64,000 nt of DNA from Gracilariopsis chorda (taxonomy: Eukaryota; Rhodophyta; Florideophyceae; Gracilariales; Gracilariaceae). The first letter of the stretch is position 1. The number at the start of each line of letters is the position of its first letter. This document shows, piece by piece, positions 1 through 64,000 of the stretch. The notes below the pieces were generated by a model. The model was not told the origin of the DNA and did not search any database. It saw only the letters and a program-made list of their open reading frames with translations. The translations under genes were made by a program, and so were the position numbers. Where the stretch lies: contig NBIV01000209.1 in the NCBI GenBank assembly GCA_003194525.1, positions 1-64,000 of the forward strand, written 5' to 3'.

Positions 1-1602
1 GCATGACCATAAGAGAGAAACACCATATTCAGATGGCCTGTATCGCGTGGATTACATACAAGAGCTTAAGATGCACTTGAAAGATACTATACTTCATGGT
101 TCTCAATAATGTTTAATCGTAGAACAGGAAGCGGCTGTTCAGCAGAAAAGAAGGTACGGATTGGCACTTGTGAGCGAATTAGACTGTTCTGAATATTAAG
201 GGTGGGCTCCTGAAAATACAACCCTGCAAAGAATTACTCTCGGTCCTTAAGGGGTAGGTTTTTTCTTGTATCTCTCGCCTTCCCTGGCCTTTTTTGTCGA
301 TGTGCCATTTATGCAAAAGCAGACAACCACCCAGGGAGATTTATTTTTAGGTGAATTTGCATCGCTTACGCCGGCGCTAGCCGCCGGCGCTGCGCGCATC
401 TCCGCAATACATATACTGCTACCTACGCAGCTCCTTCACTTCGAATAAAAACACAGCATTTTTGGGTATCAGAAGTTTCTCTCTAGAGAAGAGCTTTCCA
501 GCGTAGCGAAGAGACGCTCGCGCCCCAAAGTCCGTGGCCTTCTATCTAAAACATTTCAACCGTACCCTCGCGCCCTATACTATCTTGATCGTACAAGATA
601 CGACGCGGTGAAGACACGCACCGCACACTCACACGACATTTTTATATCGTTCTCGAGAACCGTTCCGTATGGCAATTCATGGTTGTAGAGAAGAACAGTG
701 GTATTATTTGATGCTCCAAGACAGCTTTTCTCGATCTTTACTTTTTGGTCAGGTATGAAGGGTAGAAATAATCACCTCTTGATCAGCAGAACTGAAACAC
801 AAACACCAGTGTCCTAGAAGGACGAGGTGCCCATGGAAGTCCAAGACTGGGAGGGTGGGAAAACAAAACGCAGACTGCGCAACATAACAAAACGCAGACT
901 GCCCGGCGCGGCTGATCGTTTTGGAAAGCGGGTGCGGATGCTTCTCTCGTAGCGTGGCAACAACGTAAGCACCGCCAGACGTGGTCTGATCGACGCCCGC
1001 TGCTCATTCCGCTGCCAAATAAATTATCTTCTGCGTTCCTGGAAAAGCCATTCAGGGAACAAGAAGTAGGGTGTGAGGCTAAGAATTCTAACAATCCTAC
1101 TGTGTAGTGTCAGTGAGCTGCAGATCGAAAGCACCATCAGCCTTCGACACCTCCACCGGTGCGCCCTGGGCAAGCACATGAGCGGCCACAGCTCAGCTGG
1201 TACCGTTGAACCACCATGAGTACTTTTTACAGAAGACCGTGAAGCCGAGATCGAGTCCTGCCACGGCCACTCCCCCAGTTCAGTACGTACCGACAGTGAA
1301 ACATCACGCCATAGACAGTGGTGTTACTCAAGTAAGTTATTTGCTGGTTTCCTATGCACGAACTAATAATTCTGTTTTGAGTACTTGCATTCGCAAGTAA
1401 TCGTTACAGATATCTTTCCCGAACGGCTCGTTTGCTCAGGGAGTGCATGAGCGGAACAGAGTGACCACAAACCAAAATTGTGGTTAACAAAAGCTGTTTA
1501 GAAGCAATGACTTTGCTCAAACCCATCCAGCCGTCTCTTACCATCCAGTCTTCGTTCCTGTGTTGTGTGTTCTAGGTTTCTCGCCTCTCAGTATTCTTAC
1601 AA
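1..1602. other. No recognised gene
   Basis: Only short open frames without recognisable domains are seen on either strand. The last 100 bases lead into the first secreted cysteine-rich gene and must hold its promoter, but I see no clear TATA box there. Confidence 0.5.
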
Positions 1603-1974
1603 ATGATGAAGTTCTTGTTCCCTACGTTCATATTGATTTTGGTCGGATCATTCGTAAACAGCTTGCCGGTGGGTCGCATAGAAACGAAACCGAAAACGGC
1701 AGCTTTGCCCCGTTCTTCCCTTCGGAACCAAAAAAGTACAAGGCTTGTCCCAAACCCCGTCTATCGCGGTATGGAAATATCGTCTTCCAGTGATAAGAAT
1801 CAACCATTTGGGTTGTGTTGTCAAGCTTGTTCACACTGCGTGAAAAAGTTGGTCCGGAAGAATGGAAAACAGCAGAACGCATGGGTATGCAAGCGTTTGA
1901 CACAATTGTGTTGTGAACCCTGCCGTGTTTTCGGTAGTTCCGCTTACCGTGGGGATCACGCGTTTGAACTATGA
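1603..1974 (+). CDS. Small secreted cysteine-rich protein, PFG-CC family member 1
   Basis: This 123-residue protein has no recognised function. It starts with two tandem ATG codons; either gives a typical signal peptide, with a hydrophobic core at residues 4-17 and likely cleavage near residue 20. Residues 21-66 are hydrophilic and basic and do not align with the other members. The conserved module runs from PFG (68-70) through cysteines 72, 73, 76, 79, 96, 103, 104 and 107. The spacing is CC-x2-C-x2-C-x16-C-x6-CC-x2-C, with a lysine/arginine-rich loop at 81-89. The mature chain has eight cysteines, suggesting four disulphides. A 16-residue tail follows the last cysteine. The next member, on the opposite strand, ends 392 bases downstream, so the two are convergent. 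No intron is needed. The secreted location and family membership are well supported; the biological role is unknown. Confidence 0.82.
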   Translation: MMKFLFPTFILILVGSFVNSLPVGRIETKPKTAALPRSSLRNQKSTRLVPNPVYRGMEISSSSDKNQPFGLCCQACSHCVKKLVRKNGKQQNAWVCKRLTQLCCEPCRVFGSSAYRGDHAFEL

Positions 1975-2366
1975 TTGATGTATTTGAGGTGAAAAGCGAA
2001 GGATATGGACAAGTACTCTAAGCGAGTAGTGATCAAGACGGGTGGAGGTGCTCTTTCATCTGTCCCACGCCACCATCTTAGTGGAATTAGGATGGAGTAC
2101 ATGAGAGAAGACGAGCCTGAGATGGAGCAATGCTTTGAACATCTTGTCAAAATCTGCCCAAGGCATTGCAATCTTCTCAGCATTCTGGACAACGAAAAAA
2201 GAATTCATAACATCGTTGAAGCCTCTAACTTCCTTTTATTCCGTTTGTCAGTATTTAGTCCTCATACATGTGCAGAGCTCACTAGATTACATTCGTGTCA
2301 AATACAAGGTGATTTCAATGTTCTTCAAAGTTAACCGCTTCGTAGCGTCAAGGCACCCGTAACCAC

Positions 2367-2759
2367 TTATGTAGCAAACGAGCAAGGGTCGCAACACTGG
2401 GTACCGGCAACTTCCTGGCACTGCGTTTTTTCGACAGTTCTGCCATTCTTTTTCTCAGCGACGGTTTTGCAGCGCCTGCATGCCTTACAGCATTTCCCGA
2501 AGGGGGTAGGATAAGCTGCGTTCCCGTTTCCTTTCCTCTCCTGAATCCGAACTTTTTCCTGCAGATCCTCTTGTCTCCCTTGGTCCCGATCCTCTGCCGT
2601 TTGGCATCCGCAACGTCACTTTCGGGGTTGCGTTTTTCGACTCCGTGATCTGTAACTGCGCTATTGGAGCCGCTCTGAACGCTCGCGATTGTGCCGTCCG
2701 ACAAGTAGAAGCAGCACTGCGACGATAGAGAATAAGATGTTGCCTGTACGAACGCCCAT
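2367..2759 (-). pseudogene. PFG-CC family member 2, apparently broken copy
   Basis: An ATG at 2759 opens a strong signal peptide (hydrophobic core IVAVLLLLVG). In the same frame the C-terminal module appears from 2510 down to a TAA at 2367-2369. It begins PTPFGKCC, then CC-x2-C-x2-C-x16-C-x7-CC-x2-C, and ends in CSFAT. The loop after the fourth cysteine is lysine-rich, as in member 1. The roughly 250-base linker between signal peptide and module is not open in this frame, and part of it reads better in another frame. I see no consensus intron that would explain this, so a decayed copy is the likeliest reading. A small intron or an assembly error remains possible. A TATA box about 100 bases upstream still looks intact, so loss may be recent. 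Confidence 0.6.
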
Positions 2760-2858
2760 TTTGTTGTATACGAGAAGTTAATTGACGGATGAGAAGAATG
2801 GTTAAGGGGCTGGCGGTGTGTGTGGGAAAGAAAGCTACCGGTTGGGCTAGGTCCAGCG

Positions 2859-2866
2859 TTTATATA
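2859..2866 (-). promoter_or_regulatory. TATA box of family member 2
   Basis: The minus strand reads TATATAAA about 100 bases upstream of the ATG at 2759. This is the usual place for a core promoter with a short leader. Confidence 0.55.
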
Positions 2867-3487
2867 CAGCAACGGTAGGAGGAGAATTTGAGTCTCTTCT
2901 TCACTCTCTGTTGCGTCTGTTGCATAAGATTCTTCGATGTGGCTTTGATTGCAATGTAGAGCTATCAGATGGATATGCTAACCGCAGATGTCCCTCTTCC
3001 AGTAGGTACTCAAGAACCAATACTACAAGGGCTCTTCCATACGACTCTAGTTTAACGGACTTGAAGGCACAGTGCGCTGTTGATTATTGATTAGCCAATA
3101 GCTCAATCATGGAGCTCAACTCCGTGTTGAGAGCAACGTGTTAAAGTTTCGCATCCAGCAGTGTCAGTTGACTTGTGGTGCTCTCAATTTCAAAGCATGC
3201 GGAGTAGGGGGCTACCATTGCTTGCGAGAACAGCTTTAAAGCAAAAAGGAATCACATGCACGAGTTGCATGACACGTTCTCTTCACCCTAAACAATTTGA
3301 CGCACTTACTCTCTGGCCGGGACTGGACTAAGTGGTTATGCGAAGAGATAGCCTTCAGCTTTTTTGTTCATTGCTGTACTGTTCTTCACATGTTGACGCA
3401 ATGCTTGGATGCGCTCCGTTGATAAGGAAACTACGGCTGCAAATGTATGACCGCACAATTCTGGGTACGCACAGAAAGCCACCGTGA

Positions 3488-3529
3488 GCTTTCAGCTCCT
3501 TGCTGCTTTCAGCTCACTGCTGCTTTCTG
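3488..3529. repeat. 17-bp tandem repeat
   Basis: Two and a half copies of a 17-base unit, GCTTTCAGCTCCTTGCT, with two changes in the second copy. Confidence 0.7.
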
Positions 3530-6500
3530 TCCGCACCCTAACTTGGCGGAATACCTCCGAGAAAAATAGCCTCTTATGCTTCGTTTTCTGTACAAAACGG
3601 TCAGGTTATGTTGAAATGCATGTCAGTGCTCGTTGTTGTTGAGTGATTCATTGATTCTACCTATGTTTTCGATACTTTGCAGAGAAGCCCTCAATACAGC
3701 TAAAGATTTGACGTTGCTCAGGAGAAGATATTACTTCTCCGTATTTACTGTAACCACCGTTTCTCTCGGAATGGAATTGTTGGCCTTCGCTCGTTGCTTG
3801 TCACGCGATTTTTTCAGTACAGTCAGGCTTGGGTTGCCTTGAATGTCCGAATCATCTATTCGAACCTTTTTCCTTCGTACCTACTCTAGAAAATAGTACG
3901 CTGGAATCGGTTATTGGGTCACAAGAGCTTCGACTCGTCCAAACTTTCGGCCAATTCGACGAATCAAAGGAAACTAGTGCTCCAGGAAATCGTACGGAGC
4001 GGAAACATATCAAGCGATGAGGGATGTGCTTTTTGCGAAAAGTCTAGGGGATGTAGCCTTTCTAGCCCTTTACCCTTCGTACCTTTGCGAGGTAAGGCTA
4101 ACTGCTGCTAACCCTCTTGTCCTTCTCATCTTATTAAGGCCACTTGCCGTTCAGCGTCAGTCGTGACGCTCACTGAAAAGAGCCCGTTCAAACGATTCTG
4201 TAGCATACATTGCTGGCTGCATTGTTATTAGAAACCATTAGCCTTACATAGCCCATGGTATGTAACCTTCAACTTCAAGGAAAGCGCCCACACAGGTCCT
4301 ATCCCCGGATGCTTTTGCTCTCTGCCTTTCCTCCAATAGATTTGCACGTTTTCGACCTGGAGTCTGTCTCAATGGGAACGAAGTGATTGGTACACTATTG
4401 CTGGAAACCTTGGGAAGTACATGTCGAAGCAGTTTTGAATAGAAAGGCGTTTGTAGAAAGCGCTCCTGATGGTATAATGTATAAACCAGCAATAAGGTGC
4501 AGCAAGATACCGCAGCTCAGTTTATTGGTAACGGTACGTTGATGTCCGTCCTCGGCGCGGTATCGATAACGGCTCGATGCTGTTCTAAGAAGAACTGGTG
4601 CACAACACGCCTGAAGTTTGGAAAACAAGTAAACTTCAGGAAGCATAGCCTCGCAGTGAGAGATATGGAAAATTGTTTCTTCTTCGAATGAATGACAAGG
4701 TTTTCCTTGTTCTAAGGTCAACAAGGAGTTTTCTTCACACGGGCCTCGCACTTCCTGTTTGTAAGCTGTCGTCTGCTATCGCATTCCGCTAAAGCTCATT
4801 GTAAACCTAAGTACGAAGTTACTTTCCGAATGGAGCTCGCAGACCCCATTGCAAGCAAAGGAACAGCGTGACGACTTTGATTTACCCAATTGTTAGCCTT
4901 TCTATTGGGCAATTTGTTTACTTTCGTCTAGATAGTTTGATCTTTGACAAAGCACCAGAACATGGGTGGTCGTGATTTGGGTAAGAGTTGGAATGTAAGG
5001 AACCGTCAGCACGGAAGCCGGGAGTTCCTGATAGAGAAATGCACTCCCCCACATTTTGACTTTGCAGTGAAGCTCGGTTTTTGTGGACTGCTTCATTCCA
5101 TATATCTACGCCGAGAGCGTTAACAAACAGTGAGCAGTATTTTCTATCTGTTGAAGGAAGTCACGCGTCCACAGCACACGGTATGTGTCCAATAAAGAAC
5201 GCAACTAAGCAGGAGAAAAGGAGGGCTACGCAACGAAGGGCATTTCCTGGGGAAGCGAGGCGTCTAGCTAGAGCCTCTTTGTTGGCGGTTCTCCCTGTAT
5301 GTGCGCAAATTCTACAAGCCTAGAATTCTATGACCACACTGCTAGGGGAAAGTGATTAAAGAAAGACGCACAAACTGGCATCAACTACCGAAAGTGGTGT
5401 GTGACAACGATAAGCAAGCGAAATTAGCTTGCTTTTGTGGTCGAAAAGGGTGACAAATCCAGAAGTATCACCATAGCGATGAACTGCGAGTTGGAAGGCG
5501 ATTATGACGTCGAAGCAAGTGCATCCTCTCACTTACAGTAACATTTCTGCGTCGAACTCCTTTTCTTTTGGAATGGCGTCCGTACGTCATGCTCAGTGGT
5601 TAGGACAAAACTTGCTCACTCTTCAAGATCAAGTGGGGGTTGTCTCAAACCGTTTCTCTGGAAGCGATGTTAGCATCCCATGCCGCGCTGCCTTTTTGAG
5701 CTGAACGTCTACACCGCACACCTCGTGCTCTACGCATAAATTCGATTCACGATATGAAGGAGTTCACAGTGCAATGGTGTACATGCCGACGGAGTTTAGA
5801 GCGTTACACAGAGGATACTATGCAAGCTGGTTACAGGTAGAGAATACACGACGGGTTTCTTCTGTACCGCCCAGAGTGCTTGTCCGTCCGCTCTGACAAC
5901 ATTCGTACAACAAATATACTCGTGGCCTGCGTATTGCAGTCCTCTTGCAGTGTGCAACGTGCAGGAGAATAAAGTTTCCGATAGCCGGATCGTCGGTTAG
6001 CATCGTCCTTGCTGATATCACGATGATGGGTGTGCTCTTAATTACGGGATGTGCCAACTATAGCATTACATGAAGTAGAAGGCTCGAAAATGAAGGTGCT
6101 GCAGCCAATTCAGGGATTATCCGAGTGAAGCGGCGGGAGGGAGCCGGACGTCTTAATGGAGGCAGCTCAGCGGACGATGAGGAACGCGGGTGTTGGTGAG
6201 AAGTGCGGGTTATGGGGATGATGGTGCTTCTTGCAAAGCGCCCTCACAGCTCGCGCTTTTTGCGGCTTCCATACTTGGGGGCGGGGAACTCTGGTTCCTG
6301 ATTGGTCGTCACTAAACGCCGCGTGTGTGCGCTGTACAAGCTGAACTGTGCACTACTGCACTCGCTGCGCGAGGGAGAACTCGGGGGGGCTATGATTGGC
6401 TTCCATGTGTGTGGATTCAGCAACACTCACCTCTGAAAACGATATGCGTGTACACGTGTCCTGAGCTGTACGAGCGTTCGCCCGAGTGGCAGCAGAACGC

Positions 6501-6743
6501 GAATGCACCGCAATAAGGTTACCAACGGGACCGTTCGTACTCCGTACCCTTGTATATCTACTGTAACTCGGGCGCCCAGTTGTCTCTTTTCTCTTCCCCA
6601 AATTGCAATCTCTGTTTCCGCGGTAGAAGGCTACCAAGGTTGAGGGGTTAGCGGTAGCGGCTAACCCTTACCACTGGATATGGCTGTATCTTTCCCAGGC
6701 ATGAGTTCCAAGAGTCTGCGCCTCCTGCAACGAGAAATGAAGA

Positions 6744-6750
6744 TATAAAA
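6744..6750 (+). promoter_or_regulatory. Orphan TATA box
   Basis: TATAAAA in a setting like the family promoters, followed by ATG codons at 6772 and 6777 that open only very short frames. A spliced or decayed gene downstream is possible but I could not identify one. Confidence 0.3.
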
Positions 6751-8938
6751 ACCGCGCCGAACATGTGGCATGGCTACCACTCACCGCTCTCAATCGCTTG
6801 TTGAGACAAAGTGTGTGGAGACGGTTATTTCGCGTCATGGATAATCTGCATCCAGGAGGCGCGGCGCTACTGCTGCCTTTCTTCAGAGTGGGACAGGGCG
6901 TCTTTCAAGACGTGGAGTAATTGTGTTGCGCCACGTTCGCCGCCACCTTCCCCAGCGCAATCCCCTTGCTGCTTCAAATTCAAACTCAGCTTTGCAAGTG
7001 TGCCTCATGGACACTCCCCAACGGACAAGAACAAGATATCACAGAAGAGGAGAAGGGTTAGAACGCTTTCATTTACCAGAGGCATACCCATTCAGTTGTA
7101 TCTGATCCTCTCCCTGTTGGCTCCACGAAATCATACCAGCATTGTAGATTACAAAACGTAGTGTGTCTGCGCAATCCCTTGGGAGGTGCTGTTTCCTTTT
7201 TCTTCAGTGTGCCGTTGGGTTCGGAGAACATAAAAGAGCTCCTGTGACATTGCCAGCTTCTTCCCGGTCATCAACAATATCATATCATAGCGCGTTCAAC
7301 GAGCTTTTTATTGTCTCTTCTTGTCATATCAGGCTTGTTAGTGCAGTATTGGAAGTCAGAACCGCACTCTTTGAGAACGAGACTTGTGTTCTTGTTGCCA
7401 AGCTTGTAGAAAGTTATTTTTCTGCAAAGGAACCAATTCTGGTTTTGGTTCGAGAGCCGCGAATAACAAATAGGAATGAATTCCTTTGCCTACGTCATTT
7501 GTTAATTCGATATCCCGCAGACATTGCTACTTATTGTACGCAGCGATCGGTTTGTACAGGTATTGCTTCTTCGTGTTTGCTGCAGCACACTCGTTTGTAC
7601 CCTTGGACACTGAACGGCAGGAAACGTTCCTCGATGCTGCACATGAGAAACCACTCGCTTGGTTGGGATTAGAGACACAAGCTCGTACAAACACACAAAC
7701 ACACACTCGCTTGGGTGAAGATTCGACACGTGCATGGCCACGCTGCGCAATTCGAAGAAGAGTCCGAATCTTCTTGTTAGCTCCGCAACAAATCTTCAAA
7801 AGTGTGCAGCGTCGCAAACTGCTTTCATTCGATATTTGAGATTGACGAGCAGACAAACCACTTCCTTCTCATTGTGCCTACCGTACTCCACAGTTGCAGA
7901 GCTGAATGCTGCTTTGCATTTGAAGCAGAGGGGGCGCTAATTTCGGTGAACATGTCTTCGAAGAGAAGCGTTCAGGGGCAGAGGAACAGTGAATGTTTCA
8001 AGACACCAATTACAGGTAGAGAGCCCGCGAGCCATGTCTCAGTCTTCTTCAAGACATCTAGAAACTGTATGCAGATAGTGTGGGCGATGAGCGTAGATTT
8101 CAGCATCATCATTTCACAAGAGGTCGAGAAAGTGCAGTAAATTCCGTGGAACACCTTCGAGAAATGGAGGCAACGCAAGAAAAAATGCACTTAGGCGGAC
8201 GACATTCTTATAGCGTGGAGCATATAATCGACGCTGTACTTTTCCAGAACATGTGTGCGGCCCATGCATGTAAAGCCATACGCATCCATCATTGACTTCA
8301 CCGGCTACTTCGGAGTGGTACTAACGAAATTGTTGGCATCAGGTCCGATTACTCCTCACCACAATTGCATTGTCTGTGTTGAAACGCTGCGCATTCATCA
8401 CTGAATCGATATTTAGAGGAAACACTAGAAATGGGTGGATCACATTACTGCTTATATTAGACGGGATGACGTCAAACCTTAATTAATCCATGCAGAGGCA
8501 GCTGTGAATGTACAGTTACAGGTGCTATACCCAAACGTCGGGTCATCATCGTTGCCACGCGGCGACAAACTACACGCAATAGTAACAACTAACGAGATGA
8601 CAGGAGCCGTTTCTGGTGAGAAGAACACCATATGAAACTTTTGTCCATATCGGAGAGATTTTTGCTCTTCAAGAAGTGTGTGCTACTTGCATCGGCAAAC
8701 TTCGAACCCTGTACTCCTCACTTGAAACAATGAGGTGCAACCAACATGATACTTATGCACCACTGGCGAAATGCGTCCTTCCCAAATATTTTTGGTGTAC
8801 GACAGGCAGCAGCTGAGAACAAACCGTCTGCTGTTGATCTGAACGTGGCTTGTTGCTTGCAGGCAGTGCTATGGAGAATCTTTGAAATGTACAGAAGTCC
8901 ATCCCTCAGTTCTCATCTCAGCCCATGTATCCCAATTC

Positions 8939-8948
8939 TGTACATAAA
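8939..8948 (+). promoter_or_regulatory. Weak TATA-like element of family member 3
   Basis: TGTACATAAA lies about 60 bases upstream of the ATG at 9008. The intervening leader is pyrimidine-rich and free of ATG codons. Confidence 0.4.
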
Positions 8949-9007
8949 GAGAGCACTCAGTTACCATTTACGTTCACGCTCTTCACCTCTCACTACAACT
9001 CATCATC

Positions 9008-9490
9008 ATGGTCTCAATCTCTGGACTTCTAGCATTGAGCTTAACGCTTGTCTTGTTCGTTGCACGCGCGCAATCGCGTGCTGTAGGAATCGCTGAGCAT
9101 TCACTGAAGCTGAAGAAGGACATAGACGGTTTACGTGAAGAACGTTCAATCCGGCAGGGATCTTCGGATTCCCTTTTGAATCGCCGTGGTGGCAATGGAG
9201 GTAACGGAGGTAATGGAGGCAATGGAGGAAATGGTCGAAATGGCGGCAACGGTGGCAATGGTAAAGACGGCGCCGACGGCAGAAATGGCAGTGACGGTTC
9301 TGACGGCAAAGACGGAGTGGAATATGAAAAGGGTGGGAAAGAAGAGGAATATGAACCCTTCGGCCAATGCTGTGAACCATGTCAGAGATGCAGAAGCAGG
9401 GGGCGAGGACGTGCACCGTTGTGTCAACCGGATCCCAGCACACAATGCTGCCAAGCGTGCTCTCTTCTCCCTGGTCGACGCAGGGGCTGA
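9008..9490 (+). CDS. Secreted PFG-CC protein with collagen-like repeat, family member 3
   Basis: A 160-residue protein. The signal peptide has its core at residues 5-19, with likely cleavage near 22. A charged stretch (23-60) precedes 14 Gly-X-Y triplets at 61-102: first GGN/GRN, then GKD, GAD, GRN, GSD. There is no proline, and X-Y pairs are small or polar. An acidic spacer (104-116) leads to the conserved module, EPFGQ then cysteines 121, 122, 125, 128, 139, 147, 148 and 151. The spacing is CC-x2-C-x2-C-x10-C-x7-CC-x2-C, with a short arginine/glycine loop, and the chain ends in an RRRG tail. The triplet repeat could trimerise like bacterial collagen-like stalks, with the cysteine module as a head; this is inference. 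The repeat may equally be a flexible glycine/asparagine linker. A TATA-like element lies upstream, and no intron is needed. Confidence 0.83.
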   Translation: MVSISGLLALSLTLVLFVARAQSRAVGIAEHSLKLKKDIDGLREERSIRQGSSDSLLNRRGGNGGNGGNGGNGGNGRNGGNGGNGKDGADGRNGSDGSDGKDGVEYEKGGKEEEYEPFGQCCEPCQRCRSRGRGRAPLCQPDPSTQCCQACSLLPGRRRG

Positions 9491-10339
9491 GGGTGAGTGA
9501 CCTGCACACAAACATCAACTCTAACGTAACTGTTATGATTCCCAATATGACTTTGGCCCACACGTACCTTTTAACTGGCCTCTTAAGACCCATCAGAAAA
9601 CAAATCCGAGTGCGTAAACCTTGTGCAAAGTGTCCAATGAAAGACCGCTTCAACACACGTAGCTTTAAACTGACCACGGAACCAATGGTGCCAGGTTCAG
9701 CATCACGGCGCTTTTTCTGTGTCTTTGATTCACCATTCATTGATCATCTTCGTGGTACTCTCTACACTATCTTTTAGTTTTGGAAGGAGACATAGAGCAA
9801 TTACAAGCTTCTAAGGCTCTGCTACACCGTAAGAAAAACAGCTTACGCGTTCAGTGTGTTCCACAAGAACATCGCTACTCCTGTTGAATAAAGTGGGTAA
9901 TCGAAAGCACATGAGAGCGAAAAAGAAGATAGTGTCAAATCTAGTGTCTATTCGGCCGACAATCTGACCTCATATTATGACTATAATATGACTCCTCTCT
10001 TAAACTACTAAACCGTACCGCAAAAAGACTGCCAAAAAGTCGAGAGTTCTAACAAATATGTTAAGCCGTAGAGCTTCAAGATATAAACAATTGCTGAAAT
10101 ATGTAGATATAAAACCTGATCTCATATGAGGCCAAATAATCTCATATGTGTTACAATCTACTTCAATTATGCCAAATAGCAAAACTTAGCCATCTCACGA
10201 TACCAATATTTCCATCCTCTCTTTAAAGAATTGAGAGACAATCTAAAGCGTGGTTAGATGAATTTAACCTACATGACGACTACGAGAGAAAACTGCTGGC
10301 CGTAATGAAGAGATTCCTCAAAATATGCAAAGAGAAGGG
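9491..10339. other. Downstream flank without recognised gene
   Basis: Sequence between family member 3 and the first Copia fossil. It becomes AT-rich after about 9900. One open frame runs on to 9777 but starts inside the preceding gene and has no recognisable domain. Confidence 0.5.
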
Positions 10340-13300
10340 ACTGTTGTCGCATGGGCTTCTGACATAAGTGAGAAGTTCATGTATGCGCAGTGTAGGGGGC
10401 CTTTCTCACAAACAACGGTATTTGGCACAGGAATCTGCCGGGAGTCCGCCTTGGTCGCCTGGAGGATGACGCTTTATTTATATAGGGATACTACGCAACC
10501 CTTGGGATACTAAAGTCTTTCAGCGGCGGGCGTTTCATGTTGATGCTGTACGTCATTCCCTCTTTGTCAGCATCGGACTTGTACGTTTTTTCACACACCC
10601 CCCTGTCGCGTTAGCTTTCTATATACAGTTTCCGTCTAATCCCAAGTTGCAGAGTGATGTGTCATGCCCTTGGAGATTTCGACTGTAAAGTGACCATCTG
10701 CGAACAATTCATTGATTGTTCTGAAATGGTCTGCGCTTGGCTTGGTCAAAGCATCTGCGATGTTGATAGATCCCGGTATCCAAGTCACTGTATCAAGTTT
10801 TTCAGATTCGAAGGCATCACTAATCATTTTGAATGTCTTGCGAGGTCAAAATTCTATACATTCGTGACGTGTAGTGATGGTATCGAATAACGCTTTTGAA
10901 TCGACAAGAATACGATGAAGAATGTCTAGATGCCGGAAAATGTTTGGCAGCGTCGTCTTCATGTCGAAACCCCGATCTTCTGCTTCAAATCAAGCCAATA
11001 TCTCGGCCATGAAAGATGAATTTGTGACCCGGGGTTATTTGGTGCTCGTATAATAGAGAGGATAAAAAAAAGGTTTTTCGTCGAACGTGGTATGGAATTC
11101 TTATCCCAGCTCTCACGCCCGTTTGTCCGTATTCCTTTGAGTTGCTTCCGTGAGAAGCGTCAGAAAAGCTTATCAGTGCAGCAGAGGTTACCGGAAGAGG
11201 GGATATGTATCTGATCTTCGGCTGTAAATGACATATTTCCGATAACATAGCATTGGCGTCTACTAAGTGCTTGACCATAAGATATCTTAGGTCTTGCTGC
11301 ATTCTTGACGTTATGTATGATGCTTGCGATAATACCGCGGAGCCAAGATACATAAGTGTACCGGCAACGGAGCGGTACTGTTTAGTCTCATCTGTAATGG
11401 TTCGGTTTTCTCTTTCTCGACGCCGAGGGCGCGAAAGTTTGATCGTTTGTAGCCTATATATGTACGAAGTGATCGAAAGTGTGACGGAGCCTTCTTCGTC
11501 TTGTTCAATCTCACATACAGCGAAAGCAAGTCTACGTCCAATGCGAATCTTCCCAATCTCAAATTCCTCCTGTAGGGATTGCATGAACATGTTCATTCTA
11601 TCCTTTTTTCCAGATACTAGAACGTCATCCACTATCTTGGCAATAACTAACGTGATATGATGGGACTCTTCTCGCTTAACGAAGAGCTGATTGACCCCAA
11701 AAATACGCTTCAGACCTGCTTTCTCGAGTATCCAAGTTTCCACTATTTCAGCCCATGGTCTAACTTCTTCTACGATTCCGCAGGGTATTTTAGTGAGCCT
11801 CCATAGAGTACCTTTCTTCTTTCGGAATTCAGGGGCTGGTCTGAAAAATATCTCCCGTAGGATAGGACCGCTCTGGAGAAAGGCATCCTTGACAACTGCC
11901 ACTCCAAAGTAAAATCCGAGGCATAAAGCTATGCTGATGAGGATTCGGATGATAATCATATCTGCGTTGAACAATCCTTGCGGCTTTCATCTTTCATACC
12001 ATCTCTGTTACCGTGAATTACGAGTCTGGCTTTCAGTTTCCGAACCTGCTCTTCATCTTCTTTCACTTTATACACCGTTTGAGAAGAGATGACATTGGCT
12101 TTGGGAGAAACGGAATTTTCTGGCACCTCTTCGTACGCGTGTATCCAATTTTCATTGTGCTCTTTGTCGATGGCTTTCTTGAGTATCCATTGCAAGGCAA
12201 ATGTTAATTCCCCAGCGCAGACTTGACGGGAACCAATTACTCCTTGAACGCATTTCAGTATTGCCTGTTCGTTAGAGTCCAGTTCTTGCAAATCGAAGAG
12301 CTCTCGGTGCTGCATAAGGCCTTCTGTGTATTCTCCCATGTCTTTGTATACGTTCTCTTGACGTTTCGTGTAACTGGTCATCAAAGAGCCCATAGCCTCA
12401 TTCTTCATTTGTGCATCATTGATTGATTCGGGGCTGAGGGTGAGGTATATTTAGTCCTCCATTAAGCCTTCACTTAGCTCACGAGCTAGTACGGAGTTTG
12501 GCCTAAGTCGCAAGTCCCCGTAAGCAATTTTCGAGATATGTCGTCCTCCCTTTCGTTTTACTTCGACGTAGTGATCTAGTGCGCGTAAAACGACACCTTC
12601 TTTCCATTCGTCGGACTCGTTCTGCTTTGAGTATCTGTAGAAGAAGAGAACCTGGTCCCCGGGTTTTATAGACCCGGGCTTCAAAGACGAATAATTGTGA
12701 GCCTTCCAAAGTCTCTGTCATGTGCGCGTCGCTGTCTGTTATTTTTACTCGTCCATTAGCTCCTGTGTGGCCATTCGTCGTGGTGCTCCGAGAAGCGAAG
12801 GGGCATATCCTTTGGCGAGTTCAAATGAACTCATGAGTTTCAACCTAGTGAAGCAATTTGAGAGAAACACTGCTCTAGACAGTATTGTACTGTCACTGCC
12901 TAGCGTTTGTTCTTGTTGCAGTTTCTCCAGTATCCTTTTAACTATTCCGTTCTTTCGCTCCACGATACCAGTCATTTTATGGCATCGCACTGGGCGCAGC
13001 TTGGATTTGATGTCCCTTCCTGACAGGAATCTTCTCATATCCTGTTTATTAAACTCATCGCCGGCAGATAGGGCTTCCAGTGCCTCGTGTACGTTCTACC
13101 ATTCGACTTCTAGCACTGCGATACAGGTTTACATTTCTTGATCTCTCGTGATATTGGCTTCGGAATACCCCGTTCCGGTATCGACTATATGTAGTACCGT
13201 GTATTTAGTGCCTCGGATGACGCAGAACGTGTACTCCAATTGGATCTCAACGTTAAATGCCTGGTTGACGTGGTTTATCAATATTTTCTTCGAGGGGACG

Positions 13301-15117
13301 GGAAAGCCGGAACTGGTACATATCATGCAATTGGACGCGAGCTTTTTAATTTCGCCTTCTAGCTCTCGGGAGGTATTTCCGGCTCTGTGACATATCGCCA
13401 TTATCTCCTCTGTTGGTGCGTGTGTTAATCGATGTAATCGCTTGGCTAGTGTCTTGGGCTGCACCTTACTCACAATCCGGGACATCAATGCTCCTACGAT
13501 TGGCAAGATAGCCAGTCTCCCTTTCGTATCAAACTTTGAGCTCCCGGAAATGTATAGCGGCAGTAATATTGTTTCTGTATCCGTCAATCGTTTCAGAGTC
13601 AACGTGGGCGGATTGGAGTCCTAATCCGTGATACTGTATCGTTTGATGTCCATTCCTATCTTCAATGGCGAATCGTCATCTAATAAGTCGAATGTGAGCT
13701 CTACTTGCGGGTTATTCATATCCTGTACATACAGCGTCCATGAACACACAATGGGTTCCGAGTTGATGCATTGATGACTCCATCCTCGTCGATAGTTCTC
13801 TCTTGGATTATAGGGCTCAATAGTTATAGATAAGAATTCACATAACCTCATTGCAGACGATATTTCCCCAGAAGAAACTGGGATACCCTCATCTATTATG
13901 GGATTCGGATCTGAGTCCCGTACCGATAAAAGGGTTTTCGATCATCTCTCTTGTCATGCTTGACTTCATTCCGGTTCCTTTTGAACCTCGAGTAATTCTT
14001 GTCTTTGGTGAAGTTATTCTGCGGTGTGTCTCTTTGCTATTTTCCTCTTCTTCGGGTATGGATTTCCAATCTGTTCTGGCTTTTCCTTCAACCTCCTCAT
14101 GTGAGACGCGCTTCCTTTTCTTCTTCTTCTTGTTGAATTTGTTGCTAGCCAGGAAGGAATTTGTGGCTAACTCTGGTTTTGGTTCTTTTGAAGCGGGATC
14201 CTGAAGGTATTTCTATTCTAGCTTGATCTCCTCAAGAGCTTGAATCCCGTCTTGCAGGACAATTCGAGATGATCGTTAATCGTTTTGACAAGCCTTTCGA
14301 TGCTCTTGGGTGGCGGTCTTGAGAGTCGTCATGCATTCTACTGCTCTGTCAACCACCTGTTAATCCATGTTCTTAGAAGTGACGTTGTGAAGTATGTCTA
14401 CTAGCAAGTCAACTCGCTTAGTTGAGATCTGCATCGTCTGAACAGCCTCTCATGTTTTCATTTTTGATGATACCACGAGATTGTTAATGATATTCGCGAA
14501 GGTGTAAAAAGACAGGTTTGCGTTCAGGAGTAGCACTATCCCAAAGTTCTGATTGTCGCTTGAATCCTGATATGCATTAGTCAGATTTAAATATGAGAGT
14601 GCTAATCCAGCAAATCGTTCCACATATTCTCCAATGGCCTCAGTGCTTCTCTGCTTGCCAGTATTGATGCCTTTGTAAAGCCGCACGATTCTTTGCATAC
14701 AATGAACAGTTGAATCTCTTGCAACTACACTCACAATCTTCTCTACCACCTGGCCTTGGTCGATCTCGTTTTACTCATCTTTTGGCGCTAGTATACGTTC
14801 ACCAATTCTGACAGCTTTCTTCACCAACTTCTTTTTGGAGAACTCTAAGGACCGGTAAAGGCTTAATCTGACCGTGGCTGCTGCGCATTTTGCACGATTA
14901 TTCCCTGCAGCAGCACAGCCTATAAGATTGTCCGCCCATTCAAATAAGGCTTCCCTCCAAAGCATCTTATCGGTATTTGAACGTAGTTTTGGCGGAATTA
15001 AGATGTTGCTGGGAAAAAGGTCGTCTGCTGGGTCCATAACTGTAGCATGGGCTTCTGAGATAAGTGAGAAGGTCTACTTTTGCGCAATGTACGGGGCCAT
15101 TCTCACAGTTAACCCGA
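10340..15117 (-). mobile_element. Ty1/Copia-type LTR fossil A, broken
   Basis: Read on the minus strand, the order is that of a Copia element. A gag-like frame starts at 15037. Next come a weak protease-like segment (13851-13621) and a GAG-pre-integrase/integrase region (13602-12745, with a HKMTGIVERKNG motif). The reverse transcriptase spans about 12408-10985, and the RNase H end lies at 10827-10636 (IADALTKP motif). Matching repeats of about 80 bases at 10340-10423 and 15041-15117 are the inner ends of its LTRs. A purine-rich tract near 10605 marks the start of the left LTR. The right LTR is cut off where a different LTR-like segment begins. The element is clearly broken, with at least several breaks, and looks old. 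Confidence 0.75.
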
Positions 15118-15654
15118 GACTTTGGTCATTAGTAACTGTTCAGTTTGACCTGAGGTATCCGGATTTGGATTGTGAGGTCGTTAGACCGTGTGATACTCCT
15201 CGCAGAGGGTCACTGCATTCGGTTCGCTCAATTCAACCGCTCGGTAAGCATACAGATACTCTGTGTTATAATTGTCGTGTGACATTTATCTACCGTTTGG
15301 TACTGGTAGCGCCCCTGTACTGGGTAATTTGTCCACTACATCCCGTGCATGTTCACCCTCCGTCGGTTCTGTTTCTGCTTTCTGCACGACCCGAGTGGTT
15401 TTTCTCCGTCCTCGGAAGGCACCCTTCACCGGGTATATTCTAAACCGCCCCATTGCGTCGCACACCATTCTTTGGTTTTACCGACTTTCTGGCTCCGGTT
15501 CACCTTTCTTTATCCATCTCTGTGGTCAATCCAAAATACCTAGGGTGTAACGTTCGTATTACATGTATACAGAGGGCTCTGTCACTGGGCCTGCCTCCAC
15601 ATGGAGCAAGGCCCCGGACACCTTGTATGTGATACCCAACCTTCGGGTTTTGCA
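15118..15654. mobile_element. LTR-like segment related to 62560-63000
   Basis: Several blocks align by eye with the 62.5-63.0 kb region, for example CAGAGGG(C/T)C followed by an AGCAAGGCC block, in the same order. It sits between Copia fossils A and B and joins the gag of B directly. It is best read as a separate LTR-like piece inserted in or left beside the nest. No coding domain is visible. Confidence 0.4.
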
Positions 15655-16500
15655 CTACAGTAGTCGATCTGCTAAGCGTACAAGCTCTAAGAATATGTTT
15701 TGCATGTCGTTTAGGTGCTTCTGCATGTCGCCAATATCATGGAATATCATACCGCTTAGGCGTTGACGAATGTTCATCTTGGACTGGATGTTGTTCTTCT
15801 TATAGGTTGATTCCAATTTCGTCCATGTTTCTATTGAGCTGCAATGCTCCCGTTGTAGTAGGTCTGAGACGGTGAAGACGGGTTCTGTGCCTAAGGTTTG
15901 CACGATAGTAGAACGTGCTTTCATATCTTCATCGTCCCAGCGCTTTCGGGCTTTGGCGGTACTTTGTCCGTCTATAGTTAGCTCTTTACTAAGCACGAAG
16001 AATGCTTGTGAGGCGTGCATAAATTTGCAAACGTATATCTGCCAAGTATAGTAGTCTGCGTTGCTTTGCAAGTGGAGGACACGCCTTCTATCTGTAACTC
16101 GATCCCCATCCATCACTGGGAGACTGGAAGTGAGAGAGGAGAGTAGTACTTTAATATCTTCACGGGTGAGGGATTATTCTCGGCTGTGACACTGGCAGGA
16201 GATTCTAGCTACGAAGGCCCTAAAGGTCAGACCTCTGACTCTGGGTTAGACGTTACCTGTGAGTTGTGATTTCCTGCGGCCTGACAAGTTCTGCACAAAC
16301 CAGAACTTGTTGAGCGCATTACTAGAGAACTTGCCGGAGAGGATACTAACAGGGGATAGGTTTTCACCAATAAAACTCCTCTAGTTTTTTGCGGATGTTT
16401 GCTCAGCAAAGGTTTCTCTGCTATCACTAACCACGATATACACCGCGCTGAAAGGTGAGACACCCTGTTTCCAAAAATTTCTAGAGCACATCCCAGCAGA
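15655..16500 (-). mobile_element. Copia fossil B: gag fragment and leader
   Basis: The frame at 16116-15655 is a Copia gag piece (UBN2 type) with the motif STYKKNNIQSK. The same motif recurs in fossil C near 61480, which shows that B and C belong to one subfamily. The sequence from about 16140 to 16500 resembles the region just upstream of gag in fossil C (61700-62060), sharing a GATCAGACCT-like block. The piece is truncated on its downstream side and broken. Confidence 0.6.
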
Positions 16501-18365
16501 ACCGGTTATACATTGTGATTAATACCCCTCAGATTAGTTCAAGTCCCCACTCGATTCGCTGCCGGTGCTCAACTTTTGAACTGTATCTCCAGTCAGAGTG
16601 CCAACTTCCACGTACGGGTAATGGCCACAGAGGCCTCTAATCACAGAAGCAAGCTTCCTGTCTGGTGAATGCTCAACTCCACGTAGCCTCTGGTGGAGTG
16701 GCGAGACTTTCTTTTGAACCCACCTTTTAATGTTGGGGAGGTAAAGCCAAATTGCAATGCGTACGCAAACGGCGGGGGTGTACAACTGTTAGTTCAGCGC
16801 GGGCATGCGGAGGGTGTAGTAGTAGCAAAGATTTGCATCGTAGAGGCTTCAGGTGTCAGTCCAGACGCCAAGCTAAAGGCAAGGGTTGTTCAACGACACC
16901 GGTATCTTGAAGAAGCCTTTAGCCTACACGCGTCTAAGCAGTGCCGAAGCAAGGGGAAGGGAACAGAGGTTCCTTTCTGGGGGATCACAATCATGCAAGG
17001 TTCCATCGGTCACCGAGAAGCGGGAGTAGAAACTTAACTTCCAGTTTGCTGAGAGGTCGCGGTTCTGGACAATGTACGCAGTAATGATGCGCAGCAAGAG
17101 CCGAGGGGGAAGGTGATCAGAGTAAGTGCAACAAAAAACTGCGAATATGAAACGCAAGCGCGAGGAAGAGACTGCTTCACTTGCGCACCAGCGCGAATAA
17201 GATCCAGTGGCGATGGTGATGCGCAGTACCAGAGGTAGCAGCGAGACTTAAGATGGCTTTGTGCCAGAAGTTGCAACGCGCGAGCCGGTTAGATGCTGCG
17301 CGAGAGAGAGAAAGCCAGCGTCGGTGAGACCGAGGGCGGGGGGGGGACGGTTGCGGCGTCAGTGCTGCGCAGGCACGAAAGGGAAAAACAGGTAGGTAGC
17401 GTGAAGAGAAAGAAGGAACGAGTAAGAAGAAGTGCCGTTTGCCAGAGTATTTCCACGAATGGTTCCTTTATTGGTTTATTGTCACACAGTACTTGAAATA
17501 AGACGAGGTCCGTATTTTGCAGAAATGGGGGAATGTTTCCTTCAAATCTGCAAGTTAAAAACTGACTGCCAGTAGGACGGGTTGTGGTCCGGGCAGTGTT
17601 GCCAAAAGGGCTACCAAGGTTACCAGATTGAGGCTACTTAAGGCTAGTTCGGTGGCTACTTGGAGCCAGCAGAAATGGGGGAATGATTCCCCGAATTCTG
17701 CCAATGAGGTGATAATTCGAGAGCCAACTCCAAAACAATTGCAAGTCAGAGAGCGCGTTGATGCGTTGAGCGCAAAACGGAAGCTGATGAATGCAGGGTT
17801 TTGGGGAAAGATTGCACATCAATGCCGACGTAAGTGGCTGTGCCACGCAGACTGGAGCGCAGTGAGAAAAGTCGCGCGGTCGCAAAGGGGTGCACTAATG
17901 CGGACGAAGTTTCAAAAGACTCGCCAGCGCAAGTTCTCCAAGCGTTGGTGAGGCGAGAGTTCTGCGCTAGTGCAGTGAGCAGTGCCCAGTTCGTGGGAAC
18001 ACCCAATATTGAAAATCGCGTGCAGGTATGAGCAAAAGCTCAAAGCGGAAAGAAAGTTTTCGAAGGCGCGAATAGGTTCGTATGAGAAATATAGGGGCAG
18101 CTGCAGTGCCGCGTGCAAGTATATGTCAAAGCAGGTGAAGGGTTGAGTCGCGTCCGTGCGCTGGGAAGGGAGCAAAGAGGGAAGCGCGGTGAGAACCCAT
18201 GGTGAAAGTTTTTCACCGCCATGCTACCATTAAAAACATGAGGTAGTGCCCTCGCGGCTTGACCGATACAAGACGTCAGCCAGAGCCGCCAGCGGTGCTT
18301 TATTGATAGTCCGACTGTCAGGATCAGTGAGATATGAACGTGTACACGTTTCACTGAACGGCAGG
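16501..18365. other. Region without recognised gene between fossils
   Basis: GC-rich with purine-rich runs. Frames near 17628-18031 look somewhat protein-like but show no domain I recognise. Two copies of a palindromic motif lie at 17519 and 17669. A perfect 12-base palindrome, ACGTGTACACGT, lies about 20 bases before the Gypsy LTR. Confidence 0.45.
17519..17701. repeat. Pair of 33-base near-palindromes
   Basis: Copies at 17519-17551 and 17669-17701, 150 bases apart, both begin GCAGAAATGGGGGAATG and end in TCTGC. The second is a good imperfect palindrome around its centre. Confidence 0.6.
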
Positions 18366-18929
18366 TGTAGTACAGTGGGTACCATGCATGCTCCTAAGGA
18401 TGGGCTGTTACGGAAGATTCCTAACGGAGTATCTGTATTTTCTAACTGGTGCCACGTAGCATACCACTCCAGAGGAATCATTCCAGTGTACTGTAATTCG
18501 ACTTGGTAGAATAACCTAACAAAATTTTTTATAGGGTACAGTAGACAGTTTCCATCGAGGTCAGCTGGCGGGACTGTATATAGTGCGCCACTGGAGCTCC
18601 ACCTCCGGGGAAGTAAACCAAGAACCCTCGAGGCTTGTTCTAGTTCGTTTGGTTCAACCTCGTGATACTCACCTTCAGGTACACTATTACATTATCCTCT
18701 AGCTGTGGTTTCTAAGCCGCCGATACCCAGCGCATCTCATAGCAGCGCCTGTAAGATTTTCTTCCCCCCAGTGACCCCCTCTCCGCTTGGTGCTTGCGGA
18801 TCTCCTTTCAGGATTCCCCCGGTCACCACTTCAATATTAGGGAGACCACCACCTATTGGAACTCATCTGTTAGGCCAAATCTAAAAGTCCTATTTTACGG
18901 ACGTTGTGCTCACCACTGGCAGTACCACA
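18366..18929 (+). repeat. Left LTR of the Gypsy fossil
   Basis: Begins TGTAGTA and ends ACCACA. A TATATA motif lies in the middle, as expected for the element's own promoter. Confidence 0.88.
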
Positions 18930-21755
18930 ACTGGTCTCCCGACCTATAAGATTCGTTCTTTAAGGTAAATCTAGCGGAGCGCGACAGAAAAGTGCGACAA
19001 TTGCACCGAATGGACTCCCTCAGAGTGGAAGTCTACCCTAAGCTGATTCGGAAAGTGGAAGCAAGTCACCCTGATCTACTTCTTTACGGACCTCAAGGAC
19101 CTACCACGTAAACCATCTCTCAGGTTTCTCAGGCACCAGGCTCACAAGGTGGACGCAGCGCCCCTCAAGGATCCACCGCAATGCTGGATACTCCTCAACG
19201 TCTCCTACGGAATGCTGGCTTTAGTTTCGACTGGTTCCCACAACGCCTAAGGAGACTAAATGACCTGAGGATAGCGGATACCCCCACCACGCCTCAGGAA
19301 AACTCCGCAGTCGAACTTGAAGAACCCTAGACGGCGTCACAACCGCCGCCCCCTCAGGAGATCCAGGCCCAGGGTGCAATAGAACCTGATACACCTATCG
19401 AGTCTATGGCCGTATGTGTCACCGATTCGCTCTTGCAAGTGCTCACCGAACGGATTCCTGCAGGTTTCAAGGCGCATCTTCGATCCAGCCACCACACCCT
19501 AGTGGAGGAAATTGCGATCGAAAGTGCGCGCCGCGTGGCAGACGCCCTCTTGGACTCGGATGCGTTCCTGGAGTTTATTTCTGATGTTATCAGAGCGGTG
19601 TTTTGCTCCCAAATCACGCAGCTACAACTGGTATCTGCATTTTAAAGTGCATCTTCCGTACAGGAGAGGTTCCCTCTATTAATAAATAAGGTAGCTCCGG
19701 GCAGAGGAGGGCAGAATACCGCCATTCCTTGCGCCAGAGAAGGACGAGATACACCCACAACGAAACGGCGAAGCTCTAGGAATACCGCTATGAACCATTT
19801 GAACCTGACATCCCACAGAGCAGGACAGGATACCGGTCACGACATAAATCATCTTTGAAGAAGAGGACAGGATACTCTGGTATTGAATCGCGATAAAAGA
19901 TACTACGGCAGACCCTGAGACACCCCTCAGAAAAAACGACGCCAAAAACGGAGGGACAAAAAAAAAATCGGAGACACCCCGATTCGGAGAGTAGTACGGG
20001 CTCTGATTCCGAGAAGAGCCCCGACTCAGAGGATGACGCCTCTTTGAAGTAGAAACGACCAAGTGGCAGGAAGATCGTTTCATTAAACGATCTATTCGCC
20101 AAGGTGATGAATTATGAAACCTGCAGGTTGAATGATCGCTCCTACCTTTACGACACGTCGGTTGCTAAACGACTTACGAAGATTCAGTGCCAAATGGTTA
20201 TTCAGATTAAGAAATACACCTTTTCAGGCGGACAGCCAACTCAGTGTTGAACTACCCTACACGCTTCCGTTCAGCGTGCAACACCAACGGCAAGCGTAAA
20301 GGTACTGCAATGTGTTGCTTTCTGAAGTGCAACGCTCTCAAGGAGGGATTATTGGTACTTGATCGTTTTCCCGATATTATCGGTTGTGTAGTGTGTATAT
20401 GAAATACGCCCCACAATGGTGGGTATGGACACGTGGGACACGGTTTTGGGCCAATTGGCGGTTGGCCACAGTAGTGGATGTTGCCACGAAATGTGGGGTA
20501 TTTTAGTTGATTTTATTTATTATTTTCACACCCATTTCTGAGAAGCTAGTACTTAGTGCGACAGCGCACTGCCGTCGCACCAGTAAAACTTCCCCAACAA
20601 GGGACCCCAACCTGGGGAGTCGGGTCTAGTTGTTACCGCTTGCGCGCGTGCTCTACTCCTCCTTGGAGGGAAACGTCGTAAACCACGGCACATCTAACCC
20701 CCTTGCACATCTAAAGAGACCCATCCTTGGGAGTATATTTGTTCCAATCACATTGGAGTTTTGCCCTGTATAGGGAGTCCTGTCCACCGGCATTGCCGTA
20801 TTCGTTCGTCGCTCTCGCGACTCACCCTCCCCCACTCCTCCTCCTTTCCCTTCACTCTCCTCCTTTCCCCCTTTCAGGGTAGTACATCCCGCTACCCGCG
20901 GCCCCTTCTGTGCGCACCTGCTCACACTTCCCCACTTACGTGGAAACATACCTCTACTGAGGATCACACCCCGCTCACGCGGATACCGATTCTTCGCCTT
21001 CACCTCCCTGCGCAAGTCGCGACAGGTGTCCCTGGTCTTACAAACCGGCTTCGCCGTGACACCTCTGGGAGGGCTCTACCCAACTGGGTTCATCTCGTGA
21101 GAGGAAGATCCCGAACTTCTTTCGGTGTTTTTCCACTTTGGGGAATTGCACCACACTTTCAGATCTACATCACTGGGTAGGCGCACTCCCTCGTGCAACA
21201 CCGCCTCACAGGAGGAAGCGCCATGGTGGATGATCCTGGAACGGAAGTTCTGCTGACGTACCCCGAGGTGGTCAATGTCCTCCTCAAATGGTACGCCACA
21301 GACTAGGTGATTTCGGATGCTGAAGCTGACGGCACCTACTACCGACGGAGCAAGGGAGTGACCATATCGGAGTTCTCCTGGACACTCTGTAGCAGGGCTT
21401 TAAGGTGTGGAAACGTTTAGTCCGAACGGCGATTAAAGTCGCTGTTCATAGAGGGACTCCTCTCATCGATATGCCCGAGGGTGCGCAACCATTTAACCAC
21501 GCGCTATTGGACCACCTATACGGAGTTAGCGCGCTTCGTGGAATCCTACGGGGACACCCACTGCCCTTCAAGGCGAAGCAACGCCCCAGTTTTGGACAAA
21601 CCCCCTGCATCAAGGAATCGCACAGCTACGGCCTTTACGTTGGACACCAGAACCTCAGCAGACGCGGACGATCTAAGGCTCGAACAGGAGCAGGACACCT
21701 TTGCTCTTAGCTTTTCATTCCCCCAAGGGGCATCGTCTGGTTGAAGGACACTGTC

Positions 21756-21827
21756 GTCACCCACATCATACACTTCAGCGTCACCCACATCATACACCTC
21801 AGCGTCACCCACATCATACACCTCAGC
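21756..21827. repeat. Three 24-bp tandem copies
   Basis: The unit GTCACCCACATCATACAC plus six further bases is repeated three times with one change. Since 24 is a multiple of three, it codes an 8-residue repeat in whichever frame is read. It lies in the gag half of the Gypsy fossil. Confidence 0.8.
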
Positions 21828-22479
21828 GGGATCCTTTAGAAACGTCTTCTTCGCAAATTCTCGAAACTACCCACCACCTTATAGGATTCGTTTGTCCCAA
21901 GGACCGGTGCACTGCACCACTCTCAACCCGGCAATGAGGGCCACCATTCTTCAGGAGATGGAGAGGAATGTCCAGAGAGCGAAATACACCTATGCGGAGA
22001 ATGATATTTATCATGCCGCTTATGGCGATTTCCCTTGCCCTCAAGGTTGTTATGGATACCGCACTCCATTAGGGAAAGCCGTTCAAACAGTCTCAGCATC
22101 ACCTATGCAGAGAGCAGCTGCCTTGGCTGCAGCTGTTATCACCTTGCAAGAGAACTGTGTGACCCCAATTGAACCGCTGCAACCCAGTGCAGCACCTTGA
22201 ACTCCGACAACCACCACTCAGGAAAAACCTTAGGACCAAGCATGGAGGCTACACATGGCTCCTTCCCGTCAAGCCTCAGTCCAACGGAAGTCTCCTCTAA
22301 GAAAGGAGATGAACCCTTGTGCCAAGCTGCAGTATTGTTGGACCCCGCACTCCAAAATGCATTGAAAGCACTTGATCTCCCATTTTCAACGGACCCATCC
22401 ACAACCTTCGAGGAATCAGTATATCTGCTTCAACGAGTGAATTATAAAGTATTTCTTTCCTGAGCATGCTCCACTCTCG

Positions 22480-25400
22480 CATCAACCACCGCACGTGCCA
22501 TCTTGGACACAGGGGTCGGTGCAAACCTGGTACCTGTCGACATGATCTTAAGGTCGGCTCTGAACTCCTTAAAGACGCACAAACTACCAACGGTGAGCGA
22601 TGCCTCCAGCAGAACGTTAAGAATCCTCGAGGCTCTGCCTTTCTATCTCCATGTTGGATCCTTAAAGGTTAGAATTTGGTTCCTAGTGGTGACAAATGTG
22701 GCCGCACGCTGCATACTGGGGACTTATTTTTGGGGACAGGTATGTGAGTGCCATCTACCCATACCTGCAGAAGGTGAAATTTCATAATGCCACCCCTGTA
22801 GGTATCGTGTCCACATCTCCAGTAACCGATTCAAATGCGCGTTAAGTGGGCAGACGTCCAAAGAAGACGCAGTCGAACAAACTCCGCGTAATGAAAAGTG
22901 TTCAGATACCCGCGAGGAGTCAGGCCGAGTTCTGGGTGCAATAATCCACCTCAGGCTTGTCCTTCTTGCTAGGGAACCCTCACCTTACTACGAGGCAACA
23001 CTCCATGATGGCTAATGGTGTAATGGAAATGGTCCCGACCATCCCCTTCAGGGTTGTCTTTGCCAACCTTAAGGAGTCTTCTTTAACGCTCTACAAGGGG
23101 ACCGTAGTGAAGATTGCTCTGTCCGCTCCTACAGAACTGGCTTAGATCCCGTCAAATGAACACCTCGCCGTACAGGACACTGTCACCGCAATGGAGATTG
23201 ATTCTTCACCGTCGCCTCGTAAGGGGACACCCCCTGCCTCATGGCAAGAGAAGCTCCAAATTGGCAAAGAAATCGCAAAGTATCGCCAAAGGATAATAGA
23301 AATGTTATCCGCCTTAGAGGATATATGGTCCGGCCTTTGGTCCAAGTGAACTTGACCAAGCACCGGATCCAGTCAACACATGAGTCGAAACCGGTACATC
23401 AACTCCCAAGGAGAGCCGGAACCCATGCACGCGATTTTGAGCGTGAGAAGATCCAACACATATTGGACAAGGGCGTGATTGAGCCGTCCACCTCCGAATG
23501 GGCCTTTCCAACGGTGTTCTTCAAGCAGAAAGATGGATCTCTGAGGTTTTGTATCGATTAAAGGCGCCTAGATGAGGAAAATGTGTGGTATTCGTACCCA
23601 ATATCCCGCATGGATGAATATATCGACTGGTTAGGCGATGCGTCGGTATTCTCTACTCCAGACGCCAACATTGGATATCGGCAAATCGAGAGGGAGGACG
23701 GCGATAAAAACAAGGCAACGTTCACCACCCACTGTGGCATATTTAGATTTTTAGGGATGCCTTCCGGACTGACTAACGCCCCCGCCACATTCCAGTGGGC
23801 ATTTGGCATAATCCTGTCAAAGGTGAAGTGGCAGTATGCCCTGGCATACATTGATGACCTCAATATCTACTCTTGCGCCGTGGAGGGTCCCTTAACGAAT
23901 GTGAAACATGTCCTCCAACTCCTGAAGGATGCTGGCGAACCCTGAAGCTGGAGCAGTGCTACTTCTTCAAGTCCTCTGTGAATTAACTGGGACACGTAGT
24001 GCTCTCCAGTCGCCTACGGATATCAAAGAAGACTCAAGAGGCCATAAAGAAATCCAAACCACCCACGGACCAAACGGAACTAAGTTCTTTCCTAGGTTTG
24101 TTCAACGTCTTCCGCCGGTTTGTCCCTAATTTCTCCCGAACGCGGCCCCATTGAACCACCTTTTAGAAAAAGATTAACCGAAGCAGTTTGCAACCTTTAC
24201 AAACGAGGAGTATGGAGCGTTCGAAATACTGAAAAGGATGCAGATTGAACCTCCGATATCTGTTCTACCGAAACTGCCCGGACGGATGGTCTTGGATACG
24301 GATGCCTGTAACTACCAGGTGGGATGCGCTCTTCTACACGAACAACCAGAAAAAGGACTGCAGCCAATAGGATACTGGAGTCGTACCCTCTCCCAGGCGG
24401 AGCGGAACTACTCCAGCTCCGAACGGGAATATCTCGCTATCGTGTGGGCAGTACTACTGCTGCGCCCCTACTTGGAAGGGACTTTCTTCACCTTGAGGAC
24501 GGATCAAGCTCCAGTGAAGTGGATATTGTCCTTTAATGACGCCTCCGGACGCCTAGACCGTTGGAGGGTGTGCCTGCTGGAGTATGAGTTTGATATCGCC
24601 CACAGCCCAGGCGTGAAACAACAGGCAGCAGGCGCTTTGTACGGTATATCCACCGATGGAGAAGATAGAACCCTCGTGGAGGACACATTTCCCTGCCTCA
24701 CCCTATGTGGCACGGAGAATGGAAGCGATCCTGCAGGAGATCCCGTGGAATGTAATACCCCCAACGGAAAATATGCCGGCATTTCTGAGGTGATGGCCCT
24801 AGTTGAGGAGGAGAAGGAAGTACTCCCCATAACCATGGAGGAAGTTCTGAAGGAGCAGAGTTCTGACCATGTCTGTAAGGAGAGCATCGCCACTGTTGGA
24901 CACACCACATCCCTCTTCGATATAAACGGGGATGGGGTATTGGTGCGCCGCGCACCCCTTAACAGCGCACTCCAAAGGATGGTTCCAGCCAGCCTGTGGG
25001 CTAGGATTCTGTACCTTTCGCACTACCTGCGCTTCGCAGGACACCCGGGCGGTTCCCGTATATATTTTTCCATGAGGAGAGAGTTCTGCTGGCCACACAT
25101 GGCCAACGGTGCTTTCCAAACTAGCACTCCCTTAACTTTGTTTCCTTCTTCAGGTCCTTTGGAGTTTGTGGCCTTGGATATATTGGGCCCTCTAAATTCG
25201 GAGCGGGGATACCGTTATATGCTGGTTATCACCGACCGGTTTTCGAAGCTCACCCATGCCATTCATCTGAGAAGCAGCACGGCTGGAGTTATTGCAGATG
25301 CCTTTCTGGAGAATCGGTTGTACCTGTACGGAATACCCTTGTACGTCCTCACGGATAATGGTCCCCAATTCGCGGCGAAACTCTTCGGCGCCTTCTCAGG

Positions 25401-26385
25401 AATGCTTGAGATAATAAAGCTGTTTACCACCGCCTATCATCCCCAGACGAATGACCAAGTGGAGAGGTTCAATACGACCATCCCCTCGAGGTGAAGAATC
25501 TATACCGCAGACCATAAGAAAGACTGGGACGTGTACGTGGGCCCGCTCATGCCTACAACCTACAGGAGCACTGCTCCACATGGACTTCACCGTTCAATCT
25601 ATTTCTGTCATGGATTCCGCCAAGTGCTGTGATTTCCACGCGCGCCACGGCGCACGCTTCAGACGTTCTTCTGGCGCCCAGGGCAGTTTAATCAAAAAGG
25701 CACCCGTCAGGTGGTATGAGAACGCACTTGCGCTTTCAAATGCTAGGCTGATCGCCTTTGAAAGGAGATAGAAACAGGATTTCGACTTGAAGGTGAAACA
25801 AAGCCCAAAACTGAGAAAAGGGGATGAAATAATGCTCGAAAACCCCCCGGCGACTTCAAAAGAACCACCAGAAGTCACCTGAAAATTGGCGTCAAACACC
25901 TTAGGGCCCAACCAAGTCCTGTCCACATATAAGGATACGATCGCCATCGACATAAGCGGGCTCCGTAACATCGTCTCACGAGACCGGGTGACAAAAATCC
26001 CAGAGCTTCTCCCACGGAAGTGACCTCAGTGGCCACCCACCACTCCTCCTCCACCGCAGACGACACCAGCGACAAGACCGGGCATGGCCCGTTCACCTAA
26101 GGTAGTATCGGCGGACACCCATAGCTCGTGTATTAATGGCGATGCCCCTGCTTTACGCAACACTCCTCGAGATAACCCGGACGTACTCTCGACACCCCAG
26201 GGTAGGACCTTATATGCGGTGGACCACATCAAGTCGCACCGTCAAACCCCTTCAGGATTCAAGTACCGCGTCAGATGGTACGGCTACGCCTCAGTAGGTG
26301 ATACGGAAGGACTTCCGGAACACATTACAAAGAACTTTATCAGAGGATACCACGCTAAGCTGGAGCGAAACTGCAACTCCTCGTA
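22480..26385 (+). pseudogene. pol region of the Gypsy fossil
   Basis: Aspartic protease near 22485 (AILDTGVGANLV). Reverse transcriptase about 23400-23950 with the active-site motif AYIDDLNIYS. RNase H about 24240-24650 (LDTDAC, then TDQAPVKW). Integrase core about 25160-25490 (ALDILGPL, TDNGPQF, HPQTNDQVERF). A C-terminal chromodomain lies at 26205-26380 (YRVRWYGY). Order and spacing match the family. The longest uninterrupted frame, 24238-25494, spans RNase H and integrase. The region as a whole is broken. Confidence 0.85.
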
Positions 26386-27373
26386 GGCGTTTTAGGTTAA
26401 GAAAGGGGGAGAGACCAACAATGGTCTATCTCAGCTCTTCTCTACTACTGGTGACACACATTTTTAAACTACCCCACAGGTTTATTGTCGTTTCTTTTCG
26501 AACCTGTAGGGACTGATGGACACAATTTAACACGAACTTTAGAGGGAAATGCAGTACCATCTAAGGGATAAATTTATTGACTTTACTAACTGGATCCGTA
26601 CAGGCTATGTCAACCGCCTAGGTGTTCCGGCCAAAGCCCGCCGCCTAAAGGTATTGCGCGAAATGATGGATATATTCACCGACAGAGCTGGGTAGGCTGA
26701 ACCACCGATCGTGTAATAGCACGAATACCTGAGTGTTGCCATGATCGAGATGCTCCCCAGGCCGGAGTGGCGCACCAGTAGACGTGTGGTACACCTGAGG
26801 ACCCACGGAAGTCGAAGATTGATCGTTGTAAGCTTGAGATATTCCAAAGAAGAAGAAGAAAGCAAGAAGAGCAGGAGAAAGTTGTGTGTTGATACCAGAA
26901 AAGGAGAGAGATACCTGCCGAGCAGTGTAGACGCTTATATGTCCTTCAGGAATGGCAGGGCCATCTCAAAGCGGTGAGGGAAATCGTGTGGATGACGCCT
27001 CGGAGGATGCCAGAGACGTAGGCCGCTCCATATTGCCAAACCGATTCATAGTTCCGCGTTCAAGCGTTCCATCAGGATATGAAAGTCGGCTGCACGAGGA
27101 AGTGGAGAAATGGGGCTGGAATGCACCTGATCGCCGGAAGGAGTTACACCTCAGGTATGAGCAGACTTGGGTGAGGCTAGGGCCGATTTTCGCCTTGGAG
27201 ATTCCGAAAGAACAACGCACGGAAGGAAAGCGTATGCGAGGACAGCACCTGCGATGGAGGTAAGACTCATCACTGCAAGGAGTGCCCCGAGAGGACTCAC
27301 AGAATCACTGAAGAAGACGAGCACTTAGGCGTGATGCACCTGGAGGACGTGGTGCAATCCAAGAAAGGGGGTT

Positions 27374-27937
27374 TGTAGTATAATGGGTACCATGCATGCT
27401 CCTAAGGATGGGCTGTTACGGAAGATTCCTAACGGAGTATCTGTAATTTCTCACTGGTGCCACATAGCATACCACTCCACAGGAATAAGTCCAGTGGACT
27501 GTAATTTGACTAGGTGAAATAAGCTAACTTAGATTTTTATAGGGTACAGTAGACAGTTTTCGTCGATTTCAGCTGGCGGCACTGTATATAGTGCGCCGCT
27601 GAAGCTCCACCTCCGGGGAAGTAAACCAAGACCCCTCAAGGCTTGTTCTAGTTCGTTTGGTTCAACCTCGTGATACTCACCATCAGTTACACTATTAAAT
27701 TATCCTCTAGCTGTCGTTTCTAAGCCAGCGATACCCAGTGCGTCTCATAGCAGCGCCTGTAGGGTTATCTTCTGCCCAGTGACCCCGTCTCAGGTTGGTG
27801 CTTGCAGATCTCCTTTCAGGATTCCCCCGGTCACCACTTCAATATTAGGGAGACCACCACCTATTGGAACTCAACTTTTAGGCCAAATCTAAAAGTCCTA
27901 TTTTATGGACGTTGTGCCCAGCACTGGTGGTACCACA
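27374..27937 (+). repeat. Right LTR of the Gypsy fossil
   Basis: Same length as the left copy, about 91% identical by hand alignment, with the same TGTAGTA start and ACCACA end. Confidence 0.88.
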
Positions 27938-28191
27938 GCACCGCAGCCATTCACAGTTCTTTCAGGTATGCCATTAAATACACTTTCATTTTCACGTCAC
28001 AGGTATTTAATCATGAAAGCAGCTGTATACATAAGACTCCCTCTCATATATAATTATACTGGACTGTTCTTTGGTCGAGAGGCGGTCGAAACTATCCCTT
28101 ATATTGATAATTTCGCTTGAATATCACTAGTTTGATAACTGTAGAAAAGCTAAAATCGTGAAGATGGTATGGATGATGGCGCCTTTTTGAC

Positions 28192-30259
28192 GTACGAAGG
28201 TACAGGTGAACACTGAAACTAGTATGGGTCCAGAATTAGTGTGTGCACGATATTAGTGTATGCCACACTAATTTCTGTATACCAAAGATATCTTTTGTCC
28301 CAAATAATGTGGGTTAGAAATAACCATGGCGCCAAAAGCAACCATTTTAAATGCACCTACTCACAATGTTCCATCTACGAGCAAAATATCCCTGCTCAGA
28401 AGTCCTCTGAGAACCCGTATAGCTGCTGATGTTGCTTTATGCTTCTCATATTATCAGTTCTTTTGCACGAATGGAACATGACGCACAGCCTACAGACAAT
28501 ACTATGCTTCCAGTCAATGATACTATTTCGCCAAGCAACGATACCCAGCCACTGGCCAACAGCCCCTTGTCGCCCGAACCACAACGTTAAAAACGTTCTG
28601 CAGAAAACGTCTTAAACAACTCTCATCGTGCTGTAATTCCTGGATGGATGATTCAAACATGAGCTGCGATTGGAGAGAAACATATCGTTTCCAGGGCAAT
28701 CAAACAATTTCCGCTGTGATTCAAAGGAAGTTATAAAGCTAACATTCAGCACGCATCTCGGTATTGGAGATATCGCCACGGTTTTATAGATGGCAATGAT
28801 CGTATTAGCAAGAACAACAACATTTCGTTCATCAATGCAACGGCAAATGGTGTACGTCGACATTTTGTCAAGGCCAAACCCGGTCGTGGACGCCTGTTAG
28901 CCAAATGGGTAGCTGCCTTGCACTCCGATCTAATCCAAAAGTTCAATAGAATGAGAAAAGAAGGCGGTTCATTCAATGCTCGCTTGCTACGGAAGCTGGC
29001 ACACAGTCTGATAGCAAAAAGTCTCGAAGGGACATATCACAAGAATATGTTGGATGAACGTACAGAAACTTCAATTGTAGATCGAATCACTTCTCGATTG
29101 ATATAATCTTTTATAGTACGGAGCCATATTGTGAAACGCTCGCAGTGCGGTAAGCTCATGGTATCACCGGCGAAACCGGAACAAACTGAGAGAGAAGTTG
29201 GCTTTAACCTTGGTCAACTGGCTCGCGAATTTTGCTCTAAGACTCTGAAAGAAGAAGACGTTTTCAACTCAGATGATACGCATTTCTGCATAAATATGGA
29301 GAAACATAAAACTTTTGCGTTGGTTGGAGACCGTCATGTCCGTTATGCAGACGTCTTGTCCGGCGATGATGCGATGAAAATAATGGTTTTTATTTCTGGA
29401 CGGCCGGATGCGAAGTTAGAGATTCCGATGATGATATTTGAAAATGTAGACAAACATTATCATATCCGTGGCCTTCCGGATAACATTCAAGGTTTCGCCT
29501 ACATAACTGGTCTTAAGGGCTGGATGGACAAGTGCGTCTTCTTAGAATGGGTGAAGGAGAAACGTATCCTTAGGCCGTCACCAAATTATCGCAAGCAGGT
29601 CATCTATGTAGGCAATGCCAACACTCATGATATCACAGAACAAGTGAAGAGGCGTTAGAAGAGAGTAACACGGAGAAAAGATACTTCCCCCGCAACGCTA
29701 CTCCTCTTGTGCAGCCGGCAGCTAGTTTCATAACAAACAACCCAAAACGCATTGGCGCAACGAATGGGAGGAGTTCAAGATGACTCCGATGGAAAATAAC
29801 ATGTGGATGACCGGTGCGAATGCTTTAGGAAAGTTTAGCAATCCTGGGAAAAGACATTTCATTAAGCTCGCTGCAAGGTCAGTACGTGTTTTAAGTATGC
29901 TACGCGATGAGAATGGAGTAACGTACGCTCGTAAAGCAATGATACTGTGTGGGATGGGCTTTAATCTTAACGGGAAAGGGGAAGAGCGCCAGTTGTTTCC
30001 AGAACTGCAGTCCATTACTATCAAGTATGTGAGAACTTCGAAGGGGAGGCTGTTGGGGTTGGATCGTAGGTGTTGGTTTTGGTCACTCTATACTTGTGAT
30101 CACGAAATAGTGTGGTCCACAGTAATAAGTTTAAATACCAATTTGTGTGGTTTTCAAGCTAGTGTGGGTCACACTATATGTTGTGTGGCATTCCAATATC
30201 ATTTCTTCTTAAATAGTGTGGCCCACACTAGTTTCAGTGTTCACCTCTACCTTTGGTAC
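28192..30259 (+). mobile_element. DDE transposon with terminal inverted repeats
   Basis: The ends are inverted copies. The left end reads AGGTGAACACTGAAACTAGT from 28204, and its exact reverse complement ends at 30246. TA dinucleotides flank a 2045-base body at 28203-30247. The similarity continues outward with small differences (GTACGAAGGTA against GTACCAAAGGTA), so the repeats may be longer. The subterminal regions carry several imperfect copies of AGTGTGGNCCACACT, plausible transposase-binding sites. The interior encodes a single transposase, now defective. Confidence 0.82.
28780..30050 (+). pseudogene. DDE_1-like transposase, defective
   Basis: Protein-like sequence begins near 28795 with a basic N-terminal DNA-binding part. 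The largest open part, 29107-29658, holds the first half of the catalytic core. It has NSDDTHF with the first acidic residues, then an IRGLPDN and GLKGWMD stretch typical of transposases of this group. The second catalytic motif reads VIYVGNANTHD where the family has VDN, so a catalytic Asp appears replaced by Gly. A C-terminal part resumes in another frame around 29760-30050 (ENGVTYARKAMILCG). There is a stop near 29104 and another at 29656, plus a frame change. It is closest to pogo/Tc1-related DDE_1 enzymes; assignment to superfamily is secure, the subfamily is not. Confidence 0.75.
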
Positions 30260-32102
30260 TTCTGGACCTTGAGGGCCTCTGAAGTCCAGAGTCTGAACAT
30301 TACATATTTAACCACTTGTACTATGTTTGGCTAAGGTTCTGCAAAGTGGGAGAAGTCCGTGGTAAATGCAGCGTCCAACAACAACGATCAGCAACGCAAT
30401 CTAAGGTGAGCCTTTGACGGTATCCACTGTACGTATTAAACCTTATTTAAAGATACGGATAATTCGCAACGATTTGGAATAATGTAAGCATCATGTTGCA
30501 CGATTTCATAACACGGGACGACAACAGCCCTTTTTGTACCCTTCTCTGCCGGAGTGTAGCTTGAAAATATATTCGTAGCTCGAGAGTACCAGCACTGGCG
30601 TGCAATGCCAATAGATTGTAGACCGAAAAGAATTAGTAATAACGTGAGTACTGCGGCGGTAGGCACAAGAAATTCACCGCCTCGACTAGGGCAAGACGGA
30701 AATAGATGATGATAAAAGCGAACACAAGACAGCAGCCCACTAGTAGCGGTAGAGAAGAACAATGGAAGCAACAGCTGCGCAATCAGAACCTTATTTATAG
30801 CGCAATATGGATACGAACGTCTTTATTGAACACGCACGACCAAAACCTTAGGTCTAGTGCGTGGCTTGGATCAAACTAATACGCCGGCTGATCTCGTAAC
30901 AGACCGAGGCAGCCGAGTCACTCACGGTGTGCTGGAGATCATGTTGCACGGTTAAGCGGGGAAAGTGGGGTAGAATAGTGTTGGAGGCAAGGAGGAGCAG
31001 AAATATCTAAGAGAAGGTGGGGCTCACCAGAGGAATGAGAAGTGGTCTGGCCCAGGTTGGCTTGGAGGCCGCCAACCTTGGGCTTTTATAGACAAGTATT
31101 CTAGGCGCATAATCTCTGGTTACGCATACTAGATCTACATGACAACTCATAGTAACCTGTCATGGGCCACATCCTTACCATGGCTGGCCATATTGGCAAA
31201 AGTTTTTATACATCTTAGGGTATTTTTTGTCTATGTAATATCTGGTGAGGGGCGCCGAACAATTCCAGAAAAGTTCTTCCAGCCGACTCACCATGGCTAA
31301 GCTTCTACCTCTAAATGTTACCCGGCTCGTTTGACAGATATCTGACGATTCTATTCCCGTAACCACCCGCTAAGCACAGTCGTTTCATTGATGACGAAGC
31401 CTCCGAATCAGGGCCTTGTACCGACGAAGGGCTCTCAATTCTTGCACAGTAGGCTTTGAAGCCTCAGAACAGAGCCATAAATTCATCTCACAGTGTTGCG
31501 CAGTTTTGTGTCCTACTTGTGGCTCTGGCGGTTGGCCACCAGAAAGGGAATGAGCTGCAGCCCTCTCTTCGACATATTTTGGACTGCCTACAACTTTTAT
31601 ATGTACAAGGTATATCGGAAGGAATGATATTTGTGGCCCACATTGTCGTCGTCCCCTTGTGAGGGGTGTTATGCTTGCAGTGGCCACATCAATAGATACA
31701 GGGTTGCAGCGACAGGATTAATACTTCCTACCATCCTTCCCTATGACTTCAATAAACTGCCTCTTCTTGCGTGTATACGTTGCAATAGCGATGCGATAAT
31801 GCGGGTGGCGACGCCGGAGTCTGTAGCACTGCAGGAGCTGCTCACAGGACTGGAAAAGCGGCAGACGTTGTGTCGCACGAGCTAATGCACATGGCGATGG
31901 CTGTGAAGATGAAAAAAAATGAAACAGTCGAATATGGTGTAGTCTCAGGTGGGCAAGTTTGGGAAGGAGGTTGGGTGTGGCAGTTGAACCGACTACGCCG
32001 GAAGAGGTGGAAATACAAAAAACATAGTCCTTTGAGCGGACGTCACCGCAGGACCGGGGGTGTTGGGGCGTTGGCAAGGGTCATAAATAACATGTTGACC
32101 AA
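30260..32102. other. Intergenic; possible LTR leader fragment
   Basis: No recognised gene. Around 31215-31330 a GGGGCGCCGAACA-like stretch is followed by an ATG (31292) and a short open frame, reminiscent of an LTR-element leader and gag start, but nothing confirms it. A minus-strand frame at 31385-31687 is protein-like without a known domain and starts with ATG-less context uncertain. Confidence 0.3.
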
Positions 32103-32657
32103 TTAAGGGGACATGAAAGGTGTGCTGTATCTGACCGATTGATGGCAAAAAATGCCCAGAATGATTTGGGAGTGCGGGCTTAGGCGGCATATAGCTGACG
32201 TGCTGAAACCGCGAAAACGGAGCGGTGGAAAATGAAGTAGGTATGGAAGTTTAAAGCGGCGGGGTAGGACAGACTGGCGGTGGTAGGCTATTGATAGGCA
32301 TATTGAGCGGTTGCGACAGATACGGTTACGGCACGTGGAACAACGGTGGTGATTCTGATTTGTGCAAGAGCTACAGCGCAGTACCAAGCACTCGACAGCT
32401 TCAACCCGTTTACAATGGAAACGCACACTGCTGAGTGGGTGGGGGATGGGCGAGCATAGCAAAACGGACAGCGTTTTGTCGTTTGAACTTTTCTTTGTGA
32501 CTTTTCTCCCACTGGCAAGGGGCGGGGAGGGGATGGGCGAGCATAGCAAAACGAACAGCGTTTTGTCGTTTGGATTTTTGTCTGTGACTTTTCTCCCACC
32601 GGCAAGTGGCGGGGAGGCAAATGGCGCAGTGGAAGGGGCAGAAGCGGCTAGAGCCAT
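32103..32657 (-). CDS. Hypothetical protein with internal repeat, doubtful
   Basis: A 184-residue frame from the first ATG. It is rich in Ser, Pro, Arg and Cys, has no known domain, and includes two tandem 29-residue units encoded by the 87-bp DNA repeat. The opposite strand is also open across the same repeat, as expected for GC-rich repeat DNA. The frame may therefore be a by-product of composition rather than a gene. No promoter was identified. Confidence 0.2.
   Translation of the reverse strand: MALAASAPSTAPFASPPLAGGRKVTDKNPNDKTLFVLLCSPIPSPPLASGRKVTKKSSNDKTLSVLLCSPIPHPLSSVRFHCKRVEAVECLVLRCSSCTNQNHHRCSTCRNRICRNRSICLSIAYHRQSVLPRRFKLPYLLHFPPLRFRGFSTSAICRLSPHSQIILGIFCHQSVRYSTPFMSP
32444..32617. 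repeat. Two 87-bp tandem copies
   Basis: Both copies start GGATGGGCGAGCATAGCAAA and differ at only about eight positions. The period is a multiple of three, so the repeat keeps reading frame on both strands. Confidence 0.85.
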
Positions 32658-33213
32658 AGCGTTTGTCGTGAACCTTTTTGCATCACTCACCAGGGGCGTC
32701 GGGGTGCGGCACGGCAAAAGCTGTTGCCGTTGGCGGAAGTGGCGAGAAGGATTTGGTCCTTAAAATGAGATAGAATATCACATGGATGTCACCCTCTCCA
32801 TGCCTTTTCTACCTAGGGCAACAAAGGGGGGGGAAGATTTGACAATTAATAAGGTAGTACCAACGCATAAGAATTTTATCATATGCAGCCCCCAAGTTGT
32901 ACAGTCTGTGAAACCAGAATAAAGCCACCCCCCTCTTCCACCGTTTTTCTTGAAAGACTCTTCCCTTTCTGTAGCACGGTAGTTCAAATGGATGAAATTA
33001 ACAAACGTAACCTATCTGTCAAGTCAGATTACGTTCCAACCCTGCTGGATGCCTCCATTTAACCAATAACAATCCATACTTGCATAATTCAATTAAATTC
33101 CACATACCTTAAGTCCATCTCATTGAAAAGTGCGCGCACTACAAAGTAATTTAAAACCCACAACAGGTTAAACTGTATCTCCCTCAGTTTCCCCAAGTCC
33201 AAAAAAGGTGAAG

Positions 33214-34190
33214 ATGGGACACAGTAAGCCCTTGTTGGACAAAGAAAATGGGATGATTCTTGCAGCTTCATCTCAATGTTGCTCGCAGAGAAAAATAGGT
33301 CAGAATTTGAACCGCTCTTGCACTGTTGTGTAGAACGTTTTAAGGAATCCCAACACTTACAATACTCAGTTTAAAGGGTCAAACAACAACCAAACTGACC
33401 CGTACTGCAAACATAGCGTTATTTCGTGTCGCTTCAAACGAAACTTCATCGGCAAGAGAGCTTCGTAACGCTCTTTCACTACCAGTATCTGTCAGAAGTG
33501 GTCAACAGATTTTGAAGAATGATCCAAATTAAATTTATAAGAAGATGAAGAAGTTACCAATGTTGACAGGCTGCCATAAAAAAGAACGAGTACTTTGGGC
33601 TCGTCATACAATGAAAGTTTCTATGGAACAGTGGAAGAAAACTATTTTCTACGATGAGAAAAGGTTTACTCCTGTTGGTCCTGATGGGTTTGCATACTAT
33701 TGCCATTATCTTGGTAATAAAGAATTGGTCTTTTAGAAGAAGCATAGTGGTAGATATTCGGTCATGTTATGATGTGCATGTTCTTTTTATGGTTTGAATA
33801 AGTTAGTAGTTTGCAAAAGTAATATGGAACTTACAATGTACTGCAAATTACTAGAGAAAAACATACTTTCATTTGCGGCTGAAACATTGGAAGAAGTTTT
33901 TACTTTTCCACAAGATGAGGCTTCTCTACATTGGTCTGTTTATACTATGAAGTGGTTAAAAGACGGCAATGTTGATGTTTTTCTCTGACCAGCTAAGTCT
34001 GCCGACCTAAACATTACGGAAAACATCTGGTTACTGTTTCCATGTTGATACTACGCTAATCAGCGCCAGTATAAGGATGTTAGAACGCTTGTGGTAGTTG
34101 TTCTGGACTGTTGGAACGAGTTGATTAATGAGTAATTGGAAACTCTGTACAAGTTTTTACAGGAGTGTTGCATAAAATTGGTGGAAAAGA
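33214..34190 (+). pseudogene. Tc1/mariner-like transposase remnant
   Basis: The ATG at 33214 opens MGHSKPLLDKENGMILA and then CSQRKIGQNLNRSCTVV, the paired helix-turn-helix start of Tc1-like transposases. The catalytic region follows in pieces: FYDEKRFTPVGPDGFAYY (33650-33700), FPQDEASLH (33906-33932) and ADLNITENIW (33997-34026). The spacing between second Asp and Glu fits DD34E. Stops occur after CTVV (33331), after ELVF (33734) and after DVFL (33986), with at least one frame change. Terminal inverted repeats were not found with certainty; TACAGTCTGTGAAACC at 32900 is a possible left end without a matching right end. Confidence 0.75.
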
Positions 34191-37100
34191 AGGGAGAAAT
34201 GACAATGTATTGGGTCATATAAAGGTGTTTGTTGTTTTGGATTTTAATTAGGTTTTGTGGTCTTGTTTAAGCTATCTATTTTTTTATGTTGACCTGCGAG
34301 GTTATCCGCTCTACAAGGCTGCTTAACTGCGGTCGTTACTGAGTTGAAGAAGCGCAGTGTGTCACCCTGCTTCCCTTCCTTTCAAGTATTGCCACAGGAA
34401 GGAAGAGGCCGGTGGCTTTATTCAGCTTTCGCGGAGTGTACGTCATAGCGAGCCTGCTGGTGCTATTTCGTTCGAGTTCTCACACAGCCGTACGTCTGTG
34501 GGTACTAGGCTACAACTGTACACTTCTTGTTCTGCATTCAACAAATTGGCTCCAAGATGCAGTTGAGAATCAAAAGCAGCAGACAGTGTAATGAACTTTC
34601 CAAAAACGCTACCCTTTATACATGCACTACATGTCGTATTGGCCAAGGCGGAGTGAAATATTCACGCTTCCTCAGAGCGTGCACGTCTGCTGGTTTGGAC
34701 ACCGCCTCATGGCTTCGTTGCCAGGCGCCTCACGGGCTTCGTGCACGCTTGTTCGGACACCGCCTGAGATGTTTCGCCATAGGTCAACTCGGATATCCTT
34801 CGTTCCATCTATTTCTCTATCTGTCTGCTATGGGAACCTGTGACACTTCCCCCTGGTAATGTCTAGGCTGAACACGGCACAAGTTAGCGCATAAAATCAC
34901 TCCCCGGACACCTCTATCTTCTCTCTGGAGTCCACGTTCCATTCATGTTCGTCTTGTACGGCGTCTTGCCTTAATTTTGAACGTTTGCATACTCTAGTAT
35001 TTTGCAGTCTTGCAATACTGACATTTCGGAATGAGAATACAATTTGAATATCTCGTCAGTGGTGTCATCATCTTGTTTCAGTACATCGTCGCATTACTAT
35101 TTCTTTCTTGTGTACTACTCAACTTGCGTTATTGTTCATCTCTCACGCTATCTGTTTAGATTCGCAGAAAACCGCTCTCAGTTTTTTATGCAGAAGCGCG
35201 CAACATCTCTTCTTGTTTCCGTACGTACCCTTGTATCTACTTCGGAACATTTATCTGCCTCACCTTACAGATTGGTACCCCTAGGATGTACAGCTTTTTC
35301 CGTGAGGAAGATCCTTTCATGTCCTACGCACATTAAACGAGAGGCAGACTCTCAACATTGGTGGTAAACTGAGAAAGAAGCTTAAAATCCAAGAATCTTT
35401 GGATGCATTGGGATTCCGGGCAAACACCCCGAAGTTGGCGCACATAGCGCGTGTTGTAGGAACAATGTGCCTAGACATATACAAAAGCTGTATACAAGAT
35501 GACAGGAAGGACTCTAACATCCGGTTGTGAATGCAGCAAGGCATAGCGGTAGAAGCCCACTTGCGTGACTAACGAATTTGCCTTTGGGGCTTGGAGCACG
35601 ATTCTGGAGTACAAACCTTTGCCTTCCACGATGATATCGCCTGCCTGAGCAATCACGATCACGACACGCAAGAGCTGTGCATGGCTCAGAGCATCCTCTG
35701 AATTGGATTCCAGAAGCTACAAATCGTCTGTGCGGCGATGTCAATGGAATCAGTGTCAACATGCTCGGTTTTCTAACATGATACTCCATCTTGCTTTTCT
35801 TGGAATACAACACAGAGCTCCCCGTTTGCGTTCAGGGAAGCTTCAATTATTCCTCTTCGTGAAATTGTTCATCGATCCCATTCAGGAAGTGAAAGAGCTT
35901 CGCACAGAACCGTCCATCCATGCTTGAAGATGTCAATAACTGCATACGAACAAAGTCATACTACACATTGCTCTGTTTTCTAGGAGATATATCAAGTTCT
36001 CTTCGGCTCCTTCAGCTTCTTCGCTCCTAGATGACGTCCACTTTTTGCAAGTGACCGTCCCTCTCGCATGGTGCTGCAGCAAGGGATGTTACTAAGAAAA
36101 GAAGCACATAAGAAGCATTCCAGAAAGAGAATTTCCTTTCATCATTCACTTACAGGGAATGAAATGCTGAGGAATACAATTAGAGCGTTATCTTACGTTA
36201 TTGAAGCAGATGTTGCCTGCCTTGATTTGTAATTGGGCGCTTTCATGCTTGTACAGTGGAAGTTTAAGTGAAGTCCTCACTCAAATAGAATCCCTACTGC
36301 GTATTCGGAATGAAATAATGGTCCACATCTAAACAGTAACAAAAAAAAGCAAAGACATGCCATCACTATAAACGCAGATGTGTTTAACTCCGTAGAATCA
36401 CACAAGAAACATCCTTGTTGTGCACTTGAGAGTTCGTTTGTTCCGTCCACGTCGGGACATGTGTGGAGCAATCAAACTGGTTTTTTTGCTATGAAAGTAT
36501 GGCTCAACAGGATATGATCCGTAAAGCCTATTTATTTCAATAGGGCTTCAGACGGCTTATTTGATGGTGAAACTGTTGTCATTCTGCGATGGTCGTTCAC
36601 TTCGAAACAAAAATGACAAAGGGTCGGAGTGCAAATTACAATGCCTTGGGTTTTTCATTCCAGAGTGCTTGTGCCACTCCTGCAATATGATATTCATTTC
36701 AATAAAATACAGTCTTGTTCGTTTAGTCCATGGAATTGTTACGGGGCGTACAGCAAATGACGAGTTTAACAGCTGTAGAAAACGATCGTTGTTTGCAGAA
36801 ACAGACTCGGAAAGGTTGATATTCCAGAAACCGTTTGAAGATCCGCAAGATCTTAGCAAACGGCTTCCGATTTCTAGATAGATAACAGGGCAGAACAGCA
36901 AAAGATTTGAATACTAGTAGCATGTAAGCCCGAATACATTCTGCTGGGAGTACGCTTATAAAAATGAATACGAAGCAAACTTAGAAAAGCACTAGTTGCT
37001 GACCGAGGGATTCTCGTCAAGCCTTTAAAGAGGCAATCCTATGCAACTTAGTGCATTTCCAAATGACTCTCAAAGTTTTGAACAAGTGTTCAGTATGGCA

Positions 37101-39138
37101 TGCAGCGGAATGAAGGTGATTGTTGCTTCATTTTACAAGAGACAACTGTGCCTTGTCAAGCTTTGTCGAAGCGAAATAGAAACGCAAGGTTATTGGATGG
37201 GACTGTTGTACATTTGTGCAAACAACAATGCAGTTGAAGTGTCACACTTGCTTGCTGCTCCAAATGTTCTGCGAAGACTTGTAGATTTAATAATGCTCGC
37301 CATTTGTGCAAAAGAACATGATGAGATACAGTTCCAGTAGTACTGGTTCCTTTAGAGTGAACTTGTCCCTATACCCGTTCCATGCATGTTGGGAAAGATA
37401 CCCTGGGGCGAAGGGGTTGCCAACATTACGGAGAACGGATAAATTACAGCTAATCACTTATGACGTTTGTATGCAATGTACACTCGGTGATTAGCACGTG
37501 AGACGCTGAAGTTTTTATGTTTGTTGTTGTTTAATATGGGCCCTCAATGCAACAGAAATCTTCTAGTGTTGCAAATGGTCGTCGGAATGGAACTCAAATC
37601 GGTTAAGTAATTCGGATTGTGTCAGTGAGATATCCAAAGGGGCGCGAAACTGTAGATTGAATGCTGTATTTAAGAGCTCTTGTTTGGGCAGAAGATGCCT
37701 AGTAAGGAGGCCATCGACCCAGTCAGTCTACACACGCATCCCTTGTTGAACACAATACCTAATTGCTGCATTGTGGGTAGAAGTATCGTCTATAAATACT
37801 TTTTCCGCAGGAAACTAAGGAACTTGTTTGGGTGTTTATGTGTCAGAGCTGACAGAGGCTTTGCAAGAACTGAGTCTGTCCATACTTCACAGCTACTGTT
37901 GGCCTTTAAACGATAGGTCTCTCCGGGATCATCATGTGATGGAGAGGTTACTGGTAAGCAGTTCTCACACATTCTCTGCTTCCAGAGAGCTATTTGTACT
38001 TTGCAGATGTTCCTACTCCCAAAGGACGGCATAAGGGTTGTCAACCAGCCATTCTCTTTTCTCGCTTACATGGTCCACCTTAAACGCTCTCCAACAAAGC
38101 CTGCAGGCACTGATGCATGCCACGAAAGTCAAGACAGCTTTATAGCAGTGCCTGTAAGCTGTGTTTAAAGCTTCATTGCCATTTCATCAAAACTGCGCAG
38201 TATCAATGCGCATGCCCAAGTCCGTCAGCGGGGTGTAAGTGTTCTTCCAGGAATACAAGGGTACGAGTCTTCTGTGGTTTGTTTAGTTTAACAGCCGCCG
38301 TGCTGCAGACAATGTTGCTCAACGACTCTCATTGGCCAATGGAAACGTCAATGCCGATTGAATTTTCAGTATACGGTTTCTAGTTCGATATCTATTTTCC
38401 AGCGTAGGGAAAAGAAAAAAAAAATCAGCGGGTCGACATGGATACGGAAAATAGCAATAACGCCGGCAGGGATGCGAAGAGTGCAGAATTTGCTTCAATT
38501 TAGGCTTTCTTTGTCGATATAGCTTTCTGGTACGCTTGCTCTTAACTCGTTTCCAGAAATGATGTAACCTTTAATACGTGCATTAGGCCATTGTCCATGC
38601 GTGTAGCTTCAAGCCACAACGCGCAGCTTTGGTGCGCTTCGTCTTCAAAGAAACCCACATGGTCAACAACCACAAAATCCCTACCCGTTGATCTCCTTTC
38701 TCGGAATTGCTAGAAGAAGGTATCAAATAGATTCCAGAGACGTATGCGCTAAGAACAGGTTCAGTCAGAAAGTTCAAAGCTGATGCACGCCTTGACGGCG
38801 GCTATTGACATTACCCGAGCCTACGAACTAGCTCTTGATCATGCAACTAAGTACGAGACTTGAAAACATTTTCACGACTGGGGAGGGAAAACCATATATC
38901 CATTCATTTGGTACCAAGCCTAGATTATCATAAAGGGGGGTTTGCTAAACGGTTGTTTCTTGAACCGGCGATCTAAAACAGGCATTGCCTCCATGTACCA
39001 CCGCTTCTAGAACGGTTAACAATAGAAAAAGTCGTATGAAGCCCCAGCTGGGCATCGCAATAATCAAATGCGTCTTAGTCCCAAAATCATGTAGGATTAG
39101 TGAAACTGATTGCAAATCCTGGCACAAAACGCCTATTC
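34191..39138. other. Long stretch without a recognised gene
   Basis: About 5 kb with only short open frames and no domain, repeat or promoter I can defend. It separates the Tc1-like remnant from family member 4. Confidence 0.45.
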
Positions 39139-39513
39139 TCAAGCAACTGCAAGCAAAGGGCAAGGTTTGCAACAACTGGTATTCGGGGTCGGCTTGCAAA
39201 CTTTGACCGTATAGTATGTCCACCTCCAGAAACGCCCGCGTCTCCGTCTTCGGCGACGCTCCGTGTGGCAGCGCTCGCACGGTTTGCAGCATTGTCCAAA
39301 TGAAGGGCCGAACGCAACCTGGTGTCCCCCGGGTCCCTTGAAATTTATCCTCGTCAATGCATTGGGCTCTATGAGCATGTCTGAATGGTCTGATTTTGGT
39401 TCTAATCCCTGCATGTCGGGAACCGAGAGCGGCGCTGAAACTGGAGATGTGGCCCGTGACTGCGCAAGGCTAGCGAGCAGTAGCACAATAGCAAAAAAGG
39501 TTCTCTTGTTCAT
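39139..39513 (-). CDS. Small secreted cysteine-rich protein, PFG-CC family member 4
   Basis: A 124-residue protein with the ATG at 39513. The signal peptide core is residues 6-16, with likely cleavage near 18-21. The middle part (22-70) is unlike the other members. The conserved module begins PSFGQ, so it carries one extra residue in the PFG motif. Cysteines are 75, 76, 79, 82, 106, 114, 115 and 118, spaced CC-x2-C-x2-C-x23-C-x7-CC-x2-C. The loop after the fourth cysteine is the longest in the family, with nine arginines within 86-97, and could bind acidic polymers or membranes; that is inference. The tail is short and hydrophobic (PLLAVA). A TATA-like element lies about 131 bases upstream. 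It shares orientation with member 5, about 2.6 kb away. Confidence 0.82.
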   Translation of the reverse strand: MNKRTFFAIVLLLASLAQSRATSPVSAPLSVPDMQGLEPKSDHSDMLIEPNALTRINFKGPGGHQVAFGPSFGQCCKPCERCHTERRRRRRRGRFWRWTYYTVKVCKPTPNTSCCKPCPLLAVA

Positions 39514-39643
39514 GCTGAAGACACAAAGCTTGTCAAAGGGTAGGTTGTTGAGCTTCTCCGTAGTGATTGCGAGGATTGACGTTATGGCTGTGGGGAGCGC
39601 ATTTACAAGACGCTAAGCTCACCGACAAGGCGACCACAACCCG

Positions 39644-39652
39644 TCTTAAATA
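39644..39652 (-). promoter_or_regulatory. TATA-like element of family member 4
   Basis: The minus strand reads TATTTAAGA about 131 bases before the ATG at 39513. Confidence 0.4.
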
Positions 39653-42124
39653 CCAGAGCGCTGGTGCGTGCTCGGAATGTGCCTCGGTGGCATTCTATCC
39701 CTTCACGTCCTGACTCGCGTGTGTAGACGTGGCCCGACGCTACCCTTGTACAGTAATACAGTAATGTATCGAAAATTCACCAACTCTACCAGCATCCCAA
39801 TCACTCGCCAGCATCACATGACGAAGGTAAGAACAAAAATTAAATATCTTAAATGTTTCTTTACAGCAAGCGTCCATCCCATCTCAGGGTAGAAAGCTAC
39901 TCTTCGTATCTCTCGAGTTATGGTGTGTACATTTCTCCATTGCTTGTGTGCAACCTCTCGAACGAACGCGAGTCGAAAAAGAGCTAGCTTCTTCTCTTGC
40001 AAGTAGGATGCCCTTTCCTGTCTCTAAACCCTGAACGCATGGTGTCCACAAGGCCGACGTGGCTCAAATATCATCGACTGTCAGGTCAATTAACAATTAA
40101 AGGGTTTTTGGTCCAACCGTGTGAATTTTTGCTATTCCGACAACGTGCTCGGGATAAATTTCTTTTGAATTAGCGATATAGATTTTGACAGCAAAATATC
40201 GTACATCATGCCTGATGAAGCTTCAATAACCACTTGTTTCGCCATACCCCTTCTCCTTACGCAAATTGTTTCATGCGTACTCGCATATGGCCACGCGGTC
40301 ATGCCCAAGCATAATTTGAAGAAAAGAAGAAACGACACAAGTATCGAGCAGTCATCACAAGACCCTCCTCCATTGTGATTGGGCCGTAGCTGCTCTTGTG
40401 CCTTTCATGTGAAGGATATCCTTCCCGTAGTTCTGTACTAAAGAGGACTGGTCAACGGGCAGTTACTGCCAACGTGACGATCCATGTATTGCTGGACATC
40501 TCTGAGGTGCCTACTCCGCAGTTGCCACACCCTCATGGTTGAGTGCGTTTCCCCCGCTTCGGCTCATCTACGAATAGGGCATGGAGAAGTAAAGTACAGC
40601 GACGAGTCCGCACAGAGCAAACCATTGTCGAATGGGGAATATGTGGAACAACGAGAAGCAGAAACGCTTGCCTATCCCTGAAACGCTGCTTATTCGCATG
40701 CATTGTAGAGAGCAACAATTACATGTATGTGATAGTTTGGTTCTTTTTCATGATTACACTGTTTGTGCCCAGTTATGCCTCTTACCCCAGTTCATTGTTA
40801 CGGTAAGGGTTTTAGGAATAGCCTTCCTGTGAACACCATAACCTCAAGCCTTCATAATGTTGTCAAACATAAGTTGTTATTCGGTTTTATTGCACAGGAG
40901 GGGTTTTGTTAGACTGGTTCGCGATTCCAAACAATGTCAAATACGTCATTTGCAGGACGCCGCAGATCTATCGTAAATTGTTGGAAACCGCTGTCGTTTA
41001 CATGTCGTTTGGAACACTGGACATTGCCTTTTTAACAGGAATTAGGTTGTGGATGCGCTGGATAAAAGCACGGCTTTCCACTCCTTGGGCGAACAAGAGC
41101 GCATCTCGCTGGATTTCTTCAAAGTACGGCGGAGGTTTAAAGTCTGTCCGGATCGCCAGTTATTGAATAGGTTCTGGAAACGTTGGAGGAAGACCTTACG
41201 TAGAGAACTGCGAAAATCCCCTTGTGCATGTTTACGTTGATCACGCCACAGTGCTACACCAGTATCGACATGCTTGCGCGAAAAGAGAAGTTTTTACCCG
41301 TTAGAGATCTTAGTAGAGTTGAGAACGCACTTGATCGCTATGTCATGAGGTGCACAAGGCGTTTGCAGACCAGGCAGGAGATTTCAAAAGAACATCAGAT
41401 ACTTGGGGCTACAGAGATAATTAGAAATGGCCGCTACCGTTTACCGACGGTAGCGGACCCCCAAAAACCAACAACAAAGCATAAGTGTGAACGCCTTCAC
41501 CCCTGAGCAGAACGAACGAGCTTTCAGCGTACAGCGAGCACTGTAAATGGTGAGCTTACAATCCAATAGAACCTTGTTGCCCACCCCCAGAGCACGCAGG
41601 CGTGGAACAACGATTATCCAAATTCCTTCGTGTTTCAGCTCAATTGGTGTAACGACGCGTGAGCAAGTCCTCGGAGGACCTCGGATCGAGAAAACACTAA
41701 CACGCAGCGCATCGGGTTCTTTGCGTTTAACAACGGGTTTCGAACGTTCAGTTCATCTTGAGAATCAGGTTCTTGACTTCAACGCGTACATGATTGCTTG
41801 TTTGACTTGTTGTATTGTACTGAGTGTGGATACCTAATTCTCTGTTCCTTTAAGAGTAGAAAAAACGGCGGATTGTAGCAAACGCACCGCATGCCGAGAA
41901 AGGAAACGTATTTTGGCTCGGTCTCTGCTACCTATCACCGAGAGTTAGACACGACAACCGTCTGACAAAAATGGACGAGTTTTCTTCAGAGAGATGATAT
42001 CTTTACCTTCGTCGAGGCGTGAGGCCGTTAGTGCCGAGATCTGCAGGTCAAAAAAGAACAGCCAAGTGTGTGTGTATGTGTATGTGCCGAGTACGACTTG
42101 AAAACATGTATAGAACGCGAAACA
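39653..42124. other. Spacer between family members 4 and 5
   Basis: No recognised gene. Short frames at 40543-40806 and 41547-41837 lack domains. Nothing here resembles the PFG-CC module on either strand. Confidence 0.45.
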
Positions 42125-42514
42125 CTAGAGAAAAGAGCAAGGTGAACAGCATTGGGTTTTTGTTTGTGGGTCACAAACGACCCTTGTGCGCCATTTGCAT
42201 GGACGCACACTGCAATCGCGGAAGTGACGGCGCTTGCAACGCGGCGGACAAGGTTGGCAGCACTCTCCGAATGGCGTGCCAAATTCCAGTTGAGCTGGAT
42301 CTGCAAGGATGGATAACTCCGTTCCGTCTCCCGTCATTCGTCCACTCCATTTCAAAGATCGATCTCCATGAGACAGCTTTGCGACTTCAGCATTCCGTTC
42401 GATATCATTTGCGGGTCGCTTCGAGCGAGAATTTGCGCTTGGCAAAGCTCGTCCTTGCGTATAGGTCGTCATTCCCACCAGCAGTATCCATGCTATAACG
42501 CACAGCGTATTCAT
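42125..42514 (-). CDS. Secreted PFG-CC protein with ten-cysteine module, family member 5
   Basis: A 129-residue protein. The ATG at 42514 is preferred because it is followed at once by a signal peptide (core residues 4-14). The open frame runs upstream to 42628, but the added 38 residues are not signal-like. The pro-region (22-78) is charged. The module starts GTPFGE, then cysteines 85, 86, 89, 93, 101, 106, 114, 122, 123 and 126. Compared with the others it has three rather than two residues between the third and fourth cysteines. It also has two additional cysteines (101, 106) in the basic loop, which would allow a fifth disulphide. The end, CSPCSFL, resembles that of member 2 (CDPCSFAT), suggesting those two are closest. 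An extra cysteine at residue 5 lies in the signal peptide. No clear TATA box was found. Confidence 0.83.
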   Translation of the reverse strand: MNTLCVIAWILLVGMTTYTQGRALPSANSRSKRPANDIERNAEVAKLSHGDRSLKWSGRMTGDGTELSILADPAQLEFGTPFGECCQPCPPRCKRRHFRDCSVRPCKWRTRVVCDPQTKTQCCSPCSFL

Positions 42515-43941
42515 TATCGAAGTCCTTGTTGGGTGAAGGTAACTGCAAAGATCGAAATGATAGAGGTGCCAAAGGGTCAAGCGAGAGACGAGAATCTTAT
42601 CGTTTGTACGGTATTCCTTCAAAATCAAAGTTGTAGTTGCACTCGACGTAGGGTCTCGTCTTGAATCGGACCACCTTCACAAGGGACAGCAAATTTAACA
42701 GGTACGGCGACAGTACGAGCTCCTGAGTTCACTTGAGGCGTTCGAACCTGATCCACTCTTAACTACTTGCCGTTGGTGTCCAACAAGGGTGAACGTTTGC
42801 CCTCAGCGGTTAACGCTCTGAATTCCACCGGATGCCGCATGTGCTGTCTTGACATCCTACACGACTACAGTCATACGTAGCTCACCCTCTTTGGCCAACA
42901 AGGGCCAAGAAATAGCCAATTCTCTTGGGACGAGAGCTCATCAGTGTTTCAAGTACCGACGGCATCGGTGGTTCAGCAGATACATGAAGATGTGATATCT
43001 AGGCCGTTCGCATGTACACTTCTTGGATATTTCAGATGTCGACATAAAACAGCTGGGAAGACGTTGAAGCCCAATCACGAATCTTCTGCATACAAGCATC
43101 GTATCGCCAGTTGTTCTGACGCAGAAATCGTGAGGCATAAATGCTACATGTCTTACCCCTGGGATAGACTCGCAATTCCCCGCGTCAGTAAGGGGTCAGC
43201 TACTTCCTTTAATTCCGCACTTCACACTGTCATGAGAGGCATGAATCGCCCACAGGTCTTGTCAGTAGATCTATCACAGCGGATAATTGAACACGTGCCG
43301 ATCACCAATGAGGTCCATAGGCATTCCGCGAATGTGGAAGGGTGCACCGAACTGATTTATTCTCACTGGACTTTCGACTTGCGCTCGATCCGCAAACCGT
43401 CAGACCTGTATACCTGCACTCAACGCTGTTCGGTTCGTGAGTTTGTGTTAGACGGGGCGTATTTTGTATGAGTTACATCGACGAACGAGTGCGTATTACG
43501 GGGCACGAGAAGGGGAAAAAGTGGTCCCCAGTCGCAGGCCGGGAACCACATTTCCCTTCGAGTGACCGTAATTGCGCGAGACCTTCGATACGTGCTTATC
43601 ACACTGTTGCACAACGTGTGGCCAATCAACAGCAAGGCAGGATGCTAGAGACATAAGAAAAAGACATCGAAATCAAAGGATCGATATTGATAATATTACA
43701 GATAGAGTGGGACAACTATGGACCGTTGAGTTATTCTCACTGGTTCGGTGCGAAAAGTGGCAGACTATTTTGCCATAACGGGGAATGTGACGTTCTACTT
43801 TTACAAAAAGAGGGGTCCTCATCCTAGTTCTTGATTATTATTGAAGGCTTTTGACTACCAATTTTGGAAAAGTGTTGACTAAGGACTACTTCTTGTGGCA
43901 AAATAGTAGGGCACAAATACGCCCCAGTAGACCATGTCTCA
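42515..43941. other. No recognised gene
   Basis: A frame at 42944-43471 is open for 175 codons from an ATG but shows no domain, signal peptide or family resemblance. I do not annotate it as a gene. Confidence 0.4.
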
Positions 43942-44028
43942 TAGCGCTGAAGTTACAGACTCCGCAATGCGGAGTCTGTAACTTCAGCGCTACCCTTGTC
44001 ATGCGGACTGTCCGCATGACAAGGGTAG
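43942..44028. repeat. Two abutting perfect palindromes
   Basis: The first has 25-base arms (43942-43966 and 43968-43992) around a single base. The second has 19-base arms (43990-44008 and 44010-44028), also around a single base, and overlaps the first by three bases. Both are perfect. Either could extrude as a hairpin. Confidence 0.93.
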
Positions 44029-44072
44029 TGGCCTGCATTCGAAGTCTCGTGACGAGTTCACAAGGGTGTTAT

Positions 44073-44158
44073 GAGAGAAAACCCCTTCTTTCTCACCAGG
44101 AAGAGTTGGCGTGTGTCTTGAGAGAAGACCCCTTCGTTCTCACCAGGAAGAGTTGGCG
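44073..44158. repeat. 47-bp direct repeat, nearly two copies
   Basis: The unit begins GAGAGAAAACCCCTTC at 44073 and recurs at 44120. Shared blocks include TCTCACCAGGAAGAGTTGGC. It lies only 45 bases from the paired palindromes. Confidence 0.85.
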
Positions 44159-44159
44159 C

Positions 44160-46143
44160 CAAGAAAGCATGGAAGGTTAGGAATACAGGATGGCATTCCA
44201 TTTGTTTGTTGATTACTCGAGCCGTAATCCTGAACTGGTAGAAAAGCTTCCTTAATCATCTTGCTGACATCCATACAGAGAAAAAGACGAGAAAAAGAAA
44301 GTGTTTAGAACTACTGCTCAACTTTGGAACACTTGCTGTCATTCACAAACACTGGTTCAGTTGCAAGGCGAAACGAAAACCTCCTAGATCTCTCAGAAGT
44401 CGCTAGGGTTGCTGCATCATATCCGCAGCTGCTAACTCTTCATACTCATTGTCCTTGAAGATTGGTGCACCAAGTTATACAGGAAAGTTTCAAACGTCAA
44501 GAGTTCGATGATATCATGTATGATAGGAAACCCTATCCACACGCTTGGTTCTTGTTCTTACAATTCTATACCGCCCTCGACAGTAACAAGCAGCTTCGGA
44601 CTCGCTGATCAATGGTTGGCTAATACATATTAACTGATTAGAGCATACGCAATGATTTACATTTTCGGCTACATGAAAGCGAAAAGCAGTGCTTCAGCGA
44701 CTACTTGAGAGAGGAGGGCGATCGATTTCAAAGCCATTATTGCCACTCTGCGCAATGCTGGGTCCTTCTTTTCTTCGAAGCGAAATCAGCTCCGTCAACT
44801 CGCGTCGTGAAGACGACGCAAGAATATTGAATACAGAGTGGCTTTGGGAGTGTATGGCGCACCAGTATACTGTTATAGCTCCACATCTCTTTAGCGCATG
44901 GCGCTACCACTGTGGTTGTCGCTGTTGATTTTGAGGCAGCTCGTTCCTCGTGCCTAATTAAGGCAGGGTCAAGACGTTGCTCAGCGCGAGGCTTGTTGAA
45001 CGGCAAAGGTGATGTCTTAGGGTTGGCGTCTGAGCCAGGACAGGAACACATATTGTTGTCAGGCCATGTATATTGGATCATTCAACAAGTCAAACTCCCG
45101 CTCGTAGTCTAGGTGCGGGAAAACTCATTACCTCCTAGGTTCAGCAGATTCCCATCCAGGTGATGCTGCTACCTGCATTTCTCACATCGGTTGGCGGAGA
45201 GTTCCGTGGCTCATGCAATCTGGTCTGTATTAAAACCCAGATCAAAGCGGGGCTGGAGAATGAACGGGAGTAAGAAACTAAGATTGCAGATCGTAGTGGA
45301 TACGGGTCGTGGACCGAATTGTGAGGAGAAACGGCGACACGAACCGCCAAGAGATATTAATGTATGAGTCTGGTGTTATAATCTCTGGTCAAGCTAGAGA
45401 TGTGTTTTGGACGGCAGCCGGCTCCTATTGCAGCCGTGTCCATGCCGTAGTTGTGAGTCCACAAACGGTAATCGGCGCGTTGCAGCAAATATGGGCGCAT
45501 GTGGATATTGCAATTGCGGGAACGCTGCCTCGAATCAATCGTGTTCTCCTACTCTTCGCCCAGTAGATCAGCATTCGATCGTGCTGGGGAAAGTCAGTTA
45601 TAGTCTGTAATGGGGTGCGAACTATTACACCAGCGACTTGCAAGGTTCATGCACCATGGCTGGAAGCATAAAAGATGCGCAGTGCGTGTCACCCTGCAGC
45701 CTGTCCCGTCACCTCCTTACCATATTGAGGCCTCTTTTTGTTCTGAAAGGCAGTAGGAGTCCAAGATGTGTGAGGGGTTCTCTGGGCTTGCACAATAGCA
45801 TGCAGCATTTCGAGGTGTCGCAAGCGTTGTGGGCTCTCACGAAAGGTGTAATTTCCGAGATGAAGGTTTGCAAACCATCAGACAAGAACAGGAATAGCAA
45901 TACAAGAAGAAACCCACGAAGAGGCCGTTGAATTGGTCATGAAACCATCCTTTCAAGTTTGTACTCAGCGGAGAGCCGACACACCTGAGAAGGAACAATG
46001 TTGGCGGAGTGAATCGTAGCGGACGGATCTGCAGAGGTGCGACGGAGAGGATACTGCTAATCCCGGAGGGTTTACCAACGGTGCCAACGGTATTCCTTTA
46101 CCAAGAGCAAAGGGTAACAGGGTTAGGATTGCTACCCTTGGTA
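44160..46143. other. No recognised gene
   Basis: Short frames only. The right edge ends in CCCTTGGTA, which forms the insertion point of the following Tc1-like element. Confidence 0.45.
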
Positions 46144-47700
46144 CAGTGCGCGAAACGCTGTTAAGCACATCCAGCCACAAGATTGTAGGGATCCGCATGC
46201 TTTGGCGGTATAGCGATGTGGTGCGCTGCACTTTGGTTAGTTATCACATTCGTAGACTCTTTTTGTCATAGATAAGAACTACAGCTCTGCTATCATTAAA
46301 ACACCTTGCAAAACCTCTTTAAACCCACGAAATACTATATGACACATGTCACAAAAATGGCGGAACTTTCTGCCAATTCAAACCTCTTGCCTGGCACTAC
46401 GTAGTATTTGTGACGGCAAACACTGCGTTGCTTGTCTATCCCAACTAAGGACCCAAATAGGGCGAGAGGAAAGTACTTTTCTCAATTTGGGAAAAGACAA
46501 ATATTCGCACTCCGCCATAAAGGATTCTGTTTACGCCAAATTGCAGAGCACGTACAACGCTCCGTCGGGTTTGTAAAACGATTTTTAAGTTCAACAAAGG
46601 AGCAAAATCAGTCCACCGTCGCCAAACAGATTCGAAAAATGTCTCAACAGTAATATCGCGCTTTGCTACGAGATGCACGTAAGGGAAACTCAATTTTATC
46701 AGATTTAAAAAAGGAATTAATCTCATTATATCTGTTCACCGGGTGCAGCAGCTACTCAAAGAAAAAGAACCCCCTAAATATTCAAAAATGATGCAGGGCC
46801 CTAAAAAGACCGAACATCATAAGATAAAACGGCTAAAATGGGCAAAACGCAACATATCTAAGGAAATTTGTTTTGGAATAAATTTGTGTTCTCAGATGAA
46901 AAGAAATTCCACATTGACGTTTCCGGTGGGTTTGCATAATACTGCCATGATTTGACAACGGATCCTCGATTTCTATCCTCCCTTGTTGGAGTTTATAGCT
47001 CGGTCATGATTTGGGGTGCTATACTATTGTATGGAGTCAGTGATTTATTATTTTTACTGCGCATTCAGGATTCCAAGAAGTATTGCGAAACGCTAGAGAT
47101 TTAAATACTACCTTGGACTGCAGCAATATTCGAACCGATATCTACTTGAATGTTTCAAAAGGACGGTGCATCAATTCATCGTTCTACTTTCACAAAGGAT
47201 TGGCTACTCCAATATCAGGTTCGACTTCTACCTTGGCCTGCTAAGTCCCCAGACCTTAACATAATTTAGAATGTCTGGGAACTAATGGCTAGGACGTTTT
47301 GCGTAAATGGTAAGCAGTTCGTGAATGTCGAAAATCTTAAGGATTCTATTCTAAACGTATGGCGGAGTCTTACTGCAGACTAAACGCCGAAACTGTATAG
47401 ATCTATTCCTAGACGCTTGTTAGCTGTGATGGACAAGCGTGGTGGTGCTACAAAGTACTAGAACAATAAAGGCGTGCAGTTTTATTACATGTTTCATAAC
47501 TTAACTCACGTGCTTAAACCTATTTTGCTGTATGATTTTAATTTGTACTCCGTATGAAAAGGAACTGCGTCAAACACATATCACTGTCGTTTTGGGGACT
47601 TTTTTTGCCCTTAGGAAATCGTGACTAGTGTCATGCTTGCACCTTTGAAACGCCTTTATAGGCAGTCGGGTGGGTGTGCTTAAAAGAGTTTCGCGCACTG
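46144..47700 (+). mobile_element. Tc1/mariner-like transposon, bounded by TA
   Basis: A 1557-base element. The left end reads CAGTGCGCGAAACGCTGTTA and the right end is its inverted copy with two changes in the first 20 bases. Similarity extends to about 32 bases. Both ends are flanked by TA, the duplication made by this superfamily. The interior holds a decayed transposase on the plus strand. Confidence 0.85.
46430..47470 (+). pseudogene. Tc1-like transposase, heavily decayed
   Basis: The N-terminal helix-turn-helix is visible as GKRQIFALRHKGFCLRQIAE followed by SVGFVKRFL (46485-46590). The catalytic half shows DGASIHRSTFTKDWL and PWPAKSPDLNII around 47160-47265, with a stop in place of the catalytic Glu codon position (PDLNII then stop). 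Several stops and frame changes separate the pieces, so it cannot make an active enzyme. The protein differs from the remnant at 33.2 kb, so the two come from different lineages of the superfamily. Confidence 0.75.
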
Positions 47701-47979
47701 TACCTTCGGTACCGTTGGTATCAAAGGTAGAATACATCACTTATATGGGATTGCGGTCTAGGTTTTGAACTCTAATGTCTATCTGACCGGCGATCTCATA
47801 TGTGGTCAATTTTAATTACTCTAGAACTTTGTTAAAACCTTAAAACTTTTCCAAAAACTTTTTCGCTTTGATCTTCTCATTATTTCTTCTACGCTGACAG
47901 CGCTGAATCAAGTCCAAAACACATCACCAATATTCGTAGCTGTCGAATCAAGCACTATTGTCAACAACATTCGCACACT

Positions 47980-50080
47980 ATGGCCCCGTCGACAGATCTT
48001 CGCAGAACTGTTGGAACAACTGTCAACAGCCGTACTATTCTGGTTACAAATGACCCTGCTGAATGCAAACTTTATTATGGATTTCTATGAAAATTAACAA
48101 CGGTACAAGGTTCCGTCCTCAATGTTGACATTCGAAAGGTCAAAAATCGAAATCTCACTTTTCTGAATGTGAAGTTTACTCTACCGAACCAAGAACAAGA
48201 AGAAACCCTACATCTATCCAGTTTCAAACTAGGTACCAGTGTCGACGAAGCCGTGAATGCTGCAGAAAATCCTATTACTGGGATTGAACCCATTAATACG
48301 CAAAAGTTCAAGGAAGATGCTCTTCTGACACCATCTCAGATGCAAATTTTGCAGCTGCAAACAAGTTTATTAAGCAAGAATGCACCTGTCAGATCAACTT
48401 TGATTCATGTTTGTGTGTCGAAAACCTGTACGACGTTGAGTCCTCTGAACGGTTGTATGCAAATGCATCAGTGGAAATTGGTTTGCCAGCCAGAGATTTT
48501 ATCTCACCACGTCACGTTCCTCCAACCATGAGCGCATTAGATTTCTTCCTTTGGATGTTTCCTATGCAGCACGTTCAGTTCATAGTGAACAGAATAAATG
48601 TTCGGTTAGAAACAAAAGACGTTTGGAGAACTTCAGGAGTAGAACTGCTCAAATTCTTTGGAATTCTTATCGTAATGACTCGCATTGAGGTTTATAACAG
48701 ACGGGGTCTTTGGAGACCTCAAGCCTTTTTCTAAGTTTATTCCCCAGCCAAATATTGGCCTTGCGATGTCACGGAACATATTTGAAATGTGAAATCAATA
48801 TGCTTCAGCGGAAATGGTGTGACTGAAGAGCAAGGAATCGCGAGGGGGTCCTTCGTAGCAGATTTTGTGAAGGCAATCAATGACCATCGTTGGTCTTTTG
48901 TCACGCCATCACATGCCTTATGTGTTGACGAAGAATATCACTACGGTACGGATTAGGCGGTATTTGGATTGATGTAGGGCTTCCACACTATACGGCATTA
49001 GATAGAAGGCCGGAAAATGGTCTTCAAATGAAGGCCGTATGTTGTGCACGAAGTGGCATAATGCTGAACATTGAGCTCAATATGGGTGCTAATATTCTCG
49101 AACAAGTTTTTGCTTCTGATGACGCCCATGTAACGGCAGTCTTACTTCGCGTAATTCAACCATGGTTTGGATCAGGATGGTTGGTATGTGCGGATTTCTT
49201 TTTTTCGTCTTTCAGTACCGCGAAAGCATTACTGGAGAAAGGTTTAAGGTTTACTGGAGTTGTCAAAAATGCTACTCGTGAATACCCTATGACGCATCTC
49301 TCCGAAACTACTCTATCGGACAGGGGAGGTTTTATATCTATGCTATCAAAAGGACGCATTTTCAATAATGATATAATGGCTATAATCTGGATGGGCTGAG
49401 AAAGAAGGTATTTCGTATCAACTTCTGGCACACTTAATCCTGGTTCTCTTATTATTCGAGAAAGGTGGAGACGGGAGGGAAATATTTCTAAGAAAGTGGA
49501 ATTGGAGGTCACAACTCCCAAACTGTGTGAAGAGTATTACAAAAACTGTTCAATGGTCGATCGCCATAACAGATGCAGACAAGACGATCTGAATCTGGAG
49601 AAGAAAATTGAAGTGAAAGAGTGGTCATTTCGAGTGAATTGCTCTCTTTTAGCGATTTTTATGGTGGACGCGTGGAAGTTGTACAAAGCTGCAAATGGAA
49701 CCAGAAACGGGAAGAGTCTGCACCACTTCTATTGCAATTTGGCTGACGAACTAATTGAGACTACATGGGATACCACAGGTCTAATGAATAGAGATGAGCA
49801 AGAATGTGAAAATGTTCATGAGAAGCCAATGTGTGCAGGCACTGGCTTGCATTTAATGCAAACGAATAGACGGAGAAAAACTAAAGATGGCAAGACTACA
49901 AAAGCTTTATATCAAGTACGATGCAATTCTTGCAAAGGTAATACAAAGTCCCAGTTTTTATGTTCTGAACGCTATATCAGGAAGGAAAAAATAGTGTTTT
50001 TATGTCACACTGGTACTAATAGAGATTATTTTATGAGACACATTCAAGAGTTTCACGGTATAATGAAGTTCAGAAGCTGA
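47980..50080 (+). pseudogene. piggyBac-type transposase (DDE_Tnp_1_7), broken
   Basis: The ATG at 47980 opens a protein-like start that stops at 48088-48090. The reading continues in pieces at 48091-48410, 48411-48734, 49000-49399 and 49400-50080, with stops and frame changes between. Family features include SALDFFLWMFP and LLKFFGILIVM in the N-terminal domain. The catalytic-core stretch has VCADFFFSS followed by GLRFTGVVKNATREYP, then CSMVDRHNRCRQDDL and LLAIFMVDAWKLYKA. A C-terminal cysteine/histidine-rich segment (CNSCKG, FLCHTGTNRDYF, HIQEFHG) resembles the zinc-binding tail of these enzymes. TTAA ends were not identified. It lies 280 bases downstream of the Tc1-like element. Confidence 0.8.
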
Positions 50081-50359
50081 TACAGATGTCAACAACCTTG
50101 TCGACCTTCGTTTTTTATAGTAAAAATCTATGTTTGAATGCAAAGCATTTCCCATAAGTTCCTTTTTGCTTTAAGCCCCCTACAAATTCAATCTGCGTTA
50201 CTTAGACTTGCTAGATAATTTAAAATCTATGTCGAATCTGCCCATTTAACAGATGTCACTGTACTCGTTCTGCTGTCAAGTGGGTGTTTAAAACGTTCTG
50301 CGAGTTTAAGTTTATTTAGAGTTAGTCGAGCTCTCGAAGCACATTTAGAGTTTAAATAA

Positions 50360-50470
50360 ACTCAGCGAGGTTCGAACTCATGTTTTGTTGCTCGCATATG
50401 ACTTAACGACCACTGAGCTGCCGTTATGGCTCAGTGGTCGTCTTCTACAACTACTTATAGTTCAAAGCCA
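50360..50470. repeat. Head-to-head tRNA-like (SINE-like) promoters
   Basis: Minus strand: A-box-like CAGCTCAGTGG at 50410-50420 and B-box GAGTTCGAACCTC at 50367-50379, with 30 bases between, as in a tRNA gene. Plus strand: A-box TGGCTCAGTGG at 50426-50436 and B-box-like AGTTCAAAGCC at 50459-50469. The shared core forms a 13-base perfect inverted repeat (50406-50418 and 50429-50441). Cloverleaf stems are poor, so these look like tRNA-derived repeat heads rather than working tRNA genes. Confidence 0.5.
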
Positions 50471-52649
50471 GCCCCGTTGGCCATTTTCAAGTTCAAATAT
50501 TGAAATGTGGATCAGATTTCAATTCTTTTCTGTATTGCGTGCCGGTGCGCTGAACTCACAGAGGTCAGCGCACCGATCCAATAGACACTTCGTCTCACAA
50601 AAGCAACTGCGAAGGCACCAGGTGACTCTATTCAGCTGTTTTGTTTCACATATGTATGAAAACAATTCGATCACTCTGTTTGTCGTGCAATTTACATTAC
50701 TATTTGGCGTTTTGCGGTCCTACCTCAACGGCTCTTCTGTTTTTCTATTTTTATAAGAGAGACCATTTTAATTCCCACATCACAGAGCTCGCTTCTCGTC
50801 TGCAGCACCTAGATAAAGAACATCTCTTAGAGGCTTTTAATTAAGCAGAAACATAGCTAAGCGCAAGTCTAGCAGAGAGCCATATCTCAAAAAAACCTAA
50901 AATATCGCCACTGAGGCGCCTTTTGCATCACTATGAGCGTTGTTATTGCCATTTTTCGTTGTCATATCGACAGTTTGATTGCTTTTCCGATTTCAAAACG
51001 CGGCGACTATAGATATAAGAATGGCAACCGTGGTTCGATATTTCAATGATCATTGAGCACTCCATCGACCAATGAGCGCATTGGTTCTATACTGACCACG
51101 CTTTTGGCGGGTAGAACGCACAGAAAAAAACTTCCCGCAACTGAGCAGCAGTTCTTCTCACTCTCTTACCCTGTTCAAGACGTCACCTGTTGTGTTTCCA
51201 CCGTCATTCTGAAAATGTAGCTCTCCCCACATTTTACTTTCTCGTGAGGTTTCTTCATGCCCTCCAGCGAAACTATGATTCCAACAACAGTTTTATCTTG
51301 CGCAACGCCTGAAAAGAACCCCCGCAGATCCTGAAGAATACTGAAAACGAATCCGTTCCATTGAACTCCAATAGGGGCTTTGACACACAACTACAACCAA
51401 CACTCAGCAACTCTCAGAGGAACGAACCGAATATTTGTAGAAAAGTGGACCCGGCTCTCAGCGATAAAGATACCAGCGTAGATATCAAACGACATGAACA
51501 TAAAGCAGACAAACGCAACGGCAGAGGAAAAGGGTTTTCCTAAAAAGAGACCTTGTTTTTGCCCAAAGCATGGATTGAGCAATCCGCCAAAGTGTGCAAT
51601 CAGCGTCACAGAATGATGTGGAATGGAATAGAAGATATATGTAAGAGGAAATACAAAATTGATCGAAGCTCGTCGCCGTTAAAAAGCACCTGGTACTAAT
51701 TTCTATACCTGTCCGAGATTTCCTGTAAGTCTTTTTTTGTAGTCTGTTGAAATATCTCTCTCTGTAAAGCTGTAGAATACAATAACAAAAATGGTAAAAG
51801 TAAGTTATGATGGTCTCTGAACCCATCCGAGACCCATCATCTAGATCATCAAACAATCTAGCAGTTCCCAGTATTCGTAAAGAGGCTAGAATCTTTGTTT
51901 CAGGAAGAATCCCTTTCCTCGCAGCTGCGTTCTTCTGTTGTTTCCGTATCTGTGGGAAAAAGTTAGATTTTCTACAAGCTTCAAGAACATAATTCTTGGA
52001 AAAATGACGTCTGAACGAACGCAAAGAGTAGATAGGGCTGGAACAAAGGTAATCGGTAGTCCAAGTGCTCTGCCCACGCTCAATATTTTTGGAACCTGGT
52101 ATTCTACCTTTTCGCTTTGATGAAGTTCGTTTGTGAATAACTGAAGTTGCTCCTAGAGCTGCAGCAACTGCAGCTGTTCGGTTTCGCATGTATAGATGAA
52201 TTAGGTTGCTACGTTGGGTATTCATGACTTAAAGGAACTCTATCTGTGAGATAAGCAAAAAACGGTCAAGTGGAGTCGAAGAGATCAAGAACATTTCAAA
52301 TGAGGTGATCGGTCGAGGGGGCTTGTACTCGGAGTCGTGCACGCACGATATATAGCAGTCGTCTGGTAGACTGGTAGACTTGCGCATTTTATGGGGGTGC
52401 TGAATGGAGTGTTATTTTCAAGACGCGTGTATATATCAGAGAGCATTGGTTGAGTTACTCTAAACGAGCCAGATTTTAGTGATTTGCAGTTGAACATGTT
52501 TTAACTAGGAACGAGGAGTTTTGGTTAAAGTGTGCAGCTGTTTTGAAATAGCTCAGGAACCTCTTATTTTATTCATCTGGATCGCCTTCATTCTATTAAT
52601 AATAGAGGTTTGAAAGCGCACGCCACAAAGGATTCCATCTACATCCATC
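50471..52649. other. No recognised gene
   Basis: A minus-strand frame at 51485-52225 is open for 246 codons in total but shows no domain or signal. It is broken up by low-information basic stretches, and I could not support it as a gene. Confidence 0.4.
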
Positions 52650-53590
52650 ATGGATTCTAACCTCACTAGTGCATTGAACAGCTTTGAAGGCTCAAATACT
52701 GTCATGTCAAAAAGCCCATCTGCATCAATAGCAGCCCATCATGTAACGCAGATTGCACAGTCGTTAACACCTGCAACATCAACTATGCCACCCAGCGCTT
52801 TCTACCTAACAAAGTAGAAAAGTCGTGGATCTTGCAGCAACTCACCACACTTAACACTGCAATACAAAAATGAAAAAAACTGGAAAACGCATGCGCATCA
52901 GTGGCACGAAGTGCTGAACAACGCCATGTTACGTATCAGGCAGTTATCCAAGAGCAAACTCAGTATAGAATGGCGTGGCGTAGAGAATACATGTCATTGA
53001 TTACAACTGGAACGTGCAATACACTGCGTTCATTGCTTCAAAGCAGGCAAAAGCGGTGATAAAATGTGATACAGAAGCCAATGATGACGCGTTCATAGCA
53101 CGCATTAGACCAGGAGAAACAGACGGTGATGCTCAACATTTTTTGGATCAAGCACTTCTTGATTACAAGATTGAGGGAGACAAAAGAGTTTCGTCTTCTG
53201 ATGATTGTGCGGCGGGAAACTTGGCACGTCGCAAAGAATCAACAAAGGAAAAAGCTGCGTGTCTTCCAAAGCGCAAAGCCAAATATGAATCGTAAAAGAA
53301 GGAAAGGGAGCAGTTGCCACAAAACAAGTGGAATAGTTCGGCGCAGTTCTTGCTCTTTACTATCAGAAAGCCAATCTGAGTATGCCCAACCTTTTCAATG
53401 CTTTGATACCGTTGAACACCGTGTTGCAGTTAGAAATGGACCCCACTTCAATAAGCGATGAATAGGAAGACATATTTACCTCCTAAACGTGTTGATCAAG
53501 AGTCCGATACAAAGAACCCGACTACATCAGAGTCAAAGGCCGGCCGAACTGTCGTTAGGAAACCACCTGAGAGGTCCAAGATGTAATTGA
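52650..53590 (+). pseudogene. Decayed coding-like stretch of unknown family
   Basis: The ATG at 52650 starts a serine/threonine-rich segment of 56 residues. Further protein-like, charged and partly coiled-coil-like segments follow in more than one frame, the longest from the ATG at 53014 to 53295. I recognise no domain. It lies tail to tail with the Harbinger transposase on the other strand, where some Harbinger elements carry their second, Myb-like gene. I see no Myb motif, so this link is only a possibility. Confidence 0.3.
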
Positions 53591-53799
53591 TTGTGACAGG
53601 CGCTCTGCGCGTGCAGAGCTAACAGCACAATCATCTTCGTGCGCGCAGTGCGCAAGGCATTTACTATGCTTAGTTCTCTTCAGTGCGTTCCAGCACTTCG
53701 AGGTTGGAAGAATACCACTCGCGCATCTGCAGCACAAATCTTAGTCGATAAAACTGCCAATGTGAGACCATTGCGACAGTGTGATACGAAATCGGGAAC

Positions 53800-54891
53800 A
53801 ACTATTTTTCGAATGGCCAACGTTCCAAGAAAAGGCTATACCTGTTGTCGGTAAAACCGAATCCCCATTCATTCACCATAAGTTGCTTGCGGATTTCTTC
53901 GTTATGCTCATTCTTATACATACAAGAATTGCTTTCCGTTCTCTTGTACGGTACAACCAGCTCACCATCCCCAGCAGATCTCATGTCTGCCATTCCATGT
54001 TGCGCGTTGGAAAGATAAAGTTCTCGACTACGGTAAACATCTGGTCTTGTGTAGAGCGAACGGCCCGACTCAGCGCCGTGATCGGTTATTTCTAACCGAA
54101 TGAACCTTCCAAAGATATCTCAGAAGACAAGAATAGAAAAACAATGAGACTTCTAGTATCTGTCTTACGCTCTTTCGTGTTCCTCGTTATGCTTTGGTCT
54201 CCATCGTTTGTTTTTGTTTCCATCGACGAAAAACACACAGGATGGAAACCGTATCACCAAGTCCTCCATACTAGATCTTTCCTCTGCTCTTGGCCATCTT
54301 ATAAGCTTAGGAATATCAGCGTCAAGACACTTATGTAAAGCGAGCAGCGTGTGTCTAAAGTAGTTTAAGAGAAACCCAACAGAACCACCATAATTAATTG
54401 TCATGTGTTCGACACCTTGATCGCCCTCGTTTGACCCACCAAGAACGTCGAAAAAAAATGCAGCTCTCTTGCGTCAAACTTTCTTTTTGGAGAAACACGG
54501 CTAGCCTCGCCTGCAAACGCCCCTTTTACCTCCAAATGATTTCGCTACATCTGGAGCAACCAGTTCATGCAGAGCGTCAAAACTCTGACACTGTTAAATG
54601 GGTAAGCTTCTGAAATATGTAAACGTCTGCATCTTCGTGTCGCACAATATGGTAAACATCTGTGGACTACCTGCTAACATACGTGGCTTTCTTGCTGTCT
54701 ATGGTGTTGCCACGCCCAGTATTTGCTTGTTGAGGATCTTCGTCGTCGTTTTCTTCTGCAAGTCGCTTTTGCAGGTATACTTGTGCCGTAGAGTTGGCTG
54801 CAGCAAAGATCTGTTTGGTATGCTGGTGTTGCGCAACGAATTGGATCATGAAGGCAACTGCTGTGCTAACGTCGTCATCTGAGTCTGTCAT
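53800..54891 (-). pseudogene. PIF/Harbinger transposase (DDE_4), broken
   Basis: The ATG at 54891 opens an acidic N-terminus (MTDSDDDVSTAVAF) that stays open to 54667. The core resumes from the ATG at 54404 with GGSVGFLLNYFRHTLLALHK, then IRWPRAEERSSME, FPSCVFFVDGNKNKRW. This is the HARBI1 pattern with the first catalytic Asp in FVDG. A third part, 53993-53802, has VVPYKRTESNS and VNEWGFGFTDNRYSLFLERW, where Glu in VNE is the likely last catalytic residue. Segments between these are out of frame or stopped. No terminal repeats were found. The call rests on remembered family patterns, not a search. Confidence 0.65.
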
Positions 54892-56390
54892 TTTCGCTTA
54901 TGGTGAGGGGGTGATTATGGTGATGGTTGGGTGCGATGGTTTTTAAAGATACTCTTCAGAAGAAGGCAGTGAACGAAATAACAATATTTCAGAATAACAC
55001 AAACCGTTCGGAACCGCCACTTTGGTGGATAGAAGAACGTTTGGTCCTAATTAAAAACCTCTCTGACCACTTCCTTCCTGCGTATCCAAAATTGGCAAAC
55101 GACTCAGCGTCTCTTGCAATTTTGAATCTTCGAAAAGCGGTTGCTTACGGTTGAACAAAAGGTAGTCATATGACGGAAGAAACGGGTGAACAGTGAAAGT
55201 GTGCGACGGATTGGGGTGAGGAAAGTGCGCATTTCTGAAGCAGAAAATGACTGACCAAAGAAGCGCGAAAGTAAAGGCAGCAGGTGCTTTTGCAGGCTTC
55301 ATTGCAACAGTGGGGGCAAGAGGGAAGTGCGCGACTGAAAAAAAAGCAAGAAGAGAGAGACGGTTGTGGTATGTATGTACGAAGGCACTTCAGCTGACAT
55401 ACCAAGGATGCAAGTCGAGAGCTCGAGTTGATGATTTTAAAAGTACTGGTTTGGTCTCTCAGCGCAAAGATCCCGTCAATAATGTGGCAAGGATTGTTTG
55501 CTATGAAATAAAATACGGTAACCCTTTAGCTGTTCTAATTCTCACCACCTGTTCTCTCCGTCATTCCGTGGAGGGCAGACCAGCGAGGTCATTTACTTAC
55601 TGCCTCCTGTCAAAACGGGTAGACTGTAGACTACGTTCCAACTGGTGACTGCGTGGCTCCATTCACATCTTCCCTCCCAAGCAAGTTATTCAGCGCAGGT
55701 TCCAACTAAAATATTCTACAATCACGAAGCTTAGTGAACACTGCTAATAATATATACCACGGCAAAACCTTACAAAAAACGAATAGATGTGGCCTTCGGC
55801 AGCAAGCGGCACTGTGCGCCACGGATTTTTAATTGCTTAGTTTATTGAATAGCTTCCGAAGGCTCTCCGGGCACTTTGCTCGCTAGACCTCACAATAGCT
55901 TCAGTGAAGCCCTGAAGCTCTCAGTGCGTAGGGTAGCTAACGTTGTAGAGGTTTGTCTATAGGTGCCTAAATTGACTGCAGTGCCGGTTAATGAAGTTGA
56001 AGCGCAACACGTTGCTTTATATAACTGGGTAGCAGTGCAGTCGTTATAAGAGTGCTAACGAATAAGCAGCAATCTATGCTGCTCCTGCTGTTGCTGAATT
56101 GTATGAACGGCAGAGATTAGTTGCGCTAGAATGCCATTTTGAATACTCATATGGGTACGTGCAAACAGTGTTTGTGATGTAACCCCTCCATTCACTAAAA
56201 AAGACCCCCCTCGTACGCATATAAATTCTTAGGAGGGAAGAGATAAGAATATGTCTTCAAATCCATCGTTGGCCTAGGGCAACAAAGAAGGTTATACATG
56301 CTGCACCAGAGCCAAACTTTGACTAATGGATGCAAAGAGGTAGTAGAGATAGAGCTCAAAATGTTAAGTACGTTTGACCAACACGTGGCG
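54892..56390. other. No recognised gene
   Basis: Short frames on both strands, including 75 codons at 54927-55154 and 133 codons at 55247-55648. They lack domains and the latter is basic and low in information. Confidence 0.4.
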
Positions 56391-56399
56391 TTCGAAGTG

Positions 56400-57690
56400 C
56401 ATATGATTGCAAATCGCTGGCACTGCAGTCATTTAATGTAGTGCCAGCCACGCAGCAGTAGATACAGTTAATATGCAGCAGCAGCCGATGAGGCTTGACC
56501 TCTGTTGCTTCTCTTCCAGAATTTCTTAATTGGCGGGCAGGCGTTGCGCTAAAGTGAAAACTGCATGCACGGAAGGGGTTGTTTTAGGTTTTTTTTTGGC
56601 GCAATGCCTCTCTTCAATCAACAGCACCCTACTCATTCTTAATCATATCATTATAGTACGAGAATTGTTTAGATCTGTCCCCTCTATAGCATGTTTTTGC
56701 ATTAAAGAAAGGTTGACTGGTGGGAGGCTTTCTGCCACAAAATCACTTTGCATGTCATCGTACGCGGATGCAAATCGCCCATTTGAAGCAACGACTCCTT
56801 CCCATTTAAAAAAAATCAACAGCAGCAGCAGCAAAACGTACAGTGAATTGGCTGCTGCTGCATTTTAATTGCTTGCTTGCTGCTGAGTGGCTGGCACTCC
56901 AACAATGACTGAAGTGCCAGGCACTCAGCAGCAGGCGGTGTGTTGCTTAAGCAATCACCCGCCCTTTAGTGCAGCTGAGCTTTGCACTGGATTTGTTTGG
57001 CAAGTGCTGTATATAGCTCCTGACGTCTTAATGTCACTAGCAGAGCCACAGATCTCATGGTTCTGGAGGCTGTTTGCGAGCGTTAGCTCGCAAACGGCCT
57101 ACAGATCACCCAAAGTCATCCGTATGCAGCGGTGCGCAGCGCCGCCTGCGGCTGGAAGCCGCTTCTACTTTTCTCTCCACTCTTAAGAATTTTTTTCACT
57201 TAGGGGAGGTTCTTGATTGAATAGAGGCGTTGGGCCAATAAACTGCCTTGCATGCCCCTCTACGCGCATGCGAAACGGTCATTTGTAGCAGCATCTCCCT
57301 ACCATTTGAAAATATCAGCACCAGCAGCAGCTGCAAATCATACAGAGCATTGGCTGCTGCTGCATGTTTGTTGCCTGCTTGCGGCTGAGTGGCGGGACTC
57401 CAAGAATAATTTGAGTGCCACCCAATGAGAAGCAGAAAGGCTTTCCCACATGGCTTAAGCGATCATCCGCCTTTCAGTGCAGCTGCACATTGCACTAGAT
57501 ATGTCAGTCAAGTGTCATATATAGCTTCTTACATCTCAAAGTTACTCTAGTTGCCGCGGCCCTCATTGGTCTGTCGGCCGATTGCCAGCGTTTGCGAACA
57601 AAAGCGGCCTGCAAATCCTTCAAATCCAACCCTATTCAGCCTCGCGCAGCTATGCCCACGGAAAGCCGTTTCTACCCGTCCGTAGTCTAT
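56400..57690. repeat. Diverged tandem repeat, unit about 505 bp
   Basis: Two units, about 56700-57190 and 57200-57690, share many anchors in order. These include GGCTGCTGCTGCAT (56850 and 57352), CCGCC(C/-)TTTAGTGCAGCTG-like blocks (56958 and 57467), and a TATATAGCT core. A third, partial copy of the CTGGCACT...AGTGCCAGCC block lies at 56417-56465. The units differ at perhaps a quarter of positions. Each carries CAG/CTG triplet runs and a TATA-like core. An open frame in the first unit (56887-57186) is interrupted in the second, so coding is not conserved. Confidence 0.75.
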
Positions 57691-58324
57691 TAATGTATGT
57701 TGCTCTTTCTATGTACAACATTTATCACGAGAAAACTAAGATATATGTTTCGAAAACTTAATTGATAGAAAAAGGCCAAGTTTAGTTAGACATCAATGTA
57801 TTCTTATGATATTTACAAAGTAGCGATGCTATGACATTACGCCCAAAATCAGCGTCAGTCTTTTGAGCATGTCAAAAAAATTGGCTTAGAAAGTATGTCC
57901 GCCGCTTGCACTTCAGCCCTTATTGATGTAACGTAAGTTACCTTAGTTTCCAGCAGCTCTTTGATGCAGAAATATTTCAGAGCATTATTCTTGTTTCTTT
58001 CTCAGACTTGTGGATTCCTCAAGATCGACGTAGCAGTCAAAGTGTCGGTTGCTATTGATATGGGTTAAATTTGAGATTCATCCTCTAGGACTGTTTCGTT
58101 GCGTACTTCTCAAAAGATTCTACGCAACGAAGTTAACGTGTTTCCACAATACGAAAGTGCAATATTGTGTCTCTCCTGACGACAGCGCAACAAGAGTTTG
58201 CATTTTGGTGGTCCACATGACAGGTGCTTCGTTCACCTTTATTAATAATCTAGTGGTAGAATTTCCAGTCTCACGACCAACCGCCCAATCTGTGTAGCAG
58301 TAAGCATCTATTGGTGTTGATTTA
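57691..58324. other. No recognised gene
   Basis: AT-rich flank between the tandem repeat and Copia fossil C. I looked for the second LTR of that fossil here and did not find one. Confidence 0.4.
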
Positions 58325-61300
58325 TTAGCGTTGAAGAGCTAGCAAATACTGTTTGTACACTTCAAGTATATCAGTACTCTTTTCCCAAGCCGAACATGCT
58401 TCATGCACGGGTCTTGGACCTGCTATGACAGCATTGAAGCGGCAAACATGATGTCTGGCCTCGATGAGACGGCCGAGTACATCAAACGTCCTACCAGATT
58501 CCGGTAGTGGCCATGTAATCCAGATAGAACATGCCATTCATCATCTTCACCTCCTGTGGTGTCTGTCACATTTTGATGGCAATGAAGTTCGGGCAATGGT
58601 GGCGTTGGCCAGACCATTATCTAGCAGTATCTTGTGAATAAATTTGCCTTGTTGTACCTTTATTCCATTCTTATCAGTCATTATATCGAATCCCATAAAA
58701 CGTTTTGGCTCGCCAAGAACTATAACCTTAGAACAAATTGGCATTTCTGACTTGAAGTCTTTCAGAAGATATCGGGAGTTCCAAGATGTCAGTAAGTCAT
58801 CAACGACCACTACGATGGTCAATCTTTCGTTGTTGGAATGATCTATATAAATTCGGCTGTCTGTACTCGACTGTTTGAATCCCAAGCGCAAAAGCACTTT
58901 TTGCATGAGAGACCCTCATACTTTTTCGGCCTGCTTTGCGCCGTATATTGACTTTAGAAGCAAGCATATCTTACCAGAAACAAATGAGGATCCAGAAGCG
59001 TTTTGGGGTTGTTCAATGACTAAAGGCTCGTCGAGATCCCCATAAAAGTATGCATTGCTAATATCTATCGTCTGTAGTATCAGGCCTCGAGCTGCAGTCT
59101 TTGCCTATAAAGGACGAATGCTTTCAAAACGGGCAGTCTGGGCGTACATGTTGTTTCCTAATCCAATATCGGACGCTGCAAGTCCCCCTTTTTTACACAA
59201 AGCGCGTTTACAATAATTCGCTGAAGGTTGGAGCTTTATAATATTGCTAGGAATCTCCATAGGAATTGCAACAATCGCATGACAAAATCTCTATCAATCA
59301 GCTTCAAAGTGCCTCTTTCTACCAACGCATCATAATCTTTTTCGATGGCTCCTGCCCATCCGAGCATCACACTGGCTTCTACAAAGCTCTTAGGGACTCT
59401 TAAATCATCCCAAAGGTCTTTGGAGCTTGATTGTGTGACGAATCAATGAGTAAGGGAAGCATCTCGATGATCTTCATCATCTTCACCCGTGGTTTTCTCC
59501 GCTTCGTATCTTCTGACAGACGGGAAGTTCAAAAAGACTTGGATTGAAGGAATGGACTCCTTGGTAACTTTGAAATCTGCGTCTTGGCACTTTATTACCT
59601 TTCCCATGGATGGGCTGTATATCTTCTACAGTTTCCGTGGGCTGTACATCTCCACAAATTGTTCCAAAATAGCGCATGGTAGGAACTTTCGGGCCTGTAT
59701 ACGAACGCGTGGCGTTTTCGTCCGAAGTTCAGTAATTTTGTGAACTCCGGTTTTCGTCCGAACTACAATGTGTAAGGAACCTACATTCCTACTCGATGAT
59801 TTGGTAGGCAGTGTTTCAATTAGTTTGTGTGAGATATGGCTTGCTCCCATAGTTCATGCTGTATTTTCGAGACGAACAGGAATATTCTAGTCATCTTCCA
59901 AAAGTCTTGGATAACTTTCTCTGCTTTACCGGTCCCTTGTTGCGCGTAGGGTGCGGTGAAATCTAGTACTATATTCTTTTCCATCACGTATGAGACGAAG
60001 TAGACTGACGTTTTCTCACCGGCCCCGTCAATGCGAACGCGGTACACTAGGTTAGGAGGTAGTCCGGTTTCAGCGCGAACTTTGAACCAGCGGAAAGAAT
60101 CGAAGAACTGCGTATTTTTTCTAAGAAAGTATATTGAGCTTTCCTTCTTGTTGTCATCAATGAGAACTTGTATGTATTTGAAACGTTGTAAAGAGGTCAG
60201 TATAATGGCTTCTACGAGTTCATTGTGTGTTAGCTTCAATGATCTATTCACTACAGAGTTCGATTGTCTAAGAGGAGCACGCTTGGTACCAGTGTCAATG
60301 CACGGAGTGTGTATGACATTGTTAAATTCGTCTGGGTAGAGATCAGGTACGTCATGACACACATCAATGCATTTCAAGAGTTTATCTCGGCCAGGGTGTC
60401 TGAGGTTCTCGTGCCAATCCTTGGCTCTATTGCTCGGAGGGTGTTCTGCTGCTTGTACGTGTGGTGGCGGTACGGGGCTCAGTATGGGATAAAGTACGTC
60501 CCTCGGAGTGGAGTTTTGTATTACTTGCCCTGCTGTATGGTCTATAATTTTGAAACCGTTTGAGAATTGCACCTCGACATATATTACCAGGACGGATAAG
60601 CATACCAAGTTAGAGTCGCAGCATGGGGTACTTTTGGCCGGTAAAATATGTCAGATTCCGAAAGGTAGCTTTATTTTGCCACATCTTACGATATATAACT
60701 GTTGGTCGCAAGTGTTTACTGTTTGCGGAGATGTTTTCTGATATTCCCAGAACAAATATTTTTCCTTGGTGAAGAGAGGACCTGCCCCAGAGTCTAGCCA
60801 TGTTAGAGTTCTGCTGTCCTGGTGAACACTGGCATCAGCTAATGCTCTAAGTCCGCGGTGGTGGTTGATGTTTTTGTTGGTATGGTTGCGGGTAGCGTTT
60901 CATCGCCCATAGTTTTGAGTGTCACTAAAATTGTTACAGTCCCAAGCTATATTGTTTTTACGTCCTTCCCATTTGTTATATTTAATATCGGAGCTTTTAT
61001 TGTTGGGATGTTGTTGGCTTTTGTTCTTCTTCCGCCAACATTCCGCTCTCATGTGGCCTATGCGTCCACAATTCCAGCATACAACCTTGTTGCTCCCATT
61101 TACACGCTGCTTGCGTCGGGTTGTAGACTTCTTTGCAGCGGGGGAAACGTTACTGCCATGTTTTCTGGCCTCTGTAGTCTTCGTTGTAGATGTAGAAGCT
61201 AGGTTAATACTTTGGTCCGTTTGCGATGGCACGAGCGAAATGGCTTGATCGTATTCCATTTTGGTTGCGTCGGCCAACAGTTTGATGAACACAAACGAGT

Positions 61301-61690
61301 CCGGCAAGGTGCGAAGAAGAGTCGCGGCGCGCTCCTTGTTCGTGAGTGGGTCAACCAGTCCAGCAAGTTCTACGTAGGCTGTCTCCAGCTCTAACAAATA
61401 TCTCTGTATTTCCTCGCCATCCTTAAATGTCTAGCTTTTGGCGGAGTCTTAGCTTAGACTGTATGTTTTCTTTCTTGTACGTGGACTTCATTTTATTCCG
61501 GAACTACGAAGCAGGGCAGTGTTCTCATTCAAGTAGCTCCAACACTGCGACGATCGGTTGCGTGCCAAGGTTTTGGACGATGAGTGATCTTTCCTTACGA
61601 TCGGCATCGAACCATCTCTTTCAAGCTTCCGCAGAAATCTCCGTTGGACAAGGTTCCGTTGGCACAAATAATGATTGAAGGGAGTGCATG
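58325..61690 (-). mobile_element. Ty1/Copia-type LTR fossil C, broken
   Basis: On the minus strand the order is gag, protease, integrase, reverse transcriptase. Gag has a zinc knuckle (CWNCGRIGHMRAEC, near 61085-61040). Protease has WLDSGAG near 60800. The pre-integrase and integrase part covers 60608-59820 (WHENLRHPGRDKLL). Reverse transcriptase covers about 58906-58423, ending with NLVGRLMYSAVSSRPDIMF. The RNase H end is missing. Its gag matches fossil B, so both are one subfamily. It is broken, with many breaks, and looks old. Confidence 0.78.
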
Positions 61691-62100
61691 AGATGACTAA
61701 TGTACATTCACCGATTGTATTAGTCGGCGCCCCCTTTCAGACAGGGTATACTTTTGTTTTCGTCCTAAGGCTCAGAGTCCATCGCGGATTATCGCTCTAC
61801 GCAAAAATAAGGGAGACTGGGAGATATGAATCTTTACCAGTCCCCTACCGGTCTAAGGATCTTTCTACTACTTTAACGTAGCCACCTCCAATTGCAGGAG
61901 AGCTTATCTCCGGTTCCCTAAAGATCAGACCTTTGGCTCTGAGTAAGACTCTCTCGGTGGGATGCAATTTCAGCGACCAGTTCAAGTTCTGCGTGTAGAG
62001 AAATGTGTATGCGCATACCCTCTAGCCGAGGTGGATTATGAATGATTCACTACCGAAATGGTATCGGTTTAACTCAGGTATGAGCGGACCCATGGAATTT
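61691..62100 (-). mobile_element. Leader/LTR-like flank of Copia fossil C
   Basis: Upstream of gag on the element's strand. Blocks such as GATCAGACCT and CAGTTCAAGTTCTGC match the flank of fossil B at 16220-16300. No second copy was found on the other side of fossil C. Confidence 0.45.
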
Positions 62101-62559
62101 TGGGTGAGATTCGACACGAATTTCATTTGGTATTTTTGGAACCTTCGTGGGTGGTTTCTATGATACCTAGAATAGATGGACGCGTGGTGAGCGTATGGAA
62201 ATTATTCATGGCTGCCATGACTCACACGTGTCGTTTTGCACCGTACCCAGCCATGCCGCTCATTGAGACAAACATGTGGACCACAGGTGTGGCATACAAT
62301 AGTAGTAGTATTCTTAGTTCCAGTATGACCCTATAGTACTTAAGAGAGGACGGCCCGGCCGTTTCACCACAAATCAAAGTTAAGTTGTGATTTGGCTCTG
62401 CTTTTATCACTTACGCGAAGTGACTAACTCCCTAATGGAGTTTCACCGCGTTCGTTGTCGGCAAAATCACATGCACAGTATCAACAAGGACCGCTGATCT
62501 GTCTTACTGGGTGCGTTCGCCCAGCGTTCACCGTTGTTACGGTATTGATTACTTTTATT

Positions 62560-63000
62560 TGTGAGAACAGATAGCTGTTCTACTCAGTATTGAGTTTTGC
62601 CGTGCTGGCTGGAAAAGCAACACCCTCAACGCCCGGTTTCTACTGGCTTTCCGCACGAACCGCCGGGCTGTTCCCTTCTCCTTGGTTCTTTTCCTCTTTC
62701 TTTCCTTTTTCCCTTTCGATTCTCCATGGGCCGGAAGGCCACTTACACGGACCTGTGCGCTACGTGGACCAGCTGGTAACCCGATTCTCGGTATAACCTC
62801 CGTCGGTATAGCCAGAAGCCAGCTCGGTTGTACATCTGAACATCGTGTGGTACAGAGGGCCCTATCGCTTCGCTTACCTCGTAAGAGAGCAAGGCCGCGA
62901 ACACCTTGGCAGGATCTGCCGTCTAGGGTATTGCTCCACAAGTAGTGTTCCGATCTAAAATCGGGTTACCTACAATTCGTTTTATCACATTGTGCATTTG
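62560..63000. repeat. LTR-like segment related to 15118-15654
   Basis: Blocks match the 15.1-15.65 kb segment in the same order and orientation, for example GCTTTC(C/T)GCACGA and AGAGCAAGGCC-like blocks. The remaining sequence to 64000 holds only short frames without recognised domains, apart from the hairpin at 63478. Confidence 0.4.
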
Positions 63001-63477
63001 ATTGCTTTTCCAGCTCTTTCGAAGAATGTATCAAGATCATGGTGTCGTCCCAGGTCTTTGGAGGCCTCTAACTCGACTTCAATAAAGTTCCGAACATGTG
63101 GTTGACTGGCATCAAGTATGCCGCCTCGGGCCCCCAATGTTCGCACTGGTTCTATTGGTGCCGCTGGTATACCCCCATAGGGTGCACTGCGCACGTGGAC
63201 ATCCGTTCAGGAACGTTTGGAAAACAATGAATTCGGTCGGTATACCCGAAAAACACCTCGGGTTGCTTCTGCTCCCTAGGCTGTAACCTAGGCAGTACCA
63301 CGTGGTCAAAACGTTGTATCCATCATACCCTTCTATGGATTCAGCTAAGTTTGCTCTACTGTAGTCGATGATCCAAATCTTTTAAGTGCCGCATGTGTCT
63401 CTCCTCGAAAAAGTAAACGAACTTCGTCAACAATCTGGAAATGCCCAAGGTCGGGATGTTGTCGGTCGCGAAGTTGG

Positions 63478-63541
63478 TAGAATGCTCCAGTACTGCTGGA
63501 ACACACGTGTAAAGTGCTCCAGCAGTGTCTGGAGCATTCTA
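63478..63541. repeat. Long imperfect hairpin
   Basis: Arms 63478-63504 and 63514-63541 pair over about 27 bases with two mismatches and one bulge, around a nine-base loop. The outer stem AGAATGCTCCAG is perfect. Confidence 0.85.
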
Positions 63542-64000
63542 AGCTTCGCTTGCCCAGCATTACCACTGTATTTCGGTGATGCAGGCGCCAGTTGCTAGAT
63601 TACCATTGGTTAGTGTGCAGCTCCAGAGGCTTCCGGAAGCCAATGGGGTAACCTAAACGCCCACATGGGTGAATAGAAAGTAGTAATGCATTTCTGTGTT
63701 GTTTTGCATGGTTTTTGACTCTATAAATGAACGCGTTAAGTCCTGAACATCGGTTTGGACTCATCTCAAGGAGAACCACATCTAAAAGTTCGCACGCCCG
63801 CAACTGTCTCAACTTTTACTATCAAACATCAACTCTAAACCGCACTTATTGAGGGGCTCGCTGCTTTTTGCATACTTGAGGTGGGGCATTACCGTCGCTG
63901 AGACCAGTTGAAGCGCACTTGGCGTGGAAGGGAGATGGTTAGTGTGTAACAAAGGCGCTTCTGTCATTTGTGAGCCCCCACCGGAGCTGTTCTCGGACAA

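Follow-up and report, generated by a model that had tools for sequence, protein, structure and literature searches.

Five loci with a shared cysteine-rich C-terminal module, here called the head, lie in the 64,000-nt stretch of DNA that was analysed (the window). Member 1 (M1; 1603..1974, + strand) is a 123-aa protein with the module at 1804-1923 (PFGLCC...CCEPC). Member 2 (M2; 2367..2759, - strand, both limits taken from translations by manual counting) has its module intact at 2382-2507. Member 3 (M3; 9008..9490, + strand; 160 aa) carries the module at 9356-9460, and its glycine-rich linker overlaps a 9-base tandem repeat at 9187-9262. Member 4 (M4; 39139..39513, - strand; 124 aa) and Member 5 (M5; 42125..42514, - strand; 129 aa) have theirs at 39160-39303 and 42137-42274, respectively. 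M1, M3, M4 and M5 all have a signal-peptide-like start. As described in the initial annotation, both strands are used (M1 and M3 on +; M2, M4 and M5 on -), and mobile elements separate the members. In the interval between M3 and M4 we located fragments of a Copia-type reverse transcriptase (RVT_2; 10988..12450, - strand) and of a Gypsy-type polymerase (RVT_1, RNase H and integrase; 23562..25491, + strand).

The cysteine pattern proposed earlier was recovered by a six-frame scan with a loose form of it, CCx2C-x(2-4)-C-x(8-40)-C-x(4-9)-CCx2C. Exactly five stop-free matches were found in the window, at 1816-1923 (+), 2382-2492 (-), 9368-9460 (+), 39160-39291 (-) and 42137-42262 (-), and none in 100 dinucleotide-based shuffles of it. 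Although F-G-x was not part of the scan pattern, it precedes the module in all five matches. The string F-G-x-CCxxC occurred three times in total over the 100 shuffled windows, versus five times in the single real one.

The signal peptides were judged solely by a home-made hydropathy rule. The eight small members with a full module (M2 read from contig C170, see below) had h-region scores of 2.47-3.37, against a background in which 11 of the 145 window ORFs, the family's own included, score at least 2.4. TATA-like boxes lie within 250 bases upstream of six of nine genes, with 0.17 expected per stretch, the pattern having been picked after inspection of these same upstream sequences.

The proposal that signal peptide and module occur together at all five loci stands as far as the signal-peptide-like starts are concerned, but M2 is frame-broken in the window: no continuous frame leads from the signal peptide to the module, and the two sit in different frames. 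Intact copies are present on two contigs that overlap the window, C170 (L036:2578-2967) and C457 (L047:1731-2120). The window differs from C170 by 5 mismatches and 15 gap openings over 9.8 kb, and from C457 by 5 mismatches and 17 gap openings over 4.5 kb. Compared with each other over 4.7 kb, C170 and C457 show 4 mismatches and 3 gap openings. The stretches of the window and C170 with M1 to M3 are 99.7% identical. Since gaps account for most of the differences from both contigs, an assembly error close to the end of the window's contig is the probable cause of the break.

Paralogues and larger relatives in the genome

The family is not confined to the window. A search of its own genome (91.3 Mb) bore out the expectation of paralogues elsewhere, with four further full modules, nine in total; PFGxCCxxC also forms the end of ten larger proteins, and a second CCxxC is present in three of these. 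Full modules match one another across contigs in tblastn searches: C78, for example, matches C189a (E 8e-9), M1 (E 2e-7) and C113 (E 2e-6), while the links from M4 to M5 (E 0.02) and to M3 (E 0.2) are weak. The motif FGxCCxxC has 34+26 sites genome-wide, versus 7+6 for the reversed pattern. Among the 58 of 60 sites that were read, 24 are family genes, corresponding to 19 distinct genes once five second copies (C170, C457) are removed. The other 34 lie outside the family, and repeats therefore explain part of the excess over the reversed pattern. TG-type repeats abound in the genome, as do copies of a repeat that reads CCPACGYC. Phycobilisome-linker genes are present on seven of its contigs, which makes a red alga the probable source.

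Across the full-module members, the head is a C-terminal stretch of 38-61 residues, ordered as [PS]FGx, CCx[PA]C-x(2-4)-C, a loop of 8-23 residues, C, 6-9 residues and CCx[PA]C. The internal symmetry noticed in the window extends to all nine full modules, with P or A before the last cysteine of each half; in C189a the second half reads CCPKAC. The larger relatives share a conserved cysteine region of their own and end in half of the head, a PFGxCCxxC tail without the cationic hairpin proposed below, in which the residue before the last cysteine is not restricted to P or A. The C113 protein unites the N-terminal cysteine region of these relatives with a full module. After signal cleavage at roughly estimated points, 8 or 10 cysteines are left in the window members and 9 in C189a, which adjoins a decayed tandem copy; seven larger half-module relatives retain exactly 7 each. 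The earlier picture of a stable head with variable partners holds in part. The cysteines are invariant and the middle between signal-peptide-like start and head is variable, but the long gap of the head is itself variable and mostly cationic, half of the head also ends larger proteins, and C113 joins both.

Database searches agree with the initial impression that no published family has this pattern. No match above the curated cut-off was obtained in Pfam (23 proteins or pieces of members and relatives) or in NCBIfam (10 proteins). The best NCBIfam match by E-value was the glycine-rich linker of M3, with 19.9 bits versus a cut-off of 325, and a sub-threshold collagen match falls on the same linker. 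PHROGs gave no match for the family. Against PDB sequences, a five-module profile matched solely the RING-bearing factor MAT1, at chance level (E 0.91), and a nine-sequence profile matched nothing. We therefore regard it as a genuine family of paralogues that has apparently not been described.

The loop of the head

The long gap of the head looks like a centred cationic beta-hairpin, as judged from loop sequences and a structure model. A glycine stands exactly at position n/2+1 in seven of the nine loops. The loops of M1 and M2 have 16 residues with a central NG, and that of M3 has 10 with a central RG. The chance of such centring is 4.8e-8 as computed for these seven loops alone, and 0.025 if only the two whose length is not 16 are counted. 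In M4, the 23-residue, arginine-rich loop has its glycine off centre. The two extra cysteines reported for M5 were confirmed; they bring its module to 10 and sit mirror-symmetrically in the loop, C-x7-C-x4-C-x7-C (chance about 0.05). The net charge is +2 to +8 in seven of the nine loops, +9 in M4 and 0 in C189a.

An AlphaFold2 model of the head predicted strands at residues 10-19 and 22-31, with mean pLDDT values of 90 and 91 for these 10-residue blocks. This model, built from 9 sequences, is weak overall (pLDDT 73.7 for the best of five and 58.8-71.0 for the others, pTM 0.37) and had no structural match. Inspection of the member sequences by eye showed no conserved cleavage site, dibasic or otherwise, ahead of the head, and hence gives no sign that a free peptide is released.

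Candidate roles and known peptides

The reading that we tentatively favour, at a little short of even confidence, is a lineage-specific secreted family of a probable red alga, in which a tail locked by disulphides turned into a cationic hairpin that binds anionic targets, either for defence or at the sulphated wall. Each protein begins with a signal-peptide-like stretch, followed by a fast-changing linker and the C-terminal head. Within the head, the two CCxxC halves would make up a base held by disulphides, from which the loop would rise as an antiparallel beta-hairpin. Once exported, the positive hairpin could bind anionic polymers or membranes outside the cell. The head probably grew from the PFGxCCxxC tail of larger secreted proteins, although the direction of this change is our inference. 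Among the roles proposed initially, defence and the cell wall remain, whereas host interaction is unlikely if the source is a free-living red alga. Defence against surface microbes, in the manner of cationic beta-hairpin peptides, seems to have a slight edge over a purely structural role in a sulphated-galactan wall.

A wall-building function is the strongest competitor, though we consider it rather unlikely. Here the cysteines of the head would cross-link chains and the cationic hairpin would grip the alga's own sulphated galactans, shaping the extracellular matrix instead of killing microbes. Matrix proteins commonly have variable repetitive linkers. The glycine-rich linker of M3, with its sub-threshold collagen match, and the seven cysteines of the half-module relatives, whose odd count leaves one unpaired and able to link chains, point the same way. 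However, the 8 or 10 cysteines of the window members can all pair within one chain, and the Pfam scans found no known wall domain in the family proteins. Metal binding, with CCxxC...CxxC as ligands for zinc, copper or iron, appears improbable. The two CxxC-like pairs have a spacing that we take to resemble that of zinc ligands, and the one PDB match bears a RING, yet at chance level and lost with the nine-sequence profile. Moreover, the heads lack any conserved His or Asp, and the signal-peptide-like starts point to an oxidising secretory route, in which cysteines usually pair.

We give equally little credence to ligands for reproduction or self-recognition whose tips change rapidly, acting when gametes or cells fuse. 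The constant head contrasts with the variable loop and linker, as such ligands would have it, and several genes lie in one region, with a decayed tandem copy next to C189a; the near-identity of the M1-M3 stretches in C170 and the window argues against it. That these are chance open frames or broken repeats with no gene behind them is very improbable. The repeat-rich genome and the many non-family FGxCCxxC sites would suit such an origin, but the signal-peptide-like starts, the TATA-like boxes, spacings conserved across unalignable sequence and the tblastn similarity between contigs do not.

Returning to the secreted hairpin family, its predicted short cationic hairpin clamped by cysteine pairs resembles tachyplesin, polyphemusin, protegrin, arenicin and capitellacin, as described in a 2026 review (PMC13001179). 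The C-x7-C-x4-C-x7-C of M5 is the mirror layout that would be expected of a two-bond hairpin. Unlike in those peptides, the hairpin would be part of a larger head that has a PFG lead-in and two CCxxC halves, and arginine is not twice as frequent as lysine in the loops (30 R, 24 K over all nine). BRICHOS-type precursors of arenicins and alvinellacin carry the hairpin C-terminally, whereas neither BRICHOS nor any other Pfam domain scored above cut-off in the 23 proteins and pieces scanned. From such longer proproteins the hairpin peptide is released, according to the same review (PMC13001179). The class is there given a length of 11-25 residues, which the whole head exceeds; the loop alone measures 10-25 from Cys to Cys, and nothing indicates that it is cut out. 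The class is further defined by at least one disulphide-forming cysteine pair at least 3 residues apart; here the flanking cysteines have 8-23 residues between them, and a bond joining them is putative.

Natural beta-hairpin antimicrobial peptides come from animals and plants only, the two plant members both from flowering plants, according to that review (PMC13001179), and no cationic peptide family encoded by red-algal genes appeared among the results listed by literature searches. It is conceivable, if doubtful, that red algae evolved a disulphide-locked cationic beta-hairpin head of their own, separately from those of animals and flowering plants. The hairpin would have arisen between two copies of a CCxxC unit, which elsewhere in the same genome is the plain tail of larger secreted proteins. 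A red alga would then possess a defence system of gene-encoded peptides. For the study of red-algal immunity or wall biology, a family of secreted, hairpin-bearing paralogues would supply concrete, testable molecules, and the occurrence of half, double half and full head suggests how a disulphide module can grow.

Defensins, knottins and snakins combine a signal peptide with a short cysteine-rich C-terminal domain. The present family shares this plan, with a signal-peptide-like start, but differs from all three in its cysteine order (CC-C-C-C-CC-C), its PFG lead and its two like CCx[PA]C halves.

A cysteine-rich head repeated across the genome

A six-frame scan of the window with a loose form of the cysteine pattern gave exactly five stop-free matches, each led by F-G-x (5/5), and none in 100 shuffled windows. 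This bears out the five loci with a common module proposed in the initial annotation. Alignment of these genes, M1 to M5, left ten invariant columns, namely F, G and eight cysteines. A signal peptide had been assigned to all five. Complete frames with signal-peptide-like starts, judged by hydropathy, are present in four; M2 is frame-broken in the window.

M2 is intact on the overlapping contigs C170 and C457. The window differs from C170 by 15 gap openings and 5 mismatches, and from C457 by 17 gap openings and 5 mismatches, whereas C170 and C457, compared over 4.7 kb, show 3 gap openings and 4 mismatches. Because the differences from the window are mostly gaps and the other pair has few, the M2 break would be an assembly error near the contig end. 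Sequence from the start of the window (1-9791) is repeated on C170 (L036) and C457 (L047) at 99.2-99.7% identity, again differing mainly by gaps. The assembly contains redundant contigs, and indel errors are probable near the end of C209, the contig whose first 64 kb make up the window.

Across the assembly (91.3 Mb, 1081 contigs) we counted 60 F-G-x-CCxxC sites, compared with 13 for the reversed pattern. Individual reading of 58 of the 60 yielded 24 family genes and 34 others, comprising repeats, two ambiguous sites and frames with no gene behind them. The 24 include five second copies (M1, M2 and M3 on C170; M1 and M2 on C457), so the search for paralogues in the rest of the genome, already suggested in the initial annotation, leaves 19 distinct genes. 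Nine have a full head (M1-M5 and, on other contigs, C170a, C78, C189a and C113). Seven (C2, two on C11, C90, two on C95, C270) end, or nearly end, in a half head, FGxCCxxC. The remaining three (C9, C54, C109) have two CCxxC without intervening cysteines. The full heads are linked across contigs by tblastn, and some links among heads are weak, for example M4-M5 (E 0.02) and M4-M3 (E 0.2). On C170 the gene C170a precedes M1 by about 13.5 kb, and window 1-9791 can be aligned to C170:86895-96699. Provided that C170 and C209 represent a single region, six of the nine full-head genes apparently share a stretch of about 55 kb. A decayed tandem copy adjoins C189a.

In six of nine genes the 250 bases leading up to the start codon contain a TATA-like box, 67 to 237 bases ahead of that codon, against an expectation of about 0.17 per such stretch in the window, for a pattern picked after viewing these upstream sequences. 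A 9-base tandem repeat overlaps the Gly-rich middle of M3 and may be one route to linker divergence.

Genome setting and repeats

Open frames with phycobilisome-linker domains occur on seven contigs, so the domains do not all belong to one plastid genome. Among 14 control genomes, only Synechococcus had this family, which is reportedly expanded in mesophilic red algae (PMC6811547). Taken together, these linkers, the genome size, and the window's Copia and Gypsy elements point to a mesophilic red alga. The window also holds a second Copia-type element (58550-61430, reverse strand; reverse transcriptase and zinc-knuckle/gag-like fragments) and a DDE_Tnp_1_7 transposase, presumably piggyBac-like (48929-50077, forward strand), whose two parts lie in different frames, the second scoring under the family cut-off. 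A dispersed repeat with many near-identical copies (C1, C3, C4 and many other contigs) reads CCPACGYC in one frame, and is taken as unrelated to the module. Six near-identical sites about 5 kb apart on C39 (L015-L020) are perhaps a tandem array of units of about that size.

Anatomy of the head and its larger relatives

The symmetry noted earlier between the two CCxxC halves holds in all full heads: P or A precedes the last Cys in 9/9 first and 9/9 second halves (in C189a the second reads CCPKAC). In the larger relatives the halves vary more at that position, e.g. CCNGC and CCKHC. The loop between the fourth Cys and the next has 16 residues in five members and 8, 10, 20 or 23 in the others. Where it is 8, 10 or 16 long (seven loops), a glycine sits exactly one place past the midpoint, preceded by N, D, K or R, an arrangement that fits a two-residue hairpin turn. 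For these seven loops only, with random glycine placement per loop, the chance is 4.8e-8; it is 0.025 when just the two whose length is not 16 are counted, since the five of length 16 may be alike through common descent. M4 is an exception, with a 23-residue loop and its glycine off centre. The M5 loop has no glycine, and its two added cysteines, seen already in the initial annotation, are mirror-placed (C-x7-C-x4-C-x7-C; chance about 0.05), as would be expected of a bond across a hairpin tip. AlphaFold2, run on nine sequences, placed two strands over the loop (mean pLDDT 90 and 91); the remainder of that model and the other four models were weaker. Net loop charge is +2 to +9 in eight of the nine full heads, and 0 in C189a.

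All seven half-head proteins have seven cysteines after the estimated cleavage, ordered C-x(4,5)-C-x9-C, gap, C, gap, and CCxxC near the end. The C113 protein bridges the two sets, as C-x17-C-x9-C is followed by a full head. Three further proteins with signal-peptide-like starts, L065 (C9), L066 (C392) and L068 (C3), have C-termini of another kind. The N-terminal region of the larger relatives is resembled by L065 (E 3e-34) and L066 (E 3e-25), and by L068 in cysteine pattern only (E 0.67, not significant). Perhaps they form a second, broader family. These varied forms suggest gain, doubling and loss of the C-terminal unit. Matches to the C54 double-half protein on C271 and at C54:334564-335145 contain an in-frame TAA, and are possible pseudogenes or genes with introns.

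Possible roles and known systems

The initial annotation recognised no published family, and comparison with Pfam, NCBIfam, PHROGs and PDB likewise gave no hit that passed its cut-off or exceeded chance. One protein-database search returned a single hit, identical to the C189a protein. No description of such a family was found in the literature searched, where coverage of subscription papers was slight. Viral and prokaryotic contigs yielded no relative of M5.

Judging from sequence, the head would be exported and disulphide-bonded, with the CCxxC base holding its loop as a cationic hairpin. Such a hairpin could bind anionic targets, either on the surface of microbes or among the sulphated galactans of the alga itself. 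Charge, hairpin and variability lead us to place defence a little ahead of a wall role. Two observations speak against a freed peptide: no conserved cleavage site before PFG was seen in the family sequences, and the head is large. As far as the excerpted text of the review PMC13001179 goes, natural beta-hairpin antimicrobial peptides occur in animals and plants only and are 11-25 residues long, whereas the head described here is longer.
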